Of a DNA stretch of 64,000 nucleotides, positions 1 through 64,000 are shown piece after piece (positions within the stretch are counted from its first letter, which is position 1; every line of letters begins with the position of its first letter). The DNA lies in assembly GCF_005160265.1 (NCBI RefSeq), contig NZ_CP039865.1:2256828-2320827 (forward strand), in the 5' to 3' direction. The position numbers and the translations under genes were made by a program. Below the pieces are notes generated by a model. That model made no database searches. It worked only from the letters and a program-made list of their open reading frames with translations, and was not told the origin of the DNA. Source of the stretch: Phreatobacter aquaticus (GTDB taxonomy: Bacteria; Pseudomonadota; Alphaproteobacteria; Rhizobiales; Phreatobacteraceae).

Positions 1-265
1 TCCGCATGATGTCGCAGCGCGGCATCAAATTGCTGCAGGCGCTGCGCACCATGCTGTGCGCGGCCACCGCTTTTCAGGCTGCGCAAAGCGCGATCACGGA
101 CATCGACAGATTGCCGAAATTCTGTTCAGACTGCTTCCAAACTAGAAACCGGAAACACCGGTCGCAGACTCGCCGGCTAGGAATCCGCAGCGCATAGGCG
201 TCCGCGACCAAGGCGCCAGTGACAGGATCTCGAGACCGGCGACTCATTGCCTTGGGAGGTACTGC

Positions 266-2053
266 GTGAAGCCGACGGATATCGCCGATCCGGACTATTT
301 CCATAAGGTAGTCGACTGCCAGTGGGCTTGCCCCGCGCACACGCCGGTCCCGGAATATATCCGGCGCATCTCGGCAGGCGACTATACCGGAGCTTACCTG
401 ATCAACTGGAAGTCCAATGTCTTCCCGGGGATTCTCGGGCGGACCTGCGATCGCCCGTGCGAACCGGCCTGCCGGCGCGGGCGCGTCGAAGAGGAGCCGG
501 TTGCCATCTGCCGCCTGAAGCGCGTCGCGGCTGACAACAAGAGCGACATTGCGGCCTTCATACCCAAGCCGGAGACACGCAACGGCAAGCGCATCGCCTG
601 CATCGGCGCCGGTCCCGCCTCCTTGACGGTTGCGCGCGATCTCAGCCCCCTCGGCTACGAGGTCGTGGTGTTCGATGGAGACGCCAAGGCCGGTGGCTTC
701 ATGCGCTCGCAGATCCCGAAATTCCGCCTGCCGGATAGCGTGATCGACGAGGAGGTCGGCTATGTCATGGCCACCGGCGTCGAGTTCCGCGCCGGCCAGC
801 GCATCGACAGCATGAAGACGATGCTGGCCGACGGCTTCGACGCCATTTTCGTCGGCACGGGGGCACCGCGCGGCCGCGACCTCGACCTGCCGGGTCGCCA
901 GGAGGCTGCGGCCAACATCCATGTCGGCATCGACTGGCTGTCCTCCGTGTCGTTCGGCCACATCACCGAGATCGGCAAACGCGTCATCGTGCTTGGCGGC
1001 GGCAACACCGCCATGGATTGCTGCCGGTCGTCGCGCCGCCTTGGCGGCACCGACGTCAAGGTCGTGGTCCGATCCGGCTTCGACGAGATGAAGGCCTCGC
1101 CCTGGGAGAAGGAGGATGCCATCCACGAGGGCATCCCGATCCTCAATTTCATGGTGCCGAAGAGCTTCACCCACGACGGTGGCCGCCTCACCGGCATGAT
1201 GTTCGAGAAAGTCGTGGCCGAGTTCGATGCCAAGGGCCGGCGCAATCTGGTGCCGACCGGCGAGCCGGAAGTCCACATTCCTTGCGACGACGTGCTGATC
1301 GCCGTCGGCCAGGAGAATGCTTTCCCCTGGATCGAGGCTGATGCCGGCATCGCCTTCGACCGCTGGAACATGCCGGTCGTCGATCCCAAGACCTTCCAGT
1401 CGAGCCTGCCGAAGGTCTTCTTCGGCGGCGATGCCGCCTTCGGTCCGAAGAACATCATCACGGCCGTCGCCCATGGCCATGATGCGGCAATCTCCATCGA
1501 CGCCTTCTGCCGCGGCGCCGATGTCGCTGACCGGCCACCGCCGATGGTGACGCTGATCAGCCAGAAGATGGGCATCCACGAATGGTCTTACGACAACGAT
1601 GTGGCGCTTGATCCGCGCTATCGGGTGCCGACGCTCGACAACGCCGTCGCGCTGACCTCCATCCGCACGGAGGTGGAGCTTGGCTTTGATCCCAAGCTCG
1701 GCTTTGCCGAGGCGCAGCGCTGCCTGAACTGTGATGTGCAGACAGTGTTCGAGCCGAAGCTCTGCATCGAGTGCGATGCCTGCGTCGATATCTGCCCGAT
1801 GGACTGCATCACCTTCACCGCCGACGGCGAGGAAGAGGATCTGCGCGGCCGCCTCAATGCGCCCGCGCCCCATCCGGATCAGGCGATCTACATTGCTGAT
1901 GGGCTCAAGACCGGGCGCATCATGGCCAAGGACGAGGATGTCTGCCTGCATTGCGGCCTGTGTGCCGAACGGTGCCCCACGGGTGCCTGGGACATGCAGA
2001 AATCCTTGATAGAGATGACACACGCGGGGCATGCATGCCGATCGAGAGCGTAA
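266..2053 (+). CDS. FAD/NAD(P)-binding oxidoreductase with two C-terminal [4Fe-4S] sites, 2-oxoacid oxidoreductase partner
   Basis: Electron-transfer partner of the KorAB-type enzyme encoded next. 595 aa. An N-terminal GltD-like Cys cluster (C61, C65, C69) resembles the iron-sulfur domain of glutamate synthase small subunit. A dinucleotide fold (GAGPAS, residues 114-119) should bind FAD and a second (GGGNTA, about 244-249) NAD(P)H. The C-terminus carries two ferredoxin motifs, CIECDACVDICP and CLHCGLCAERCP. Start is GTG at 266 behind a good GGGAGG site. The stop overlaps the start of the next gene by 19 bp, so the three genes are one operon. The role is probably to pass electrons between NAD(P)H and the 2-oxoacid enzyme; the direction cannot be read from sequence. 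Family assignment is sure, the physiological partner is inferred from position. Confidence 0.88.
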   Translation: MKPTDIADPDYFHKVVDCQWACPAHTPVPEYIRRISAGDYTGAYLINWKSNVFPGILGRTCDRPCEPACRRGRVEEEPVAICRLKRVAADNKSDIAAFIPKPETRNGKRIACIGAGPASLTVARDLSPLGYEVVVFDGDAKAGGFMRSQIPKFRLPDSVIDEEVGYVMATGVEFRAGQRIDSMKTMLADGFDAIFVGTGAPRGRDLDLPGRQEAAANIHVGIDWLSSVSFGHITEIGKRVIVLGGGNTAMDCCRSSRRLGGTDVKVVVRSGFDEMKASPWEKEDAIHEGIPILNFMVPKSFTHDGGRLTGMMFEKVVAEFDAKGRRNLVPTGEPEVHIPCDDVLIAVGQENAFPWIEADAGIAFDRWNMPVVDPKTFQSSLPKVFFGGDAAFGPKNIITAVAHGHDAAISIDAFCRGADVADRPPPMVTLISQKMGIHEWSYDNDVALDPRYRVPTLDNAVALTSIRTEVELGFDPKLGFAEAQRCLNCDVQTVFEPKLCIECDACVDICPMDCITFTADGEEEDLRGRLNAPAPHPDQAIYIADGLKTGRIMAKDEDVCLHCGLCAERCPTGAWDMQKSLIEMTHAGHACRSRA

Positions 2054-3870
2054 ATGATTTCGTCGTCCGGTTCGCCAATGTGAATGGCTCCGGCTCCGCG
2101 AGCGCCAATCTCCTCTTTGCCCGCTCGATCATCCGGATGGGCGTGCCGATCGCGTCGCGCAACATCTTCCCCTCCAACATCCAGGGCCTTCCGACCTGGT
2201 ACGAGGTGCGGGTCACGGAGGCGGGTCATCTGGGCGCCCGTGGCGGCACCGACATGATGGTGGCGATGAACCCGCAGACCTGGGACAAGGACATCGCCTC
2301 GATCGAGCCGGGCGGCTACCTGTTCTACGATTCGTCGAAGCCCATGCCGCCCTCGAAGTTCCGGCCCGATATCACGGTCATCGGCATGCCGCTGACCGAC
2401 GTGGTCAACCGGACCTATACGGATCCGCGCCAGCGGCAATTGTTCAAGAACATCATCTATGTCGGCGCGCTGGCAGCGCTTTTCGACATTGAGATCGGGG
2501 TGGTCGAGACGCTGATCGGCGAGCAGTTCAAGGGTAAGGACAAGCTGATCGCGCCGAACCTCAAGGCGCTGCATATCGGTTTCGACTATGCGCACGAGCA
2601 TTTCGCCTGCCCGCTCGGCCTGCGGGTGCGCCGCGCCGACAAGATTGGCGACCGCATCTTCGTGGAGGGCAATGCGGCCGCCGGCCTCGGCGCTGTCTAT
2701 GGCGGCGCGACCGTTTGCGCCTGGTACCCCATCACGCCGTCAACCTCGCTTGCCGAGGCCTTCGAGCGCTATTGCGGCCAGTTGCGCGTGGATCGCGAGA
2801 CGGGCGAGAAGCGCTTCGCCATTGTCCAGGCCGAGGACGAACTGGCCTCCATCGGCATGGTCATTGGCGCCGGCTGGAACGGCGCGCGCGCCTTCACCGC
2901 GACGTCGGGCCCCGGCATCTCGCTGATGCAGGAATTCCTCGGCCTCGCCTATTTCGCCGAAATCCCCTCCGTCCTGTTCGATGTGCAGCGTGGCGGTCCC
3001 TCGACCGGCATGCCGACCCGCACGCAGCAATCCGACATCCTGCTCTGTGCCTACGCCTCCCACGGCGACACCAAGCATGTGCTGCTGTTTCCCCGCGATC
3101 CGAACGAGGCCTTCCAGTTCGGCGCCGAGGCCTTTGACCTCGCCGATCGGCTGCAGACGCCGATCTTCGTCATGCTCGATCTCGACATCGGCATGAACCA
3201 GCACCTCTGTCCGCCCTTCGCCTGGGATGACAACCGCAAGCTCGACCGCGGCAAGGTCATGACAGCTGAGGAACTGGAGGCCGGCAAGGATTTCGGCCGC
3301 TACCTCGATGTCGATGGCGACGGCATCCCGTTCCGCACCTATCCGGGAACCCACCCGACCAAGGGCGCCTATTTCACCCGCGGCACGACCCGCGACCGCT
3401 ATGCCCGCTATACCGAGGAAGGCGGGCCCTATGTCGACAACATGGAGCGGCTCCTGAAGAAGTTCGAGACCGCCAAGAAGCTGGTGCCCGCTCCCATTCT
3501 CCAGAAGGCCGCCAAACCGACGCGGCTCGGTGTCATCCATTTTGGCTCCACCGGGCCGTCGATGGATGAGGCCTTCGGCTTGCTGGCCGCAGCCGGCGTC
3601 CACGTCGATTGCCTGCGTGTCCGCGGCTTCCCGTTCAGCCACGAGGTCTCTGACTTCATCGCGGCCCACGAGCAGGTCTTCGTCGTGGAGCAGAACCGGG
3701 ACGCTCAGTTCCGGACGCTTCTGATGGTCGAATGCGGCATCGACCCCGCCAATCTGGTGTCGATCCTCCACTATGACGGCACGCCGATCACCGCGCGGTT
3801 CATCACCAAGGCCATCACCGACAAGGCCAAGGGCCTGCGTCCCACCCAGCAGAGCGAGGTGCTCTCGTGA
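2035..3870 (+). CDS. korA: 2-oxoacid:ferredoxin oxidoreductase, fused gamma-alpha subunit
   Basis: 611 aa, cytoplasmic. Residues 1 to about 190 form the gamma domain (VNGSGSASANLLFARSI near the N-terminus), followed by the alpha pyrimidine-binding domain (YPITPSTSLAEAFE and TSGPGISLMQEFLGLA) and a C-terminal domain. It binds the pyrimidine side of TPP with the beta subunit and oxidatively decarboxylates a 2-oxoacid to an acyl-CoA, reducing ferredoxin. I chose ATG 2035, where family homology begins; a longer frame from 1951 lies wholly inside the upstream gene. Its stop overlaps the beta-subunit start by 4 bp (GTGA). The substrate (2-oxoglutarate, pyruvate or an aryl pyruvate) cannot be decided; the gamma-alpha order fits the KorA type. 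Confidence 0.9.
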   Translation: MPIESVNDFVVRFANVNGSGSASANLLFARSIIRMGVPIASRNIFPSNIQGLPTWYEVRVTEAGHLGARGGTDMMVAMNPQTWDKDIASIEPGGYLFYDSSKPMPPSKFRPDITVIGMPLTDVVNRTYTDPRQRQLFKNIIYVGALAALFDIEIGVVETLIGEQFKGKDKLIAPNLKALHIGFDYAHEHFACPLGLRVRRADKIGDRIFVEGNAAAGLGAVYGGATVCAWYPITPSTSLAEAFERYCGQLRVDRETGEKRFAIVQAEDELASIGMVIGAGWNGARAFTATSGPGISLMQEFLGLAYFAEIPSVLFDVQRGGPSTGMPTRTQQSDILLCAYASHGDTKHVLLFPRDPNEAFQFGAEAFDLADRLQTPIFVMLDLDIGMNQHLCPPFAWDDNRKLDRGKVMTAEELEAGKDFGRYLDVDGDGIPFRTYPGTHPTKGAYFTRGTTRDRYARYTEEGGPYVDNMERLLKKFETAKKLVPAPILQKAAKPTRLGVIHFGSTGPSMDEAFGLLAAAGVHVDCLRVRGFPFSHEVSDFIAAHEQVFVVEQNRDAQFRTLLMVECGIDPANLVSILHYDGTPITARFITKAITDKAKGLRPTQQSEVLS

Positions 3871-4922
3871 CCTATCTCGCCAAGCCGAAGTTCAAACACC
3901 CCTCGATCGAGACGAATGACCTCGGTCTGTCTCACCGCGACTACGAAGGTGCGATCTCGACGCTCTGCGCCGGCTGCGGCCATGACTCGATCTCGTCTGC
4001 CATCATGCGGGCCTGTTTCGAGTTGAGCCTGCCGCCTCATCGGATCGCCAAGCTCTCGGGGATCGGCTGCTCGTCCAAGACACCGACCTATTTCCTCGGG
4101 CAGAGCCACGGCTTCAATTCCGTCCATGGCCGCATGCCCTCGGTTCTCACCGGGGCCAATCTTGCCAACCGCGATCTGGTCTATCTCGGCGTCTCCGGCG
4201 ACGGAGATTCGGCGTCCATCGGCTTCGGCCAGTTCGCCCATTCGATCCGGCGAGCGGTCAACATGGTCTATATCGTCGAGAACAACGGGGTTTATGGCCT
4301 CACCAAGGGCCAGTTCTCGGCCACTGCCGACACCGGCTCGAAGAGCAAGAAGGGCGTCACCAACCTGGATTCGCCGATCGATCTCGCTGCCATGGCCCTG
4401 CAATTGGGGGCGACCTTCGTGGCGCGCTCGTTCTCCGGCGACAAGGATCAACTGGTTCCCCTGATCAAGGCCGCACTGGAGCACGAGGGCGCCGCCTTCA
4501 TCGATGTGATCTCGCCCTGCATCGCCTTCAACAACCATGAAGGCTCCACCAAGAGCTTCGATTATGTCCGCGCCCACAACGACGCGCTGAACACGCTCGA
4601 CTTCATCACGACCAAGGCTCCCATTGCCGTCGAATATCCAGAGGGCGAGACGCAGGACGTCCGTTTGCACGACGGCTCAACCATCCGCCTGCGCAAGCTC
4701 GCCTCGCACTACGACATAGCCGACCGGCATGCCGCCATGGCCTATCTACATCAGGCCGATACAAGCGGCGAGGTTGCAACCGGCCTGATCTACATGGATG
4801 AGGATGCGGCCGACATGCATTCAAGGCTCAAGACCGCGAAACGGCCGCTCAATGCCATGCCGGACGAGGCTCTCGTTCCCGGCGCGGTGGCCCTGGCGAA
4901 GATCAACGCGAGCCTGCGCTGA
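3867..4922 (+). CDS. korB: 2-oxoacid:ferredoxin oxidoreductase, TPP-binding beta subunit
   Basis: 351 aa, GTG start overlapping the alpha-subunit stop. Key motifs are CAGCGHDSI (cysteines of the [4Fe-4S] site) and the TPP/Mg motif GDGDSASIGFGQ followed by VENNGVYGLTKGQ, the GDG...NN signature. Further Cys residues (GIGCSSKT) probably complete the cluster. With KorA it forms the catalytic oxidoreductase. The order FAD protein, KorA, KorB with overlaps implies coordinated translation. No separate ferredoxin gene follows, which supports the FAD/[4Fe-4S] protein as the direct electron carrier. Confidence 0.92.
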   Translation: MTYLAKPKFKHPSIETNDLGLSHRDYEGAISTLCAGCGHDSISSAIMRACFELSLPPHRIAKLSGIGCSSKTPTYFLGQSHGFNSVHGRMPSVLTGANLANRDLVYLGVSGDGDSASIGFGQFAHSIRRAVNMVYIVENNGVYGLTKGQFSATADTGSKSKKGVTNLDSPIDLAAMALQLGATFVARSFSGDKDQLVPLIKAALEHEGAAFIDVISPCIAFNNHEGSTKSFDYVRAHNDALNTLDFITTKAPIAVEYPEGETQDVRLHDGSTIRLRKLASHYDIADRHAAMAYLHQADTSGEVATGLIYMDEDAADMHSRLKTAKRPLNAMPDEALVPGAVALAKINASLR

Positions 4923-4923
4923 C

Positions 4924-5391
4924 ATGGATGTCGCCCGCGTTCTAGGCGCCTTCAGCGAGGCGGTCGCTCGCCACGATGGAAGGGGCCTCGCGGCGGTTTT
5001 CACGCCGGACGGCGTCTATCACGACACCTTCTATGGCGCGTTCAAGGGGCGGGACCAGATCGCCAGCCTGGTCGACGACTGGTTCTTCCGCACGGCGGAG
5101 GATTTTCGCTGGGACATGCATGACCCTGTCACTGACGGGCGCATCCTCTACGCGCGATACACGTTCAGTTATCGCTCTATCCTGCCTGAGGCCGAGGGCG
5201 GGCGCGCCATGTTCGAGGGCGTGGCCATCATGAGGCTCGAGGGCGACCTGATCGCGGACTATCGCGAAGTCGCCAATACCGGTCCCGCCTTCGTCGACCT
5301 GAAATTCGCCCCCGAACGGATCGCCAAGCTCCTGAAGCGGCAGGGCGACGAGTTGAAGGCGCGCGCCGAAATGGCCCACCACCTCGCCTGA
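4924..5391 (+). CDS. SnoaL/NTF2-like fold protein
   Basis: 155 aa, ATG one base after the korB stop, so likely the last gene of the kor operon. It begins MDVARVLGAFSEAVARHDGR and continues with the curved-sheet pattern of the SnoaL-like NTF2 fold (FTPDGVYHDTFYGAFKGRDQI, then FEGVAIMRLEGDLIADYREV near the end). Proteins of this fold range from small polyketide cyclases to ketosteroid isomerases. No catalytic role can be fixed. Coupling to the 2-oxoacid enzyme suggests it handles a related small acid, which is inference only. Confidence 0.75.
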   Translation: MDVARVLGAFSEAVARHDGRGLAAVFTPDGVYHDTFYGAFKGRDQIASLVDDWFFRTAEDFRWDMHDPVTDGRILYARYTFSYRSILPEAEGGRAMFEGVAIMRLEGDLIADYREVANTGPAFVDLKFAPERIAKLLKRQGDELKARAEMAHHLA

Positions 5392-5513
5392 CCGCAGGAC
5401 AGCCATCCGCGCCCTGCGGGGTTCCCCACGCCCGAATCGTCCGCCACACTCATGGCCATCGACGTTTGCGTTGCGAGCGGCCGCATCAAGACGGCTACGG
5501 GGTGGGGACTGTC

Positions 5514-5993
5514 ATGTGGGATTTCATCTATCGGTCGCTGGTCATGGGCATCGGCGCAACCGCACTCATCGATATCTGGTCAATCGTGCTCCAGCGGGTG
5601 GCGGGCATTCCGCCGGCCAATTGGGCGATGGTCGGGCGCTGGGTCGGCCATCTCGCGCGTGGCACCTTCGCCCATGAGGATATTGGCAAGGCCGAGCCGG
5701 TTGCCAACGAACTGGCGATCGGCTGGGTCTTCCACTACGCGGTCGGCGTCGCCTTCGGGGCGGCAACCTTGATCCTGGGTGGTGCTGGCTGGGCGGCCGC
5801 TCCGACCATTCTTCCGCCGATGATCATCGGCTGGGTCACCGTGGGTGCGGGCTGGTTCATCCTGTCGCCCGGGTTGGGCGGCGGTCTCGCCGCATCGAAG
5901 CGTCCGAACCCCAACAAAATTCGCATCCTCAACGTCGTCGCGCACACGATCTTCGGATTCGGGATGTATCTCTGCGCGCTGGCCATCCGATAA
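5514..5993 (+). CDS. DUF2938-family membrane protein
   Basis: 159 aa with about four hydrophobic segments (MGIGATALIDIWSIVL near the start, FHYAVGVAFGAATLIL, IIGWVTVGAGWFIL, and the C-terminal HTIFGFGMYLCALAI). The pattern WVGHLARGTF followed by the FHYAVGVAFG helix matches the DUF2938 family of uncharacterised inner-membrane proteins. I start at ATG 5514 rather than the longer GTG frame at 5466 because hydrophobic family homology begins there. No functional partner is evident; the phosphate genes follow after a 105-bp gap. Confidence 0.72.
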   Translation: MWDFIYRSLVMGIGATALIDIWSIVLQRVAGIPPANWAMVGRWVGHLARGTFAHEDIGKAEPVANELAIGWVFHYAVGVAFGAATLILGGAGWAAAPTILPPMIIGWVTVGAGWFILSPGLGGGLAASKRPNPNKIRILNVVAHTIFGFGMYLCALAIR

Positions 5994-6098
5994 AGTGGCA
6001 GCCTTTGTCTAGTCTTCTGTGACGATATCTTTACACAATGTTCTCAAAGGCATATCGAGAAATGTGACATTGATTCGACGCCTGTCTGCGAGGCTCTG

Positions 6099-6743
6099 AT
6101 GCTCGGTTGGTTTCAGGCAATCCTGCCCAAGGAAGAGAAGTTCTACGACTTCTTCGAGGCGCACGCGGCAACGCTGGTTGCGGGCGCAACCGCGCTGCAC
6201 AGCCTTCTAGCAGGCGAGGGGGACCTTGAGAGCCGAAGCGCCGAGATCTTCGCAGAGGAACACAAGGCTGATCTGATCACTGCCGAGGTCATGCTGGCGG
6301 TCAGGCGCACTTTCATCACGCCGTTCGACCGTTCCGACATCAAGGAACTGATCGCCTCGATGGATGATGCGATCGACCAGATGAAGAAGACCGTGAAGGC
6401 CATCCGTCTTTACGAGGTGCAGAGTTTCGAGCCCGCCATGGCCGAGCTTGGCGTCACGATCGTCGAGGCAGCGACCAAGCTGGCGGAACTCGTGCCGTTG
6501 TTGCGCGCCATGAGCCGGAATTCGGCCCATGTCAATGCGCTGGCGGAGGAAATCTCCAACATCGAGGAGCGATCTGACGAAGTGCACATCAAGGGCCTGA
6601 AGGAGCTGTTCCAGAGGCACCGCAGCGGCGACGTCATGGCTTTCATTGTCGGCGCTGAAATCTTCGACCACCTCGAAAAGGTCGTCGATCGTTTCGAGGA
6701 CGTTGCCAACCGCGTGAGCGGCATTGTCATCGAACATCTCTAA
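6099..6743 (+). CDS. DUF47 (PhoU-like) accessory protein of Pit phosphate transporter
   Basis: 214 aa, soluble and largely helical, with the family pattern MLGWFQAILPKEEKFYDFFE at the start and repeated acidic helices such as MDDAIDQMKKTVKAIRLYE. DUF47/PhoU-like proteins sit in front of pit genes and are thought to modulate the transporter. It lies 15 bp upstream of pit on the same strand, so the pair is co-transcribed. The 105-bp region in front carries the promoter. Confidence 0.88.
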   Translation: MLGWFQAILPKEEKFYDFFEAHAATLVAGATALHSLLAGEGDLESRSAEIFAEEHKADLITAEVMLAVRRTFITPFDRSDIKELIASMDDAIDQMKKTVKAIRLYEVQSFEPAMAELGVTIVEAATKLAELVPLLRAMSRNSAHVNALAEEISNIEERSDEVHIKGLKELFQRHRSGDVMAFIVGAEIFDHLEKVVDRFEDVANRVSGIVIEHL

Positions 6744-6758
6744 GGGAGGCGGGGGCCC

Positions 6759-7760
6759 GTGACATTGGCAAGCGCCGCGCCGTTTCTACTGGCACTCATT
6801 GCCATCGCGCTACTGTTCGATTTCCTGAACGGTCTACACGACGCTGCCAATTCGATTGCCACCATCGTGTCGACGCGCGTCCTGTCGCCGTCCTATGCGG
6901 TGGCGTGGGCGGCCTTCTTCAACTTCATCGCCTTCCTGTTCTTCGGACTCCATGTCGCAGAAACCGTCGGCAAGGGGATCGTTGCGGCGGCGATCATCGA
7001 CGATCGCGTCATTTTCGGCGCCCTGGTCGGGGCCATTGCCTGGAATGTCGTCACCTGGATCGCCGGCATTCCGTCATCGTCGTCTCATGCACTGATCGGC
7101 GGGCTCGTCGGCGCCGGGTTGAGCAAGGCCGGGCTCAGTGCTGTGGTCTGGGCCGGCCTGGCCAAGACGGCGGGCGCCATCGTGATGTCGCCAGCCATTG
7201 GCTTCCTGCTGGCATTGCTGCTCGTCTTCCTGGTGTCCTGGATTTGCCTGCGGATGACTCCCCTCAGGGTGGATGGCGCTTTCCGCAGCCTGCAATTCGT
7301 CTCCGCCTCGCTCTATTCGCTGGGCCACGGCGGCAATGACGCGCAGAAGACGATGGGCATCATCGCCGTCCTCTTGTTCTCGCATGGAATGCTCGGCGAT
7401 ACGTTCCATGTGCCCTTCTGGGTCGTGATCACATGCCAGTCGGCCATGGCGCTCGGAACGCTCTTTGGCGGCTGGCGGATCGTCCACACGATGGGCTCCA
7501 AGATCACCAGGTTGACACCGCAGCAGGGGTTTTGTGCCGAGACAGGCGGCGCCATCACCCTGTTCCTGGCGACCTATCTTGGCGTTCCCGTCTCCACCAC
7601 CCACACGATCACTGGCGCGATCATCGGCGTTGGCGCGGCGCGTCGCGTCTCCGCAGTGCGCTGGGGCGTGGCGCGCGGAATTGTGGCGGCGTGGGTCATC
7701 ACAATGCCGATGTCTGCCCTTATGGCTGCGGCAGCCTATTTCATCTCGGGATTGTTTTGA
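6759..7760 (+). CDS. pit: Low-affinity inorganic phosphate transporter, PiT family
   Basis: 333 aa inner-membrane permease importing (metal) phosphate driven by ion symport. Two homologous PiT signatures are visible: FDFLNGLHDAANSIATIVSTR near the N-terminus and SLGHGGNDAQKTMGIIA in the second half, with about ten membrane segments. SSSHALIGGLVGAG and STTHTITGAIIGVGAARR are the paired internal repeats. Start is GTG 6759 after a strong GGGAGGCGGGGG stretch. It forms an operon with the DUF47 gene, and the NUDIX gene begins 3 bp after its stop. Confidence 0.93.
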   Translation: MTLASAAPFLLALIAIALLFDFLNGLHDAANSIATIVSTRVLSPSYAVAWAAFFNFIAFLFFGLHVAETVGKGIVAAAIIDDRVIFGALVGAIAWNVVTWIAGIPSSSSHALIGGLVGAGLSKAGLSAVVWAGLAKTAGAIVMSPAIGFLLALLLVFLVSWICLRMTPLRVDGAFRSLQFVSASLYSLGHGGNDAQKTMGIIAVLLFSHGMLGDTFHVPFWVVITCQSAMALGTLFGGWRIVHTMGSKITRLTPQQGFCAETGGAITLFLATYLGVPVSTTHTITGAIIGVGAARRVSAVRWGVARGIVAAWVITMPMSALMAAAAYFISGLF

Positions 7761-7762
7761 TC

Positions 7763-8236
7763 ATGCGTTCTGCGCCTGTCCCCCTGGCGGACGGCTCGTT
7801 CCCGAGCCTTCCCACGCCCCGGCTGCAATATGGCACGCTGGCGTTCCGGCGCGCGCCAGTGCTGGAAATCCTGCTGGTGACCTCGCGTGACACGCGGCGC
7901 TGGGTCATTCCGAAAGGCTGGCCGATCAAGGGCAAGAAGCCCCATGCGAGTGCGGTGCGCGAGGCTCTGGAAGAGGCAGGCGTTTCCGGCAAGCCGACCA
8001 AGACGCCGATTGGAACCTATAATTACATCAAGCGAATGGGCGACGGCTCCGCCCAACCCTGCATCGTCGAGGTCTATCCCCTTCTGGTGAAGCACCAGCG
8101 CGACCGTTGGCGCGAGAAGGACCAGCGCGAACTCCGCTGGTTCACGGCCACCGATGCAGCCGCTGCCGTGGCCGAGCCTGATCTCGCCGCTCTCATTCTG
8201 GCTTTCTCCGGCAGCCCGCAAGCTCCGCAGGAGTGA
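7763..8236 (+). CDS. NUDIX hydrolase, DIPP-like subfamily
   Basis: 157 aa. The NUDIX box is complete: GWPIKGKKPHASAVREALEEAG fits the Gx5Ex7REUxEExGU frame, and the preceding RRWVIPKG is typical of the diphosphoinositol-polyphosphate phosphohydrolase (DIPP)-like branch common in rhizobia. It cleaves a nucleoside-diphosphate-linked or diphosphate-containing substrate with Mg2+. ATG 7763 follows the pit stop by 2 bp, so it is probably co-transcribed with phosphate uptake. Substrate unknown. Confidence 0.85.
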   Translation: MRSAPVPLADGSFPSLPTPRLQYGTLAFRRAPVLEILLVTSRDTRRWVIPKGWPIKGKKPHASAVREALEEAGVSGKPTKTPIGTYNYIKRMGDGSAQPCIVEVYPLLVKHQRDRWREKDQRELRWFTATDAAAAVAEPDLAALILAFSGSPQAPQE

Positions 8237-8331
8237 TGCAGACTCTGACCGGCATGCGGCGGATTGTGAAGCCGATGCGCTCCCGGTGATTCCTGGGCTA
8301 AGAAGCGGATGCACGAGCCGGAGGCTTCGCC

Positions 8332-9150
8332 ATGACCAAAGCAAGGGTTGTCCTGATCACGGGCGCGTCGTCCGGCATCGGCCGCGCGACTGCTACACTC
8401 CTCGCGGAGACAGGCCACGTCGTCTATGGCACAAGCCGAAACCCCGACCGGCACGCCAGTGCCTGGCGGATGATTGCGCTGGACGTCTGCGACGATGCCT
8501 CGGTTGCGGGCGCGGTCGCCTTGGTGCTCGCCGAGCAGGGCCGGATTGACGCGGTCGTCAACAATGCCGGCCTCGTTCTGTCCGGTGCGATCGAGGACAC
8601 GTCGCTGGACGAGGCTCGTCGTGAATTCGAGACCAACGTCCTCGGCATTGTCCGCGTCGCCAAGGCGGTATTGCCCACTATGCGGGCACGCAGGTCCGGC
8701 GTGATCGTCAATGTTGGCTCGCTCGCAGGCCGGGTCGGCATGCCGTTCCAGGGGCTCTACAGTGCCAGCAAGTTCGCGGTCGAGGGGCTGACTGAGGCGC
8801 TGCGCCAGGAGGTGGCAGGCTTCGGTGTCACCGTGGCGCTGGTCGCGCCGGGCGATACAGCAACGGGCGTCGTCGCCAATCGGGTCCGGGTGGCGGATGC
8901 ATCCCTTCCAACCTCTGCCTATCGCGCCGATTTCGAACGCGTGGTCGCAAGCTTCGAGCGGGACGAACAAGCTGGCTCGGCTCCCGAACAGGTGGCGCGT
9001 GTCATTGCAGCAATCGTCGAGGGACGCTCAACAGCGCCCCGTCATGTCATCGGACCTGTCGGCCAGCGTATCCTCGTCGGCATCCGCCCCTTCGTACCGA
9101 CGCGTATTTTCCAATGGGGAATGGCGCGCTATTTCGGTCTCGGCACCTGA
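8332..9150 (+). CDS. Short-chain dehydrogenase/reductase, candidate 3-ketosphinganine reductase-like enzyme
   Basis: 272 aa classical SDR. The cofactor motif TGASSGIG is at residues 10-17, NNAG at about 77-80, and the catalytic triad is S130, Y143, K147 (YSASK). An uncharged C-terminal stretch (VGIRPFVPTRIFQWGMARYFG) could touch the membrane, as in lipid-acting SDRs. It lies 130 bp upstream of the serine palmitoyltransferase gene on the same strand, so reduction of a 3-keto sphingoid or ceramide intermediate is an attractive guess. Classical SDRs are too diverse for a substrate call, and the CerR-like protein at 20.7 kb is a competing candidate for that step. Confidence 0.85.
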   Translation: MTKARVVLITGASSGIGRATATLLAETGHVVYGTSRNPDRHASAWRMIALDVCDDASVAGAVALVLAEQGRIDAVVNNAGLVLSGAIEDTSLDEARREFETNVLGIVRVAKAVLPTMRARRSGVIVNVGSLAGRVGMPFQGLYSASKFAVEGLTEALRQEVAGFGVTVALVAPGDTATGVVANRVRVADASLPTSAYRADFERVVASFERDEQAGSAPEQVARVIAAIVEGRSTAPRHVIGPVGQRILVGIRPFVPTRIFQWGMARYFGLGT

Positions 9151-9221
9151 CGCCCTGATCCTTGGCCGCCCGGCCGCATTTTGGCCGGCAGCTTGCTTGC
9201 ATCGAGACGGACCACTATAGC

Positions 9222-9235
9222 GTCACTGCAGTGAC
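9222..9235. promoter_or_regulatory. Perfect 14-bp palindrome in front of the serine palmitoyltransferase gene
   Basis: GTCACTGCAGTGAC is its own reverse complement and lies 46 bp upstream of the ATG of the serine palmitoyltransferase gene, in a 130-bp gap after the SDR gene. This fits an operator for a dimeric regulator. No regulator gene is adjacent, and no second copy was noticed in the window. Confidence 0.35.
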
Positions 9236-9280
9236 ATATGCCGAATGGCCAGTTATTTTTTCTAAGGCTTGTCCTCGCCC

Positions 9281-10534
9281 ATGAACTTCCAGCAGATTCC
9301 GCAAGACGGCATACGCGCCGCTTCGACACCGCCCCCCCAGTTGTCCGGTATCCTGCGCCGCATCGCGACCCTCGGCGACATGCTTGACCGAGCAGTCGGT
9401 GAGCAGGACCATCCGCTGCGGATCCAGATCGATGAGATTCATGGACCGGTCCATGCGACGATCAGCGGCCGTAAGACCACGCTGTTTGGCACCAACAGCT
9501 ATCTCGGGCTGAATTTCGACCCGCGCTGCATTGCCGCCGCCCATGAGGCACTCGACAAATGGGGCACGGGCTCGACCGCCTCTCGCGTCGCCAGCGGCAA
9601 CCAGCAGGGTCATGTGGCCCTCGAGAAAACAATCGCGGATTTCTATGGCCGTCCGGACGCCATCGTCTATTCGACCGGCTTCATGGCCAATCTCGGCTCC
9701 ATCGGCGGCCTCGCCAGCGATGGCGACCTGATCCTCTATGATGCCTATTGCCATGCCAGCATCATCGACGCCTGCCGCGCCAGCGGTGCCACGTTCAAGC
9801 CGTTCAAGCACAACGACACGGCCGATCTGGAACGGGCTTTGACCGAAGCGACCGTCCCGGCTTCGCGCATTCTCGTGGTTCTCGAAGGGCTCTATTCGGT
9901 CTGGGGCGATATCGGCGACGTCATCGGGCTCGCGACGGTCGCCAAGAACCATGGCGCGCTGGTTCTCGTCGATGAAGCCCACGGCATGGGCATGTATGGC
10001 GCCAATGGCCGCGGTGTCACCGAGGTTCAGGGCGCCGAGCACCTGGTCGATGCCATCGTCGGCACGTTCTCCAAGAGCGTCGGCGTGATCGGCGGCTTCT
10101 GCGTCACCTTCCACCCCGCCTTGCGCTCGCTGCGCTATCTGTCGCGAGCCTATCTCTACACCGCCTCGCTGCCGCCAGCGGTCGTCGCCTCCGCGCGCAC
10201 GGCGATCGAGATCATCGGGTCAGAGCCTGACCTGCGCGCCGATCTCTGGCGCAAGGCCGAGCGGTTCTGCACAAGCGTCGAGGCCATGGGCTATGTCCTG
10301 CGCGCCACGCCGGGCCCTGTCGGAGCCATCCGGATGCGCGGCCTGATCCAGGGGCTGGAGTTCTGGCGGGATCTGCTGGCAAGCGGCATCTACGTCAACC
10401 TGCTGATCCCGCCGGCGACGCCGAACGGCGAAGTGCTGTTGCGGTTCTCGGTGTCAGCCGCCCACACGGACGCGGATATCGATCAGTTCCTGGCCATTCT
10501 GCGCGAATTTGCCCCGCGCGCCATTTCGGCCTGA
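9281..10534 (+). CDS. spt: Serine palmitoyltransferase (alpha-oxoamine synthase family)
   Basis: 417 aa, PLP-dependent. It condenses L-serine with a long-chain acyl thioester to 3-ketosphinganine, the committed step of sphingolipid synthesis. PLP residues are clear: D231 and H234 (VDEAHGMGMYG), the Schiff-base lysine K265 (GTFSKSVG), and the stacking His in YCHAS (H158). About 60 residues precede the fold, as in Sphingomonas SPT, and the C-terminal half has the PPATP loop (377-381) that is a hallmark of SPT structures. ATG 9281 is used; a TTG frame 12 bp earlier adds only MSSP. BioF or ALA synthase are the alternatives, but the PPATP loop and the surrounding ACP, ceramide-synthase-like and inositol-lipid genes favour SPT. 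Confidence 0.85.
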   Translation: MNFQQIPQDGIRAASTPPPQLSGILRRIATLGDMLDRAVGEQDHPLRIQIDEIHGPVHATISGRKTTLFGTNSYLGLNFDPRCIAAAHEALDKWGTGSTASRVASGNQQGHVALEKTIADFYGRPDAIVYSTGFMANLGSIGGLASDGDLILYDAYCHASIIDACRASGATFKPFKHNDTADLERALTEATVPASRILVVLEGLYSVWGDIGDVIGLATVAKNHGALVLVDEAHGMGMYGANGRGVTEVQGAEHLVDAIVGTFSKSVGVIGGFCVTFHPALRSLRYLSRAYLYTASLPPAVVASARTAIEIIGSEPDLRADLWRKAERFCTSVEAMGYVLRATPGPVGAIRMRGLIQGLEFWRDLLASGIYVNLLIPPATPNGEVLLRFSVSAAHTDADIDQFLAILREFAPRAISA

Positions 10535-10540
10535 TCTCCG

Positions 10541-10948
10541 TCACATCGCGACGGCGGCTTCCGCCATCGCGATCACCTTCGCATCGGAGTTCCGCAGGAT
10601 CAGCCGGAGCGTCAAGGAGCGTCCGCTCTCGAGGTCGCTGACCTGCACCACGCGCGCGCTGACGGCGAGGCTGTCGCCTGCGAGCAGCGGTGCTGCGAAC
10701 CTGCACGACAGTTTGCCGATCTGTCCTTCGGGAAACCACTTGGCGAGCGCCTGATCGGCATAGGCCATCATCAGCATGCCCTGGACGACAGTGCCCGGCA
10801 GCCCGATGGCCCGCGCGGCTTCGGCATCGACATGGATCGGATTGTCGTCTCCGGATGCAAGCGCATAGGCGGCGATGTCGCTCTGCGTGATCGGCCCATA
10901 CCGCTGCTCGGGCAGGGCAGTCCCGACGGGGAAGCGGTCGTCGCTCAT
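10541..10948 (-). CDS. MaoC-like hotdog dehydratase
   Basis: 135 aa, single hotdog domain. The hydratase motif SGDDNPIHVDAEAA (catalytic Asp/His) is followed by GTVVQGMLMMAY, typical of (R)-specific enoyl hydratases/dehydratases. It is the last gene of the ACP-ketosynthase operon, its ATG overlapping the upstream stop by 4 bp. A role in a dedicated elongation cycle, dehydrating a 3-hydroxyacyl-ACP, is likely. Convergent with spt; only 6 bp separate the two stops. Confidence 0.82.
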   Translation of the reverse strand: MSDDRFPVGTALPEQRYGPITQSDIAAYALASGDDNPIHVDAEAARAIGLPGTVVQGMLMMAYADQALAKWFPEGQIGKLSCRFAAPLLAGDSLAVSARVVQVSDLESGRSLTLRLILRNSDAKVIAMAEAAVAM

Positions 10949-11322
10949 GCCATCAACCGTAGCAGCGAGTGCAGGATCGCCACGGGCTCGCCCGATTGGT
11001 CCTCAACCGTTGCGTCGATGGTGACATGGATGTCGTCCGTGCGCCGGCCTTCGACCTGGATCGTCAAGGGAAGCCCGATGGGCAGCGACTTGATCGAGGT
11101 GATGGTTTGCAACTCATGGACGGGCAATGCGCTCGGCCGATCCGAGGCAAGGCCTGCGATCAAAGCGATGATCCGGGGATCTGTCAGCCAGCGGATCGGA
11201 AAGGTCGTCGGCAGCCGCGCGTCCTCGCCGGATTGCCCGACCGCCATGGCGAAGGCCTGGACCTGATCCGCCTGCGCGATCACCTCGATGGCGAGGTGAG
11301 CCACGCCGCCGACCTGGCTCAC
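10945..11322 (-). CDS. Hotdog-fold protein, partner dehydratase-like
   Basis: 125 aa from GTG 11322, which overlaps the ketosynthase stop (GTGA). It contains FPIRWLTDPRIIALIAGL and ends IDATVEDQSGEPVAILHSLLRLM, consistent with the substrate-side half of a hotdog heterodimer. It lacks the Asp/His motif of the next gene, so the two probably act as a pair with one catalytic and one non-catalytic domain. The longer frame up to 11424 lies inside the ketosynthase and was not used. Family call is moderate. Confidence 0.6.
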   Translation of the reverse strand: MSQVGGVAHLAIEVIAQADQVQAFAMAVGQSGEDARLPTTFPIRWLTDPRIIALIAGLASDRPSALPVHELQTITSIKSLPIGLPLTIQVEGRRTDDIHVTIDATVEDQSGEPVAILHSLLRLMA

Positions 11323-12533
11323 TGGGCGCTTCCAAACACCAGTGCGGCGTTGATGCCGCCGAAGGCGAAGGAATTGTTCAGAACGTGCCGGATCTTGCCG
11401 GGCCTTCCGACATTGGGCACGCAATCGATCGGGCAGTTCGGATCGGCCTCAAGAAAATTGATCGTCGGCGGCACGAAGCTCTCTTCCATCGCGCGGATCG
11501 AGATCACCGCTTCCATCGCGCCGGCCGCACCCAGGGTGTGGCCGTGGATCGGCTTGGTCGAACTGACCGGCACTTGGCCAAGCCTGTTCCCGAAGATCCG
11601 CCCGAGGGCCTCGCTCTCGGTCGTATCGTTCAGCACAGTCGCCGTGCCATGTGCGTTGACATAATCGATGTCGTTTGAATCGATCCCTGCATCATCGATC
11701 GCCGCCACCATGGCATTGGTGGCGCCATCGACGTCAGGACGCAGCATGTCCCGCGCATCGCTGGTGGTGCCATAGCCGAGAATGCGCGCCCGGATGCGGG
11801 CCCCGCGTGCGACCGCAAGCTCCTCCGCCTCGATGACCAGCATGGCTGCGCCTTCGCCGAGCAGCAGACCGTTGCGCCCCTTGGAGAAGGGGCGGCACAG
11901 GGTCGGCGACAGCACGCGCATCACTTCCCAGCCCTTCATGCCGCCGGGCGTGACGATGGCTTCCGTGCCGCCCACGATGACGCGGTCGGTCATGCCGGCC
12001 CGCACCATCTGGGTGGCGATGCCGAGGGCCTGCGATGACGACGCACAGGCGCTCGAAATCACGAAGCTGGTGCCGGTGCACCCATAGGTCATGCCGATAT
12101 TGGAGGCGGATGCGCTGGTCATCGCCCGAGGGACGGTCAGCGGATCCGGGCGTTTGCCTTCGAGCAGCATGGTGCGGCTCGATTCCTCGATCGTCTGCAG
12201 GCTGCCGATCCCTGTCCCGACGATGACCGAGGTCCGCGGCCCAAAGGGACCTGCTTCGGCAAGGCCGGCATCTGTGACTGCCTCTTTGGCGGCGATCATC
12301 GCCATCATGGTGACGCGATCGAGAAAGGCCGTCTTCTGGTTCGGAAAGAACCGCGCCAGGTCAAAATCATGGAGTTGAGCGGCAACCTTGATGAGATTGC
12401 CGTACTCGTAGTCCAGCATGACAGTCCGTGCACCGGAAACGCCTTCAGCCGCGGCATTCCAGAGCAAATCGACGCCAATTCCGGCCGTGCTGATCGCACC
12501 AAGGCCGGTGACGACAACGGAACGCTGTGTCAC
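11319..12533 (-). CDS. Beta-ketoacyl-ACP synthase, FabF/NodE-like
   Basis: 404 aa condensing enzyme extending acyl-ACP with malonyl-ACP. The Cys-His-His triad is intact: C163 (SSACASSS), H295 (NAHGTATVLND) and H332 (STKPIHGHTLGAAG). GTG start one base after the ACP stop. Pairing of an orphan ACP with a KAS II-type enzyme recalls rhizobial NodF-NodE, which make a special acyl chain. Here the neighbours suggest a tailored acyl-ACP for serine palmitoyltransferase or the ceramide N-acyl group, which is inference. Confidence 0.9.
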   Translation of the reverse strand: MTQRSVVVTGLGAISTAGIGVDLLWNAAAEGVSGARTVMLDYEYGNLIKVAAQLHDFDLARFFPNQKTAFLDRVTMMAMIAAKEAVTDAGLAEAGPFGPRTSVIVGTGIGSLQTIEESSRTMLLEGKRPDPLTVPRAMTSASASNIGMTYGCTGTSFVISSACASSSQALGIATQMVRAGMTDRVIVGGTEAIVTPGGMKGWEVMRVLSPTLCRPFSKGRNGLLLGEGAAMLVIEAEELAVARGARIRARILGYGTTSDARDMLRPDVDGATNAMVAAIDDAGIDSNDIDYVNAHGTATVLNDTTESEALGRIFGNRLGQVPVSSTKPIHGHTLGAAGAMEAVISIRAMEESFVPPTINFLEADPNCPIDCVPNVGRPGKIRHVLNNSFAFGGINAALVFGSAQ

Positions 12534-12534
12534 G

Positions 12535-12813
12535 TCAGGTCTTCTTTCCGGCCAGAATCTGTTCCTTGAGGACCGCGATCAAGCCGCCGACATCCTTCAC
12601 CTGCGCCAGACTTTCGTCCATCGGGATATAGACCGAGAATTTCTCCTCGATGGCCGCGAGGATCATCATGTAGTCGACGCTGGCGATATTGAGCGATTCC
12701 AGAGTCGTTTCAGGCCCGACACCCGCGAGATCGACCATGCCTTCCTGGGCGATCACGGTGATCAGGTCCTGCGTCAACTGGTCATCCCCGAAGGGCGATG
12801 CTGTCCCGCTCAT
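12535..12813 (-). CDS. Dedicated acyl carrier protein
   Basis: 92 aa, acidic. The 4'-phosphopantetheine site is predicted at S45 in SLNIASVDYMMIL, where the usual Asp before Ser is Ala (ASVD instead of DSLD), while the following helix II (AAIEEKFSVYI) is normal. It is first in the operon with the ketosynthase and hotdog genes. Sphingolipid-producing alphaproteobacteria carry a separate ACP (AcpR) beside spt, and this is the natural counterpart. The main fatty-acid ACP would be encoded elsewhere. Confidence 0.85.
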   Translation of the reverse strand: MSGTASPFGDDQLTQDLITVIAQEGMVDLAGVGPETTLESLNIASVDYMMILAAIEEKFSVYIPMDESLAQVKDVGGLIAVLKEQILAGKKT

Positions 12814-12861
12814 TCTTCGGCCTTTTTTTGGCGTTTTCGTTACGTTGCCATAGGTTAGGTC

Positions 12862-12873
12862 CTCCGTACGGAG
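12862..12873. promoter_or_regulatory. 12-bp palindrome in the ACP-operon / DUF4833 divergent region
   Basis: CTCCGTACGGAG is a perfect palindrome 49 bp upstream of the ACP start, inside the 184-bp divergent gap with the DUF4833 gene. It could be an operator acting on both. It differs from the palindrome in front of spt, so a shared regulator is not supported. Confidence 0.3.
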
Positions 12874-12997
12874 AAGCCAAGGGCTTACCCTTCGAAGGTC
12901 ATGACGCCTTCCTAAACGGTTATGGCGCCTCTATCTAGGGGCTTCCCGCAATGCGGCGAACGAGCTGGGCCGCCGCACCGCCATCCTGGCCCGTCGA

Positions 12998-13624
12998 ATG
13001 AGCGAAGTCCGCATGCTGACCCGTCGTGAAATCCCATTGCTGTCCGCCCTGTTCGCCCTCGGTGGCAGCGTTGGCGCCGTTGCGCAGGATGATCGCCTGC
13101 CCGCCATCGCCGTGCGTGGATCGGAGGTGACGGTCAGCCGCCAGCTGATCATTGCCCGGCCGGATCTTCCCGTGCCCGCCGATCCCGGAATGCTCTTTTA
13201 TGTCCAGCATTCGATCAACAAGAACCAGATCGTCTACGCGGCGCGCCAGAACGCGGCTGGCAAGCTCGATCGGGACGAACCAGTCGAGGCGTTCTGGCGT
13301 CGTTTTGATGAGGATGGCCGGCGGCGCGCTCTGACCTTCTTCGAGCGTGTCTTTGCCTTCGGGGTCCGTGTCTCGCCGCTGCCGGATGAGCGCTTTCAGG
13401 CGCGGATCGCAGGATATCGCGACCGGGGCATCGTGGTTGACCTCGACGGCGCAGGGAAGCCGCGCGGGTTGCTGACGGTTGGTCAGCGCACGGTTCGTCT
13501 CGTTTATGCCTATGCCGTTGCCGATGACAGCGGCTTCATCCCCAAGGTCCACCATGTCGATTTCCATGGCTTCGATATCGCTTCGGGCGAGGCTATCCGC
13601 GAGCGTATCCGTCTCGACATGTGA
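12998..13624 (+). CDS. DUF4833 protein, probably exported
   Basis: 208 aa. A short N-terminal hydrophobic stretch (IPLLSALFALGGSVGAVAQ) ends in a plausible signal-peptidase site, so the protein is likely periplasmic; ATG 13013 (MLTRREIP) is an equally good start. The body shows the DUF4833 pattern MLFYVQHSINKNQIVYAARQ, with KVHHVDFHGFDI near the end. The family has no known function. Its position between the ACP operon and the GT32-LptG-LptF operon suggests a periplasmic role in the same lipid pathway. Confidence 0.7.
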   Translation: MSEVRMLTRREIPLLSALFALGGSVGAVAQDDRLPAIAVRGSEVTVSRQLIIARPDLPVPADPGMLFYVQHSINKNQIVYAARQNAAGKLDRDEPVEAFWRRFDEDGRRRALTFFERVFAFGVRVSPLPDERFQARIAGYRDRGIVVDLDGAGKPRGLLTVGQRTVRLVYAYAVADDSGFIPKVHHVDFHGFDIASGEAIRERIRLDM

Positions 13625-13645
13625 GACCGGCTATGCGGCGGCGGG

Positions 13646-14404
13646 CTACGACCAGCCGAAATCATGCCAGATTGACGTCGGGAATGGGTTGGGCAGGCGG
13701 TTGCGCTCGATCAACCGACGCTTGAGCGAGGGGCCTGGCCCTTCGCCTTTCCACGAGCCCAGGAAGTGATGGCGGCACATCACGCGGGCGCGGGTCGGGG
13801 CGAAATCGGCGAAGACGTCCGGTGGCACCCAGCATATCTGCTTGAGAACCCGCACGTCCTTTGGGCGCTCGGCGTAGAATATGCGCGTGAGGGCTTTTGG
13901 CCCGGTCGCATCCTCGATGTCGCCGATCCTCGCAACCGACCTTGTCCTCAGGTGGTCGACAACCCGGTCGACCACGCTGCGCAAGAACGGGTGACCGGGC
14001 GGGGCCGCGAAGATGCAATTGGCGATCTGGAACGGCTGGTCATAGCCGAGTTCCTGTTGGCGGGTTCGGGTGACATGGGCTTCGACACCGAAGATGGCGC
14101 TGTCCGAGCCGTAGAATTGCGACAGCGGAGCCAGACACTCCATGTCCATGTCAGCGTAGAAGCCGCCGACCTTGAGCACGGCCAGGAGGCGGAAAAGGTC
14201 GGCTTTCAGAACTGGAAAGGCCAGTTCATCGAAAATCTGGAGATAGTCCGGAAATGCGTCCCGGACGAAGTCACGCATCCGGTCGTCATCGTAGAAGCGC
14301 AACTCCATCGTGGGGTTCAGCGCGAGAAAGCTCGCCTGCATCGCCCGCAGATCGGCTGGCAGTTCGGTCGATTTCCAGGTCTGGTGCAGGATCGGCGGTA
14401 TCAC
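13646..14404 (-). CDS. GT32-type glycosyltransferase with DXD motif
   Basis: 252 aa from GTG 14404, 10 bp after the LptG stop with GAAGG as ribosome site. It begins IPPILHQTWKSTELP and has the family core KADLFRLLAVLKVGGFYADMD, with the metal/sugar-nucleotide DXD at D85 and D87. GT32 includes yeast OCH1 and the mannosyl-inositol-phosphorylceramide synthases SUR1/CSG1, as well as many bacterial polysaccharide enzymes. In this locus sugar transfer to inositol phosphorylceramide is a specific, testable guess. No membrane segment is obvious. Confidence 0.82.
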   Translation of the reverse strand: MIPPILHQTWKSTELPADLRAMQASFLALNPTMELRFYDDDRMRDFVRDAFPDYLQIFDELAFPVLKADLFRLLAVLKVGGFYADMDMECLAPLSQFYGSDSAIFGVEAHVTRTRQQELGYDQPFQIANCIFAAPPGHPFLRSVVDRVVDHLRTRSVARIGDIEDATGPKALTRIFYAERPKDVRVLKQICWVPPDVFADFAPTRARVMCRHHFLGSWKGEGPGPSLKRRLIERNRLPNPFPTSIWHDFGWS

Positions 14405-14414
14405 GGTGCGGCCT

Positions 14415-15635
14415 TCATGATGCAGCCGGCTGCAGGGAGCCTGGCCGTCGGTCGTTGGGCGGGATCGCGGGTGTGAGGCGGACCAACAACAGCAGGGTCG
14501 CGGCAATGGTCGCGACCGGGATCAGCCAGCCGGCGAGAATCGGAGCCACATAGCCATATTCGCCGAGCCACACGATCAAATGAGTGGCGACATGGACAAA
14601 ATACCCGGTTAGTCCGATCCCGATCACGGATTTGAGCGTCGTGCGAAAGGCTATCAGCGTCATGGCGAGCGCCGAGGCGAGCCCCATCATGCCGAATGGC
14701 AGCAGGGCCTGGGCCATGCGGACCTGCTTCCAGGTGGCATAGGCGGCGTCGTTTGGAACGCCGTCGCCGAGCGCCGCGAGAGCAAGCAGTGTCTGTTGGG
14801 GCAGGAAGCGTGCTTCAATGGCGAAATTGGCCAGCCAGAGGGGATCAAGCGGCAAAGGCAGCACCTCCTCGGTGAACCATTTGGCCTCGCCGATATTCGT
14901 CTGTTCGTCGCTTGGCAGGGGCGCGATCCAGCGGCTGCCGTCGATGAAGGTCCATTGACCGGCAACGGATGAGGGAACGGCCGAGCGCGCCTGGATTCGG
15001 CTGGTCATGCGGCCGGACGTTGAAATCTCATAGATATCGACATCAATCAGCCGGCTGTTGCGATAGTCGATCCGCGCTCGGATCAGGTGATTGTCCAGGG
15101 TGATCCAAGTGGCGTGCGCTTGCAGGCGCCGGTCGAAACGTCCCCCATATGAGCCGATGCCATTCTCGATCTGGTAGGCAACCGCCGCCGGTCTGAGCCA
15201 CATCAGGGCCGCGGTCTGAGCGATCCCGCATATCAGACCGAGGATCAGAAGCGGCATGAGAGTCTGGAGTGGAGTCCGTCCGCCGTTCCAGACGACCAGC
15301 CGCTCGCGCGTCTGCGTGAGGGTCACCTCTGACCAGAAGATGCCGAGGAACGTGCCCAGCGGCAGCAAGGTGCCGATCAGATCCGCGATCCGGAGCATGA
15401 TGTACCAGGCAACGTGAAGGGCTCTGCCAAGCGCGCTCTGGTCCGGCGCCTGGGCCAGAATGCGCTCGATGAGCGTTGCGAGGTCGAGCGTCAACGCGAT
15501 GACCAGCAGCGCAGCGACGACCGTCGCCGCATGGCGCGCATGGGAGATCGCCTGTATGCGGGTGTAGGTCCCGAAATAGACGGTCAGGAACCGTCGTTCC
15601 TCGCCCGGTGACGGTCGAAAGGAAGGTTTGCCCAT
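14415..15635 (-). CDS. LptG-like permease (LptF/LptG family), paralogous set
   Basis: 406 aa from ATG 15635, sharing one base with the stop of the LptF-like gene (TGATG). Membrane segments lie at about residues 35-60 and 80-110, then a large periplasmic beta-jellyroll region (IENGIGSYGG through DEQTNIGEAKWF), then three C-terminal segments ending GWLIPVATIAATLLLL. This is the LptF/G architecture: inner-membrane half-channels that lift a lipid out of the bilayer. Canonical lptF/lptG usually sit beside pepA and lptD genes; here they sit among sphingolipid genes, so I take them as paralogs for another lipid. Confidence 0.82.
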   Translation of the reverse strand: MGKPSFRPSPGEERRFLTVYFGTYTRIQAISHARHAATVVAALLVIALTLDLATLIERILAQAPDQSALGRALHVAWYIMLRIADLIGTLLPLGTFLGIFWSEVTLTQTRERLVVWNGGRTPLQTLMPLLILGLICGIAQTAALMWLRPAAVAYQIENGIGSYGGRFDRRLQAHATWITLDNHLIRARIDYRNSRLIDVDIYEISTSGRMTSRIQARSAVPSSVAGQWTFIDGSRWIAPLPSDEQTNIGEAKWFTEEVLPLPLDPLWLANFAIEARFLPQQTLLALAALGDGVPNDAAYATWKQVRMAQALLPFGMMGLASALAMTLIAFRTTLKSVIGIGLTGYFVHVATHLIVWLGEYGYVAPILAGWLIPVATIAATLLLLVRLTPAIPPNDRRPGSLQPAAS

Positions 15636-16828
15636 CACGATCGGCCAAGACCTGGGCGAGCAATCGCCGAACTGCGGGATGCTGCGATGCCTGACAGCGC
15701 CAATGTCAGCGTCGCGGCGAAGATCACAAGCAGAACGAGTGTCGGGACGAGGCCCGTACCCGCAAGCGTTCCAAGTGCCGCTGTGCCGATGATCTCGGTC
15801 GCCATCAAACCGGCGCATGCCAAAGGCAGGATGAAGGCCTGGTTCGCCCGAGTGGTCCAGGATAGCGCGATCAGGGCAATCAGCGGGGCAAGCAGACAGA
15901 GCAGGCTCCGCCCCAAGCGCTTGCCAAGAGCCAACAGGTGGGCGCGGTCTGTACCGGCCGACCAGAACAGTTCGATTGTGGTGAGTTCAGCAACATCACG
16001 GCCGCGTGGGTCCAGCGCGATGACATCGTTGATGACCATGCTCTGCGAGGTCGATTGCCCGCGCAGCGACGAGACTGGCGCACTCATTGGCCGGACCGGG
16101 CGGCCCGCCGGCACCAGGCTGGCCGGCGGCACGACGAAATCATCCACCGAGAAGTCGAAGAGCAGCAATGAGACGCGCCCGGCGCGATCGGGATCCGTCA
16201 GGCGGGCGCCATTGGCGACCACGATCCGTTCCTGGCCCGCCTGCGGCTCCTGCCGCACGAACAGGCGTGGATTTTCAGGCTCGTCGCTGCGTGGCGACGC
16301 CCACACGGTCCCCACCCGAGTGTCGATCAGGCGCGTTTTGGTGATCGTGCCCCCGGCCAGCGCACTGTATTGCGCGACGAACATCACTTCCCGAAATGCG
16401 AAACGCGACAGCGGCTCGACAAGACCGGACACCAGAAGCGCGATGACTTGTGCCCCGAGGCCGATTTTCAGAATCAGCCGGACCAGTCCATAGGGCGGTA
16501 TCCCTGCGCTGGATAGGACAAGGAATTCGCGGTCCTCCCGCATGCCGAGCGCGACCCGGTAGACGGCGATGAGGAGCGCCGCCGGCAGCGCCAATTCGAA
16601 CACTTCCGGCATCAACGCCGCCATCAGGAACAGTGACTTGCCAAACGAGGCGCTCACCGCGAGAAGTTCAACCAGCAGGCCGGACAGCAGCTTCTCGGCG
16701 ACGAAGACCGACTCGATCAGCAACAGGACAAGCCCGACCTGCCAGACGACATCACGAATCACCTGCCGCGTCTGCTGACGCGGGAAGCGCCTCTTTCCCG
16801 ATGTGATCTCGCGCAGGAAATGGATCAA
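15635..16828 (-). CDS. LptF-like permease (LptF/LptG family), paralogous set
   Basis: About 397 aa; the start is uncertain. TTG 16828 leaves room for the divergent promoter, GTG 16762 begins nearer the first membrane helix, and a TTG at 16936 would overlap the neighbouring gene. After the first helix (VGLVLLLIESVFVAEKLL) come further membrane helices, then a periplasmic domain containing VNG-type beta strands (IVVANGARLTDPDRAGRVSL), then helices at the C-terminus (LLCLLAPLIALIALSW). It is transcribed with LptG and GT32. With the LptB-like ATPase at 18.8 kb it would form a complete LptB2FG-like extractor. Confidence 0.8.
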   Translation of the reverse strand: MIHFLREITSGKRRFPRQQTRQVIRDVVWQVGLVLLLIESVFVAEKLLSGLLVELLAVSASFGKSLFLMAALMPEVFELALPAALLIAVYRVALGMREDREFLVLSSAGIPPYGLVRLILKIGLGAQVIALLVSGLVEPLSRFAFREVMFVAQYSALAGGTITKTRLIDTRVGTVWASPRSDEPENPRLFVRQEPQAGQERIVVANGARLTDPDRAGRVSLLLFDFSVDDFVVPPASLVPAGRPVRPMSAPVSSLRGQSTSQSMVINDVIALDPRGRDVAELTTIELFWSAGTDRAHLLALGKRLGRSLLCLLAPLIALIALSWTTRANQAFILPLACAGLMATEIIGTAALGTLAGTGLVPTLVLLVIFAATLTLALSGIAASRSSAIARPGLGRS

Positions 16829-16957
16829 GGATGAGAGGCCTGGTTCCAGTTGGACGAGCCGCGCATTCGCGGCTTGCCTGTTTCGTGGGATCCGGACGAC
16901 ATGCCGGCTACAGACGGTGTATATGGTCCGCGCCAACGCCGACCAAGGGACCGGGCA

Positions 16958-18094
16958 GTGCGGATAACAGAAGTTGCATCACGGGCCGATCTTAAGCGCT
17001 TCGTCCGTCTGCCGCGAGAGATCTATTCAGGCCTCGCCGGCTACGAGCCTCCGCTCGACATCGAGCGTCTGCAACTGTTCGACCCCAAACGTGCGCCATT
17101 CTTCAAGCACGGTGAAGGCTGCTATTGGATCGCCACCGACGACGCCGGTCGTCCGCTGGGGCGCATATCGGCCCAGTTTGATCGGGATACGCCGGCCGAA
17201 CGCGCCCATATCGGCCATTTTGGCTGTCTGGCCGCCGTCAATGACGCTGGCGTCGTCCACGCCCTGTTGGCCACCGCGCGGGCCTGGCATGCTGAGCGCG
17301 GGCGCCCGCTGCTTGAGGGGCCCTATTCGCTCAATATCAACGAGGAGGCAGGCCTCCAGATCGATGGGCAGGCGCTTGGCGACATGATCCTCATGCCGTG
17401 GAGCCCTGACTATCTGCCGGCCCATGTTGAGGCGGCAGGTCTGGTGGGGATGAAGGACCTGCTTGCCTATCTGGTGCCGCCCCATAAAGGCCGGGACTGG
17501 CGCGGTCTCCGGCTCCCCAAGGATGGGGCGATGGGCCGAATCCGGATGCGCACGCTGAATGTCCTGGCCCTGGAGCGCGAAGCGCACTTGATGGCGGACA
17601 TGTTCAACGATTCCTGGCGCGACAATTGGGGCTTCGCGCCGCTGGCCGGCGAGGAACTTGCAGTGCTGCTCAAGACGGCGAGACCTCTGCTGCGGCCGCG
17701 CCATGCCGTCTTCTTCGAGATTGATGGCCGGGCCATCGCCTTTGCCTTCTGCATGCCGAATGCCCTGGAGCTGTTTCGGGGCTTCGGGGGGCGGCTGATG
17801 CCGTTCAACTGGGCAAGGCTCCTCTGGCGCGTGATGACCCACCGTTTCACCAGCTACCGCACCATGCTGTTGGGTGTGCGAGCGGAGCTCCGCGGCACTT
17901 CGATGGGCGCCCGGCTGCCGGCGGCGGCGATGGCCCAGTTGTTTGCGGCCAATCCTTCCGATGTCGAGGTGGAATCTAGCTGGATCCTGGAGGACAATCT
18001 GCGCATGCGGCGGCTTCTTGAGCGGGTCGGCTACACGGTATCCAAGCGCTACCGCATCTATGGCGACCCGGCTGCGGCACAGGTCCCCCATTGA
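16958..18094 (+). CDS. GNAT-fold N-acyltransferase, candidate bacterial ceramide synthase (bCerS)
   Basis: 378 aa from GTG 16958, preceded by AAGGG 9 bp upstream; ATG 16901 would add 19 residues. It opens MRITEVASRADLKRFVRLP and has IYSGLAGYEPPLDIERLQLF, FFKHGEGCYWIATD and GRISAQFD, then a second GNAT half ending LEDNLRMRRLLERVGY. This belongs to the long, two-lobed GNAT family that includes the ceramide synthase of Caulobacter, which N-acylates the sphingoid base. Its proximity to spt, ACP and a CerR-like reductase supports that role. Without an alignment to the characterised enzyme, a different N-acyltransferase in the same superfamily remains possible. Confidence 0.7.
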   Translation: MRITEVASRADLKRFVRLPREIYSGLAGYEPPLDIERLQLFDPKRAPFFKHGEGCYWIATDDAGRPLGRISAQFDRDTPAERAHIGHFGCLAAVNDAGVVHALLATARAWHAERGRPLLEGPYSLNINEEAGLQIDGQALGDMILMPWSPDYLPAHVEAAGLVGMKDLLAYLVPPHKGRDWRGLRLPKDGAMGRIRMRTLNVLALEREAHLMADMFNDSWRDNWGFAPLAGEELAVLLKTARPLLRPRHAVFFEIDGRAIAFAFCMPNALELFRGFGGRLMPFNWARLLWRVMTHRFTSYRTMLLGVRAELRGTSMGARLPAAAMAQLFAANPSDVEVESSWILEDNLRMRRLLERVGYTVSKRYRIYGDPAAAQVPH

Positions 18095-18108
18095 CCGGGC
18101 CTGCCCCC

Positions 18109-18606
18109 ATGACCGGACGGGTGCCTTTGGATTGGCGCTTTCTGCGCGCGAACCCCGCACATGCCATAGCCCTATCGGGCGGCCTCGGGCTTGTCCCGGT
18201 CGCCCCGGGCACGTTCGGCGCGCTCGCTGGGCTCGCGATCGGCTGGGGCCTGCAGGCCGTGCCGCTCGCCGCGGCTATCATCCTGCTGATGCTGTTGGGG
18301 GCCGTCGGCGTTTGGGCCTGCGACGTCACCGCGCGCTCGGCCGGGGTCCATGATCACCAGTCAATCGTCATCGACGAGACCTGGGCCATGGCGGCAGTGG
18401 CTGCCTTGTCCCCGCCGGGTCCCGTCTGGCTGGTGATCGGCTTCGTGGCTTTCCGCGCCTTCGACATCGCCAAGCCCTGGCCCGTGAACTGGATCGACAC
18501 TCATGTCGAGGGCGGCTTCGGGATAATGGCCGATGATGGCGCCGCCGCAGTTCTCGCCGTGGCACTTATCCAGCTTGCCGCGCGCAGTGGCTGGGTGCCC
18601 GTCTGA
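18109..18606 (+). CDS. PgpA-family lipid phosphatase
   Basis: 165 aa membrane protein. The PgpA signatures are all present: GGLGLVPVAPGTFGALAG near residue 25, DHQSIVIDETWAM in the middle, and FRAFDIAKPWPVNWID with the acidic IMADDGAAA at the end. The classical reaction is dephosphorylation of phosphatidylglycerophosphate. It starts 14 bp after the ceramide-synthase-like gene and is therefore co-transcribed with a sphingolipid gene. Bacteroides inositol-lipid clusters also carry a PgpA homologue thought to convert phosphatidylinositol phosphate to phosphatidylinositol. Housekeeping PG synthesis cannot be excluded. Confidence 0.88.
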   Translation: MTGRVPLDWRFLRANPAHAIALSGGLGLVPVAPGTFGALAGLAIGWGLQAVPLAAAIILLMLLGAVGVWACDVTARSAGVHDHQSIVIDETWAMAAVAALSPPGPVWLVIGFVAFRAFDIAKPWPVNWIDTHVEGGFGIMADDGAAAVLAVALIQLAARSGWVPV

Positions 18607-18615
18607 TTCCGGAGG

Positions 18616-18699
18616 TCAGCCGGCGCCGAAGACGACGCGCATGGCGACCAGCCCGAAGGCCAGGGTCACGGCAAGTGTCATTCCGTCCAGGAGGGGCAT
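18616..18699 (-). CDS. Possible 27-residue hydrophobic small protein
   Basis: An ATG frame reads MPLLDGMTLAVTLAFGLVAM then RVVFGAG and stop, i.e. one predicted membrane helix. GGAG lies about 11 bp upstream of the ATG. It follows the LptB-like gene by 90 bp on the same strand and could be the last cistron of the inositol-phosphate-synthase operon. Too short for coding statistics; conservation is needed. Confidence 0.3.
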   Translation of the reverse strand: MPLLDGMTLAVTLAFGLVAMRVVFGAG

Positions 18700-18788
18700 C
18701 GACTTCGAACTCCGACAATCCCGCGATTGAAGCAGAACATGCTTAACGTAGCGTGACTGGATCGTATCGTCGCTGCAGGCACAAACGT

Positions 18789-19505
18789 TCAAAGTTCGAA
18801 ATTGGTTCCGAGATAAGCGGCCCTGACGCGAGGATCGGCAACGATCCGATGAACCGGCCCCGCTGCAAGAATATGGCCCGCATCGATAATATAGGCGCGA
18901 TCTACCAGGCTCAGCGTCTCGCGGACATTATGGTCTGTGATCAGAACCCCGATACCACGCCGGATCAGACCACGAACGATCTTGCGGATTTCAATCACGG
19001 CGATCGGATCCACACCGGCGAATGGCTCGTCCAGCAGGATGTAGGTCGGGTCGCTGGCCAGCGTGCGGGCAATGCCGAGGCGCTGGCGCTCGCCGCCGGA
19101 CAGGGCGCCAGCGCGCGACCTGCGCACCTTGTCGAGGCCGAATTCGCTCAGCAGTTCGTCAAGCCGTGCCAGGCGATCGGACTTCACGCCAATGACCGAT
19201 TCCAGCACGATGAGGATGTTGTCTTCGACCGAGTTGCCGCGAAAGATCGTCGGCTCCTGCGGCAGATAGCCGAGCCCGAGGCGAGCGCGGGCGAAGAGCG
19301 GCAATGCGGTGACGTCACGGCCGTCCATAAGCACGCTGCCGGCATCCGGGGTCGAAATCCCCGCAATCATCCCGAACGACGTGCTCTTGCCGGCCCCGTT
19401 GGGGCCAAGCAGGCCGACCACTTCCCCTGTCCTCAAGGACAGATCGACGCCCAGCACGATGGGGCGTCCGGCATGGGCCTTGGCGATCCTGTGGGCGACG
19501 AGCAT
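18789..19505 (-). CDS. LptB-like ABC ATPase, paralogous lipid-export set
   Basis: 238 aa. Walker A GPNGAGKST (34-42), Q-loop in GYLPQEPTIFRG (79-90), signature LSGGERQR (134-141), Walker B ILLDEP with catalytic E159, and H-loop ITDHN (H191). GYLPQEPTIFRG and ITDHNVRETL are diagnostic for LptB rather than LivG/LivF. It follows myo-inositol-phosphate synthase by 43 bp on the same strand, so ATP supply for lipid extraction is co-expressed with head-group synthesis. The usual lptB neighbourhood (lptA, rpoN) is absent, which marks this as a second copy. It probably powers the LptF/LptG-like pair 2 kb away. Confidence 0.87.
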   Translation of the reverse strand: MLVAHRIAKAHAGRPIVLGVDLSLRTGEVVGLLGPNGAGKSTSFGMIAGISTPDAGSVLMDGRDVTALPLFARARLGLGYLPQEPTIFRGNSVEDNILIVLESVIGVKSDRLARLDELLSEFGLDKVRRSRAGALSGGERQRLGIARTLASDPTYILLDEPFAGVDPIAVIEIRKIVRGLIRRGIGVLITDHNVRETLSLVDRAYIIDAGHILAAGPVHRIVADPRVRAAYLGTNFEL

Positions 19506-19548
19506 GGCGCGGACCCTGAATCGTTGCGGGCGCCAATTGCGCCCAGTG

Positions 19549-20634
19549 TCAGGCGGTCTCCGTGCCCTTGATGAAGCTGTTCGTCCGCTGGCGCGCTTCC
19601 TTGTCGGTAAACTGCTGCGGCGGCGACTTCATGAAGTAGCTGGACGGTCCGATGACCGGACCGCCAATGCCGCGATCCATCGCGATCTTGGCGCAGCGGA
19701 CGGCGTCGATCACAACGCCGGCGGAATTCGGCGAATCCCAGACTTCGAGCTTCAGCTCCATGTTCAGCGGCGCGCCGCCGAACCCGGTTCCCTCAAGGCG
19801 GATATAGGCCATCTTGCGGTCGTCGAGGAACGGCACGAAGTCGCTCGGGCCGATATGGATGTTGGCGGGATCGAGCGGCACGTCGATCTGGCTGTTTACG
19901 GCGCGCGTTTTGGAGACCTTCTTGGACGCCAGTCGCTCGCGCTCCAGCATGTTCAGGAAGTCGGTATTGCCGCCGAAATTCAGCTGGTAGGTGCGCTCGA
20001 TCTTGACGCCGCGCTCTTCGTAGAGACGGGCCAGAACGCGGTGAACGATGGTTGCGCCCACCTGGCTCTTGATGTCGTCGCCGACGATCGGCAGACCCTT
20101 GTCGGCAAAGCGCTTGGCCCAGACCGGGTCGGAGGCGATGAACACCGGAACGCAATTGATGAAGCCACAGCCGGATGCGAGCGCCTGTTCGGCGTAGAAC
20201 TCGCTCGCCTTCTGGGATCCGACCGGCAGGTAGGAGATGAGGATCTGGGCACCGCTGGCCTTGAGCGCCGCGGCGACGTCCACCGGGGGAGCCTTCGATT
20301 CCTCGACCACACCCACCAGGTGCTTGCCGATGCCATCGAGCGTCGGGCCACGCTGAACGATCACACCGGTATCGGCCACACGGGCGAACTGGATGGTGTT
20401 GTTCGGCTTGGCGAGGATGCCCTGCGCAATGTCCTGGCCCACTTTGCGCGCGTCGATATCGAACGCGGCAACGACCTCAACGTCGCGGATATGATAGGGG
20501 CCCACCTCAACATTCATCAATCCGGGGATCGATTCAGTCGGTTTGGCGTCGCGATAAAAGCTCAGCCCTTGCACAAACGCAGAGGCGCAGTTGCCAAGGC
20601 CAACGATGGCAACGCGAATGACGGAACGTGACAC
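19549..20634 (-). CDS. ino1: myo-Inositol-phosphate synthase (Ino1-type)
   Basis: 361 aa from GTG 20634 with ribosome site GGAGAGA. It converts glucose 6-phosphate to inositol 3-phosphate with NAD+. The NAD motif VGLGNCAS is at residues 11-18. Strongly conserved blocks are [48 protein letters not shown] and [17 protein letters not shown]. Length and blocks match the short actinobacterial-type enzyme rather than the 500-residue eukaryotic one. In a proteobacterium this implies inositol is made as a building block; the adjacent phosphatidyltransferase and AUR1-like genes indicate inositol lipids. It heads an operon with the LptB-like gene and is divergent from the CerR-like gene (84-bp gap). 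Confidence 0.93.
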
Positions 20635-20718
20635 GAACTCTCTCCAGGCGGTCGGGACGATCCTTACCGCCCGAGCGGCCCCCTTATACTTCATTGTCTC
20701 GTCATTTAAAGGGTTACC

Positions 20719-21687
20719 GTGCTGATCGTCACCGGAGCCACCGGCCTGCTCGGAAATGCCGTCATTCGCCGGGCTCTGGCCCGCCGGATGGACGTGACGG
20801 CTCTTGTTCGCCGGACCAGCCCGCGTCGCCCCCTCGATGGCCTCGCCCTCATTCGGATCGAAATCGATCTCTGCGCCGACTCGCTCGGCGCTGTCATCGG
20901 GCACGGCGACATTGTCGTCCATGCCGCTGCTCGTGTCGCAATAGGCCGGCGCCACCTGGACGCGTTTCGCCGCGACAACGTCGTGCCGACCGTCCGCCTG
21001 GCGGCTGCGTGCCGGCAGGCCGGCGCCCGCCTGGTCCATGTCTCGACCGTGGATACGTTGGCCTGGGGCACACGAGAGTGCCCTGGCGACGAGACACAAG
21101 GCGCGGTCGAACCGGTCGCCTCGGCTTATTCCATCTCAAAGCACGAGGCGGAGCGGGCGGTGCTTGCCGAAATGGCGTCAGGGCTCGATTCAGTCATGGT
21201 CCATCCGGGTTTCATGCTGGGCCCATGGGACTGGAAGCCCTCTTCTGGACGCATGCTGCTGGACGTCGCTCGGGCCCCGGTCGCCCTGGCGCCGCCCGGC
21301 GGCAACGACTTCTGCCATGTCGAGGATGTCGCAGATGCCGTGATCGAGGCGGGTCTTCGCGGTGATAGCGGCAGCCGCTATGTCCTCGGCGGCGAGGCGC
21401 TGACCTATGCGGACGCCTTTGCCATGATGCGGCGCGTCGCAGGCCGCGTGCCGCGCGTGGCGACTGCTCCAGCCTGGCTCGTCCAGACACTCGGCTGGAT
21501 CGGCGATGGCCTCGGCGCCATCACCGGGCGCGAGCCTGTCCTCAATTCGGTGAGTGCCGGTATCGCCTGCTTGCCCCACCATTTCTCGAGTGCCAGGGCC
21601 ATCCGCGACCTCGGCTATCATCCTCGTCCGGCCGAGATCGCCATGCGCGATGCGTGGGCCTGGTTCACCTCGAATGGCTACGCATGA
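20719..21687 (+). CDS. NAD-dependent epimerase-fold reductase, candidate ceramide reductase (CerR-like)
   Basis: 322 aa extended SDR. Cofactor motif TGATGLLG (5-12), active-site Y137 and K141 (YSISK), and the C-terminal [17 protein letters not shown] typical of the dihydroflavonol-reductase/HpnA-like branch. The Caulobacter enzyme that reduces the 3-keto group during ceramide synthesis is of this type. GTG start 20719; its stop overlaps the glycosyltransferase start by 4 bp (ATGA). A sugar-nucleotide epimerase or the hopanoid-linked HpnA are alternatives, but no hopanoid genes are nearby. Confidence 0.78.
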
Positions 21688-22853
21688 ACGCTTATCCCAC
21701 CAACGACTCACCCCGCGCCCTGCGAATCGCCCTGGTCAGCGACTGGTTCCTGCCGCGCCTTGGCGGCATCGAATTGCAGATGCGCGACCTTGCGCTGACG
21801 CTCATGGAGCGCGGCCATCAGGTCCGGGTGATCTGTGGGGTCGATGGTCCACCGCAGCAGGATGGTATCGATATCCTCAGGCTGCCGGGGCCTCGCTTGC
21901 CGGGCTTCGGCATCGCCTTCACGCCCGGTGTGTTTGCCGCCCTGCGGGCAATGGTCGGCCGCGACCAATACGACGTGCTGCACGTCCATTGCGGCAATGT
22001 GGCACCCATCGCCCATCACGCCATGCAGTTCGCCATGCGGGCGGGCATTCCGGCCGTCGCCACCTTCCACTCGGTGCTCAAGCATTTTGACCTGCCTCTG
22101 ATGCTGCTCGACAGGGTGCACGGCTATTCCCGGGGTGCGATTGGCTTCACCGCGGTCTCGTCCGTGGCCGCCAAGGCGATGCGGCCTCTGACGGCGAAGG
22201 CGCGGGTCGCGGTCATTCCCAACGGGATCGAACTCGATTGGTGGCGCGAGGGCAACGCGACGGATATCCGGCCTGTGCTGCCGCCTGTCGAGATCGTCGG
22301 CGTGATGCGGCTGCAAAAGCGCAAGCGCCCGCGGGTGCTGGTCGAGGCCTTCGCCAAGGCCATCGAGGGGCTGCCACCAGGTGCCGCTCGGCTGACGCTG
22401 ATCGGCGACGGCGATGAAGCGGGTGCGATCAGGACGATCGCCGCGCGCCACGGCATTTCGGATGCGATCAGCCTTCCGGGTGCGCTGTCGCGGGAAGCCA
22501 TTCGTTCCGTCCTTCGGCGTTCGCACGTTTTCGCGCTGGCCTCTCGGCTGGAAGCCTTCGGCATCGCCGCGCTCGAGGGCCTTGCCTGCGGCCTGCCGGT
22601 CGTGACCATGCGGATGTCGGGCGCGAGCGACTTCCTCACCCATGGGACCAATGCGCTGCTGGCGGATGACGATGGTGAGTTCGCAGCTCACCTTCGCCGC
22701 TTGATCACGGATGCCGGCTTTCGCTCACAACTCGCCGATGGCGCCTCGGCAAGGCCGCCAGGCGTCGACTGGACAGAGGTCGCCCCCCGCTACGAGGCGG
22801 AATATCGCGCGGCCATCGACCGCGTCAGGGCATCAGGCCTTGTCCGGCCGTGA
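21684..22853 (+). CDS. GT4-family glycosyltransferase
   Basis: 389 aa retaining glycosyltransferase of the GT-B fold. The N-terminal SDWFLPRLGGIELQMRDLA binds acceptor; the C-terminal donor site has VIPNGIELDWW, RLQKRKRPRVLVEAFAKA and the E-x7-E motif in SRLEAFGIAALEGLACGLP. This is the PimA/PimB-like family, which includes enzymes that add mannose to phosphatidylinositol. It is translationally coupled to the CerR-like gene, which favours a glycosylated sphingolipid or inositol-lipid product. Its C-terminus overlaps the convergent next gene by 21 bp. Confidence 0.88.
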   Translation: MNAYPTNDSPRALRIALVSDWFLPRLGGIELQMRDLALTLMERGHQVRVICGVDGPPQQDGIDILRLPGPRLPGFGIAFTPGVFAALRAMVGRDQYDVLHVHCGNVAPIAHHAMQFAMRAGIPAVATFHSVLKHFDLPLMLLDRVHGYSRGAIGFTAVSSVAAKAMRPLTAKARVAVIPNGIELDWWREGNATDIRPVLPPVEIVGVMRLQKRKRPRVLVEAFAKAIEGLPPGAARLTLIGDGDEAGAIRTIAARHGISDAISLPGALSREAIRSVLRRSHVFALASRLEAFGIAALEGLACGLPVVTMRMSGASDFLTHGTNALLADDDGEFAAHLRRLITDAGFRSQLADGASARPPGVDWTEVAPRYEAEYRAAIDRVRASGLVRP

Positions 22854-23822
22854 GCCATTGCGCGGCATGACGATGGCGAGATAGCCAAGCCCTGCGAAGG
22901 ACGCGAGAAACACGGCGGCGTGCTGCAACACGGCGGCGGCGGCGGCAACGCCGAGCGAAGCGCCCATGAACTGATATGAAAACGCGATTGCCGCCTCGAA
23001 AATCCCGAGATTGCCGGGCGAGATCGGCGCCAGCGTCGCCAGTCCAAGCACGGCAATGGTCAGGACCGCGAGCGGCACCGACGGCTCCATGCCGACCGCC
23101 ATCTGGATCATCAGCGCCGCAACGATCTCGGTCGCATCCTTGGCAATGGCGAGCAGCGTGACCGAAAGCCCGAGCAACGGGTGACGCATCGGCTCAAGAT
23201 GATCGATGAAACTGCCGACCGGCTCGGCGAAAGCGCCGATCCGGCCACCGATCCGTGCGCCCAGCGACCGGATGACCGCCCCGCCGCGGGCGACGACCAG
23301 CAGGCCCGCGACGAACAGCCCAATCACCACGGCGAGCGTCAGGGTGCCGGTCCTGAGCCAGTCCGGCGTGGGAACCAGCCAGACGGCTGCGGCCAGCACC
23401 GCGACCTTGGCGATGCCGGTCACCAGTTGGTCGACCGCATAGACCGACATGGCAGCGCTCGCCGGCAGGCGACCGCGCGTGATCAGGAAGGCGACCGATG
23501 CCACCGCCCCGGCGATCGGCACTGATATGTTGGTGGAGCCCGAGAGTGCCGTGACCTCTGCCATGCGCCCGAAGCTCGGCCGGTGGGCGGCCGGCGCCAG
23601 CAGCCACCATTGCAGGATCCAGAACGGCCATCCCGCCGCATTGATCAGCACCGCGGCGATGACCCAGCCCCAATGGGCGTCCTTGAAGGCGCGCAGGACC
23701 TCGTCCCAAGGCAGCGCAAAGGCGGCGTAGGCCGACATGGCGGCCAGCACCAGCCAGCCGGCGATCCACCACAGGCGGCGGTTGGGCGAACCCGATGAGG
23801 TCTGGTGCGCGGGCTCGCTCAA
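22833..23822 (-). CDS. UPF0104 / lysylphosphatidylglycerol-synthase-type membrane protein
   Basis: 329 aa with about eight hydrophobic segments, starting RRLWWIAGWLVLAAMSAYAA, and the family loop SISVP-like motif (TNISVPIAGAVASVAFL) and APISPGNLGIFEAAIAF near the C-terminus. The family matches the N-terminal flippase domain of MprF and the AglD-type proteins that accompany lipid glycosyltransferases. As last gene of an operon with a GT2-like transferase and a deacetylase, a flipping or lipid-handling role is plausible. Substrate not readable. Confidence 0.8.
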   Translation of the reverse strand: MSEPAHQTSSGSPNRRLWWIAGWLVLAAMSAYAAFALPWDEVLRAFKDAHWGWVIAAVLINAAGWPFWILQWWLLAPAAHRPSFGRMAEVTALSGSTNISVPIAGAVASVAFLITRGRLPASAAMSVYAVDQLVTGIAKVAVLAAAVWLVPTPDWLRTGTLTLAVVIGLFVAGLLVVARGGAVIRSLGARIGGRIGAFAEPVGSFIDHLEPMRHPLLGLSVTLLAIAKDATEIVAALMIQMAVGMEPSVPLAVLTIAVLGLATLAPISPGNLGIFEAAIAFSYQFMGASLGVAAAAAVLQHAAVFLASFAGLGYLAIVMPRNGSRPDKA

Positions 23823-24604
23823 GATGCGGCCAGGAGGGCCGGAGCGGCAGAGGCGGCGCGCATCTCATGCCCGAGATCGCGCATCGTCATGAAGCGGGCT
23901 CCACGCGCCTTGAAGAAGGAAATGACCGAATCCAAGGCATCGAGTGCCGGCTGCCCGGTGCGGAAGCGGCAATCATAGCGCAGCGTCTCCTGCGTCAGAT
24001 CGACGAACTCCCAGGGGTGCACGAACAGCACGACCGGATCGGCGAGCCGGCCAAGAAAATACTCGCGGACCAGTTTCGGAATGCGCAGCGCGCTCGATGT
24101 GATGGAGGCGGGGATGCGCAGGATATCGCGACCATTCTCGGCGCCCGGTACGTCCTTCTTGTACCTGGCCTGCGAGGAATCGAGGTCGAAACCTTCGTCC
24201 TCCAGGAGATCGAGATAGGGACCGGGAAACCGGAGATAGGGTGCGCGGAACGAGGTGACATCAGCGAACTCGCGCAACCGTGCGGCCGACCCGGAAATCT
24301 CCGCGGTGGCGCTCTCGCGCGACATCCAGTCGAACCGCTGGTGCGAGATGCCGTGGCAGCCAAGCTCGTGGCCGCGCGCGACGAGGTCGCGGACAGCCTC
24401 GGGGTGCAGCCGGGCCGTATCGCCGGTGGTGAAGAAGGTTGTCTTGATGCCCTGCCGCTCGAACAGGTCGAGCAACTTGGGCGAGCCCTCGGTGATGCCG
24501 CGCCATGTCCACAGGAACGGCGGGCAATCCGGTTCCATGTCGATGGTGATGGCGACGCGTGGCGGCTTGGGGCTGGAACTGGACATTGCGCGTGCCCTTA
24601 TCAC
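23819..24604 (-). CDS. Polysaccharide deacetylase (NodB homology domain)
   Basis: 261 aa. The NodB metal triad is present: D22 in AITIDMEPD and H84/H88 in GCHGISHQRF. A further conserved motif is FRAPYLRFPGPYL, and FVHPWEFVD near the C-terminus supplies the late His. It removes an N- or O-acetyl group from a sugar. No signal peptide is evident, so it may act in the cytoplasm on a lipid-linked sugar. An internal ATG at residue 7 is an alternative start. It lies 27 bp after the GT2-like gene and overlaps the UPF0104 gene by 4 bp. Confidence 0.86.
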   Translation of the reverse strand: MIRARAMSSSSPKPPRVAITIDMEPDCPPFLWTWRGITEGSPKLLDLFERQGIKTTFFTTGDTARLHPEAVRDLVARGHELGCHGISHQRFDWMSRESATAEISGSAARLREFADVTSFRAPYLRFPGPYLDLLEDEGFDLDSSQARYKKDVPGAENGRDILRIPASITSSALRIPKLVREYFLGRLADPVVLFVHPWEFVDLTQETLRYDCRFRTGQPALDALDSVISFFKARGARFMTMRDLGHEMRAASAAPALLAAS

Positions 24605-24631
24605 GGAGCCCGCGGCGGAGTCATGCCCCTC

Positions 24632-25477
24632 TCACCACCACGCGCGGAACGCGTTGATGGCGATGAGATCGTTGTGGCCGGAGCTGTTGGGGCCATCCGT
24701 CAGGGCCGCGAGCCCGGAGGCTCTGGTCTCGATCGGCAGGCCGCGGGCAGGGATGACCAGTCGCCTGACGCCGCGCCTGGCCATATGGCCGGAGAACCAG
24801 ACATCGTCGACGAACCGGCTTTCGGCAGGAAAGCCCTCGAAATCGTGGACCGCCCCGTCGAATGTGCCGGGCGGCACGAGATAGCCCCAGGTGCCGAGCA
24901 GGATATCGACCGGCTGCGGCTTGGCGAGTGCGGTCGCGAAGACATGGGGAAAGCGCTTGGGATGCCGGCCCTCGATAATGCTCCAGCCGCGCCAGCCGAT
25001 GGCCGCATGCCGGTCACGCCGATGCGCCGCGAGCAACTGCTCCAGGAAATCGACGGGATAGACCACGTCGTCGTCGACCACGACGATGGACGCGTCAGGC
25101 TCGGCGATGAGCGCCGGCAGAAGCTTGGTCGCGGGGCCTTCATCGGTGCAGGGCAGAACCTCGACGCCGGGGGGCAGCGGACCGGGATCAGGATAAGCCA
25201 GGCCCGAACGGCGCGACGTCGTGGGACGCCAAAGGATGATCCGGTCGGCGGCGATTGTCTGGTCGATCAGGCTCCTCAGAACCGGGCCGAGCAGGGTCAT
25301 GCGCTCGGGAACGGTGGTCAGCGAGACGACCAGCCTTTCGGGACGAGATGGAGCTGGGGCCTGTCCGGTATCGACCGGCTTGAAGAGCGATCCGCTCAGC
25401 CGTCGGGCCCGCCGGATATCCCGGATGAGCCGAAGCGGCGACATCCTGCGAAACCGGTTCAGCGCATTGCCGATCAT
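24632..25477 (-). CDS. Glycosyltransferase-like protein (GT2-type DDD motif)
   Basis: 281 aa. The N-terminus is basic; LVVSLTTVPERM at about residue 49 starts the nucleotide-binding fold, and the metal motif DDD (135-137, in IVVVDDDVVYP) is followed by RFVDDVWFSGHMARRGV, where the second Asp pair is the likely catalytic site. It resembles small glycosyltransferases of uncharacterised bacterial families. It heads the operon with the deacetylase and UPF0104 genes and is divergent from the CDP-alcohol phosphatidyltransferase. The donor sugar is unknown. Confidence 0.75.
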   Translation of the reverse strand: MIGNALNRFRRMSPLRLIRDIRRARRLSGSLFKPVDTGQAPAPSRPERLVVSLTTVPERMTLLGPVLRSLIDQTIAADRIILWRPTTSRRSGLAYPDPGPLPPGVEVLPCTDEGPATKLLPALIAEPDASIVVVDDDVVYPVDFLEQLLAAHRRDRHAAIGWRGWSIIEGRHPKRFPHVFATALAKPQPVDILLGTWGYLVPPGTFDGAVHDFEGFPAESRFVDDVWFSGHMARRGVRRLVIPARGLPIETRASGLAALTDGPNSSGHNDLIAINAFRAWW

Positions 25478-25590
25478 TGCATCCTCGTCGCGAAACGCGC
25501 ATTCACATGGCGCGCCCCTTCACCTCGCCCGATTTTTCGGGCAGTGAGACGGCCCTTATCATCATCGACGCCGAACGGGGAGGCGCCTTC

Positions 25591-26301
25591 ATGTTGCCGG
25601 ACCGGCTCACCCGCTTCCTTAGCGCCCTCGAGCGCGGAGTGTCACTGCAGGATATTGGCCGCAGCGCGTCGTTCAGCGCGGTCCTGTCCAGGGTGGCCTT
25701 GCTGCTGTCACGCACGGGCATCACGCCCAACACATTGACCCTGTTCTCTCTGGTGCCAGCGGCGGCAGCCGGGATCGCCGCGGCAACCGGTTCGCTGGCC
25801 TGGGCAGCCCTTTTCCTGCTGCTCAGCGGTGTCCTTGATCTGCTGGACGGGCCGCTTGCCCGCGCCACCGGCCGGACCACGCGTTTCGGCGCCTTGCTCG
25901 ATTCGACGCTCGACCGGGTTTCCGATGCCCTGCCGCTGCTCGGACTGACGGCGCTTTTTGCGCAGAGTGGCTCTGGTCTGGCCGCCATGGTTCCGGCCTT
26001 CACCCTGCTCACCGGCTACACGGTCTCCTATGTCCGCGCGCGCTGCGAAGGCCTTGCCGTCGCGCTGCCGCCGCTCTGGATGCGCCGCGGCGACCGCATG
26101 GTGCTGATGGCCCTGTCGCTGCTGGCTGGGGCCTTCGCTCTGCCGATCGCATTGGTTGGAACCGGCGTGGCCGGCGTCCTCAGCGCGCTTGCCGCTGCCG
26201 ATGCTCTGCGCGTCGCGCGTCGCGTCATCGAAGAGGGCGAACAGCTCCGCGAGATGCCGACGCCGGTCACCGATCCGGCCTCCGGCATCCGCGGCGCGTG
26301 A
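25591..26301 (+). CDS. CDP-alcohol phosphatidyltransferase, candidate phosphatidylinositol-phosphate synthase
   Basis: 236 aa inner-membrane enzyme. The full CDP-AP signature D-x2-DG-x2-AR-x8-G-x3-D-x3-D is seen at D83, D86, G87, A90, R91, G100, D104 and D108. It joins a CDP-linked lipid (CDP-diacylglycerol) to an alcohol. The presence of myo-inositol-phosphate synthase, and of the AUR1-like enzyme overlapping its stop, make inositol phosphate the most likely acceptor. I chose ATG 25591 because GGGGAGG lies 7 bp upstream; ATG 25507 would add 28 residues without homology. PgsA (glycerophosphate) or archaetidyl-type activity are alternatives. Confidence 0.85.
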   Translation: MLPDRLTRFLSALERGVSLQDIGRSASFSAVLSRVALLLSRTGITPNTLTLFSLVPAAAAGIAAATGSLAWAALFLLLSGVLDLLDGPLARATGRTTRFGALLDSTLDRVSDALPLLGLTALFAQSGSGLAAMVPAFTLLTGYTVSYVRARCEGLAVALPPLWMRRGDRMVLMALSLLAGAFALPIALVGTGVAGVLSALAAADALRVARRVIEEGEQLREMPTPVTDPASGIRGA

Positions 26302-27215
26302 TGGCGTCCCTCGTCGGTCACGTGAAAGGCCTCTGGGGGCCCTGGTGGTTTGTGCCGCTGGTGCCCACGCTGCATGCCGGTGTCATGGCGGCAGGCGGCG
26401 CGCCCAAGCCCGAATATTGGCTGATCGCCGCGATCGTTGCGGTGGCGGCCTACGCCACGCGCTGGACGCGCGATCTCGTCGTGATCGCGGCTCCCGCCAT
26501 TCTGGTCGCCCTCGCCTACGAGCTCCTGCGGCTGATCACGCCTCTGCTCGTTCGCCCCGAGCGCGTCTGGGGCTGCGAATTGCGTCAGATCGAACTGACG
26601 CTGTTCAGCGTCGGGCCTGACACGACGCTCTCGGACTTCTTCCAGGTCCACAACGCGGCGGTCTTCGACCTCTATTTCGCCATTCCCTACGCGGCCTTCC
26701 TCTATGTGATCGCCGCCTATGCCGCCGTGCTCTATTTCCGCGACCGGCCCCGCATGGAACTGCTCTTGTGGTCGTTTGCCATCGTGCACTTGATCGCCTT
26801 CGCCATCTGGATGGTCATGCCGGCGGCCCCACCCTGGTACATCCGCATGCATGGCTGCGCGATCGACATGTCGGCCCTGCCCAGCGCCGGGCGCCTGCTG
26901 CGGGTCGATGAATTGCTCGGCATTGGCTATTTCCGCGCCTTCTACAGCCGCACGGCCAATATTTTCGGCGCCATGCCGTCGCTGCACTGCGCCATGCCGA
27001 TCCTGACGCTGCTGGTCGCCTGGCCGAAGGCGACGTGGCGGACCCGTCCGATCCATCTCGTCTATGCGGCATCGATGGTGGTCGCCAGCATCTATCTCGA
27101 CCATCACTGGCTGCTGGATGGTCTCGCCGGCATGGTGGCCGCAGCAATTGCCGTCACCCTTGCCGGTTGGCTTCTGAAACAGAGAAGCCGGACCGCGAAC
27201 GGCCCGGCTTCCTGA
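26301..27215 (+). CDS. PAP2-family membrane transferase, candidate inositol-phosphorylceramide synthase (AUR1-like)
   Basis: 304 aa with about six to eight membrane helices. The two PAP2 motifs have the AUR1 form: FGAMPSLHCAMP with H229, and YLDHHWLLDG with H269 and D273. The His-to-Asp spacing of four is that of the AUR1 catalytic pair, and GYFRAFYSRTANIFGAMP before the first motif resembles fungal IPC synthase. It would move phosphoinositol from phosphatidylinositol to ceramide. The ATG shares one base with the phosphatidyltransferase stop (TGATG). A simple phosphatidate phosphatase is the alternative, but the linked MIPS and ceramide genes argue for IPC synthase. Confidence 0.8.
   Translation: MASLVGHVKGLWGPWWFVPLVPTLHAGVMAAGGAPKPEYWLIAAIVAVAAYATRWTRDLVVIAAPAILVALAYELLRLITPLLVRPERVWGCELRQIELTLFSVGPDTTLSDFFQVHNAAVFDLYFAIPYAAFLYVIAAYAAVLYFRDRPRMELLLWSFAIVHLIAFAIWMVMPAAPPWYIRMHGCAIDMSALPSAGRLLRVDELLGIGYFRAFYSRTANIFGAMPSLHCAMPILTLLVAWPKATWRTRPIHLVYAASMVVASIYLDHHWLLDGLAGMVAAAIAVTLAGWLLKQRSRTANGPAS
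27184..27211 (+). terminator. Hairpin at the end of the AUR1-like gene
   Basis: GAAGCCGG pairs with CCGGCTTC across an 12-nt loop in the last codons of the gene, followed by a weak T-containing stretch. It could end the phosphatidyltransferase operon before the convergent protease gene. The T-run is poor. Confidence 0.35.
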
Positions 27216-27249
27216 TTTCAAGGCTTCCGCTGGCGGCGGAAAGGTCTGC

Positions 27250-29457
27250 TCATTCCAGGCAGTCGAGCGGCAGCACCGACTGGTCGGAATTCTGCAGGAT
27301 GTCGGCGGTCGGCAGCGAACCATCCGGCGCCCGCTCCGCCGCCGTCACGCCATTGGCGGCGAGGAAGGTGCGGACCAGATCGAGCTTGATCCCGAAATTG
27401 ATGTTCTGCGCGCTGCGCTCGCCGGAGATCTTGTCGATCTGCGACACGACCACGCCGACCACCAGGCCCGAAGCATCGATCACCGGGCCGCCCGAATTGC
27501 CGGGCTGCGTCGGCGCCGTATACTGGAAGCGGGTCTGGTCGCCGAGCGCGCCGCGCATGCCGGAGACGAGGCCCTCGGTGACATTGACGCCGCCAAGCTG
27601 CGACCGGGCGGGGTAGCCCACCAGCACGACACGTTCGCCGGCCCGGATCGGAGTGGCGCCATCGCCGCGCAGCGACAAGGGCTGCGACGTCGTGTTGTCC
27701 TGCTGGAGCACGGCGAGGTCGGCACCTTCGTCGGCACCGATCAGCCGAAGCGGGATGCGCTGGCCGCCCGGACGCGAGATCGCAACCGTCGAGCAGCCAT
27801 CAATGACATGGTGGTTGGTCAGCACATGGCCGGTGGCGGTGATGTAGAAGCCCGTGCCGGTGGATGCCACCTGGCCCGGACGATTGGGACGGCCGACCGC
27901 GATCTCCGGGGTGGCGCAGAGGTCCTGGTCACGGCGCTCGATCGTCTGGCCGCCTTCATAGACCAGCTTCATGTCCCAACGGCAGCCGCCCTCGTTGGGC
28001 AGGCGCAGTTCGAGACGGAACCGGCGCGGCATGGTCTCCGAGCCCAGGCGGTCATCGCCCCAATGGGTATCGGTGACCGGGGTCAGATAGAGTTCGCGCA
28101 CATCGTTGCGGCCGGTATTGGTCAGCACGACCTTGCGGCCGTTGTCCGGGCCACCGCCGTCGATGCGGAAGGCGTTCGGGCCGCCGAAGGCCACTTCCCG
28201 GCGATCACACAGGTTCTGGCGCATGCGCCGCTCCTCGCGGCCGCCGGTGTAGAGGATGCGCAGGTCATAGTTGCACTGGTCGTCGCGTTCCACGGTCGCC
28301 TGGAACCGCGCGCCGGGGGCGATGCGGTTGGTGCCGAGCATGTCATCGCCCCAGCTTGAGACCTTCGACGAGGAGACGAACAGCGACTCGATCGGGTTGG
28401 TACCTTCGTTGAGGATGGACACCGAGAGCGTGCGGGCCTCGCCGCCGCTGCGCGCGCTCGGCCGCGACTTCTGCTGGCCGCGGCCGGTGACGAGGGCTGG
28501 ACCCGTGACGACGAATTCGCGCATCTCGCACAGATCGACGTTCTCTCGCACCTGATCGGGCGCACCGTCGAACACCACCTTCACGTCATAGGCGCAGGTG
28601 CGACCGCGCGGCATGCGCACGGTGAAGTTGGCGCGGGCGGCAACGGTGTCGTTGCCGAGGCGGTCCGGCCCCCAGCCGCTGCGTCCACGTTCGCGGACAT
28701 AGAGATTCTGCATCGACACCGCCGAGCGGTTCTGGAACTCGACCACAACCTCCGGTCCGCTGGGAGCGGGCGTCCCCGCCGGGGGGGCGTCGCGCTCGGC
28801 TGCCATGACCACCTCTCGGTTGGTGCAGAGGTTGCGGCGCGCCACGGTGCGATCCTCGGCGCCATCGAAGGTCGCGAGCAGATCATAGGTGCAGCCGTCC
28901 GCGCGACGGATGCGACCGGTATAGGTACCGCCGTCATTGACCACCGAGGAGCCGAGCACGTCGTCGCTCTCGTCGCCATTCTCGGAGGTCAGCTTCAGGG
29001 TCTGGAGCGTATTGCCGGTGCGATTGCGCACGATGAACAGGCCGATCGGTCCCTGCCGCTGGAGATCGGAGGCGGTCGTCTGGGTGCGGCCGTCGAGGGT
29101 GATCTCGCTGCGCTGGCACAGGTCGACGCCGAAACGGGTCTCCTCGCGGCCGCTTTCGTACACGGCGCGCATGTCATAGCGGCACTGCCGCCCGATCTCG
29201 AGGTTGAAGCGCTTGCGGCGTCCCGCAGCCAGTGTGTCGCTGCCGAGGCGATCCTCGCCCCAGGCCGGGTCGTCGACCGCGGTGACGAAGATGTTGTTCA
29301 CGATCGCGTCGGACCGGTTGATCACCGTGATGTCGACATCGGAATTGCCGCCGCGGCGGTTGCGGCCGGACTGGGCATCCGCCGTCGGGATCTGGATGGC
29401 GGCAGCGCAGGCCAGCGCCAATGCCAGCCTGAGGGGTGATGACGAAAGGAACGACAT
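27250..29457 (-). CDS. Secreted trypsin-like serine protease with five N-terminal Cys-pair repeats
   Basis: 735 aa from ATG 29457. A signal peptide covers about residues 1-29 (cleavage after TADAQ). Five repeats of roughly 75-100 residues follow, each with a Trp-Gly-x-Asp-x-Leu-Gly type core (WGEDRLGSD, WGPDRLGND, WGDDMLGTN, WGDDRLGSE; degenerate in repeat 2) and a cysteine pair with exactly 21 residues between: C92/C114, C189/C211, C288/C310, C395/C417, C492/C514. The C-terminal DegP/trypsin fold has H550 (TNHHVI), D580 (GADLAVL) and S655 (GNSGGP). It is extracytoplasmic. The repeats are probably disulfide-locked beta domains for binding or spacing. No PDZ domain is present, unlike DegP. Confidence 0.88.
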   Translation of the reverse strand: MSFLSSSPLRLALALACAAAIQIPTADAQSGRNRRGGNSDVDITVINRSDAIVNNIFVTAVDDPAWGEDRLGSDTLAAGRRKRFNLEIGRQCRYDMRAVYESGREETRFGVDLCQRSEITLDGRTQTTASDLQRQGPIGLFIVRNRTGNTLQTLKLTSENGDESDDVLGSSVVNDGGTYTGRIRRADGCTYDLLATFDGAEDRTVARRNLCTNREVVMAAERDAPPAGTPAPSGPEVVVEFQNRSAVSMQNLYVRERGRSGWGPDRLGNDTVAARANFTVRMPRGRTCAYDVKVVFDGAPDQVRENVDLCEMREFVVTGPALVTGRGQQKSRPSARSGGEARTLSVSILNEGTNPIESLFVSSSKVSSWGDDMLGTNRIAPGARFQATVERDDQCNYDLRILYTGGREERRMRQNLCDRREVAFGGPNAFRIDGGGPDNGRKVVLTNTGRNDVRELYLTPVTDTHWGDDRLGSETMPRRFRLELRLPNEGGCRWDMKLVYEGGQTIERRDQDLCATPEIAVGRPNRPGQVASTGTGFYITATGHVLTNHHVIDGCSTVAISRPGGQRIPLRLIGADEGADLAVLQQDNTTSQPLSLRGDGATPIRAGERVVLVGYPARSQLGGVNVTEGLVSGMRGALGDQTRFQYTAPTQPGNSGGPVIDASGLVVGVVVSQIDKISGERSAQNINFGIKLDLVRTFLAANGVTAAERAPDGSLPTADILQNSDQSVLPLDCLE

Positions 29458-29629
29458 GGACGGCAATCTCCGAGCTGGCGCCCCATTCAAAGCGTGGGTC
29501 GCATCCACCGTATAGGCAGAGGGGGTTTCTGCAAGATTGCACGACAGGCCGCGTTGGGCTCGCCAATCACGATCACCTGAAACAAGGGCGAAACCATCGC
29601 CGCCCCTGTTTCTGTTCGGGGCTCGATTG

Positions 29630-30880
29630 TCAGCCTTCGGCGATCAGATCCTTCGCCAGCGCCATATAGGCGGGCAGGGTGATCGGGTCGTTCGCGGCAT
29701 TGCCTGCAGCGGGATGGGAGGCATAGCGCGCGATCACCATCTCGGCCTTGGGGTCGATATAGATGCCCTGGCCGTAGACGCCACGCGCCATATAGGCTCC
29801 GTGCGCATTGTGGCTGACCCACCACTGGTTCCGATAGGACGCGCCGGGCAGGGTTGGGTAGCCAGCGGGAGCGAATTGCGCCGGATCCGCGCCGCGCTCG
29901 ATGTCCTCGACCACAGAAGCCGGGACGATCTGGCGGCCATTGAAGTGCCCGTGGTTGCGCATGGTCTCGCCGAAGCGCGCGAGGTCGCGCAATGTCGTCG
30001 ACAGACCGCCGCCGCCGCTCTCTGTTCCGATGCGGTCGACGTGGTAATGCGCGTCTTCTTCCGCGCCCATCGGTGCCCAGATGCGATCCGAGAGCAGGTC
30101 TGACAGCGTCATGCCGCTGGCGCGCCGGCAGATCCAGGCAAGCACGTCGGTATTGACGGTCTTGTAGGCGAAAACCTGGCCATGCTCGCCCTGCTTCTCC
30201 TGGGCGCAGAGGAAATCGAAGATGGTGGTAGCGCCCTGATAGCCGGGCTCACGCGGCGCCATGCCATTGGCCTTCCGGAGACCCCAGACGTCGGAATTCT
30301 TGTCGGTGTAGATCTCTGTGTATTTGAGGCCGGTGGTCATATCCATGACCTGACGGACGCTGGCATCCCCGAAGGCGCTGGCCTTCAGTTCCGGCACGTA
30401 GTCGGTGACCGGCGCCTTGGGATCGATCTTTCCTTCCGCCACGAGAATGCCGGCAAGCGTTCCGGTGAAGGACTTGGTGACCGACATGCCGATATGCGGC
30501 TTGTGCGGCTTCAGCGCGCCGAAATAGCGCTCGTAGACGAGCTTGCCCTTGTGCAGCACGGCAATGCCGTCGGCATAGGTTTCCTGAAGCATCTGGTCGA
30601 ACGTCATGGGCCGGCCGTCCATGGTGGTGGAGCGCGATCCGCCGATGGCGCGCTCGGCGCGCGGCAGGGCGGAGGCCGGTCCTGGGCCGCGCCAGACATT
30701 CACGGTCGGCACCAGCTGGCGGATGTTGCTCCACGCCCAGCGCAGTTCCGGGAACGAGCGGAACGAGCCGTTCTCGAAAGTGATCGTCCGGTCCTCGGCG
30801 GGCGGGAACCCTTTCATCCAGCCCAGCACCTCCGGATCGGTCTCTGCTGCGGTGGGAATGGGCGTGGCTGCGGCGGACAT
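29630..30880 (-). CDS. Beta-lactamase-fold serine hydrolase (class C-like)
   Basis: 416 aa from ATG 30880, with AGGAG seven bases upstream; the longer frame to 30916 has no site. The nucleophile is in HIGMSVTKSFTGTLAG (SxxK), and YKTVN provides the Tyr-x-Asn motif. ESGGGGLSTTLRDLARFGE and HNAHGAYMARGVYGQGIYID near the C-terminus are typical of the AmpC/esterase EstB-like family. There is no clear signal peptide, so an esterase or amidase on a small substrate is likelier than a periplasmic lactamase. Upstream, a 509-bp gap separates it from the divergent amidohydrolase gene. Confidence 0.87.
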   Translation of the reverse strand: MSAAATPIPTAAETDPEVLGWMKGFPPAEDRTITFENGSFRSFPELRWAWSNIRQLVPTVNVWRGPGPASALPRAERAIGGSRSTTMDGRPMTFDQMLQETYADGIAVLHKGKLVYERYFGALKPHKPHIGMSVTKSFTGTLAGILVAEGKIDPKAPVTDYVPELKASAFGDASVRQVMDMTTGLKYTEIYTDKNSDVWGLRKANGMAPREPGYQGATTIFDFLCAQEKQGEHGQVFAYKTVNTDVLAWICRRASGMTLSDLLSDRIWAPMGAEEDAHYHVDRIGTESGGGGLSTTLRDLARFGETMRNHGHFNGRQIVPASVVEDIERGADPAQFAPAGYPTLPGASYRNQWWVSHNAHGAYMARGVYGQGIYIDPKAEMVIARYASHPAAGNAANDPITLPAYMALAKDLIAEG

Positions 30881-31389
30881 GAGAGACGCTCCTGGATTCG
30901 GCCCGCTCATCGGCACGCGGGCGCAAGCCGGCAGTCTAGCGCGCCGGCGTCAGGGCACATCCTCCGTTTCAGCGGGGAGGGCCTTGCAGACACGGGGACG
31001 ATGTCGCGACGCGCGATCGTTGTGTATCGGCCTCCTCTGGTCGCAGCGCCAGCTATGGCGCCAACTGCCCAGTTGTTCGGCAATCTCTTGTGGATTTCGA
31101 TGAAAATGTATCGTTTACCAATACGATCGGATCGCAATGAGGTCGGCCTGGTAAGGCGACCCCGCACCTGCCGCAACGACAATCGTGACTGTCGTTGATC
31201 CCCTATCTATCTGACAATACATAAAAAATCCTGGTGGAGTCGCCGCTTTTTCACTGGCGGGGCGCGCACAATACCCATCGGCAAGGCTCTTGCATCCCCC
31301 ATTTGCGCCGGGGTGTTCGGCGCGAGCCGCTCTTGCCGGTACAAAAACAGGCATGCCATCCTCTCAGGCAGCCTATCTGGAGAATAAGC
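30881..31389. other. 509-bp divergent intergenic region
   Basis: No gene or RNA was recognised. It contains an 18-nt inverted repeat at 31110-31127 (ATCGT, 8-nt spacer, ACGAT) and an AT-richer stretch CTATCTATCTGACAATACAT ahead of the amidohydrolase gene that could hold its promoter. This is the natural site for regulating the importer operon. Confidence 0.4.
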
Positions 31390-33027
31390 ATGTCGATCCT
31401 TCCGAAAGCCGATGTTGTCTTGCGGGGAGGTCGCGTCTTCGTCGGCTATGGCAGGCCCGTTGTGGAAGCCGTGGCGCTCTGGTCTGGCAAGGTGCTGGCA
31501 GTCGGCCCCTCGGCTGACCTGGAGCCGCTGATCGGACCGTCGACGAAGGTTGTCGAATTGCGCGGGCGGCTCGCCACGCCCGGTCTGTTCGAGGCCCACG
31601 CCCACCTCCTGCCCATGGGCGTCGCCATGGCCGAGGTCGATGCCCGGCCGAAGAACGCCGGCACGCTCGACGAACTGCTTGGGCTGATCAAGGCGGCCGC
31701 CGCCACCAAGAAGCCCGGCGAATGGATCATGGCGCGCGGCTATGACCATTTCCAGCTCGACGTGAAGCGCCATCCTCACCGTTCCGAGCTCGATGCCGCT
31801 GCCCCCAACAATCCGGTCTATCTGGTACGCACCTGTGGCCATCTGGCGGTCGTCAATTCGCTGGCGCTCAAGATGGCCGGCATCACCAAGTCGTCCCCGG
31901 TCCCGGCCGGCGGCGCGATCGAGCAGGTCAACGGCGACCTGACCGGCCTGCTGGCCGAGAACGGCCGCCTGCCGGTCAAGGCCGTGCTGTCGCCGGTGAG
32001 CGACGAGGACCTGGTTGCCGGCATCGAGCGCGGTGCCAAATACATGAACTCGTTCGGCATCACCTCGACCATGGATGCCGCTGTCGGCATTCACTCGAAA
32101 TACCGCGAGATGGTCGCCTACCGCACCGCCGTGCGCACCGGCCGCCAGCCGATCCGTGTGACCCAGTGCCTGCTCGACATTCCCGAGGGGATCCTCGACC
32201 AGTGCTACGACGAGGGGCTGGTCACCGGCTCCGGCGACGACATGCTGCGCATCGGCCCGGTGAAGATCTTCACCGACGGTTCCGCTGGCGGCAAGACCGC
32301 CGCGATGACCAAGGTCTATGCTGGCGAGGAAGAGACCCACGGCATCTACTGTCTCACCGACAAGGAGATGGAAGAGGCCACCATGGCGGTCCACGCCAAG
32401 GGTTATCATCTCGCGGTCCATGCCATTGGCGACGGCGCGATTGAGCAGACCCTGGTTGCGATGGAAAAGGCGCTCGCCAAATATCCGGACGCCGATCGCC
32501 GCCACCGCATCGAGCATTGCGGCTTCAACACGATGGATCAGATGAAGCGCATGCGGAAGGCCGGCATCGAGCCGGTGCCGCAGCCGATCTTCATCTATGA
32601 CTTCGGCGACCTCTATCAGTCGGTCATGCCCGATGAGCGGCCGGCCCAGAGCTATCCGATGAAGACCTGGATCGACATGGGCTTCCGCCCGGCTGCATCG
32701 ACCGATGCCCCGGTCTGCGATGCCAACATCTATCCGAATTTCTACACGATGCTGACCCGCAAGACCTCCAAGGGCACGGTGATCGGCGGCAACGAGGCGA
32801 TCTCCATCGAGCGCGCGCTGCAGGCCTATACCGAGTTCGGCGCATATGTGAACAAGTGCGAGGACCACCGCGGCACCCTGGTGCCCGGCATGGCTGCCGA
32901 TGTCGCAGTCTTCTCGCGCGACTTGCTCACGGCCAGCCCTGAGGACATTCTGCACGACACGCGCTGCGACCTGACCATCCTGGGCGGGGCCTGCGTGTAC
33001 GATGCGACCGGCGAGTGGGGGCGCTGA
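31390..33027 (+). CDS. Amidohydrolase family protein (YtcJ/AepA-like)
   Basis: 545 aa metal-dependent TIM-barrel hydrolase. The metal motif FEAHAHLLPMG holds the HxH, KIFTDGSAGGKTAAM lies mid-protein, HAIGDGAIEQTL and RIEHCGF give the two later His ligands, and STDAPVCDANIYPNFYTML the Asp. Family members hydrolyse amides, N-acyl or ring C-N bonds. ATG 31390 with AGGAG-like AGAATAAG upstream was chosen over a long frame from 31234 without homology. It begins the importer operon: the permease gene starts 5 bp after its stop, so the imported compound is probably its substrate. Confidence 0.88.
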   Translation: MSILPKADVVLRGGRVFVGYGRPVVEAVALWSGKVLAVGPSADLEPLIGPSTKVVELRGRLATPGLFEAHAHLLPMGVAMAEVDARPKNAGTLDELLGLIKAAAATKKPGEWIMARGYDHFQLDVKRHPHRSELDAAAPNNPVYLVRTCGHLAVVNSLALKMAGITKSSPVPAGGAIEQVNGDLTGLLAENGRLPVKAVLSPVSDEDLVAGIERGAKYMNSFGITSTMDAAVGIHSKYREMVAYRTAVRTGRQPIRVTQCLLDIPEGILDQCYDEGLVTGSGDDMLRIGPVKIFTDGSAGGKTAAMTKVYAGEEETHGIYCLTDKEMEEATMAVHAKGYHLAVHAIGDGAIEQTLVAMEKALAKYPDADRRHRIEHCGFNTMDQMKRMRKAGIEPVPQPIFIYDFGDLYQSVMPDERPAQSYPMKTWIDMGFRPAASTDAPVCDANIYPNFYTMLTRKTSKGTVIGGNEAISIERALQAYTEFGAYVNKCEDHRGTLVPGMAADVAVFSRDLLTASPEDILHDTRCDLTILGGACVYDATGEWGR

Positions 33028-33032
33028 CCGGT

Positions 33033-33974
33033 ATGGGTTCCCACCTCGTTCACCGCCTTCTTCTGTCGGTGCCGGTCCTTTTCGGCGTGCTTCTTCTTGG
33101 CTTCCTGCTGCTCCAGCTCGTGCCTGGCGACGTCGCGCAGGTGATCGGCGGTCCGCAGGCGACGCCCGAAGTGCTTGAGAGCATCCGTCGCGAGATGGGC
33201 CTCGACAAGCCGCTGGTCGTCCAGTTCTTCCTCTACATAACCCGGGTGCTGCGGGGCGACCTCGGCTATTCGATGATCAACAACACGCCGGTGATCTCGG
33301 AACTCGCCGATGCCGTCGGGCCGACCGCCGAACTCATGGTCGCCTGCCTGATCTGGTCGGTGCCGCTCGGCATCGTGCTCGGCACGATCGCTGCCGTTCA
33401 TCGTGGCAAGCTGCTCGACCGTCTGGTCATTGCCATCTCGGTTGCTGGCGTCTCGACCCCGGTCTTCTTCATCGCCCTCATGCTGATCATGTATGTCGGC
33501 TACTATTGGGAATTGCTGCCCTTCCTCGGGCGCGAGGGGCCGATCTGGACGCTCGATGGTCTCGCCCACATAGCCCTGCCGGCACTGACCCTTGGCCTCA
33601 CTTTCATCGGGCCGGTGGCGCGCATGACGCGCACTGCCGCCCTCGAGGTCATGAACGCGGACTATGTCCGCACAGCCCGGGCGAAAGGTCTCAATGAGCG
33701 CACCGTCATCATCCAGCACGTGCTGCGCAACGCGCTGATCCCGGTCGTGACGCTGATCGGCCTGCAGGCCGGCTTCCTGCTCGGTGGCGCTGTGGTCACC
33801 GAAACCATCTTCTCCTGGCCCGGCGTCGGTCGGCTGGCGGTCGGTGCCATCCTGGCGCGCGACTTGCCTGTCGCGCAGGGCTCCATCCTCGTTCTGGCTG
33901 TGTCCTTCATCGTGATCAATCTCATCGTCGATCTGCTCTACGGCGTTCTCGATCCGCGGGTGAGCAAGCGATGA
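33033..33974 (+). CDS. Peptide/nickel-type ABC transporter permease (DppB-like)
   Basis: 313 aa. N-terminal helix LLLSVPVLFGVLLLGFLLLQLVPGD is the DppB/OppB signature; EMGLDKPLVVQFFLYI and the cytoplasmic EAA loop (EVMNADYVRTARAKGLNER) confirm it. Forms the membrane channel with the next permease, to which it is coupled by a 4-bp overlap. It belongs to the importer between two amidohydrolases. Confidence 0.92.
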   Translation: MGSHLVHRLLLSVPVLFGVLLLGFLLLQLVPGDVAQVIGGPQATPEVLESIRREMGLDKPLVVQFFLYITRVLRGDLGYSMINNTPVISELADAVGPTAELMVACLIWSVPLGIVLGTIAAVHRGKLLDRLVIAISVAGVSTPVFFIALMLIMYVGYYWELLPFLGREGPIWTLDGLAHIALPALTLGLTFIGPVARMTRTAALEVMNADYVRTARAKGLNERTVIIQHVLRNALIPVVTLIGLQAGFLLGGAVVTETIFSWPGVGRLAVGAILARDLPVAQGSILVLAVSFIVINLIVDLLYGVLDPRVSKR

Positions 33975-34867
33975 GCGCCGTATCGACTGAGAGCGTCGTC
34001 GCCCCCGCGCCGGCTCGCCGCAATTCGGCGATCGAGCGCCTGACCCGCGACAAGCTGGCGCTGGCCGCAGCCGTGATCCTCGTGGCTGTCATCATCGCGG
34101 CCATGCTTGCGCCGTGGCTCGCCCCCAACGACCCCTATCTGACCAATACCCGCCTGCGCATGCTGCCGCCGGTCTGGGAAGCGCGGGGCCGCCCGCAATT
34201 CCTGCTCGGCACTGACGGGCTCGGGCGCTGCATGCTGTCGCGCATCCTTTACGGGACACGCGCGACCCTCATGATGGGCCTGGCCGCAACAGCGATTGGC
34301 GGCAGCATTGGCTTGCTGCTCGGCCTGTTCACCGCCTTCTACCGCAAGGCCGACGGGTGGATCATGCATTTCTCGGACATCCTGCTGTCGTTCCCGGCCA
34401 TCCTTCTTGGCCTGGCCTTCGCGGCAGTGGTCGGCCCGGGCATGACCGCCGTGGTCATCTCACTTGCGGTCTCCACCATTCCGGTGGTCACGCGTGTCAC
34501 CCGTGGTTCGGCGCTGGTGGTCATGGGGCAGGATTTCATCGAGGCCGGCCGTTCGATCGGCTTGTCCGATCGAACCCTGCTGGTGCGCTATCTTGGCCTG
34601 AACTGCATCTCGTCGGTCTTCGTCTACCTGACGTTGCGCTTCGGCCAGGTTATCCTGCTTGGCGCGGCGCTGTCGTTCCTCGGGCTCGGAGCCCAGCCGC
34701 CGGCCGCCGAACTCGGCACGATGGCCTCGTCTGGGCGCAACGAGCTGTTCCTGGCTCCGCATATCGCGATCATCCCGAGCCTGGTCATTGTGATCATCGT
34801 GCTGTGCGCCAACGTGCTTGGCGATGCCCTGCGCGACCTGCTCGATCCCCGGCTCCGGAACGGCTGA
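33971..34867 (+). CDS. Peptide/nickel-type ABC transporter permease (DppC-like)
   Basis: 298 aa. A cytoplasmic N-terminus leads to helix LALAAAVILVAVIIAAMLAPWLAP, followed by FLLGTDGLGRCMLSRILYGTR, a hallmark of DppC proteins, and the EAA loop in MGQDFIEAGRSIGLSDR. It pairs with the DppB-like permease. The following gene is the binding protein; no ATPase gene of the DppD/DppF type is present before or after, so the importer must borrow ATPases from elsewhere. Confidence 0.92.
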   Translation: MSAVSTESVVAPAPARRNSAIERLTRDKLALAAAVILVAVIIAAMLAPWLAPNDPYLTNTRLRMLPPVWEARGRPQFLLGTDGLGRCMLSRILYGTRATLMMGLAATAIGGSIGLLLGLFTAFYRKADGWIMHFSDILLSFPAILLGLAFAAVVGPGMTAVVISLAVSTIPVVTRVTRGSALVVMGQDFIEAGRSIGLSDRTLLVRYLGLNCISSVFVYLTLRFGQVILLGAALSFLGLGAQPPAAELGTMASSGRNELFLAPHIAIIPSLVIVIIVLCANVLGDALRDLLDPRLRNG

Positions 34868-34911
34868 TGCCAAACGGAAAAGACAAAAATCGTCTCAGAG
34901 GAGAACCACGC

Positions 34912-36507
34912 ATGAGTGCCCGACGAACTTCCCTCCTGGCCGCTGCCCTGGTCGGCGCGGTCGCCTGCGCGGCGCCAGCCCTCGCGCAGCAGCAGACCTC
35001 GATCACAGTCGTCCGCGAGGTCGATTCCGACCGTTACGACCCGCATCGCTCGACGGCCCGTGCTGCCTCCGAAGTGCTGTTCATGCTCGCCGACACACTT
35101 GTGTCGCTCGACCACGACATGACATCGATCAAGCCGGGTCTTGCCGAGAGCTGGACCGTCTCGCCCGATGGCAAGACCTACACGTTCAAGCTGCGCCAGG
35201 ACGTCCAGTTCTGCGACGGCAAGAAGATGACGGCTGACGACGTCGTCTATTCGATCAAGCGCTGGATCGACCCGGCGACCCGCTCGCCGGTCAGCTGGCG
35301 TGCCGGCCCGGTCGAGGACATCGTCGCCAAGGACGCCTACACCGTCGAATATCGCCTGAAGGCCCCCTTCTCGGAGCTGCTCTACCAACTCACCCAGAGC
35401 TTTGCCGTCGTCATCGACAAGGCCAATGTCGACGCGCTCGGCGCCGATTTCGGCGTGCGCGGCTTCAACGGCACCGGTCCCTATTGCTGGGGCGAATGGC
35501 GCCCGCGCAACGACATGCGCATGCGCCGCCACGATGCCTATCGCTGGGGCCCGCCGATCTATGAGAACCGCGGCCCGGCGCATATCCAGGAAGTCATCTG
35601 GCGCATCGTCCCCGAGGAGAACACCCGCCTTGCCGCCGTTCTGACCGGCCAGAGCCAGGTGACGCAGTACATTCCCTATTCGGGCCTCGCCCAGATCCGT
35701 GCCAACCGGAACCTGCGCGTCGTCGAGAATGCGGCGGCGTTCTGGACCTATTTCATCGGCTTCAAGGTCGACAAGGCCGGCGTCGACGATCCGGCCGTGC
35801 GCCGCGCCATCGTCATGGCTGTCGATCAGGAGGCGATCTCCCGCGACCTGAACTTCGGCGAGACCGAGCCGGCCTATTCCTACATCCACCAGGCCGCGAC
35901 CGACTGGAACAAGGCGGTCGATCCGATGCTCATCCGCACCAATGTTGCCGAGGCCAACCGCATTCTCGACGCGGCCGGCTGGGTGCGTGGTGCTGACGGC
36001 TTCCGCGCCAAGAACGGCGTGCGTCTGTCGCCTCTGGTCTATGGCTTCACCGGCTCGACCTGGCAGAAGCTGATGGAAACCGTGCAGGGCGACTTGCGCA
36101 AGATCGGTGTCGACCTGCGCATCCAGCTGTTCGATGCGACGGTGGCATGGGGCAAGCTTGCCACGCAGGAATTCGACCTGTTCGGCATGTCCTTCCCCTA
36201 CATCACCGCCGGTGACGCGCTGAACCTCTATTTCCGCTCGGCCAACGCGCCGACGCCGAACCGGATGAACTGGAAGGATGCCGCCACGGACCGGCTGCTT
36301 CAGGCCGGCATGACGGCGTCGTCGGACAGCGAGCGCGCAGTGGCCTATGGCGAGGTACTCCGGCAAGTCCATGAGGCCGCCGTGTGGATCCCGCTCTACC
36401 ACGAGCCGATGAAGATCGCCGCGTCGAACCGTCTGGCGGCGTTCAAGGCGCACAACATCTATGGCTGCGGCCTCTACAAGGGTCTCGACCTGCGCTTCAT
36501 CCGCTGA
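34912..36507 (+). CDS. ABC transporter substrate-binding protein, DppA/OppA family
   Basis: 531 aa periplasmic protein. Signal peptide SLLAAALVGAVACAAPALAQ ends at about residue 26. The DppA core follows: SEVLFMLADTLVSLDHDMT, PGLAESWTVSPDGKTYTFKL and MTADDVVYSIKRW, with a C-terminal PLYHEPMKIAA. GAGGAGAACC is 7 bp before ATG 34912. A strong hairpin follows the stop, ending the operon. Ligand not readable; the neighbouring hydrolases suggest an amide or peptide-like compound. Confidence 0.92.
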   Translation: MSARRTSLLAAALVGAVACAAPALAQQQTSITVVREVDSDRYDPHRSTARAASEVLFMLADTLVSLDHDMTSIKPGLAESWTVSPDGKTYTFKLRQDVQFCDGKKMTADDVVYSIKRWIDPATRSPVSWRAGPVEDIVAKDAYTVEYRLKAPFSELLYQLTQSFAVVIDKANVDALGADFGVRGFNGTGPYCWGEWRPRNDMRMRRHDAYRWGPPIYENRGPAHIQEVIWRIVPEENTRLAAVLTGQSQVTQYIPYSGLAQIRANRNLRVVENAAAFWTYFIGFKVDKAGVDDPAVRRAIVMAVDQEAISRDLNFGETEPAYSYIHQAATDWNKAVDPMLIRTNVAEANRILDAAGWVRGADGFRAKNGVRLSPLVYGFTGSTWQKLMETVQGDLRKIGVDLRIQLFDATVAWGKLATQEFDLFGMSFPYITAGDALNLYFRSANAPTPNRMNWKDAATDRLLQAGMTASSDSERAVAYGEVLRQVHEAAVWIPLYHEPMKIAASNRLAAFKAHNIYGCGLYKGLDLRFIR

Positions 36508-36517
36508 CTTTTGCGAG

Positions 36518-36546
36518 GGGCCGGATGCGATGAGCGCATCCGGCCC
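36518..36546 (+). terminator. Intrinsic-type terminator after the DppA-like gene
   Basis: GGGCCGGATGCG pairs perfectly with CGCATCCGGCCC over a 5-nt loop (12-bp stem), followed by TTCGTCTCT. The hairpin is strong but the T-tract is short. Confidence 0.65.
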
Positions 36547-36647
36547 TTCGTCTCTACGAAAGACCGACCATCACGCGCCTGTTCGCTTGGTCGTGGCCGG
36601 GCGCACACGCAGCCGCGACAAGAAACATTGATCCGGAAGAAACCTCG

Positions 36648-38102
36648 ATGCCCGTTACCCTCATCAAGTCAGCCGCCTGGGTCGTTGCCTTCGACGGGCG
36701 CAAGCACACCTATATGCGGGATGCGGATGTTGCCTTTGATGGCAACACGATCATCCATGTCGGCCCGGGTTTCGAGGGCAAGGCGGCGACCACGATCGAC
36801 GGCGCCGGCATGCTGGTCATGCCGGGCCTGGTCAATGTCCATTCCCATCCCTCGTCCGAGCCCATGGCCAAGGGCTGGAACGACGAGCTTGGCTCGCCCA
36901 AGCTCTACCAGTCGGCGCTCTATGAATTCATGCCGCTGTTCCGGGCCGATGCCGGCGGCGCGCCGAACCCGGACGACATCCCGGCCTCCGCGACCGTTGC
37001 CTATTCCGAACTGCTCCTCTCCGGCGTGACCACGCTGGTCGATATGTCGGTCGCCTGGAACGGCTGGGTCGACACGTTCGCGGCCTCCGGCCTGCGCGGC
37101 GTGCTGTCGCCCATGTACCGCTCGGCCCGCTGGTTCACCAAGAACGGCTATGTCGTCGAATATGAATGGGCCAAGGACGAGGGCATGGCGGCGATGGAAG
37201 CCGCGATGAAGGTGCTCGACGAGGCGGCAAAGCATCCCTCGGGTCGCATGTCGGGCATGGTCTCACCGAGCCAGATCGACACCTGCTCGCCGGCCCTCAT
37301 CAAGGCGAGCTTCGCCGAAGCCAAGAAGCGCAAGCTGCCCTTCCAGATTCACGCGGCCCAGTCGGTCGTCGAGTTCCACGAGATCACCCGCCGCCACGGC
37401 ATGACGCCGGTGGAATGGCTGGGGTCGCTCGGCGTCCTGTCCGACCGCTCGCTGATCGGCCACGGCATCTTCATGGACCATCACACCTCGGTCCACTGGC
37501 CGCGCCGCGATGACCTGCAGGATCTGGTTGATACCGGCACAACGGTCGCCCATTGCCCGACCGTGTTCCAGCGCCGCGGCATCGCGCTGCAGACCTTCGG
37601 CGAATATGTCCGCCGCGGCGTCAATATGGCGATCGGCACCGACACCTATCCGCACAACATGATCGAGGAGATGCGCGCCGTCGCGATCACCTCGCGGCTG
37701 GTCGCCGAGGATGTCTACGACACCCGCTCCTCCGACGTGTTCAACGCGGCGACGCTGGGCGGCGCCAAGGCGCTGGGCCGCAAGGATATCGGCCGCCTCG
37801 CTGTCGGCGCCAAGGCCGACATCGTGCTGGTCGACACCACCATGGCCTGCATGAAGCCGCTGCGCGATCCCGTGCGCTCCATGATCTATGCGGCGGCCGA
37901 GCGCGCCATCAGGACGGTCTTCGTCGACGGCACCAAGGTGGTGGATGGCGGCAAGGTCCTGACCATGGACCTTGATGCCGCCTCCGCCCAGCTCGAAGTG
38001 GCGCAGAAGCGCGCCGAGGCCGGGGTGAAGAGCCTCGACTGGGCCAAGCGCGATCACCTGAAGATCTCGCCGCTGATGTTCCCGCCCGCCAAGGGTTCGT
38101 GA
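36648..38102 (+). CDS. Amidohydrolase/deaminase family (SsnA/TrzA-like)
   Basis: 484 aa. Metal ligands are visible in VNVHSHPSSEPM (HxH), IHAAQS, GHGIFMDHH and GTDTYPHNM. The overall pattern is that of chlorohydrolase, guanine and S-adenosylhomocysteine deaminase-like enzymes. It is 140 bp after the binding-protein gene, behind the terminator, so it likely has its own promoter. Still on the same strand and in the same context, it may act on a product of the first amidohydrolase. Substrate undetermined. Confidence 0.87.
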   Translation: MPVTLIKSAAWVVAFDGRKHTYMRDADVAFDGNTIIHVGPGFEGKAATTIDGAGMLVMPGLVNVHSHPSSEPMAKGWNDELGSPKLYQSALYEFMPLFRADAGGAPNPDDIPASATVAYSELLLSGVTTLVDMSVAWNGWVDTFAASGLRGVLSPMYRSARWFTKNGYVVEYEWAKDEGMAAMEAAMKVLDEAAKHPSGRMSGMVSPSQIDTCSPALIKASFAEAKKRKLPFQIHAAQSVVEFHEITRRHGMTPVEWLGSLGVLSDRSLIGHGIFMDHHTSVHWPRRDDLQDLVDTGTTVAHCPTVFQRRGIALQTFGEYVRRGVNMAIGTDTYPHNMIEEMRAVAITSRLVAEDVYDTRSSDVFNAATLGGAKALGRKDIGRLAVGAKADIVLVDTTMACMKPLRDPVRSMIYAAAERAIRTVFVDGTKVVDGGKVLTMDLDAASAQLEVAQKRAEAGVKSLDWAKRDHLKISPLMFPPAKGS

Positions 38103-38129
38103 CGCCGGGCCGGCGTCAGCCCGCATTGG

Positions 38130-39767
38130 TCAGGACGCGGCCACCGATACCTCGGTGGCATCGTTGGCTGCGGTGGTCAGCGGGCGCGGGGCAAAGGTCT
38201 GGGCATCCGCCATGGCCCACATCCGCTGATAGGCGGGATCGCGGGTGCCCTGGATGAGTTCACCCGGCGACAGCTGGGCATAGACCTCTGCGAACGAGCG
38301 CACTTCCAGCTGCGAGACCCGCTTCATCACGTGGCGCGCGGTGATCTCGCTGGGATGCTGGAGCCCGGCTGCCGCAACTATCTCGCGCAGCGCCTCCAGC
38401 GTTGAATCGTGGAAGTGCCGGACGCGCTCTGCCTTGTCGCCAACCACAAGCGCTCGCTGGCGGATCGGGTCCTGGGTCGCCACCCCGGTCGGGCAGCGGT
38501 CGGTGTGGCAGGCGAGCGACTGGATGCAGCCGATGGCGAACATGTAGCCACGTGCGGCATTGCACCAGTCGGCGCCCAGCGCCAGCACGCGCGCCATGTC
38601 GAACGCCGTGACAATCCGGCCTGAAGCACCAAGCTTGACCCGGTCCTTGAGGCCCGCGCCGACAAGGCAGTTGCGCACGATGGTCAGCCCTTCGCGCAGC
38701 GGCGTGCCGACATGGTCGGTGAATTCGAGCGGCGCCGCCCCCGTGCCGCCCTCCTTGCCATCCACCACGATGAAATCGGGCGTGATGCCGGTCTCCAGCA
38801 TCGCCTTGCACATGGCAGCGAATTCCCAGTCATTGCCGATGCAAAGCTTGAAGCCGACCGGCTTGCCGCCGGAGAGCTCGCGCAGTTTGGCGATGAAATG
38901 CATCAGCTCGATAGGCGTCGAGAAGGCGGAATGGCTGGCCGGGGATACACAATCAACCCCCAGCGGGACGCCGCGGGTCAGCGCGATTTCGGCCGAGATC
39001 TTGGCCGCCGGCAGGACGCCGCCATGGCCGGGCTTGGCGCCCTGCGACAGCTTGATCTCGATCATCTTGATCTGCTCGGTGGAGGCCGTCTTGGCGAACA
39101 TCTCCTCGGAGAAACTGCCATCAGCATTGCGGCAACCGAAATAGCCGGAGCCGAGCTCCCAGATGATGTCGCCGCCGAACTCGCGGTGATAGGGGCTGAA
39201 GCCGCCTTCGCCAGTGTCATGGGCAAAGCCGCCTAGCTTGGCGCCCTTGTTGAGCGCGCGGATCGCATTGGCGCTGAGCGAGCCGAAGCTCATCGCTGAA
39301 ATGTTGAACAGCGAGAGGTCATAGGGCTTGAGACAGTCCGGCCCGCCGACGCGCACGCGGAAATCGCTGCTCGGGATGTGGGCCGGCATCATCGAATGGG
39401 TCAGCCATTCGAAATTGTCGCTGTAGACGTCGAGCTGAGTGCCGAAGGGGCGCTTGTCGAGGGCGCGCTTGGCGCGCTGGTAGACGATGGCGCGCTTGGA
39501 GCGGTTGAACGGAGTGCCGTCGGTCTCGCTTTCGAGGAAGTACTGGCGGATCTCCGGCCGGATCTCCTCCAGCAGGTAGCGGATATTGGCGAGGATCGGG
39601 TAATTGCGCCGGACCGCGTGCTTTTCCTGGAGTATATCCCGGACCCCGATGGCGGTGAGTGCCGCCGAGATCGTGAACATCACCCAGGCGAAACCGCCCA
39701 GAGCGCCTGTGGTGAAAGGGAAGACGAAGACGCCGAGAATGCTCAGGCCGAACGGCAGGTAACGCAT
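38130..39767 (-). CDS. FMN-binding glutamate-synthase-type oxidoreductase, membrane-anchored
   Basis: 545 aa. Two N-terminal membrane helices (LPFGLSILGVFVFPFTTGAL and FAWVMFTISAALTAIGV) precede a GltB-like FMN barrel with NISAMSFGSLSANAIRALN, KPGHGGVLPAAKISAEIA, DGKEGGTGAAPLEF and the [3Fe-4S] cysteines in CIQSLACHTDRCP. It lacks the amidotransferase domain, so it is not a full glutamate synthase. Proteins of this family often oxidise small amines or act with separate partners; none is adjacent. ATG 39767 follows GGGGAGA; a GTG at 39779 has no better site. Confidence 0.87.
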   Translation of the reverse strand: MRYLPFGLSILGVFVFPFTTGALGGFAWVMFTISAALTAIGVRDILQEKHAVRRNYPILANIRYLLEEIRPEIRQYFLESETDGTPFNRSKRAIVYQRAKRALDKRPFGTQLDVYSDNFEWLTHSMMPAHIPSSDFRVRVGGPDCLKPYDLSLFNISAMSFGSLSANAIRALNKGAKLGGFAHDTGEGGFSPYHREFGGDIIWELGSGYFGCRNADGSFSEEMFAKTASTEQIKMIEIKLSQGAKPGHGGVLPAAKISAEIALTRGVPLGVDCVSPASHSAFSTPIELMHFIAKLRELSGGKPVGFKLCIGNDWEFAAMCKAMLETGITPDFIVVDGKEGGTGAAPLEFTDHVGTPLREGLTIVRNCLVGAGLKDRVKLGASGRIVTAFDMARVLALGADWCNAARGYMFAIGCIQSLACHTDRCPTGVATQDPIRQRALVVGDKAERVRHFHDSTLEALREIVAAAGLQHPSEITARHVMKRVSQLEVRSFAEVYAQLSPGELIQGTRDPAYQRMWAMADAQTFAPRPLTTAANDATEVSVAAS

Positions 39768-39889
39768 GCTTCTCCCCACGATGTCGGGGCCGGTTGCAAC
39801 GTCACGCCGATGGCCCGAAGCGTCAGTCGGCCATCAGATCATGACATTGCGAAGAAACCGTTGTGCCCATGCACCGGAGGGAGACGGCA

Positions 39890-39909
39890 GGGGCGGGCAG
39901 GCCCGCCCC
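39890..39909 (-). terminator. GC-rich hairpin after the MetE-like gene
   Basis: GGGGCGGGC and GCCCGCCCC form a 9-bp inverted repeat with a 2-nt spacer 9 bp downstream of the stop. In practice a 7-bp stem with 6-nt loop is likely. There is no U-run, so it may act as a 3' stabiliser rather than an intrinsic terminator. Confidence 0.45.
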
Positions 39910-39917
39910 TATGGCAC

Positions 39918-41036
39918 TCAGCCCCAGACTTCCCGCGAGATCTCGACGATCAGCTCCAGCTTGCGCCATTGCTCGTCCTCGGCCAGCGTGTTGCCTTCCT
40001 CCGTGGAGGCAAAGCCGCACTGGCCCGACAGGCAGAGTTGCTCCAGCGGCGCATATTTGGCGGCTTCGTCGATCCGACGCTTGATGTCGTCCTTCTTTTC
40101 CAGCGTGCCGGTCTTGGTCGTCACGAGGCCGAGCACCACCGCCTTGCCCTTGGGCAGGAAGCGCAGCGGCTCGAAGCCACCGGCGCGCTCGGTATCCCAT
40201 TCCATGAAATAGGCATCGACCGGCATGGTATTGAACAACAGGTCGGCGATCGGCTCGTAGCCGCCGGAGGCGACGAAGGTCGAGCGGAAATTGCCGCGGC
40301 AGAGATGCATGGTGATCAGCATGTCGGCCGGGCGATTCTTGATCGCGGTATCGACCATGCCGGCATAGATGGCGCCCTGCTTGTCCGGATCGTCGCCGCG
40401 CTCGGCCAGCATCTTCTTCTGCTCAGGGTCGCAGAGATAGGCGAAGGACACGTCGTCGAGCTGCAGGTAGCGGCAGCCAGCGTCATAGAAGGCCGAGACC
40501 GCCTTGGCATAGGCGCCGCCGAGGTCGCGGTAATAGTCGTTCATGTCGGGGTAGAGACCCATGTTGATGAGCTTCCGGCCGCCCCGGTAATGCAGCATCG
40601 AGGGCGACGGGATCGTCATCTTCGCCGTCTTCGTCGTGTTCGCCTTCAGGAACTTGAAGTGCTCGATGAAGGGATGGGTCGAAAAGCCGATCTGGCCGGT
40701 GACGCGCGGCGCCTCGGCCTTTGTCTGCACGCCGGCGAACTGGATGCCCTGGTCGAGTTCGACACGGGTCACGCCGTCGAGCTGCCAGAGGAAATCGTAG
40801 TGCCACCAGGAGCGGCGATATTCGCCGTCGGTGATGCCCGTGAGGCCGACGGCCTCCTGCTTGGCGATCAGCTTGCGGATTTCCGCATCCTCCACCGCCT
40901 TGAGGCCGGCCTCGTCGAGTTTGCCGGCGGCCTTGGCGGCGCGGGCGTCCTTCAGCGCGCCCGAGCGCAGGAGTGAGCCGACCTGGTCGGCGCGGAAGGG
41001 TCCGGTCTTGCCGGGAACGGCGGGTGTCTTGGTCAT
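39918..41036 (-). CDS. Cobalamin-independent methionine synthase C-terminal-like protein
   Basis: 372 aa, one MetE/UROD-like barrel. It begins FRADQVGSLLRSG and contains YLQLDDVSFAYL, MHLCRGNFRS and CLSGQCGFAST, where His and Cys residues should bind zinc as in MetE. It lacks the N-terminal half of MetE, so it resembles the YxjG/YxjH-type proteins that transfer methyl groups to a thiol. Start ATG 41036 with AAGGGAG upstream. It follows the LivF gene by 31 bp, so methyl-compound uptake and methyl transfer may be linked. Confidence 0.87.
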   Translation of the reverse strand: MTKTPAVPGKTGPFRADQVGSLLRSGALKDARAAKAAGKLDEAGLKAVEDAEIRKLIAKQEAVGLTGITDGEYRRSWWHYDFLWQLDGVTRVELDQGIQFAGVQTKAEAPRVTGQIGFSTHPFIEHFKFLKANTTKTAKMTIPSPSMLHYRGGRKLINMGLYPDMNDYYRDLGGAYAKAVSAFYDAGCRYLQLDDVSFAYLCDPEQKKMLAERGDDPDKQGAIYAGMVDTAIKNRPADMLITMHLCRGNFRSTFVASGGYEPIADLLFNTMPVDAYFMEWDTERAGGFEPLRFLPKGKAVVLGLVTTKTGTLEKKDDIKRRIDEAAKYAPLEQLCLSGQCGFASTEEGNTLAEDEQWRKLELIVEISREVWG

Positions 41037-41067
41037 CTCTGTGGTCTCCCTTCGAGGTCTTGTTTGT

Positions 41068-41784
41068 TCAGGTGTGGGCGCGATCGGCCACGCCCAGATG
41101 GCGGTCCAGCGCGGCGGCATCGTTCATCAGGGCGGCGCTCGTGCCCTCCCAGACGACGGCGCCACGGTCGAGGATCACGGCCGCATCGGTCAGCGGCAGG
41201 ATCTTGCGCGCCTTCTGTTCGACGATGATGGCAGATAGTCCCTCGTCGCGCACGATGCGGGCAATGGCTGATAGCAACTCGTCGACGATGATTGGCGCGA
41301 GACCTTCCAGCGGCTCGTCGAGCAACAGGATCTTCGGATTGATGACCAGGGCCCGCGCGACCGCCAGCATCTGTTGTTCGCCACCGGACAATTGGTTGCC
41401 GAGATTGCCGCGCCGTTCGGCGAGGCGCGGGAACATGTCGAACACCCGCTTCGGTGACCATGGACCGGCAACCGCGATGGCGGTGAGGTTCTCCTCCACC
41501 GTCAGCGACTTGAAGATGCCGCGCTCCTGCGGCACCCAGCCGAGGCCAAGGGCCGCGCGCCGTTCGGGCCGGGTGCGGGTGATGTCCTGACCGCCAAGGT
41601 GGATTGTCCCGCCCTTGAGGGTAGTCAGCCCGCAGATCGTCTCGATGAGCGTCGTCTTGCCGGTGCCATTGCGACCGAGCAACGCCAGCGAGCGCCCTTC
41701 GCCAAGCGTCAGGGACAGGCCGTTGAGAACAACAGCCTCGCCATAACCGGCGATCACCTTGTCGATCGTGAGAAGCGCGCTCAT
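41068..41784 (-). CDS. livF: Branched-chain-type ABC transporter ATPase (LivF-like)
   Basis: 238 aa. Walker A LGRNGTGKTT, signature QLSGGEQQMLAVARAL, Walker B KILLLDEPLEGLAP (the LivF hallmark) and H-loop IIVEQKA. ATG overlaps the LivG stop by 4 bp (ATGA). It energises import with LivG. The RGIFKSLTVEENL block is typical of LivF. Confidence 0.93.
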   Translation of the reverse strand: MSALLTIDKVIAGYGEAVVLNGLSLTLGEGRSLALLGRNGTGKTTLIETICGLTTLKGGTIHLGGQDITRTRPERRAALGLGWVPQERGIFKSLTVEENLTAIAVAGPWSPKRVFDMFPRLAERRGNLGNQLSGGEQQMLAVARALVINPKILLLDEPLEGLAPIIVDELLSAIARIVRDEGLSAIIVEQKARKILPLTDAAVILDRGAVVWEGTSAALMNDAAALDRHLGVADRAHT

Positions 41785-42542
41785 GGCTCGCCCTCGCCGA
41801 GATAGACGGCACGCACTCTGGGGTCGGCCTGGATCTCTGCCACAGTGCCTTCGGTGAAGACAGCACCCTGCACCAGCACGGTGATGCGCTCGGCGAAGCG
41901 GAATACCAGGTCCATGTCATGCTCGATCAGCACGATGGTCACCTCGCGCGGCAGGCTCGACACGATGTCGATGATATCGCCGCGCTCGCCCTCGGGCACA
42001 CCGGCCGCCGGCTCGTCCAGCAGCAAAACGCGCGGGCTGCAGGCGAGAGCAGTTGCGATCTCCAGCAGCCGCCGCTTGCCATAGGGCAGGGTGGAGGTGC
42101 GCTCCAGCATGACATCGGCGAGTTTGAAGCGCGTGAGCAGTGCTTCGGCCTCGTCGAGCACGGATTGCTTGGAACCGGTGAGGCGCCACCATTCCGTTCC
42201 GTGGCCCTGATGCTCGGAAATGGCGAGGCCGACGGTCTCGAGCGGAGTGAGGTCGGCGAACAACTGGTTGATCTGGAAGGTGCGGGCAAGCCCGCGCGCC
42301 ACGCGCCGGTGCGGCGCGAGCGCCGTGATGTCCTGGCCTTCCAGGTGGATCGATCCAGCGGTCGGCTGCAGAACCCCGGTCATCAGATTGATCAACGTTG
42401 TCTTGCCCGCGCCATTCGGCCCGATCAGCGCGTGGCGGGCCCCCTGACCGATGCAGAGCGATACATCGTTGGTCGCCACCAGTCCGCCGAAGCGGCGCAC
42501 CAGGCCGCGGGTTTCCAGCGCCGGCTGGGATGAGGCGGTCAC
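41781..42542 (-). CDS. livG: Branched-chain-type ABC transporter ATPase (LivG-like)
   Basis: 253 aa from GTG 42542, overlapping the LivM stop by 4 bp. Walker A GPNGAGKTT, GLARTFQINQLFADLTPLE (LivG Q-loop region), Walker B VLLLDEPAAGVPEGE and H-loop IVLIEHDMDLVF. The longer frame extending to 43574 lies on top of livM and is spurious. Signature reads LPYGKRRLLEIA, the usual LivG variant of LSGGQ. Confidence 0.93.
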   Translation of the reverse strand: MTASSQPALETRGLVRRFGGLVATNDVSLCIGQGARHALIGPNGAGKTTLINLMTGVLQPTAGSIHLEGQDITALAPHRRVARGLARTFQINQLFADLTPLETVGLAISEHQGHGTEWWRLTGSKQSVLDEAEALLTRFKLADVMLERTSTLPYGKRRLLEIATALACSPRVLLLDEPAAGVPEGERGDIIDIVSSLPREVTIVLIEHDMDLVFRFAERITVLVQGAVFTEGTVAEIQADPRVRAVYLGEGEP

Positions 42543-43555
42543 GCGGAGCGCCTCCCGGTCAGCCGCGCCAGGAGATCCTTGGCCTGCACATTGATGCGGT
42601 CCCGGCCGACGAGCACGAGGATCACCAGGAACAGGCCCATCCAGAACAGCCAATAGGCCGGCGTGATGCCCGACAGGAAGTCCTTCATCAGCTTGAAGGC
42701 GATGGCGCCGACGAGCCCGCCATAGAGATAGCCGGTGCCGCCGATCACGAGCACCAGCAGACCATCTGCGGAGCGGCCGAAATCCAGCACTTCGAGTGAA
42801 ACGAAGGATGTCGTCTGGGCGAGCAGCGCGCCAGCGGCGCCAGCATAGGCGGCCGCCAACGTGTAGATCATCACGATGCGCCGGCCGGGCGAGATGCCGA
42901 CCGAGGAGGCCCTGAGCGGATTGTCCTTTACCGCCCTCAGTGACAGCCCGAACGGTGAATGCACGACGCGGCGCGCCAGCAGGAACAGGAGAAACAGGAC
43001 GGTGAGCGAATAGAGATAGGCCGTCTTGCCGAGGAAATCGAAGGCGAAGAGACCCAGGATCGGCCCCATCATGATGCCGAGCAGGCCGTCGGCGCCGCCG
43101 GTCAGCCAATCCGCCTTGTTGGCGATCTCGTGGAGGATCAGCGCGACACCTAGCGTCACCATCAGCCGGGTGAGATCGGTGCCCCGGATGATCAGCACAC
43201 TGGTGAGGAGACCGAACAATCCGGCGAACAGCGTGGCGATCACGAGGCCAGTAATGGGCTCGGTCACGCCATGCTTGGCGAGAAGGCCGGCCGTATAGGC
43301 GCCGAGCCCGAAGAAGGCGGCCTGGCCCAGTGACACGATGCCGGCGTAGCCGAGGATGAGATCGATCGAGAGGGCGAACAGGGCGAGGATTGCGATCTCG
43401 TTCATCAGCGCGGCCCGGTTGGGCGAGATGAACAGGATGGCCAGCGCCAGGATCCAGAACACGACCTCCTGCGGTCTCCACGACGCCTCCGCCTTCAGGA
43501 AGGCAGCCGGCGTGGTCGGCTTGGTGGGCGAAAGGAGCTTCAGCATCGCGATCAC
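42539..43555 (-). CDS. livM: Branched-chain-type ABC transporter permease (LivM-like)
   Basis: 338 aa with about ten membrane segments. Family blocks are IDLILGYAGIVSLGQAAFFG, DLTRLMVTLGVALILHE and SPFGLSLRAVKDNPLRA. GTG start overlaps the LivH stop (GTGA); ATG three codons on is an alternative. It forms the channel with LivH. Confidence 0.93.
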   Translation of the reverse strand: MIAMLKLLSPTKPTTPAAFLKAEASWRPQEVVFWILALAILFISPNRAALMNEIAILALFALSIDLILGYAGIVSLGQAAFFGLGAYTAGLLAKHGVTEPITGLVIATLFAGLFGLLTSVLIIRGTDLTRLMVTLGVALILHEIANKADWLTGGADGLLGIMMGPILGLFAFDFLGKTAYLYSLTVLFLLFLLARRVVHSPFGLSLRAVKDNPLRASSVGISPGRRIVMIYTLAAAYAGAAGALLAQTTSFVSLEVLDFGRSADGLLVLVIGGTGYLYGGLVGAIAFKLMKDFLSGITPAYWLFWMGLFLVILVLVGRDRINVQAKDLLARLTGRRSA

Positions 43556-44412
43556 CGCGTGATGCCACGGGCAAACAGCCCGTTCGGACGGACCATCAGA
43601 ATGGCGATCATGATCGAGTAGATGATGAAGGCACCGGCCTGTGGCACGTAATATTTGCCTGCCACGTCAGCGATACCGAGCATCAGGGCGGCCAGGAACG
43701 GTCCGGTCATCGACGATGTGCCACCGACCGTCACCACGATCAGGAAATAGAGCATGAATTTCAGCGGGAAGGTCGGATCGAGGCCGAGAATCTCGGCGCC
43801 GAGCGCCCCGCCAAGCCCCGCCAAGCCGGACCCGAACGCGAAGGTCAGCGCGAAGATCCGATTGACGTCGATGCCCATGCCACGGGCCACCCGCTGGTCA
43901 TCGACCGCAGCGCGAAGCCGCGCGCCGAAGCGGGTTTTCGCCAGCACGAATTGCAGGGCGATGGTCAGGCAGCCGCAGACCGCGATCAGGAACAGTCGAT
44001 AGATCCCGATACCGACGCCCCCGATCTCGAAACGCCCGGTGAGAAAGGCCGGCAGCCGGATGTTCTGCTGCTGCGACCCCATCAGATAGTCCATCGCCGC
44101 GACGCTCATGAAGACGAGCCCGATGGAGAACAGCACCTGGTCGAGATGGCTCCGGCGATAGAGCGGGCGATACAGCGTCCGCTCGGCCACCGCGCCAACA
44201 GCTGCGGCCACCACGAAGGCGGCAGGCAGGGCGAGGAGGAATGGCAGACCGGCCCGCTGCATCAGCACGACGACGGTATAGCCACCGACCATGGCGAAAG
44301 CGCCGTGAGCCAGGTTGACGAAGTTCATCAACCCGAGCGTCACCGCGAGCCCGCACGCCAGCACGAACAGCAACATGCCATAGGCGATGCCGTCGAACAG
44401 GATGGTCAGCAT
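43552..44412 (-). CDS. livH: Branched-chain-type ABC transporter permease (LivH-like)
   Basis: 286 aa from ATG 44412. Blocks GLAVTLGLMNFVNLAHGAFA, RPLYRRSHLDQVLFSIGL, RFGARLRAAVDDQRVARGMG and GTSSMTGPFLAALMLG are diagnostic of LivH. It follows the binding-protein gene by 55 bp and is translationally coupled to LivM. Confidence 0.94.
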   Translation of the reverse strand: MLTILFDGIAYGMLLFVLACGLAVTLGLMNFVNLAHGAFAMVGGYTVVVLMQRAGLPFLLALPAAFVVAAAVGAVAERTLYRPLYRRSHLDQVLFSIGLVFMSVAAMDYLMGSQQQNIRLPAFLTGRFEIGGVGIGIYRLFLIAVCGCLTIALQFVLAKTRFGARLRAAVDDQRVARGMGIDVNRIFALTFAFGSGLAGLGGALGAEILGLDPTFPLKFMLYFLIVVTVGGTSSMTGPFLAALMLGIADVAGKYYVPQAGAFIIYSIMIAILMVRPNGLFARGITR

Positions 44413-44467
44413 GGCAGCCGCCGGATCATGAACATTGGGGGAAACCGCGATCCGGCGCGCCGCACGC

Positions 44468-45643
44468 TCACCGACCCTTGATCGGATCGGGGACGGCCTC
44501 GTAGGTCTTGAACTCGACGTTGTAGAGCTGGCCGTCGACCCGCTCGACCTTGCGGACATAGATGTTCTGCGTGATGTCGCGGGTCCTGGCCTCGATGGTC
44601 ACCGGTCCGCGCGGCGAGACGAAGCTCATGCCCTTCATCGCCTCCATCAGCGCCGTGCCATCGGTGCCCCCATTGGTCTTCCTGATAGCCTCATAGGCCA
44701 GGTGCATGCCGTCATAGCCGCCGACCGCCATGAAGTTCGGCCGCATGTTCGGATTGGCGGCACGGAAGGCCTGGACGAAGGCGCGGTTCTCGGGCGAGGG
44801 ATGGGCGGCCGAATAATGGTGGGTGGTGACAACGCCCAGAACCACATCGCCCATGTCGTTGAGGATGTCGTCGTCGGTCACGTCGCCCGGTCCGATCAGG
44901 CGAACGCCGGCCTTGTCGAGGCCGCGCTCGACGAACTGCTTGACCAGTTGCGCCCCGACGCCGGACGGCACGAAGACGAACAGGGCATCGGGCTTGGCGT
45001 CGGCGACGCGCTGAAGGAAGGGCGAGAAGTCCGGATTGCGCAGCGGCACGCGGAGTTCTGCAACCAGTTCGCCGCCAGCCTTGGTGAAGCGCTCCTTGAA
45101 CGCCTTTTCGGCATCCAGACCTGGGCCATAGTCGGTGACCAGCGAGATCACCTTCTTCACGCCATTCTCGCTCGCCCAGTCGGCCATCGGCTGGGTGGCC
45201 TGCGGCAGGGTGAAGCTGGTGCGCACGATGAACGGCGACTGCTCGGTGATCGCCGAGGTGGCGGCGGCCATCACAATCATCGGGGTCTTCGATTGGGTGG
45301 CGAGCGGGGCAACCGCGAAGGCGAGCGGCGTCAGGCCGAACCCGGTGAGGAAGGCCACCTTGTCGTTGACGATCAGTTCCTGCGCGATGCGCCGGGTGAT
45401 GTCCGGCGTGCCGGTATCGTCCTTCACCACCAGTTCGATGGTGCGGCCGGCAATCGTCGCACCCTTCTGGGCGATGTAGAGCTTGGCTGCCGCTTCGATC
45501 TGCCGTCCGGTCGAGGCGAAGGGGCCGGTCATCGGCAGGATCAGGCCGATCTTGGTCACGGCCTGGGCAAGGGCCGGGGCAGCAAGCGGGCCGGCAAGCG
45601 TCGCGGCTCCCAAGCCGGCAAGGGTCTGGCGTCTGGTCAGCAT
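44468..45643 (-). CDS. livK: ABC transporter substrate-binding protein (LivK/ANF-receptor family)
   Basis: 391 aa periplasmic protein. It begins MLTRRQTLAGLGAATLAGPL, a Tat-like RR signal with cleavage after APALAQ. The fold starts KIGLILPMTGPFASTGRQ; later FVQAFRAANPNMRPNFMA and MHLAYEAI are typical. GGGAGGA precedes ATG 45643. The full set LivK-H-M-G-F follows in order, then a MetE-like gene. Related proteins of this family bind amino acids, amides, urea or aromatic acids; the divergent ring-cleavage genes make an aromatic ligand possible. Confidence 0.92.
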   Translation of the reverse strand: MLTRRQTLAGLGAATLAGPLAAPALAQAVTKIGLILPMTGPFASTGRQIEAAAKLYIAQKGATIAGRTIELVVKDDTGTPDITRRIAQELIVNDKVAFLTGFGLTPLAFAVAPLATQSKTPMIVMAAATSAITEQSPFIVRTSFTLPQATQPMADWASENGVKKVISLVTDYGPGLDAEKAFKERFTKAGGELVAELRVPLRNPDFSPFLQRVADAKPDALFVFVPSGVGAQLVKQFVERGLDKAGVRLIGPGDVTDDDILNDMGDVVLGVVTTHHYSAAHPSPENRAFVQAFRAANPNMRPNFMAVGGYDGMHLAYEAIRKTNGGTDGTALMEAMKGMSFVSPRGPVTIEARTRDITQNIYVRKVERVDGQLYNVEFKTYEAVPDPIKGR

Positions 45644-45981
45644 GGTTAGGTCCTCCCGGGGCGTGTCCGGCGGTCGCTCGTTGGCGATCCGCTCTTGTTG
45701 TTGAGGCGCAGTCGTCGCGCCACGTCGTCTTTGTGTCAAGTGCGATATCTTGTCGTTCGTGCGATTAGCGCACGAGATGCCTTTGTGCTGGTCTGGTCCA
45801 ATTCTGCACTGCCGCGCGCAGCATGGCATGGGGCCCGGTCGAAGTGTTCCTGAAAGCTCGTCACAGGGTGATGAGGAATTCTGCGCAATCCCACCGAACA
45901 TGCCACTTGATCCGCGGCGCCCGCGAAGGACCAATGGCGGACAGAACGGCCACCAATGGCCGCGCTCAGAGGGGGAACATC
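45644..45981. promoter_or_regulatory. Divergent control region between livK and the extradiol dioxygenase, with candidate operator
   Basis: A 338-bp gap with no gene. It contains TCGTGCG and CGCACGA as a perfect 7-bp inverted repeat with a 5-nt spacer at 45757-45775, and the same GTGCGAT heptamer occurs 19 bp earlier at 45740-45746. This layout suggests a dimeric regulator acting on both operons. No regulator gene lies next to it. Confidence 0.4.
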
Positions 45982-46947
45982 ATGCTCGCGCCCGAGTCCT
46001 GTCGCGATCTCGCCCATCTCGGCCATGTCGAGATGTTCACGCCCAAGCCCGAGGCGAGCCTCGCCTTCTTCGTCGATGTCATGGGCATGACCGAGAGCGG
46101 GCGCGACGGTGACAGCGTCTATCTGCGCGGGTGGGACGATTATGAGTTCCACACGTTGAAGCTCACCGCGTCCTCGACGTCCGGCGTTGGCCATGTGGCC
46201 TTCCGCACGGCAAGCCGCCAGGCATTGGATCGCCGGGTCGCTGAACTCACCGCCATGGGCGCCGGCATCGGCTGGACCGATGGCGATCTCGGCCATGGTC
46301 CCGCCTTCCGGGCGCGGGGGCCGGATGGCCATGCCTTCGAACTCTATTACGACACCCGCTGGTACGAGGCGCCGCCGGATCTCAAGCCCGCGCTGAAGAA
46401 CCAGGCGCAGCGGTTCCCTGCCCGCGGCGTCAATGCCCGCCGCATCGACCACTTGAACCTCTTGGTGCTCGACGTCACCGCCACCCGGCACTTTCTGGAG
46501 CGAGGTCTCGGTATGCGCCTGACCGAGCAGATCATGCTCGACGATGGCACCGAGGCCGGCGCCTGGCTGACCGCCACCAACAAGACCTATGACATCGCCT
46601 TCACCAAGGACCATACCGGCACGGCCGGGCGCTTCCACCACGTGACCTATGCGGTGGACAGCCGCGAGGACGTGCTGCGCGCGGCGGACGTGTTTCTCGA
46701 GCACGGGGTTTTCATCGAGACCGGCCCGCACAAGCACGCGGTCCAGCAGACCTTCTTCCTCTATGTCTACGAGCCCGGCGGCAACCGCGTCGAGATCGCC
46801 AATGCCGGCGCGCGGCTGATGCTGGCCCCCGACTGGAAGCCGATCGTGTGGACGCAGACCGAGCGTATGAAGGGGCAGGCCTGGGGACTTCAGACGGTCA
46901 AATCATTCCACACCCATGGCACGCCGCCGGTCGAGGACCACGACTGA
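45982..46947 (+). CDS. VOC-superfamily extradiol dioxygenase (catechol 2,3-dioxygenase type)
   Basis: 321 aa, two paired VOC modules. The iron ligands are predicted as His in RRIDHLNLLVLD, His in GRFHHVTYAVDS and Glu in EPGGNRVEIAN; the extradiol signature GPHKHAVQQTFFLYVYEPGG is complete. It opens catechol-type rings next to the diol with O2. ATG 45982 is preceded by GAGGGGG. Divergent from the Liv importer, suggesting that uptake and ring cleavage are co-regulated. Confidence 0.88.
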   Translation: MLAPESCRDLAHLGHVEMFTPKPEASLAFFVDVMGMTESGRDGDSVYLRGWDDYEFHTLKLTASSTSGVGHVAFRTASRQALDRRVAELTAMGAGIGWTDGDLGHGPAFRARGPDGHAFELYYDTRWYEAPPDLKPALKNQAQRFPARGVNARRIDHLNLLVLDVTATRHFLERGLGMRLTEQIMLDDGTEAGAWLTATNKTYDIAFTKDHTGTAGRFHHVTYAVDSREDVLRAADVFLEHGVFIETGPHKHAVQQTFFLYVYEPGGNRVEIANAGARLMLAPDWKPIVWTQTERMKGQAWGLQTVKSFHTHGTPPVEDHD

Positions 46948-47085
46948 GCTCACGCGGGCATCGCTGCAAATTGGTCTTGCGAGGGCGCGCGCGCCGCGCC
47001 CTTGCGCCGCTTGAGGGATCGGACGATCTCTTGGGGCAACGGATCGGTGCGGCTCCCGCGCACCGCCAGATCAGCGAGTTCCCCC

Positions 47086-48036
47086 ATGCAGCTCACAGGC
47101 ATCCACCATCTCACTGCCGTTTCGGCCAATGCCGCCGGCAACCACGACTTCTACACCCGCGTGCTCGGCATGCGGCTGGTCAAGCGCACCGTCAACCAGG
47201 ACGACACTTCCGCCTACCACCTGTTCTATGGCGACGGCGAGGCAACGCCCGGCTCCGACATCACCTTCTTCGAATGGCCGGTGCCGCCGGAGCGGCGCGG
47301 CACCCACTCGGTGATCCGCACGGCCCTGCGCGTCACCGGCGAGGCGACCATTGCCTGGTGGGTCAAGCGCTTCGCCGAGCTCGGCATCAAGCATGAGGCG
47401 CCCGCGATCCGCGATGGGCGGCTCACCCTCGATTTCGAGGATCCGGAGGGCCAGCGGCTCGCGCTCATCGACGATGGCGGCAAGGGTGCCGGCAAGGTCT
47501 GGGCGAAGAGCCCGGTACCGGCAGAGCACCAGATCCGCGGTCTTGGACCGATCACCGCCAGTGTGCCGAAGCTCGAGATGACCGATATCGTGTTGACCAG
47601 GGTGCTGGAAATGCGCCCGGTGCGCACCTATCGGCTGGGCGCCGAGGGCCCGGAAGTCCATGTCTACGAGATGGGCGAGGGCGGTCCCGACGCCGAATAT
47701 CATGTGGCGGTCGAGCCCGGCCTGCCGGAAGCTCGCCAGGGCGCGGGATCGGTCCATCACGTCGCGTTCCGTACCCCTGACAAGGCCCAGTACAACGCCT
47801 GGGCCGAGCGGCTGGCGGGCCTGCGCATCCCGAACTCGGGCCCCGTGGATCGCTTCTACTTCGAGAGCCTCTACTTCCGGGAGCCGAACGGCATCCTGTT
47901 CGAGATCGCAACCGACGGTCCGGGCTTCGATGCCGACGAGCCCATGGAGGTGCTGGGAGAGAAGCTGGCGCTGCCGCCCTTCCTCGAGCCGAAGCGCGCG
48001 GCAATCGAGAAGGGCCTGAAGCCGCTCTCGGCCTGA
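47086..48036 (+). CDS. Ring-cleaving dioxygenase, MhqO-like (VOC)
   Basis: 316 aa. [30 protein letters not shown] opens the first VOC module; ligands are His in GIHHLTA, His in [11 protein letters not shown] and Glu in GILFEIATD. MhqO/MhqE-type enzymes act on hydroquinone-type compounds and are linked to quinone detoxification. It is 138 bp after the catechol-type dioxygenase on the same strand. The long upstream extension from 47002 lacks homology. Substrate undetermined. Confidence 0.88.
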
Positions 48037-48101
48037 AGTCGGTCTCCTCAAGAGCAGTCGGGCGGACTAGAGTGCCGTCCGACTCGTCTCTGGAGAAGGC
48101 C

Positions 48102-48443
48102 ATGCTGCCCCGCCATTCGGTTCTCGCTCTCGTCAGCCTCGTGGCACTCGCCGGCTGCAACACCACTGCGGATGTTCCGGCGCCCCAGCCGGCGCCCCAG
48201 CAGCAGAACTACGTCACCCGGCCGGATTTCCGTCTGCCCGAGGGGCAGGGCTGTTCGGGCGAGATCGCCCGCTTCCGCGCCGTGATGGACAACGATCTGT
48301 CGACCGGCAACGTCAACCGCGACGTCCATGGCCGCGTGATGGCCGACCTTCGGGGTCCGGAGGCAGCCTGCGCCGCCAACCGGTCGGGCGAGGCACTCGC
48401 CGGCCTGCGCAGCGTCAAATCGCGCTACGGCTATCCGGGATAG
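48102..48443 (+). CDS. Small putative lipoprotein
   Basis: 113 aa. The signal ALVSLVALAGC gives a lipobox with cleavage before Cys19, followed by a Pro/Gln-rich linker (APQPAPQQQ) and a small domain ending SVKSRYGYPG. No family was recognised. GGAGAAGG lies just before ATG 48102. It may be the first gene of a loose cluster with the phosphoesterase and kinase. Confidence 0.72.
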   Translation: MLPRHSVLALVSLVALAGCNTTADVPAPQPAPQQQNYVTRPDFRLPEGQGCSGEIARFRAVMDNDLSTGNVNRDVHGRVMADLRGPEAACAANRSGEALAGLRSVKSRYGYPG

Positions 48444-48467
48444 CCTGTTCCGCGCCGGGGAGGCCCC

Positions 48468-49208
48468 ATGCGCATCGCCATCCTGTCGGACATCCACGGC
48501 AACCGCGAGGCTTTCGAAGCTTGCCTCGCCCATGCCTCCCGCCAGCGGGCAGATCGCTATGTCCTGCTCGGCGACATCGTCGGCTATGGCGCCGATCCGG
48601 GATTCTGCACGGATGTGACCATGCGCCTGGTCGAGGCCGGCGCCATCGCGATCAAGGGCAACCATGACGAGGCGCTGGACCTGGCGGCGCCCGACATGCA
48701 CGGGGAGGCGCTGGCCGCCATTGCCTGGACCCGCACCGTCCTGTCGGATGGCCAGCGCCAGTTCCTGGCGGGGCTGCCGTTGAGCCATCGCGAGGACGAC
48801 AGGCTCTTCGTCCATGCCAGCGCGCGCGAGCCTGGCTTCTGGCCCTATCTGCGCGAGCCGCGCGATGCCGAATTGAGCCTGGCGGCCACCGATGCCCGCC
48901 TGGTCGTGTGCGGCCACACCCATTTGCCGGCCATCTTCGCGCTCCAGCGCAGCGGCATCTGCGTGCCGTTCCGGCCGGCGACCAATGAGGCGGTGCCGCT
49001 TCTGCCCCACCGTCGCTGGCAGGTTGTGGTCGGGTCGGTCGGCCAGCCGCGCGACGGCTCGCCGCTGGCGTCCTATTCCATTCTTGATCTCGCCCAAGGC
49101 AGCATCACGCAACATAGGGTTGCCTATGACCATCAAGCGGCAGGACAGAAGATCCTCGCCGCCGGGCTGCCGCCGCGATTTGCGTCCCGGCTCGCCGAGG
49201 GACGCTAG
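48468..49208 (+). CDS. Calcineurin-like metallophosphoesterase
   Basis: 246 aa. The metal motifs are all present: SDIHGNREAF, LLGDIVGYG, IKGNHDEAL, VVCGHTHLP, with the bimetal His and Asp ligands. It resembles the YfcE-type phosphodiesterase branch. It lies 9 bp before the kinase-USP gene, so a phosphatase-kinase partnership is possible, though members of this family usually hydrolyse small molecules. Confidence 0.88.
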   Translation: MRIAILSDIHGNREAFEACLAHASRQRADRYVLLGDIVGYGADPGFCTDVTMRLVEAGAIAIKGNHDEALDLAAPDMHGEALAAIAWTRTVLSDGQRQFLAGLPLSHREDDRLFVHASAREPGFWPYLREPRDAELSLAATDARLVVCGHTHLPAIFALQRSGICVPFRPATNEAVPLLPHRRWQVVVGSVGQPRDGSPLASYSILDLAQGSITQHRVAYDHQAAGQKILAAGLPPRFASRLAEGR

Positions 49209-49217
49209 GGAGAGGCC

Positions 49218-50624
49218 ATGCGGCTGCCGCGGATCGAGAAGGGGCTGGTGCTAGACGGCTTCACGCTCGAGGAGGCCATCAAGCTCGGCGGCATGGCACA
49301 GATATGGCGGGTGACGCGGGCAGGGGACGAGCGACCGCTGGTCATGAAGATCCCGCTGATTCTCGATGGCGACGATCCCACCATGATCGTCGGCTTTGAG
49401 ATGGAGGAGATGATCCTGCCGCGTCTGTCAGGCCGGCACGTGCCACGCTTCGTGGCAGCCGGAGACTTCTCGCGCCAGCCCTATATCGTCATGGACTTCG
49501 TGGCGGGACGATCGCTGTTCGAAACGATGCCCGAAGCGCCGTTCCCCGCAGCCGAGGTCGCCCGTATCGGGGCTGCGGTTGCCACCGCGCTGGCCGACCT
49601 GCACCGGCAGAATGTCCTGCATCTCGACATCAAGCCGGCCAATGTCATCATGCGCGACGATGGCACTGCGGTCCTTGTCGATTTCGGACTTGCGCGCCAC
49701 CTCCGCCTGCCGGACCTGCTCGCCGAACAGTTTCGCGTGCCGATCGGCACCGCGCCCTATGTTGCTCCCGAACAGGTGCTGCGCGCGCGCGACGATCCAC
49801 GCTCCGACCTCTTCGCGCTAGGCGCTGTCCTCTACGAACTGACCACAGGGCGGCAACCCTTCGGTGACCCCAAGGGCATGCGCGGCTTTCGCAAGCGGCT
49901 CTGGTCGGATCCGATACCGCCGCGCGCGCTCCGGCCCGATTGCCCGGAATGGCTCCAGGAGATCATCCTGCGCTGCCTGGCCGTCGACCCCGCAGAACGG
50001 CACCCGACGGCAGCGCAGCTGGCTTTCGACCTCTCCCATCCCGAACAGGTGACCATCACCGATCGCGGCCGCCGGATGAGGCGCGATCCCTTTGGGATAC
50101 GGTTCCGCCGCTGGCTGCGCGCCGCCGGCATGGAGCGCCCGGCTCCCCAACCGGCCAAGGAGGGGCTTGAAGCAGCGCCGATCATCGTCGCGGCTGTCGA
50201 TCTCTCGGAGGATTATTGCGACATCGCCGATGGCGTGCGCGACATGGCTGCCCGCTTGCTGGCCGTGTCACCCGACGCGCGGCTGGCCTGCATCAACGTG
50301 CTGAAGCTGAAGCGCCTCGGCATCGACGAGACGACCGATTCCAGCGGCCGCTCGCTGCATGTTGCGCGCCTGGTGCTGTTGCGCGCCTGGGCGCAGTCGC
50401 TCGCGCTCGACCCTGACCGCGTCAGCTTCCACGTTCTCGAAGCGGTCGATCCCGCCGCAGCCATCGTCGATCATGCCCGCGAGAATCATGCCGACCAGAT
50501 CGTGATGGGTGCGCGTGCCCATTCCTCGACCAGGCGCTATCTCGGCAGTGTCTCGTCGCAGGTCGCGGCCGAGGCGCCCTGCACCGTCACCATCGTTCGA
50601 TTGAAGACCGCGGTTGAGCCCTGA
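49218..50624 (+). CDS. Serine/threonine protein kinase fused to a universal stress protein domain
   Basis: 468 aa, soluble. Kinase domain about 10-285: Gly-rich loop LGGMAQIW, ATP lysine K44 (VMKIP), catalytic loop HLDIKPAN (D137, K139, N142), DFG at 155-157 and SDLFALGAVLYELTTGRQPF. The catalytic Asp is preceded by Leu, so it is a non-RD kinase. The C-terminal USP domain (about 320-465) ends MGARAHSSTRRYLGSVSSQV, the ATP-binding G-x2-G-x9-G(S) motif. The order suggests nucleotide or stress sensing that modulates kinase output. It is co-transcribed with the phosphoesterase and convergent with the NUDIX gene. Confidence 0.9.
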   Translation: MRLPRIEKGLVLDGFTLEEAIKLGGMAQIWRVTRAGDERPLVMKIPLILDGDDPTMIVGFEMEEMILPRLSGRHVPRFVAAGDFSRQPYIVMDFVAGRSLFETMPEAPFPAAEVARIGAAVATALADLHRQNVLHLDIKPANVIMRDDGTAVLVDFGLARHLRLPDLLAEQFRVPIGTAPYVAPEQVLRARDDPRSDLFALGAVLYELTTGRQPFGDPKGMRGFRKRLWSDPIPPRALRPDCPEWLQEIILRCLAVDPAERHPTAAQLAFDLSHPEQVTITDRGRRMRRDPFGIRFRRWLRAAGMERPAPQPAKEGLEAAPIIVAAVDLSEDYCDIADGVRDMAARLLAVSPDARLACINVLKLKRLGIDETTDSSGRSLHVARLVLLRAWAQSLALDPDRVSFHVLEAVDPAAAIVDHARENHADQIVMGARAHSSTRRYLGSVSSQVAAEAPCTVTIVRLKTAVEP

Positions 50625-50627
50625 TGC

Positions 50628-51350
50628 TTAGCCGCGCTCGGCGAACCACCAGTTGGTGAAGGCGGACTGGAAGGGCGGCATGCGGTCGGCAAGAGGGTCA
50701 GCGGCGCCGCGGACAATATGGATGTCCGCCAGTTCCGGCTGCTGTTGCCGGCTGATGCGCTCCATGATCAAGGTCCGGGCGGCGTCGGCCGGCATTGCCA
50801 GGCGCACGATCTTGACGAAGGCGCAGCGCTTGTCGTCCTCGCGCAGCAAGAAGCCGTCGTCGAATGCCACCTCGCCCAGGGTGAGGCCGGTCTCCTCCTC
50901 CAGTTCGCGCCGCACGCTGCCTTCGAGATCGACCCGGTCGCCCACGACGTCGCTCATGTCGGGCGTCCCGCCGGGAAAATAGATGCGGCCGGCATTGACG
51001 GTGTGCTGGCCCATCACACCCATCAGCAACGCGCCATCGCTGCTCACCAATCCGGCCAGGGCAAATCCATTGCGCGTCTGCCCGTCGGCTTCACCGTGGC
51101 GCATGAAATGCAGGAAGGTCGCGTAATCGGTCGCCGAATAGCGCCCGCGGAACATCTCGCCGACGCGTCGGCCTTCGGTCATCAGCAGCACCTGCCCGTT
51201 GAACAGGGCTGGCTGCGCGGCCACACAGGCGTTCCACGCCGTCTTGATCGCCTCCCGCTGGCTCTCGCCATAGGCAATCGGCCGGTCGTCGAACAATGTG
51301 TCCATTTGACGAATGTCGTGGAACCTATGCGGCATTGGTGCGTTCTCCAT
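50628..51350 (-). CDS. NUDIX-fold hydrolase
   Basis: 240 aa. The NUDIX box is in GDRVDLEGSVRRELEEETGL, with the Gly shifted relative to the strict consensus, so metal binding by the Glu run is retained. The N-terminal 100 residues (FMRHGEADGQTRNGFALAG) form an extra domain as in ADP-ribose or NADH pyrophosphatase-type proteins. ATG 51350 was preferred over upstream frames. Substrate unknown. Confidence 0.83.
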   Translation of the reverse strand: MENAPMPHRFHDIRQMDTLFDDRPIAYGESQREAIKTAWNACVAAQPALFNGQVLLMTEGRRVGEMFRGRYSATDYATFLHFMRHGEADGQTRNGFALAGLVSSDGALLMGVMGQHTVNAGRIYFPGGTPDMSDVVGDRVDLEGSVRRELEEETGLTLGEVAFDDGFLLREDDKRCAFVKIVRLAMPADAARTLIMERISRQQQPELADIHIVRGAADPLADRMPPFQSAFTNWWFAERG

Positions 51351-51499
51351 GTGTCGAACACCGGTTTCGGCACTCGTCACGACAAGGTTGCATGTCCGGT
51401 TGATATCAGACCGGTCGACACCCGAGGTTGGCAATCAGGGGGAATTTCTCCTATGGTTTGCAGAGGGTGCGGGGCCATTGCTGCAGGAGGGAATTTCCC

Positions 51500-51760
51500 A
51501 TGTTGAAGAAGCTGATTCTGGTTAGCGCTGTTGCACTCACGCTCGGCGCCTGTACGGCGCGCGAAGAGCGTGCTGCTGGTGGCGCTGCCATCGGTGCTGG
51601 TGCGGGTGCTCTGATTGGTGGTCTTGCCACTGGCACGGGCGGCGGCGCTCTCGCCGGCGCAGCCATCGGCGGTGTTGCTGGTGCCGTGATCGGTGCCGAG
51701 ACCACGCCGCGTCGTCGCTGCTGGATTGATTCCTACGGTTACCGCCGCTGCCGTCGCTGA
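51500..51760 (+). CDS. Glycine-zipper small outer-membrane lipoprotein
   Basis: 86 aa. Lipobox LTLGAC at the end of the signal, then an alternating Gly/Ala zipper (AAIGAGAGALIGGLATGTGG and GAAIGGVAGAVIGA), and a basic Cys-containing tail (RRRCWIDSYGYRRCRR). AGGAGGGAA precedes ATG 51500. Such proteins resemble SmpA/OmlA-like or 17-kDa antigen zippers and usually associate with the outer membrane. A strong terminator follows. Confidence 0.85.
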   Translation: MLKKLILVSAVALTLGACTAREERAAGGAAIGAGAGALIGGLATGTGGGALAGAAIGGVAGAVIGAETTPRRRCWIDSYGYRRCRR

Positions 51761-51786
51761 TCGGCTCTAGAACCCAGAGTTTGAAA

Positions 51787-51814
51787 CCCGCCGGACCTCG
51801 TCCGGCGGGTTTTC
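51787..51814 (+). terminator. Rho-independent terminator after the glycine-zipper gene
   Basis: CCCGCCGGAC pairs with GTCCGGCGGG over a 3-nt loop, followed by TTTTC. It also overlaps the end of the convergent fucosyltransferase gene and may serve both. Confidence 0.85.
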
Positions 51815-52850
51815 ATTTGGTACCGCCCGACGAGACGATGGCCCGCCGCGCGCTCCGGCGTTGCCGATGTGTCCTGACGAGGCGGCGCAACCTTGTCTCA
51901 AGGAAGCGCCGCAGTCCGAAAGGCAGGCTTGGCCATCCTCTGGCCCGCTCACTGCCAGGCGCGATCCGGCTGGATGCGATCGCCGCGAGGCGTCCCAGGG
52001 CAGGCTCTTGCACCAAGGCCAGCCGGTCCGCGAGGAACGGCGGTAAGGGCCGCATGCGCCATTCAAAATAGCGGGCATAGGCTTCCTCGTCCTTGAGTAT
52101 CCGCCGCAGATGGTCCGCGAGCGCTATGGGCGAGGGAAAGTCGGAGACATCGATATAGGATCCAGCGGGGACGAAATCCGCGACATCCGGCGCCCCGCGA
52201 TAGATCGGAATCGTGCCGGAGAGCAACGGATCGAAGATCTTCTCCGTGACATAGCCGTGAGAGATGGCATTCTCGAAGGCGCAGCAGAAATGGTAGCGCG
52301 CGATGGTGTCGAGCTTGGTCTGCCGGCCCAGGTCCGGCCCGGCAAGATCGCGGTTGCGCAGCAGTCGCCCGTAGGAATCGACCCTGATCGCCTTCATCAA
52401 CTCAAGTGCGAAATCGTTGCGCCTGCTGCGGTCGACGCTGGCCGACTGGAACATGACGGCGGGGGCGAACTCGGTCTTCGCCGGCAGGGGGCGGTCAACG
52501 GCGGCCTGCCAGGCTCGCATAGGCGGAAGATAGGGCGTCCAGATATCCGCCGCCGTCTCGTGGCTCATGATGAGGTCGAACCGGCGCATGAAGGCTGGGT
52601 CGGTCCACAAGGGATAATGAGCGCTCGCCTCCATCGAGAAGGCGACCCAGACCTGGCCAGCATATTTCAGTGCGTCGCCGATCTCCCAGGCATCAGGAAT
52701 ATGGAAGATGACGATATCGGCCTCTGCCAGACGGCTCCTGTCGAACGTGAGGCGGACTGGAACGGAGCATCCCGCTGTGTCGAACGGAGGCGGGCGGCCA
52801 AAGAATGCGGTGTAGAACAGGACCAACGGACCCTGGTTGTCCTGTGCCAT
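51813..52850 (-). CDS. GT10-family fucosyltransferase-like protein
   Basis: 345 aa. The GT10 core is clear: RYHFCCAFENAISHGYVTEK followed by IFDPLLSGTIPIYRGAPDV, the alpha-1,3/4-fucosyltransferase motif for GDP-fucose. MSHETAADIWTPYLPPMRAW lies in the acceptor half. No other fucose or O-antigen gene is adjacent, so it is isolated between a lipoprotein and phzF. The product probably modifies a cell-surface glycan. Confidence 0.9.
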   Translation of the reverse strand: MAQDNQGPLVLFYTAFFGRPPPFDTAGCSVPVRLTFDRSRLAEADIVIFHIPDAWEIGDALKYAGQVWVAFSMEASAHYPLWTDPAFMRRFDLIMSHETAADIWTPYLPPMRAWQAAVDRPLPAKTEFAPAVMFQSASVDRSRRNDFALELMKAIRVDSYGRLLRNRDLAGPDLGRQTKLDTIARYHFCCAFENAISHGYVTEKIFDPLLSGTIPIYRGAPDVADFVPAGSYIDVSDFPSPIALADHLRRILKDEEAYARYFEWRMRPLPPFLADRLALVQEPALGRLAAIASSRIAPGSERARGWPSLPFGLRRFLETRLRRLVRTHRQRRSARRAIVSSGGTK

Positions 52851-52914
52851 CGCCCTCTGCCCTGTGTGGTTCCGCCAGCCCTGCGAGAGGCGAAACAGAT
52901 ACCCGCAACCGACA

Positions 52915-53826
52915 TCAGATGAACAGCCGCCCCTCGGAAATCACCACGGCCCCGCCGCCGATCGTGACCATCGAGACCTGCCCCTGTGCAATGCCGATGC
53001 CGAGCTCGATCCGGCTCGGCCGGCCTATGGCAAATCCCTGCTCGATGGCGAAATCATGCCGGCCGTCGCCAAGGCGCTCGAACATGCCCAACACGCCGGC
53101 GAAGGCAGCGGCGGCTGAACCCGTCGCGGGATCCTCCGCTACTCCGAGTCCAGGTGCGAACATGCGCGCATAGAAACGGGCGCCTGGGTCGACCGTCTCC
53201 GGGCAATAGGCGAAGATTGCCGGATGGGCCTCCCCGATGGCGTTGAACGTTTCGCCAAACCAGCGGGTATCCACCCTGATCCCGTCCACCGCCGCGCGGG
53301 TCTTCACCGGCACATAGCAGAACGACACGGGTGCCCCGAATCGCGAGGGCACGTGGCTGGCAAAGCCGAGATCCCGGCTTTCCAGGCCCAATATGCCCGC
53401 GAGCTGCGCCGGGTCGGGTGTCGGACCGATCGGAGCAGGCAGTCGCGGCGCATCGAAGCTCGCCTGATAGCTGCCAGCGGCGTCACGGCTGACGCGACAG
53501 GGCACGGGTCCTGCCTTCTCGCCGAGTACGAAATGCGCCTCGGTGCCTGCCGCCAGGCCATCCATCGAAGCCAGAACGATGGCGGTCCCGACGGTCGGAT
53601 GGCCTGCAAACGGCAATTCGCCACCCGGTGTGAAGATCCGGATGTCCGCGCGATGGCCCTCGGTGGTCTCCGGCAGAACGAACACTGTCTCTGACAGGTT
53701 GAACTCGCGGGCGATCGCCAGCATGCCGGCTGTGTCGAGCCCTTCGGCATCGTGCACCACGGCAAGCGGATTGCCGGTCAGCCTCTGCTGGGTGAAGACA
53801 TCGAGCGTGTGGTAGCGACGCGACAT
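52915..53826 (-). CDS. PhzF-family isomerase/epimerase
   Basis: 303 aa. It opens YHTLDVFTQQRLTGNPLAVV and has the catalytic FNLSETVFVLP, FTPGGELPFAGHPTVGTA and DPATGSAAAAFAGVL blocks of PhzF/diaminopimelate epimerase-like fold. It starts 2 bp after the pdxY stop, forming an operon with it. The actual reaction in non-phenazine organisms is unknown. Confidence 0.9.
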   Translation of the reverse strand: MSRRYHTLDVFTQQRLTGNPLAVVHDAEGLDTAGMLAIAREFNLSETVFVLPETTEGHRADIRIFTPGGELPFAGHPTVGTAIVLASMDGLAAGTEAHFVLGEKAGPVPCRVSRDAAGSYQASFDAPRLPAPIGPTPDPAQLAGILGLESRDLGFASHVPSRFGAPVSFCYVPVKTRAAVDGIRVDTRWFGETFNAIGEAHPAIFAYCPETVDPGARFYARMFAPGLGVAEDPATGSAAAAFAGVLGMFERLGDGRHDFAIEQGFAIGRPSRIELGIGIAQGQVSMVTIGGGAVVISEGRLFI

Positions 53827-53828
53827 GG

Positions 53829-54677
53829 TCAGACGGACTCCGGCGTAAACAGGCGGCTGGGTGTCACGAACTCGTCCTGCGCCGCGACCGTCAGGATCTC
53901 GCGCGAACCAGCCTCCGCCGTCCGCTTCAGCAGGCCATAGGTGGACGATGCCGCGCGCGACAGCGCAAGCGCGACGTCGCCGGTCTCGGCCGCATGGACG
54001 AAGAACAGTGCGGCGATCGCATCGCCAGCCCCGTTGACTGAAATGCCGAGCTTCGGCGTGCGGACCCGGAACCGTCCGTTCGGCCCGGAGGCCAGCAGGT
54101 CGATCTGGTCGTCCGGCGTATCCTCGGTCATCAGGCTGGTGACCAGCACCATGGACGGTCCCGCCCTGTGCAGCAGGTCGACGGCTGCGATGGCCTCAGC
54201 AAGCGTCGAGATGGTCGATCCCGTCAGATATTCCAGTTCGAACTGGTTCGGGGTGATGACGTCGGCTGCCGGCACCGCCTGGTCACGCATGAATTCCGGA
54301 ATGCCCGGACGAACGAACACGCCGCGGCCGACATCGCCGATCACCGGATCGCAGCAATAGAGCGCCTTCGGATTCAATCCGCGCACACGGCCAACCGCGC
54401 CAAGGATCGCGGTGCCGATATCGGCCGACCCCATATAGCCCGACAGCACACCATCGCATCGGCCAAGCACGCCGCGCTCTTCAATGCCTGTGACCAGTTC
54501 CTCGATCATCGGGCCGTCATAGACCCGGCCCTTCCAGGCGCCGTAGCCGGTATGATTGGAAAACTGGACGGTATGGATCGCCCAGACCTCGTGGCCCAGC
54601 CGCTGCATCGGGAAGACCGCCGAGGCATTGCCGACATGGCCGTAGGAAACCCAGGACTGGATCGAGAGAATGTTCAT
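53829..54677 (-). CDS. pdxY: Pyridoxal kinase
   Basis: 282 aa, ribokinase fold. It phosphorylates pyridoxal to PLP in salvage. MNILSIQSWVSYGHVGNASA opens the fold, HTGYGAWKG and ITPNQFELEYLTG follow, and NGAGDAIAALFF is the catalytic GAGD site. ATG 54677 was taken because homology starts there. A 277-bp divergent gap precedes it. Confidence 0.92.
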   Translation of the reverse strand: MNILSIQSWVSYGHVGNASAVFPMQRLGHEVWAIHTVQFSNHTGYGAWKGRVYDGPMIEELVTGIEERGVLGRCDGVLSGYMGSADIGTAILGAVGRVRGLNPKALYCCDPVIGDVGRGVFVRPGIPEFMRDQAVPAADVITPNQFELEYLTGSTISTLAEAIAAVDLLHRAGPSMVLVTSLMTEDTPDDQIDLLASGPNGRFRVRTPKLGISVNGAGDAIAALFFVHAAETGDVALALSRAASSTYGLLKRTAEAGSREILTVAAQDEFVTPSRLFTPESV

Positions 54678-54954
54678 GGCTGCACTCCTAGGCTCCACGA
54701 TATCGGTCCCGTGTGACCAGTCCAATTCGCATCGCTGAACTGTGCCATCACGTCCGTGCTGGCTTCGTTCCCAGCCGTTGTCCGCCATTCATCCAAAGAC
54801 CTCGAATTCGTGGCAATCCGTCCCAAGGGCGACCATGATCGGGCTCTCTACTGTTCCCGTCGCCCGAACCCGGGCCGACACTGCCCGATGCGGCCGGTCC
54901 GGCCGACGCAAGGGTTACGACGACACACGGCCGGACATTTCGAACAGGTTCGCC

Positions 54955-55341
54955 ATGTTCCTTTCGCGCCTCCTCACTGCCGCCGCAGTTTCCGCCCTCG
55001 TGGCCGTCCCCGCCTTTGCACAGACGCAGGCCCAGCCCTCCACCACGACGCCTCAGCGTCCGGCGGTGACGGCGCCTGCCGCACCGACAACGGCGACGCG
55101 TCCGGCCGCCACCGCTCCTGCAGTGGCCCCTGCGGCTCAGGCTGCCCGTGTCAATCTGAATACGGCGACTGCGGCTCAGCTCGACGGCCTGCCGCAGATC
55201 GGCGCGGCTCGCGCTCAGGCCATCATCACCGAGCGCGGCAAGGGCCGTTTCCTCAACTGGGCTGACTTCGAACGGCGCATGACCGGCTCCGCGGTCAACC
55301 AGGCCGCCAAGGATGCCATCCGCGATCGCGTGAGTTTCTGA
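54955..55341 (+). CDS. Secreted ComEA-like helix-hairpin-helix protein
   Basis: 128 aa. Signal peptide (RLLTAAAVSALVAVPAFAQ), a Thr/Ala/Pro-rich linker of about 45 residues, then one HhH domain: VNLNTATAAQLDGLPQIGAA and RAQAIITERGKGRFLNWADF. Such domains bind DNA; in ComEA they take up DNA in the periplasm. A longer frame from 54742 has no homology. Terminator follows. Confidence 0.88.
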   Translation: MFLSRLLTAAAVSALVAVPAFAQTQAQPSTTTPQRPAVTAPAAPTTATRPAATAPAVAPAAQAARVNLNTATAAQLDGLPQIGAARAQAIITERGKGRFLNWADFERRMTGSAVNQAAKDAIRDRVSF

Positions 55342-55366
55342 TCGTCGGATAAGCGTCCTGCATCGG

Positions 55367-55392
55367 AAGGGCGGCCGAAAGGCCGCCCTTCT
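55367..55392. terminator. Bidirectional hairpin terminator
   Basis: AAGGGCGGCC pairs with GGCCGCCCTT over a GAAA tetraloop, a stable hairpin with A and T flanks, between the convergent ComEA-like and NTF2-like genes. Confidence 0.8.
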
Positions 55393-55396
55393 CGAT

Positions 55397-55858
55397 TCAG
55401 GCGCCTGAGTTTCGAAGCGGCAGGTGGCCGCGCATCAATGACGCAGCGCCCGTGTCGAAATACTCGCTCATTTCGACCACCTGGCGGTCTTGCAGCCGCA
55501 GATGGGTCAGGATTTCGAGCTCCCGCTCCTGACCGGTCGCGGAACTGCGAATGGTCACGCGCCAATGAACCGCCACCATGTCGCGGCTGGAGATGATGTC
55601 GTCGATCTCATGATGGAGATAGATGTTCTGGCCACGCATCCGGATGAGCTGCTTGCCGATATCTTCCCGGCCGATCCGCGTGCCAGACAAGGGGTTCAGC
55701 ACCGGGTTGCCGGGGATGTTCAGCCGGGCCTTGGGCGCGAAGAATTCCAGATAGGTTGCAACGTCACCCTGAAGCCGGGCCGCGACAAACTCGCGGATCG
55801 TACGGTGGAGGTCGCTGCGCTCCTCATTGTCCGAATTGAGCCATTGTGCGTCAGCCAT
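55397..55858 (-). CDS. NTF2-like/SnoaL-like protein (copy 1)
   Basis: 153 aa. ARLQGDVATYLEFFAPKARL and GTRIGREDIGKQLIRM followed by YLHHEIDDIISSRDMVAVHW fit the NTF2 fold of ketosteroid-isomerase-like proteins. It follows a paralog by 2 bp. No catalytic Asp/His set is evident. Function unknown. Confidence 0.72.
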   Translation of the reverse strand: MADAQWLNSDNEERSDLHRTIREFVAARLQGDVATYLEFFAPKARLNIPGNPVLNPLSGTRIGREDIGKQLIRMRGQNIYLHHEIDDIISSRDMVAVHWRVTIRSSATGQERELEILTHLRLQDRQVVEMSEYFDTGAASLMRGHLPLRNSGA

Positions 55859-55860
55859 GG

Positions 55861-56295
55861 TCAGATCCGCCCGACCAGAAGTCCAAGGGAAGCCGTGTCG
55901 ACGAACTGGGTCATCTTGGTGATCATGCCGTCGCGAAACTCCAAAAGATCGGCAATCTCGAACTCGCCGACATTGCCGGTCTCGCGCGATCTGATTGTCG
56001 CGTGACGACGCACGACGGCCCGTCGTTCGTCCACGATCATGTCGACCACGATCGTGTCGATATATTCGAGGATCTGGTCGCAGGCCCTGAAGGATTCCAG
56101 AATTTCGGTATGCCCGTAAAAGGGGCCGACCTTCGGGAACAGCCGCGGGTCACAGATCAGCCGGTAGGAGCATTCCGGGGCGAAAATCGTCAGGAGGTCA
56201 TCGGCTTTCCCGTCGCGCCGGGCGAGAAAGAGCCGTGCCACCCGTTCCTTGATCAATGGCAGGCCCGTGTGAACCCGCAGTATCGGTTGCGCCAT
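55861..56295 (-). CDS. NTF2-like/SnoaL-like protein (copy 2)
   Basis: 144 aa from ATG 56295; a TTG at 56313 would add six residues. LARRDGKADDLLTIFAPECSY, HTEILESFRACDQI and FEIADLLEFRDGMITKM show the same fold and order as copy 1, with low identity. Tandem duplication followed by divergence is likely, and the products may form a heterodimer. Confidence 0.72.
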   Translation of the reverse strand: MAQPILRVHTGLPLIKERVARLFLARRDGKADDLLTIFAPECSYRLICDPRLFPKVGPFYGHTEILESFRACDQILEYIDTIVVDMIVDERRAVVRRHATIRSRETGNVGEFEIADLLEFRDGMITKMTQFVDTASLGLLVGRI

Positions 56296-56491
56296 GATGT
56301 TCTTCTGCGTCAAGTGACCGGACTTACCATAGGGCAGGTAGTGTCAGATAATCCATGTAATTTCATGTGGGTGAACAGAAGCTGACGAAAGGATCAGCTG
56401 GGTCTGGAAGACAGCACGCAAGACAATAGGCGGTTTTCTACTCGGGACCGGTGTGCAAGGCGGATCGCCGCCGCGGCTTGATCCACATACG

Positions 56492-56518
56492 AAAAAGGGG
56501 TGGCCCGCGGACCACCCC
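56492..56518 (-). terminator. Rho-independent terminator of ilvC
   Basis: On the minus strand GGGGTGG and CCACCCC form a GC-rich hairpin directly followed by TTTTT (AAAAA at 56492-56496 on the plus strand), 28 bp past the ilvC stop. The class is typical and strong. Confidence 0.9.
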
Positions 56519-56546
56519 AATTCGTTGCATCCGAAAGTACGGGCGA

Positions 56547-58288
<1,742 letters not shown>

Positions 58289-58309
58289 GATGCAGAGGAG
58301 TGGGAACGG

Positions 58310-58329
58310 ACCGTACCGTACGTTACGGT
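58310..58329. promoter_or_regulatory. Palindromic operator in front of the TetR gene
   Basis: ACCGTACCGTACGTTACGGT is a 20-bp palindrome with one mismatched pair of positions around a CGTACG core. It is typical of a TetR-family autoregulatory site, and lies 22 bp before the gene, between it and pdxJ. Confidence 0.6.
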
Positions 58330-58402
58330 TCTCTAGCTCAGCGCGGCGCACCGCGCAAGCCGTCCGTCGGGTGAGCGGACGGTGCCCCGGTCGGCGATGG
58401 CG

Positions 58403-59146
58403 TCACACGGTCTCGCCGCAGGCCTTTCGATAGAGCCGCACGGTCTCCGCCATGCCGTGGATCAGCGCATCGGCGGTGAGGGCGTGGCCGATCGACACTT
58501 CCGCGATGCCGGGGACGCGGGCGATCAGGGAGGGGAGGTTGTCGAGGGTGAGATCGTGCCCGGCATTGACGCCGAGCCCGGCACGGGCCGCGGCCTCGGC
58601 AGTGGCCGCCAGCTTCTCGCGCTCGGCGTCGGCCACGTCAGGCTCGAAGGCGCCGCCATAGGGGCCGGTATAAAGCTCGATCCGGTCGGCGCCGGTGGCG
58701 CGGGCGCCCGGCACCAGCGCCGGGTCGCCGTCGAGGAAGATCGAGACGCGCATGCCGCCAAGCTTCAATCGGCCGATGACCTGGCGCAGCAAGTCTCCAT
58801 CCGTCGCCACATCCCAGCCATGGTCGGAGGTCGCCTGTGCCGGATCATCCGGAACCAGCGTCACCTGATCGGGCTTGGCCCGCTCGCACAGCTCCAGGAA
58901 ATCCTCGCTCGGATAGCCCTCGATGTTGAACTCGGCCTTGGGGAACTCGGCGCGGATCATGTCGGTGAGGTCGAACACGTCGGTGCGCCGGATATGCCGC
59001 TCGTCCGGCCGCGGATGCACGGTGATGCCGCTGGCACCCGCCTGCAACGCGATGCGCGACAGCCCGACCACGCTCGGCCAGGGGAGCGAGCGGCGGTTGC
59101 GCAATTGCGCGATGGCATTGACGTTGACGGAGAGATGCGTGGCCAT
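58403..59146 (-). CDS. pdxJ: Pyridoxine 5'-phosphate synthase
   Basis: 247 aa. It condenses 1-deoxyxylulose 5-phosphate with 3-amino-2-oxopropyl phosphate to form [49 protein letters not shown] and [14 protein letters not shown] are family blocks, ending [14 protein letters not shown] 59146 was used; the longer frame to 59221 lacks homology. It follows ilvH by 99 bp. Confidence 0.95.
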
Positions 59147-59245
59147 GGCGTGCCCTGAATGCGAGGTCAGACGAAGGAGGTAGACGTGGGTCGCATTTGC
59201 TTCACGCGAACCGGTGCCCACTTCGCTTGCAAATGCTCCGTCTAT

Positions 59246-59824
59246 TCAGCGTCCCTGTGCGCCATCCGGCAAGGCCGCTTCCTGCATGCCTTCCGGTCCG
59301 CGGCTCATGGCAGCGATGCCAGTGCGCGACACTTCGACCAGTCCCACCACGCCCATCAGACGGATGAAGCGCTCGACTTCCTCGGTCGTGCCGGTCAGCT
59401 CGAAGACGAAGGAATTGAGCGTCGCGTCCAGCGTGCGGGCGCCGAACGCGCCGGCAAGCCGCAGCGCCTCGACGCGGGCATCGCCCTTGCCGCGCACTTT
59501 GAGAAGGCAGAGCTCGCGCTCCAGCGCCTCGCCCTGCACCGTCAGATCGACCACGCGATGCACCGGAACCAGGCGATCAAGCTGGGTCTTGATCTGCTCG
59601 ATGATCTTTTCCGTGCCCGTCGTGACGATGGTGATGCGCGAGGTGTGCCGCTCGTGCTCGGTCTCCGAGACCGTCAGGCTCTCGATATTGTAGCCGCGGC
59701 CGGAGAACATGCCGGCGATGCGGGCGAGCACGCCCGGCTCGTTGTCGACGATGACGGCGATCGTGTGCCGGCGGGTGGCATCGACGGCGTCGGAAAGGAA
59801 ATAGGCGGACTGGGACTGGGCCAT
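59246..59824 (-). CDS. ilvH: Acetolactate synthase small (regulatory) subunit
   Basis: 192 aa. The ACT domain binds valine for feedback inhibition: RRHTIAVIVDNEPGVLARIAGMFSGRGYNIESL, and the C-terminal domain follows. ATG 59824 lies 50 bp after the large-subunit stop. A longer frame from 59878 was not used. Confidence 0.95.
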   Translation of the reverse strand: MAQSQSAYFLSDAVDATRRHTIAVIVDNEPGVLARIAGMFSGRGYNIESLTVSETEHERHTSRITIVTTGTEKIIEQIKTQLDRLVPVHRVVDLTVQGEALERELCLLKVRGKGDARVEALRLAGAFGARTLDATLNSFVFELTGTTEEVERFIRLMGVVGLVEVSRTGIAAMSRGPEGMQEAALPDGAQGR

Positions 59825-59874
59825 GGGGCTGTTCGTCTTTTCGATTGAGAGAGGAGGGGAGGGCCGGTCGGCCC

Positions 59875-61635
59875 TCACACCAGCTGCTTGCCCTTGGCGT
59901 CGATCACCGAGCCGATATCCGTGACCGCATCGCCCAGGATCATCTCGTTATGCGCCTTGCCTGACGGGATCATCGGGAAGCAGTTCTCGTCCTTGGCCAC
60001 CAGGCAGTCGAACAGAACCGGCCCCGGATAATCCAGCATCTCCTGGATCGCACCGTCGAGTTCGGCCGGGTCCGAGCAGCGGATGCCCTTGGCGTGATAG
60101 GCCTCGGCGAGCTTCACGAAATCGGGCAGCGCCTGCGAATAGCTTTCCGAATAGCGCCCGCCATGCAGCAGCTGCTGCCACTGGCGCACCATGCCCATAT
60201 ATTCGTTGTTGAGGATGAAGATCTTGATCGGCAACCGATACTGCGCCGCCGTCGACATCTCCTGCATGTTCATCAGCACGGAGGCCTCGCCCGCAACGCA
60301 GACCACCAGGTCCTTCGGATGGGCGAGCTGCACGCCCACCGCCGCCGGCAGGCCATAGCCCATCGTGCCGAGGCCGCCGGAGGTCATCCAGTGGTTCGGG
60401 TCCTCGAAGTGGAGGTACTGGGCAGCCCACATCTGGTGCTGGCCGACTTCGGTCGTGATGAAGCGCTTGCGGTGCTTGGTCAAAGCCTCCAGCCGCTCCA
60501 GCGCATATTGCGGCTTGATGATCGTGTCCGAGTTTGTGTAGGCGAGCGACTTGCGTGCGCGCCAACCCTCGATCTCGTCCCACCAGCTCTTGAACGCCGC
60601 CTTGTCCACCTGGCCGGAGACCTCCTTCCAGAGGCGCACCATGTCTTCCAGCACGTGGCCGCAATCGCCGACAATGCCGATATCCACCTTGACGTTCTTG
60701 TTGATCGAGGACGGGTCGATATCGATATGGATCTTCTTCGAGCCCGGCGAGAAGGCGTCGAGCCGCCCGGTGATCCGGTCATCGAAGCGCGCGCCGATAT
60801 TCACCATCAAGTCGCAGCCGTGCATGGCGAGGTTCGCCTCGTAGGTGCCGTGCATGCCGAGCATGCCCAGCCACTGCCTGTCGCTCGCCGGATAGGAGCC
60901 AAGCCCCATCAGGGTGGAGGTGATCGGATAGCCGGTGGCGCGCACCAGCTCGCGGAGCAGGGCCGAGGCATGCGGGCCGGCATTGATCACGCCGCCGCCG
61001 GTATAGAAGACCGGGCGCTTGGCCTTGGCGATCAGCTCCATCGCCGCCTTGATCTTGCCGAGGTCGCCCTTGATCTGCGGCCGGTAGGTCTTGTGCTGGT
61101 TGTCGCGCGGCTTCTCGTATTTGCCCGCCTTGAACTGGATGTCCTTGGGGATGTCGATGACGACGGGACCCGGCCGGCCGTTCTGCGCCACGTAGAAGGC
61201 TTCGTGCAGGATGCGCGGCAGGTCCTCGATCGATTTCACGAGGTAATTGTGCTTGGTGCAATGGCGCGTGATGCCGACCGTATCGGCCTCCTGGAACGCG
61301 TCCGAGCCGATGAGATGGGTCGGCACCTGGCCGGTGAAGCAGACGACAGGGATGGAATCCATCAAGGCGTCGGTGAGGCCGGTCACGGCATTGGTCGCGC
61401 CGGGGCCGGAGGTGACCAGCACCACGCCGACCTTGCCGGTGGAGCGCGCATAGCCCTCAGCCGCATGAACCGCGCCCTGCTCGTGGCGGACGAGGATGTG
61501 CTTGACCGAGTCCTGCTGGAAGATCGCATCATAGATCGGCAGCACGGCGCCGCCGGGATAGCCGAACAGGGTGTCGACGCCCTGGTCGATCAGGGCTTGC
61601 ACCACCATTTCGGCGCCGGTCATCTCGCGGGACAT
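59875..61635 (-). CDS. ilvI: Acetolactate synthase large (catalytic) subunit
   Basis: 586 aa TPP/FAD enzyme that makes acetolactate or acetohydroxybutyrate. GYPGGAVLPIYDAI with the catalytic Glu in VRHEQGAVHAAEGYA (N-terminal), FAD-domain TGQVPTHLIGSDAFQE, and the C-terminal GGRYSESYSQALPDFVKLAEAYH block. The TPP/Mg motif reads AGEAS where many enzymes have GDGS or GDAS, so the metal Asp is Glu. ATG 61635 with GAGGA upstream is taken; 13 more codons upstream are possible. A leader-type attenuator lies 66 bp upstream. Confidence 0.96.
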   Translation of the reverse strand: MSREMTGAEMVVQALIDQGVDTLFGYPGGAVLPIYDAIFQQDSVKHILVRHEQGAVHAAEGYARSTGKVGVVLVTSGPGATNAVTGLTDALMDSIPVVCFTGQVPTHLIGSDAFQEADTVGITRHCTKHNYLVKSIEDLPRILHEAFYVAQNGRPGPVVIDIPKDIQFKAGKYEKPRDNQHKTYRPQIKGDLGKIKAAMELIAKAKRPVFYTGGGVINAGPHASALLRELVRATGYPITSTLMGLGSYPASDRQWLGMLGMHGTYEANLAMHGCDLMVNIGARFDDRITGRLDAFSPGSKKIHIDIDPSSINKNVKVDIGIVGDCGHVLEDMVRLWKEVSGQVDKAAFKSWWDEIEGWRARKSLAYTNSDTIIKPQYALERLEALTKHRKRFITTEVGQHQMWAAQYLHFEDPNHWMTSGGLGTMGYGLPAAVGVQLAHPKDLVVCVAGEASVLMNMQEMSTAAQYRLPIKIFILNNEYMGMVRQWQQLLHGGRYSESYSQALPDFVKLAEAYHAKGIRCSDPAELDGAIQEMLDYPGPVLFDCLVAKDENCFPMIPSGKAHNEMILGDAVTDIGSVIDAKGKQLV

Positions 61636-61702
61636 GGGTCGTTCCTCAGGTCGTTCGTTGGTCTGGCTGTTCAATGCGAATGCGGGGTTCCGGGCAACAA
61701 AA

Positions 61703-61722
61703 AAGGCCCCGCGAGGGACCTT
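61703..61722 (-). terminator. Attenuator hairpin of the ilvI leader
   Basis: On the minus strand, AAGGTCCC and GGGGCCTT pair (one G-U) over a TCGC loop and are followed by six T. It sits 66 bp upstream of ilvI and 37 bp after the leader stop. This fits a transcription attenuator hairpin. Confidence 0.7.
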
Positions 61723-61758
61723 GTTTTGAGCGCCACCGATCGGCTGCCGTGTAATGTC

Positions 61759-61806
61759 TCACACGTCCGACAATGGCGCCCCGGATACAATAAGAATGAA
61801 ACGCAC
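61759..61806 (-). CDS. Probable ilv leader peptide
   Basis: A 15-codon frame with GTG start reads MRFILIVSGAPLSDV. GGAG lies about 9 bp upstream of the start. The run Ile-Leu-Ile-Val at codons 4-7 is what a branched-chain amino-acid leader needs. It precedes an intrinsic-type hairpin in front of ilvI. ilv attenuation is known in alphaproteobacteria (Caulobacter ilvBN); this sequence is a candidate. Confidence 0.6.
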   Translation of the reverse strand: MRFILIVSGAPLSDV

Positions 61807-61862
61807 GGTGTGCGGCTCCAGCTGGTTAGGGCGCGGACCATAGGGGAGGGGGAGGGAGGGTG

Positions 61863-63089
61863 TCAAGGCGGCGACCTCTTGGTAGGCGAGAGAAAATTGC
61901 TGTACTCGGACGCTATGAACTGGTTCGGTCGCCAACCCTTGATCAGTTTGTCCAAGAAGAGGCTATCGGCCGCTCCCACGGCAAGCCCTGCTGCCGTACC
62001 TAGTCCCGTTGGAAAGACGGCATCCGCAATTGCGCCTAGTCCAGTTGCGACCGCGAAGCGGACCGACTTTGTGGGCAACTTATCAGCCCATGTCTGGCTC
62101 GTAGCAGAACGATGATAGTGTTGGACTAGCCCTTCGTTCGGATTCGTGACTTGAATCCATTGTTTAAAACGGTCAGCTTTCTCTAGTAATGCAGAAAATT
62201 CACTAAATGAACGATCTCCGTTGTTTATAGATTCACGAATTAGCGGAAAATTTGGTAAAATAATATCATGAAACAAGGCAATCTCATTGTCATGAGATCT
62301 CCGACGAACAAGGAACTCCATATGTTTTTCTTGGATTATCTCGCTATAAAGGGGGGATATAACAGGTTCTGACATATAATACGCAGAAAAGAACGTGTCT
62401 GCTCTCGCGGTAACGAAATGTGACATAATGTAGGCGGGAGATAGCGTGCTGTGGCTGGGTGGTATTTTTTTGTGATAAATTTCATTTGCCAAATCAAAGT
62501 CAATATTTGTATCTATTGCGTATCCATCATTAATTTTTATTAAGTCAAAACGGAAATTGTTGTCGATAATGTAATCGGGAGTAAGGTGTCTAATTATTTT
62601 CCTTGCTATTTCATTAGAGAAATTGACATCGATTAAATCGTCCTGACATATTTTTATTATCGATTCTGGTCTGTTATCTCCAGAATATCTGTGAGGCCTC
62701 GCCTTGTCGGCAATGAGAGTTGCAATTCGTTGGGCGTCATCGCGTCCCTTAAGGGCTCTCTCAACGGTCTCAAATATAGCCTCGCGGTAGTCCCCCTTCC
62801 TCGGAGGTCTCTTGCCAGCGCCAATTGTAGCGGAGATAAATTGATGGCTCTTGGGTAGCCCTGCCGAGACAACCCCGAAAAAATTCGGGAGATAGGTTAG
62901 CTGTACATTGGGATTTTTCAGAAGTATATCAAGGTCGGGGCCGCTAAATGCGGTCGCTAGTGAGGCTATTGCCCCGCGATGCATTAGAAGATGGGTTTTC
63001 CCGTAGAAAAATAGCGTTTCAGCAATCAGGCCAATGTCAATCTGGTCTTGATCGCCGGTACCCCGGAAAATCAGAGCGCTTTCAAACAT
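61863..63089 (-). CDS. AT-rich orphan protein of unknown function
   Basis: 408 aa. Composition differs sharply from its neighbours: frequent ATT, AAT and TAT codons against the GC-rich background, so horizontal acquisition is likely. The N-terminus (ALIFRGTGDQDQIDIGLIAE, TLFFYGKTHLLMHRGAIASL) and Asn-rich middle (FRFDLIKINDGYAIDTNIDF) do not match a family I recognise. The C-terminus has a small Ala/Gly hydrophobic segment (FAVATGLGAIADAVFPTGL) and ends KLIKGWRPNQFIASEYSNFL. No catalytic motif is evident. Located next to a toxin-antitoxin pair, defence or selfish functions are possible but unsupported. Confidence 0.75.
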   Translation of the reverse strand: MFESALIFRGTGDQDQIDIGLIAETLFFYGKTHLLMHRGAIASLATAFSGPDLDILLKNPNVQLTYLPNFFGVVSAGLPKSHQFISATIGAGKRPPRKGDYREAIFETVERALKGRDDAQRIATLIADKARPHRYSGDNRPESIIKICQDDLIDVNFSNEIARKIIRHLTPDYIIDNNFRFDLIKINDGYAIDTNIDFDLANEIYHKKIPPSHSTLSPAYIMSHFVTARADTFFSAYYMSEPVISPLYSEIIQEKHMEFLVRRRSHDNEIALFHDIILPNFPLIRESINNGDRSFSEFSALLEKADRFKQWIQVTNPNEGLVQHYHRSATSQTWADKLPTKSVRFAVATGLGAIADAVFPTGLGTAAGLAVGAADSLFLDKLIKGWRPNQFIASEYSNFLSPTKRSPP

Positions 63090-63198
63090 TTGTCGCTGTC
63101 ACGCATCTGGTCATTGACTTAGAACTCACCTCAACATAGCAAAAATGATAAATATAATCTAGCCTATTAGCCAATATTCGCTTGCTCGCTTCGAGGCG

Positions 63199-63729
63199 TC
63201 ATCCCAACCTCCCCTCCTCATCCCACACCACCACCTTCTGCCTCTCCCCACCCCAACGCCACAGCACCAGATTCCGCATCCCCTCCGTCGCCCCATTGGC
63301 GAAGCTCGGCACCAGCGCACCCGCCGCGCCTTCGCGCCTCAGCCGTTCCGCCAGCGTCCATGAGGCCGGCTTGCGGCCTTCGGCGCGGTCCAGCGCCCAG
63401 GGGCAGGCAATTGCGGCGCGCGTCGTGCCGGCTTCTCCGCGGCCCGCCTCCGTCGCAAGGTCCACGATGTCGTCGCAGTCCACGTCATAGGTCACCACCG
63501 TCAGCGGCGGGAAGCGGCGGGCAAAGCCGTGGCTGACCTCGGCGAACATGCCTTCGATGGTCAGCGCCAGATAGAGCGCGGGCGTGCCCTTCGCGTTGAA
63601 CCGCCCGCCATGGATCGCCGCGCCCTCGCCCGACAGCGGCGTCCACGCCCAGCGCGGGTCATGCGCCCGGTAGGCAAGGCCGGTCCAGCGGATGAGCTTC
63701 ACCTCAGGCGAAACCGCCGGTGGCGACAT
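63199..63729 (-). CDS. RES-domain toxin (NAD+ phosphorylase type)
   Basis: 176 aa from ATG 63729; GTG 63702, directly after the antitoxin stop, is an alternative. WTGLAYRAHDPRWAWTPLSGEGA then HGGRFNAKGTPALYLALTIE and MFAEVSHGFARRFPPL show the Arg, Glu and Ser of the RES fold, whose members degrade NAD+ and stop growth. ATG 63729 overlaps the antitoxin by 26 bp, the usual arrangement. Expressed with the Xre/MbcA-type antitoxin upstream. Confidence 0.87.
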   Translation of the reverse strand: MSPPAVSPEVKLIRWTGLAYRAHDPRWAWTPLSGEGAAIHGGRFNAKGTPALYLALTIEGMFAEVSHGFARRFPPLTVVTYDVDCDDIVDLATEAGRGEAGTTRAAIACPWALDRAEGRKPASWTLAERLRREGAAGALVPSFANGATEGMRNLVLWRWGGERQKVVVWDEEGRLG

Positions 63730-64000
63730 GGTCCAGCCAGTCGCGCAAGGGCCCGGCCTTGCCGTCCTTGACCAGGCTTTCCGCCGTCCGCCCGCCAAAG
63801 GCGGGCAGGGGCTCGGCGCGATACCAGGCCAGCGCCTGTTTCTCGCCGCCGGCCCAATCGCTCACGCGCGCAACGATCTCGACCATCTCGGTAACGCGTC
63901 CTTGCGTCTTCGGAGCGTTCGCCCGGGCAGTTCGATGGAATGTCTCCGGCTTCACGCCCATCGTGTCGGCCAGCTGCGCCTTCGACACGCCGAAGCGGTC
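63704..64000 (-). CDS. Xre/MbcA/ParS-type antitoxin, N-terminus beyond window
   Basis: At least 98 residues, open to the window edge. SKAQLADTMGVKPETFHRTA is an Xre-like helix-turn-helix, and the C-terminal ALAWYRAEPLPAFGGRTAES with VKDGKAGPLRDWLDHVATGG is the MbcA/ParS toxin-binding domain. An in-frame GTG at 63988 could start it, but the residues before (DRFG) look like normal family sequence, so it is probably truncated by the window. Confidence 0.85.
   Translation of the reverse strand, partial: DRFGVSKAQLADTMGVKPETFHRTARANAPKTQGRVTEMVEIVARVSDWAGGEKQALAWYRAEPLPAFGGRTAESLVKDGKAGPLRDWLDHVATGGFA

What the first reader, a model, noticed from the sequence alone, without database searches (positions are those of the whole stretch)
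8332..27215. Candidate alphaproteobacterial inositol-phosphosphingolipid locus
Seen: spt-type enzyme with PPATP loop, dedicated ACP, ketosynthase, two hotdog proteins, a two-lobed GNAT acyltransferase, CerR-like epimerase, Ino1-type inositol-phosphate synthase, CDP-AP phosphatidyltransferase, PgpA phosphatase and AUR1-type PAP2, all within 19 kb. Known: sphingolipid genes spt/ACP/CerR/GNAT ceramide synthase occur together in Caulobacter, and Bacteroides inositol-lipid clusters combine MIPS, CDP-AP, PgpA and PAP2. Here both sets are joined, giving a route serine to ceramide plus glucose 6-phosphate to phosphatidylinositol to inositol phosphorylceramide. A complete IPC pathway in one proteobacterial locus is, as far as I can tell, not standard knowledge.
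Basis: partly seen in the sequence, partly recalled or inferred. Interest (0 to 1): 0.92.

Follow-up and report, generated by a model that had tools for sequence, protein, structure and literature searches.

The report
Bacterial locus for inositol sphingolipids
A 19-kilobase gene cluster in the environmental bacterial genus Phreatobacter carries what looks like every step to build the inositol-ceramide membrane lipids known from fungi and plants, plus likely sugar-adding enzymes and an export pump, which makes it a new bacterial variant of a known pathway.

Summary
The locus encodes serine palmitoyltransferase (SPT), an ACP, a ketosynthase, a MaoC dehydratase, a tandem-GNAT ceramide-synthase candidate, two reductase candidates, Mycobacterium-type inositol-phosphate synthase (MIPS), a PI-phosphate-synthase-type CDP-alcohol transferase, PgpA, and a PAP2 protein whose only significant PDB relative is yeast AUR1. 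The second 'hotdog' protein was not confirmed.
All 12 sampled Phreatobacter genomes carry the IPC synthase; 0 of 109 other order members do. The locus is syntenic in the 11 congeners, apart from insertions (one of ~34 kb) and three stretches cut at one end.
Best reading: de novo inositol phosphorylceramide (IPC), probably glycosylated and exported. Enzyme identities are well supported; the product is untested.
Unexpected: the alphaproteobacterial IPC synthases nest inside a Myxococcota clade; and the acyl-ACP synthetase AasR, reported always to accompany SPT in Rhodobacteria, was not found (0 of 12), while 11 of 11 chosen control SPT-bearing Alphaproteobacteria have it. A KAS/dehydratase/ACP set stands beside SPT instead.
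Novelty: new variant of a known kind.

The parts
8332..9150 (+). SDR, 3-ketodihydrosphingosine reductase candidate (KdsR-like)
   Evidence: NF049977 284 bits (cut-off 400), best of 220 families; seen beside SPT in 7 of 11 congeners (L018-L022, L024, L136) and as a fragment in L014; the fetched stretch ended before it in L016, L017, L023
9269..10534 (+). Serine palmitoyltransferase
   Evidence: NF047599 458 bits; best PDB Sphingomonas-type SPT 2x8u 355 bits against AONS/KBL/ALAS below 200; PPATP and GTFSK motifs
10541..10948 (-). MaoC-type hotdog dehydratase
   Evidence: PF01575 2e-23
10945..11319 (-). Small conserved protein, possible second hotdog (start uncertain)
   Evidence: No family hit; hhalign against MaoC 35%; found in all 11 congeners
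11319..12533 (-). Beta-ketoacyl-ACP synthase (FabF-type)
   Evidence: PF00109/PF02801, SACASS motif
12535..12813 (-). Dedicated acyl carrier protein
   Evidence: PF00550 22.7 bits; 79-86% identical in congeners
12998..13624 (+). DUF4833, signal-peptide-like N terminus (by eye), function unknown
   Evidence: PF16117 9.8e-27; also between CDP-AP and PAP2 in 18 of 30 Bacteroidota loci
13646..14437 (-). Gly_transf_sug (GT32-type) glycosyltransferase, start uncertain
   Evidence: PF04488 5.4e-10; only PDB hit up to E 1: initiation-specific alpha-1,6-mannosyltransferase 9n3s 1.2e-8; DMD motif
14415..15650 (-). LptG-like permease, second copy (start uncertain)
   Evidence: PF03739 4.6e-22; TIGR04408; genome has a separate LptF/G-family pair
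15635..16831 (-). LptF-like permease, second copy (start uncertain)
   Evidence: PF03739 5.8e-17; TIGR04407
16850..18094 (+). Tandem-GNAT acyltransferase, bacterial ceramide synthase candidate
   Evidence: AF2 pLDDT 81.8, tandem-GNAT folds; homologue within about 1.3 kb of SPT in 8 of 10 Bacteroidota loci with an SPT hit and in 2 Opitutaceae loci
18091..18606 (+). PgpA-family phosphatase, candidate PI-phosphate phosphatase
   Evidence: PF04608 8.6e-37; only PgpA in the genome in 12 of 12, always in this locus; 7 of 109 other order members have one; overlaps GNAT by 4 nt
18789..19505 (-). LptB-like ATPase
   Evidence: TIGR04406 309.9 bits, above cut-off 240; another LptB in the genome was not searched for
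19549..20694 (-). myo-inositol-phosphate synthase (MIPS/Ino1), start uncertain
   Evidence: TIGR03450 549 bits; PDB inositol-3-phosphate synthase 1gr0 7.8e-151
20719..21687 (+). NAD-dependent epimerase-family protein (HpnA-like), CerR candidate
   Evidence: TIGR03466 191 bits, PF01370
21654..22853 (+). GT4 glycosyltransferase, PimA/BshA-like
   Evidence: PDB best: PI mannosyltransferase PimA 4n9w 3.6e-15 and 2gej 7.2e-15, closely followed by BshA-type 5d00 8e-15; NCBIfam best EpsE, BshA, MshA, all far below cut-off
22833..23822 (-). LPG_synthase_TM flippase-like membrane protein
   Evidence: PF03706 6.2e-29
23819..24604 (-). Polysaccharide-deacetylase-family (CE4) enzyme
   Evidence: PF01522 9.9e-20
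24632..25477 (-). GT2-like protein
   Evidence: PF00535 0.0014, below cut-off; 55-59% identity to L030/L034/L036 and 50% to L038 homologues
25477..26301 (+). CDP-alcohol phosphatidyltransferase, PI-phosphate synthase type
   Evidence: NF040950 117 bits, NF045883 98 bits, BT1523 model 83 bits, PgsA 28 bits (all below cut-offs); PDB PI-phosphate synthases; D..DG..AR..G...D...D motif
26298..27215 (+). AUR1-type inositol phosphorylceramide synthase
   Evidence: NF052609 125.6 bits, cut-off 480; PDB AUR1 7.8e-20, next molecule 0.16; PSxH and HHxxxD histidines and aspartate invariant in 12 of 12

Best explanation
The locus makes inositol phosphorylceramide (IPC) de novo and probably decorates and exports it. 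Inferred route: the KAS/MaoC/ACP set supplies a long acyl-ACP; SPT condenses it with serine to 3-ketosphinganine; the KdsR-like SDR and/or the CerR-like epimerase reduces it; the tandem-GNAT ceramide synthase N-acylates it to dihydroceramide. MIPS turns glucose 6-phosphate into inositol phosphate; the CDP-alcohol transferase joins this to CDP-diacylglycerol to give PI-phosphate; PgpA removes the phosphate to give PI; the AUR1-type PAP2 moves phosphoinositol from PI to ceramide, giving IPC and diacylglycerol. The GT4, GT32-type and GT2-like transferases and the deacetylase then probably add and trim sugars. The flippase-like protein and the LptB/LptF/LptG-like exporter probably carry the product towards the outer membrane. 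Shown here: gene identities by profile, key motifs, genus-wide conservation of the set. Inferred: the substrate of every enzyme, glycosylation, flipping and export.
For: PAP2: PDB hits are yeast AUR1 at 7.8e-20 and otherwise nothing below 0.1, alignment spanning the PSxH and HHxxxD motifs; NF052609 125.6 bits. CDP-AP: PIP-type synthase models beat PgsA by about 70-90 bits, PDB PIPS. MIPS: 1gr0 7.8e-151. SPT: 355 bits to the nearest solved SPT, PPATP conserved. PAP2 in 12 of 12 genus members and 0 of 109 other order members. Gene set and order conserved in 11 congeners, with one ~34-kb split, smaller insertions and three stretches cut at one end. PgpA is rare in the order (7 of 109 others) but single-copy and in this locus in 12 of 12. 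The putative ceramide synthase and PgpA overlap by 1-4 nt in 9 of 9 congeners where the script called both, coupling the two halves. A second LptF/LptG-family pair besides the housekeeping pair in 11 of 12. GT4 best PDB PimA (BshA-type nearly equal), GT32-type only PDB hit a fungal-type mannosyltransferase. A related alphaproteobacterial MAG locus (L030) has a sphingolipid delta4-desaturase-like gene beside the IPC synthase.
Against: No lipid data. Most NCBIfam scores lie below the curated cut-offs (SPT 458/500, PhinosDhcerSyn 126/480, KdsR 284/400, PIP synthase 98/170), so these are divergent relatives, not certified equivalogs. PgpA is the only PgpA in the genome and could be the general PGP phosphatase. 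GT acceptors are unknown. No LptC/LptA gene was seen in the locus. In L038 (Rhodobacteraceae MAG) no SPT hit lies within the 20.8-kb locus, although other pieces do. In L030/L034/L036 the SPT-position enzyme belongs to another alpha-oxoamine-synthase lineage, so the partner SPT is not constant. The AUR1-type gene was found in 1 of 385 sampled class members, the window's own.
Confidence: 0.8

Rival explanations
1. The GT4, deacetylase, GT32-type and GT2-like genes glycosylate phosphatidylinositol (PI-mannoside-like glycerolipids) or build a lipid-linked glycan, and the Lpt-like exporter carries that; IPC itself stays unglycosylated.
For: GT4 best PDB hit is PimA, which acts on PI, with BshA-type enzymes nearly equal; GT4 and CE4 enzymes are common in glycan pathways.
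Against: The genes sit among sphingolipid genes in the congeners. A Gly_transf_sug gene also sits beside MIPS, with GNAT within about 3 kb, in SPT loci of two other alphaproteobacterial families where no AUR1-type gene was found. SUR1, the fungal IPC mannosyltransferase, is a GT32 (PMC13161914 passages).
Confidence: 0.25
2. The CDP-AP, PgpA and MIPS make only PI; the PAP2 protein is a lipid phosphatase; the sphingolipid half makes an unrelated sphingolipid.
For: PAP2 enzymes are often phosphatases; the NCBIfam score is under the cut-off, and phosphatidylglycerophosphatase B is a weak second hit (19.6 bits).
Against: The PAP2 profile finds AUR1 and no PAP2 phosphatase in the PDB; halves interleaved and coupled; the Bacteroides BT1522 protein, a homologue by its AUR1 similarity, is shown to make IPC (PMC9246714, PMC8791184 passages).
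Confidence: 0.1
3. The head group is another phospho-polyol (for example a phosphoglycerol or another cyclitol phosphate) placed on ceramide.
For: CDP-alcohol transferases vary in specificity; Caulobacter uses phosphoglycerate head groups (PMC12275187 passages); a five-membered-cyclitol-phosphate synthase is the second PDB hit of the MIPS.
Against: MIPS matches inositol-3-phosphate synthase 1gr0 with 506 bits over 354 residues against 200 bits for the cyclitol enzyme; CDP-AP is nearest to inositol-phosphate enzymes; none of the 21 locus products hits a kinase or a CTP transferase family.
Confidence: 0.06

Closest known systems
Bacteroides thetaiotaomicron inositol-lipid operon BT1522-BT1526
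   Same: MIPS, PI-phosphate synthase, PgpA-type phosphatase and AUR1-type PAP2 in one cluster; an LPG-synthase-type gene nearby (BT_1521) (passages)
   Different: SPT is elsewhere (BT_0870); no Lpt-like exporter or glycosyltransferases are named in the passages read; the IPC synthase here is only 26-33% identical to the 30 Bacteroidota ones; MIPS here is nearest the mycothiol-type model
Caulobacter crescentus sphingolipid region CC_1152-CC_1168
   Same: SPT, ACP, CerR, a ceramide synthase, second LptF/LptG copies and a potential flippase in one region (passages)
   Different: Caulobacter has AasR, phosphoglycerate head groups and LptC2; here AasR was not found, the head-group genes are inositol genes, and an LptB-like gene lies in the locus
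Yeast AUR1 / SUR1 pathway (IPC, MIPC)
   Same: AUR1-type PAP2 with the same motifs; a GT32-type glycosyltransferase nearby
   Different: Bacterial PIP-synthase/PgpA route to PI, GNAT-type ceramide-synthase candidate; mannosylation not shown
Myxococcota CDP-AP/PAP2 clusters (L026, L028, L029, L032, L033, L035, L037)
   Same: Closest IPC synthases outside Alphaproteobacteria (46-53%), with a CDP-AP beside them in 6 of 7
   Different: No SPT or MIPS hit within these seven fetched loci, some of them short

Membership tests
Bacterial IPC pathway (BT1522-1526 type) | AUR1-type PAP2 with PSxH...HHxxxD | tested here: met
Bacterial IPC pathway (BT1522-1526 type) | CDP-AP with PI-phosphate synthase motif, not PgsA | tested here: met
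Bacterial IPC pathway (BT1522-1526 type) | Linked MIPS and PgpA-type phosphatase | tested here: met
Bacterial IPC pathway (BT1522-1526 type) | IPC present in the lipidome | not testable with these tools
   No lipid data
Rhodobacterial (Caulobacter-type) ceramide locus | SPT of the alphaproteobacterial clade | tested here: met
   9 of 12 Phreatobacter SPTs in the tree group with 17 alphaproteobacterial SPTs, 100/100 (the tool flags long branches)
Rhodobacterial (Caulobacter-type) ceramide locus | Acyl-ACP synthetase AasR | tested here: not met
   0 of 12 Phreatobacter against 11 of 11 control SPT genomes at E<=1e-40 (in 6 of the 12 only the best 50 of 53-83 first-look candidates were scored; controls chosen by me from 48 other SPT-positive genomes)
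Rhodobacterial (Caulobacter-type) ceramide locus | Dedicated ACP and GNAT-type ceramide synthase | tested here: met
   activity not tested, and no direct comparison with the Caulobacter proteins was made
Rhodobacterial (Caulobacter-type) ceramide locus | Phosphoglycerate head-group genes in the locus | tested here: not met
   None of the 21 locus products hits a kinase or nucleotidyltransferase family; not searched elsewhere in the genome
Lpt-type lipid exporter | LptF and LptG homologues distinct from the housekeeping pair, with an LptB-like ATPase | tested here: met
   a second LptB elsewhere was not searched for
Lpt-type lipid exporter | LptC/LptA/LptD partners | not tested
   None seen among the locus genes; genome not searched

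The most novel reading that the evidence does not exclude
Phreatobacter builds glycosyl-inositol-phosphoceramides, like those of fungi and plants, from a locus that joined an alphaproteobacterial sphingolipid half to an IPC synthase shared with Myxococcota, feeds SPT by a private ketosynthase/dehydratase/ACP set instead of AasR, and sends the lipid to its outer membrane beside LPS through a second Lpt-like machine.
Probability: 0.4. Interest if true: 0.82.

Novelty: new variant of a known kind. Interest (0 to 1): 0.62.

Why it matters
Inositol sphingolipids are central to fungal and plant membranes but are described as rare in bacteria (passages of PMC9246714). An alphaproteobacterial locus with the whole set in one place would allow heterologous reconstruction of the pathway, give a gene-level lead on how Alphaproteobacteria could make phosphoinositol-dihydroceramide (Novosphingobium acidiphilum gave such a signal without known genes, PMC9246714), suggest a second way of feeding acyl-ACP to SPT, and make sphingolipid export by an Lpt-like machine testable by gene deletion.

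Tried and rejected
Rejected: PgsA identity for the CDP-AP, and a generic PAP2 phosphatase. Rejected: that IPC replaces LPS because LPS genes are lost; LpxC is in 11 of 12 genomes, the miss being an 85% complete one. Considered and not supported: DUF4833 as an LptC-type beta-jellyroll; Foldseek gave no match at E<=0.001. Inconclusive: second hotdog. Limited: PAP2 in the class sample was found only in the window's own genome, 1 of 385, with at most the 6 best first-look candidates scored per genome, so class-wide co-occurrence rests on SPT with MIPS: 9 genomes carry both, of 49 and 31 (Fisher one-sided p 0.009; 0.022 without the window's genome; genomes are related, so p is only indicative), linked within about 10 kb in 3 of the 9 (window, G485, G376; positions). 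Rows dropped: in the PAP2 tree 5 of 12 Phreatobacter sequences (L018-L022) were left out because the fetched stretch ended before the stop codon, and L025/L027/L031 as copies of L014/L019/L023 (so L019's copy L027 went too); in the SPT tree 3 of 12 (L016, L017 cut; L023 partial, not entered). My 'myxo' label includes records titled only delta proteobacterium (L044, L045, and L058 outside the nested set). Not made: trees of CDP-AP and MIPS. Literature: ten searches listed no paper on an alphaproteobacterial IPC gene cluster, on Phreatobacter sphingolipids, or naming DUF4833; several listings were cut (for example 12 of 5,476, 10 of 42) and the library holds open-licence papers only.
Full report
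Identity of the source. The window is G000:C1:2256828-2320827 of a 4.97-Mb single-contig genome. Its genus (g1, 12 genomes sampled) includes genomes whose contigs match, by length, records named Phreatobacter (121,531 bases: NZ_JALHMP010000011.1; 347,035 bases: NZ_JAPZTZ010000004.1). I therefore call the genus Phreatobacter; this rests on contig lengths.

What is there. Profile searches name 20 of the 21 genes between 8332 and 27215 (table in parts; the GT2-like hit is below its cut-off). Sphingolipid half: KdsR-like SDR, SPT, MaoC dehydratase, a small protein without a family hit, FabF-type ketosynthase, ACP, GNAT acyltransferase, HpnA/CerR-like epimerase. Inositol half: MIPS, CDP-alcohol transferase, PgpA, AUR1-type PAP2. 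Further genes: LptB, LptF and LptG homologues, a GT4, a Gly_transf_sug (GT32-type) transferase, a GT2-like protein, a CE4 deacetylase, a flippase-like LPG_synthase_TM protein, DUF4833. Genes lie in short alternating operons, many overlapping by a few bases; the putative ceramide synthase and PgpA overlap by 4 nt here and by 1-4 nt in 9 of 9 congeners where the script called both (start codons chosen by the script).

Enzyme tests. SPT scores 355 bits to the nearest solved SPT and under 200 to AONS/KBL/ALAS structures, and keeps PPATP. CDP-AP scores 117 bits (archaetidylinositol-phosphate synthase), 98 (PIP synthase), 83 (BT1523) and 28 (PgsA), all below the curated cut-offs; its PDB relatives are PIP synthases and related enzymes. 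The PAP2 profile hits AUR1 at 7.8e-20 and nothing else below 0.1; the motif histidines and aspartate are invariant in 12 of 12. MIPS aligns to inositol-3-phosphate synthase 1gr0 at 7.8e-151. The GNAT model (pLDDT 81.8) matches tandem-GNAT structures, the best three with E about 1-2e-13 and TM 0.54-0.58 by query length. GT4: best PDB PimA 3.6e-15, BshA-type 8e-15, so the acceptor is not decided. Gly_transf_sug: only PDB hit an initiation-specific alpha-1,6-mannosyltransferase, 1.2e-8; OCH1 and SUR1, the fungal IPC mannosyltransferase, are both GT32 (passages of PMC13161914).

Conservation. The IPC synthase is in 12 of 12 Phreatobacter and 0 of 109 other sampled order members. Ten congeneric loci keep gene order and strand, some with insertions of up to a few kb; the fetched stretch ended before SPT in two (L016, L017) and before the SDR in one (L023). 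In the eleventh (G008) the two halves lie on either side of about 34 kb of other DNA: SDR to PgpA at 3925-3937 kb, LptB to PAP2 at 3970-3979 kb. PgpA occurs once per genome, in this locus, in 12 of 12, but in only 7 of 109 other order members, one of these below the family cut-off. LptF/LptG family: four copies in 11 of 12; G001 (89% complete) shows only the locus pair. LpxC is present in 11 of 12, so LPS is probably made too.

AasR. The published rule is that SPT in Rhodobacteria co-occurs with an ACP and an acyl-CoA synthetase (start of the abstract of PMC9386255 in the listing). An AMP-binding enzyme with one shared motif (my own pattern) lies in 8 of the 15 SPT-bearing alphaproteobacterial stretches fetched. 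Searched with one of these (L149), 11 of 11 control SPT-bearing genomes match at 46-59% identity (best match each), while 0 of 12 Phreatobacter and 0 of 4 other alphaproteobacterial genomes with this IPC synthase (MAGs of untold completeness) do (E<=1e-40). The controls were chosen by me from 48 other SPT-positive genomes; in 6 of the 12 Phreatobacter only the 50 best first-look candidates were scored. I infer that the KAS/MaoC/ACP set replaces AasR. A KAS homologue also lies within a few kb of GNAT in L030, L034, L036 and L038.

Where the IPC synthase comes from. In a tree of 84 IPC synthases the 11 alphaproteobacterial ones (7 of 12 Phreatobacter, 4 MAGs) form one group (96/92) inside a set of 18 with seven Myxococcota sequences (100/98) and a set of 36 with 25 labelled Myxococcota, two of these titled only delta proteobacterium (100/99). 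This is what a transfer from Myxococcota would give; the root is unproven. SPT of Phreatobacter instead groups with other alphaproteobacterial SPTs (100/100), and the enzyme in the same place in L030/L034/L036 belongs to another lineage together with two Opitutaceae sequences (the tool warns of long branches). So the halves seem to have been combined more than once. CDP-AP and MIPS were not put in trees.

Class-wide co-occurrence. In 385 sampled genomes of the class, SPT is in 49 (E<=1e-75), MIPS in 31 (E<=1e-40), both in 9 (Fisher one-sided 0.009; 0.022 without the window's genome), the AUR1-type PAP2 only in the window's genome. SPT and MIPS are linked in three: the window, G485 and G376. 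In G485 (L134) the order is SPT, two LptF/LptG-family genes, CDP-AP, NTP transferase, MIPS, Gly_transf_sug, an AasR-like gene, epimerase, GNAT, fatty-acid hydroxylase; in G376 (L135) Gly_transf_sug, MIPS, GNAT, hydroxylase, SPT, with the CDP-AP relative on another contig. That CDP-AP is found in only these 2 of 385 (E<=1e-20). The NTP transferase is nearest to a bifunctional inositol-1-phosphate cytidylyltransferase model (123 bits, cut-off 580), as in the putative alternative Bacteroides cluster (passages of PMC9246714); but Caulobacter CpgD, a phosphoglycerate enzyme, also resembles that family (passages of PMC12275187), so the head group there is open.

Comparison with print. B. thetaiotaomicron BT1522-1526 makes IPC (passages of PMC9246714, PMC8791184). 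Caulobacter has second LptC/F/G genes in its sphingolipid region, proposed but not tested as exporters (passages of PMC11324152). Ceramide phosphoinositol is reported for Myxococcus xanthus, and a phosphoinositol-dihydroceramide-like lipid without known genes for Novosphingobium acidiphilum (passages of PMC9246714). My ten searches listed no description of this locus.

Verdict. Enzyme identities strong, pathway to IPC likely (0.8), glycosylation and export plausible, product unproven. A new variant: known enzyme kinds in a new joint arrangement and lineage, with a probably different acyl-ACP supply.

Noticed in passing
window 12998-13624 and L059, L069, L070, L072, L074, L075, L078, L079, L081, L084, L091, L093, L095, L097, L099, L101, L102, L104: DUF4833, a beta-rich protein with a signal-peptide-like start (by eye), lies between CDP-AP and PAP2 in 18 of the 30 Bacteroidota loci and in the Phreatobacter locus; no paper in the library names it, and its predicted fold (pLDDT 80.7) has no PDB match at E<=0.001.
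   Followed up: partly
L134 (G485), L135 and L163 (G376): A second kind of SPT-MIPS-linked alphaproteobacterial locus without an AUR1-type PAP2 detected: MIPS, Gly_transf_sug, GNAT, fatty-acid hydroxylase, and in L134 also CDP-AP, an inositol-phosphate-cytidylyltransferase-like NTP transferase and LptF/LptG-family genes.
   Followed up: partly
L030:10294-11253: A fatty-acid desaturase with a sphingolipid delta4-desaturase domain (PF08557) lies between the IPC synthase and MIPS in an uncultured Rhizobiales MAG; L034 has an ORF of the same length at the same place, not scanned.
   Followed up: partly
L030, L034, L036, L080, L088: The SPT-position enzyme of these IPC-type loci is an alpha-oxoamine synthase outside the alphaproteobacterial SPT clade (33-34% to the window SPT; tree), possibly another SPT lineage.
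   Followed up: partly
G008:C1:3937000-3970000: In the 7.35-Mb congener the locus is split by about 34 kb of other DNA between PgpA and LptB; no locus gene was found in the insert, whose own content was not analysed.
   Followed up: partly
L063 (Comamonas sp. KCTC 72670): Its IPC synthase sits among Myxococcus sequences in the tree: recent transfer or contamination of the assembly.
   Followed up: no
window 27250-29508: A 752-aa protein with repeated N-terminal stretches (by eye) and a trypsin-like domain flanks the PAP2 gene and is conserved (74-77% in partial alignments) beside it in 10 of 11 congeners; no hit in the short fetched stretch of G003.
   Followed up: no
window 266-4922: Oxidoreductase with Fer4 domains followed by pyruvate:ferredoxin-oxidoreductase-type subunits, not part of the lipid locus.
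   Followed up: no
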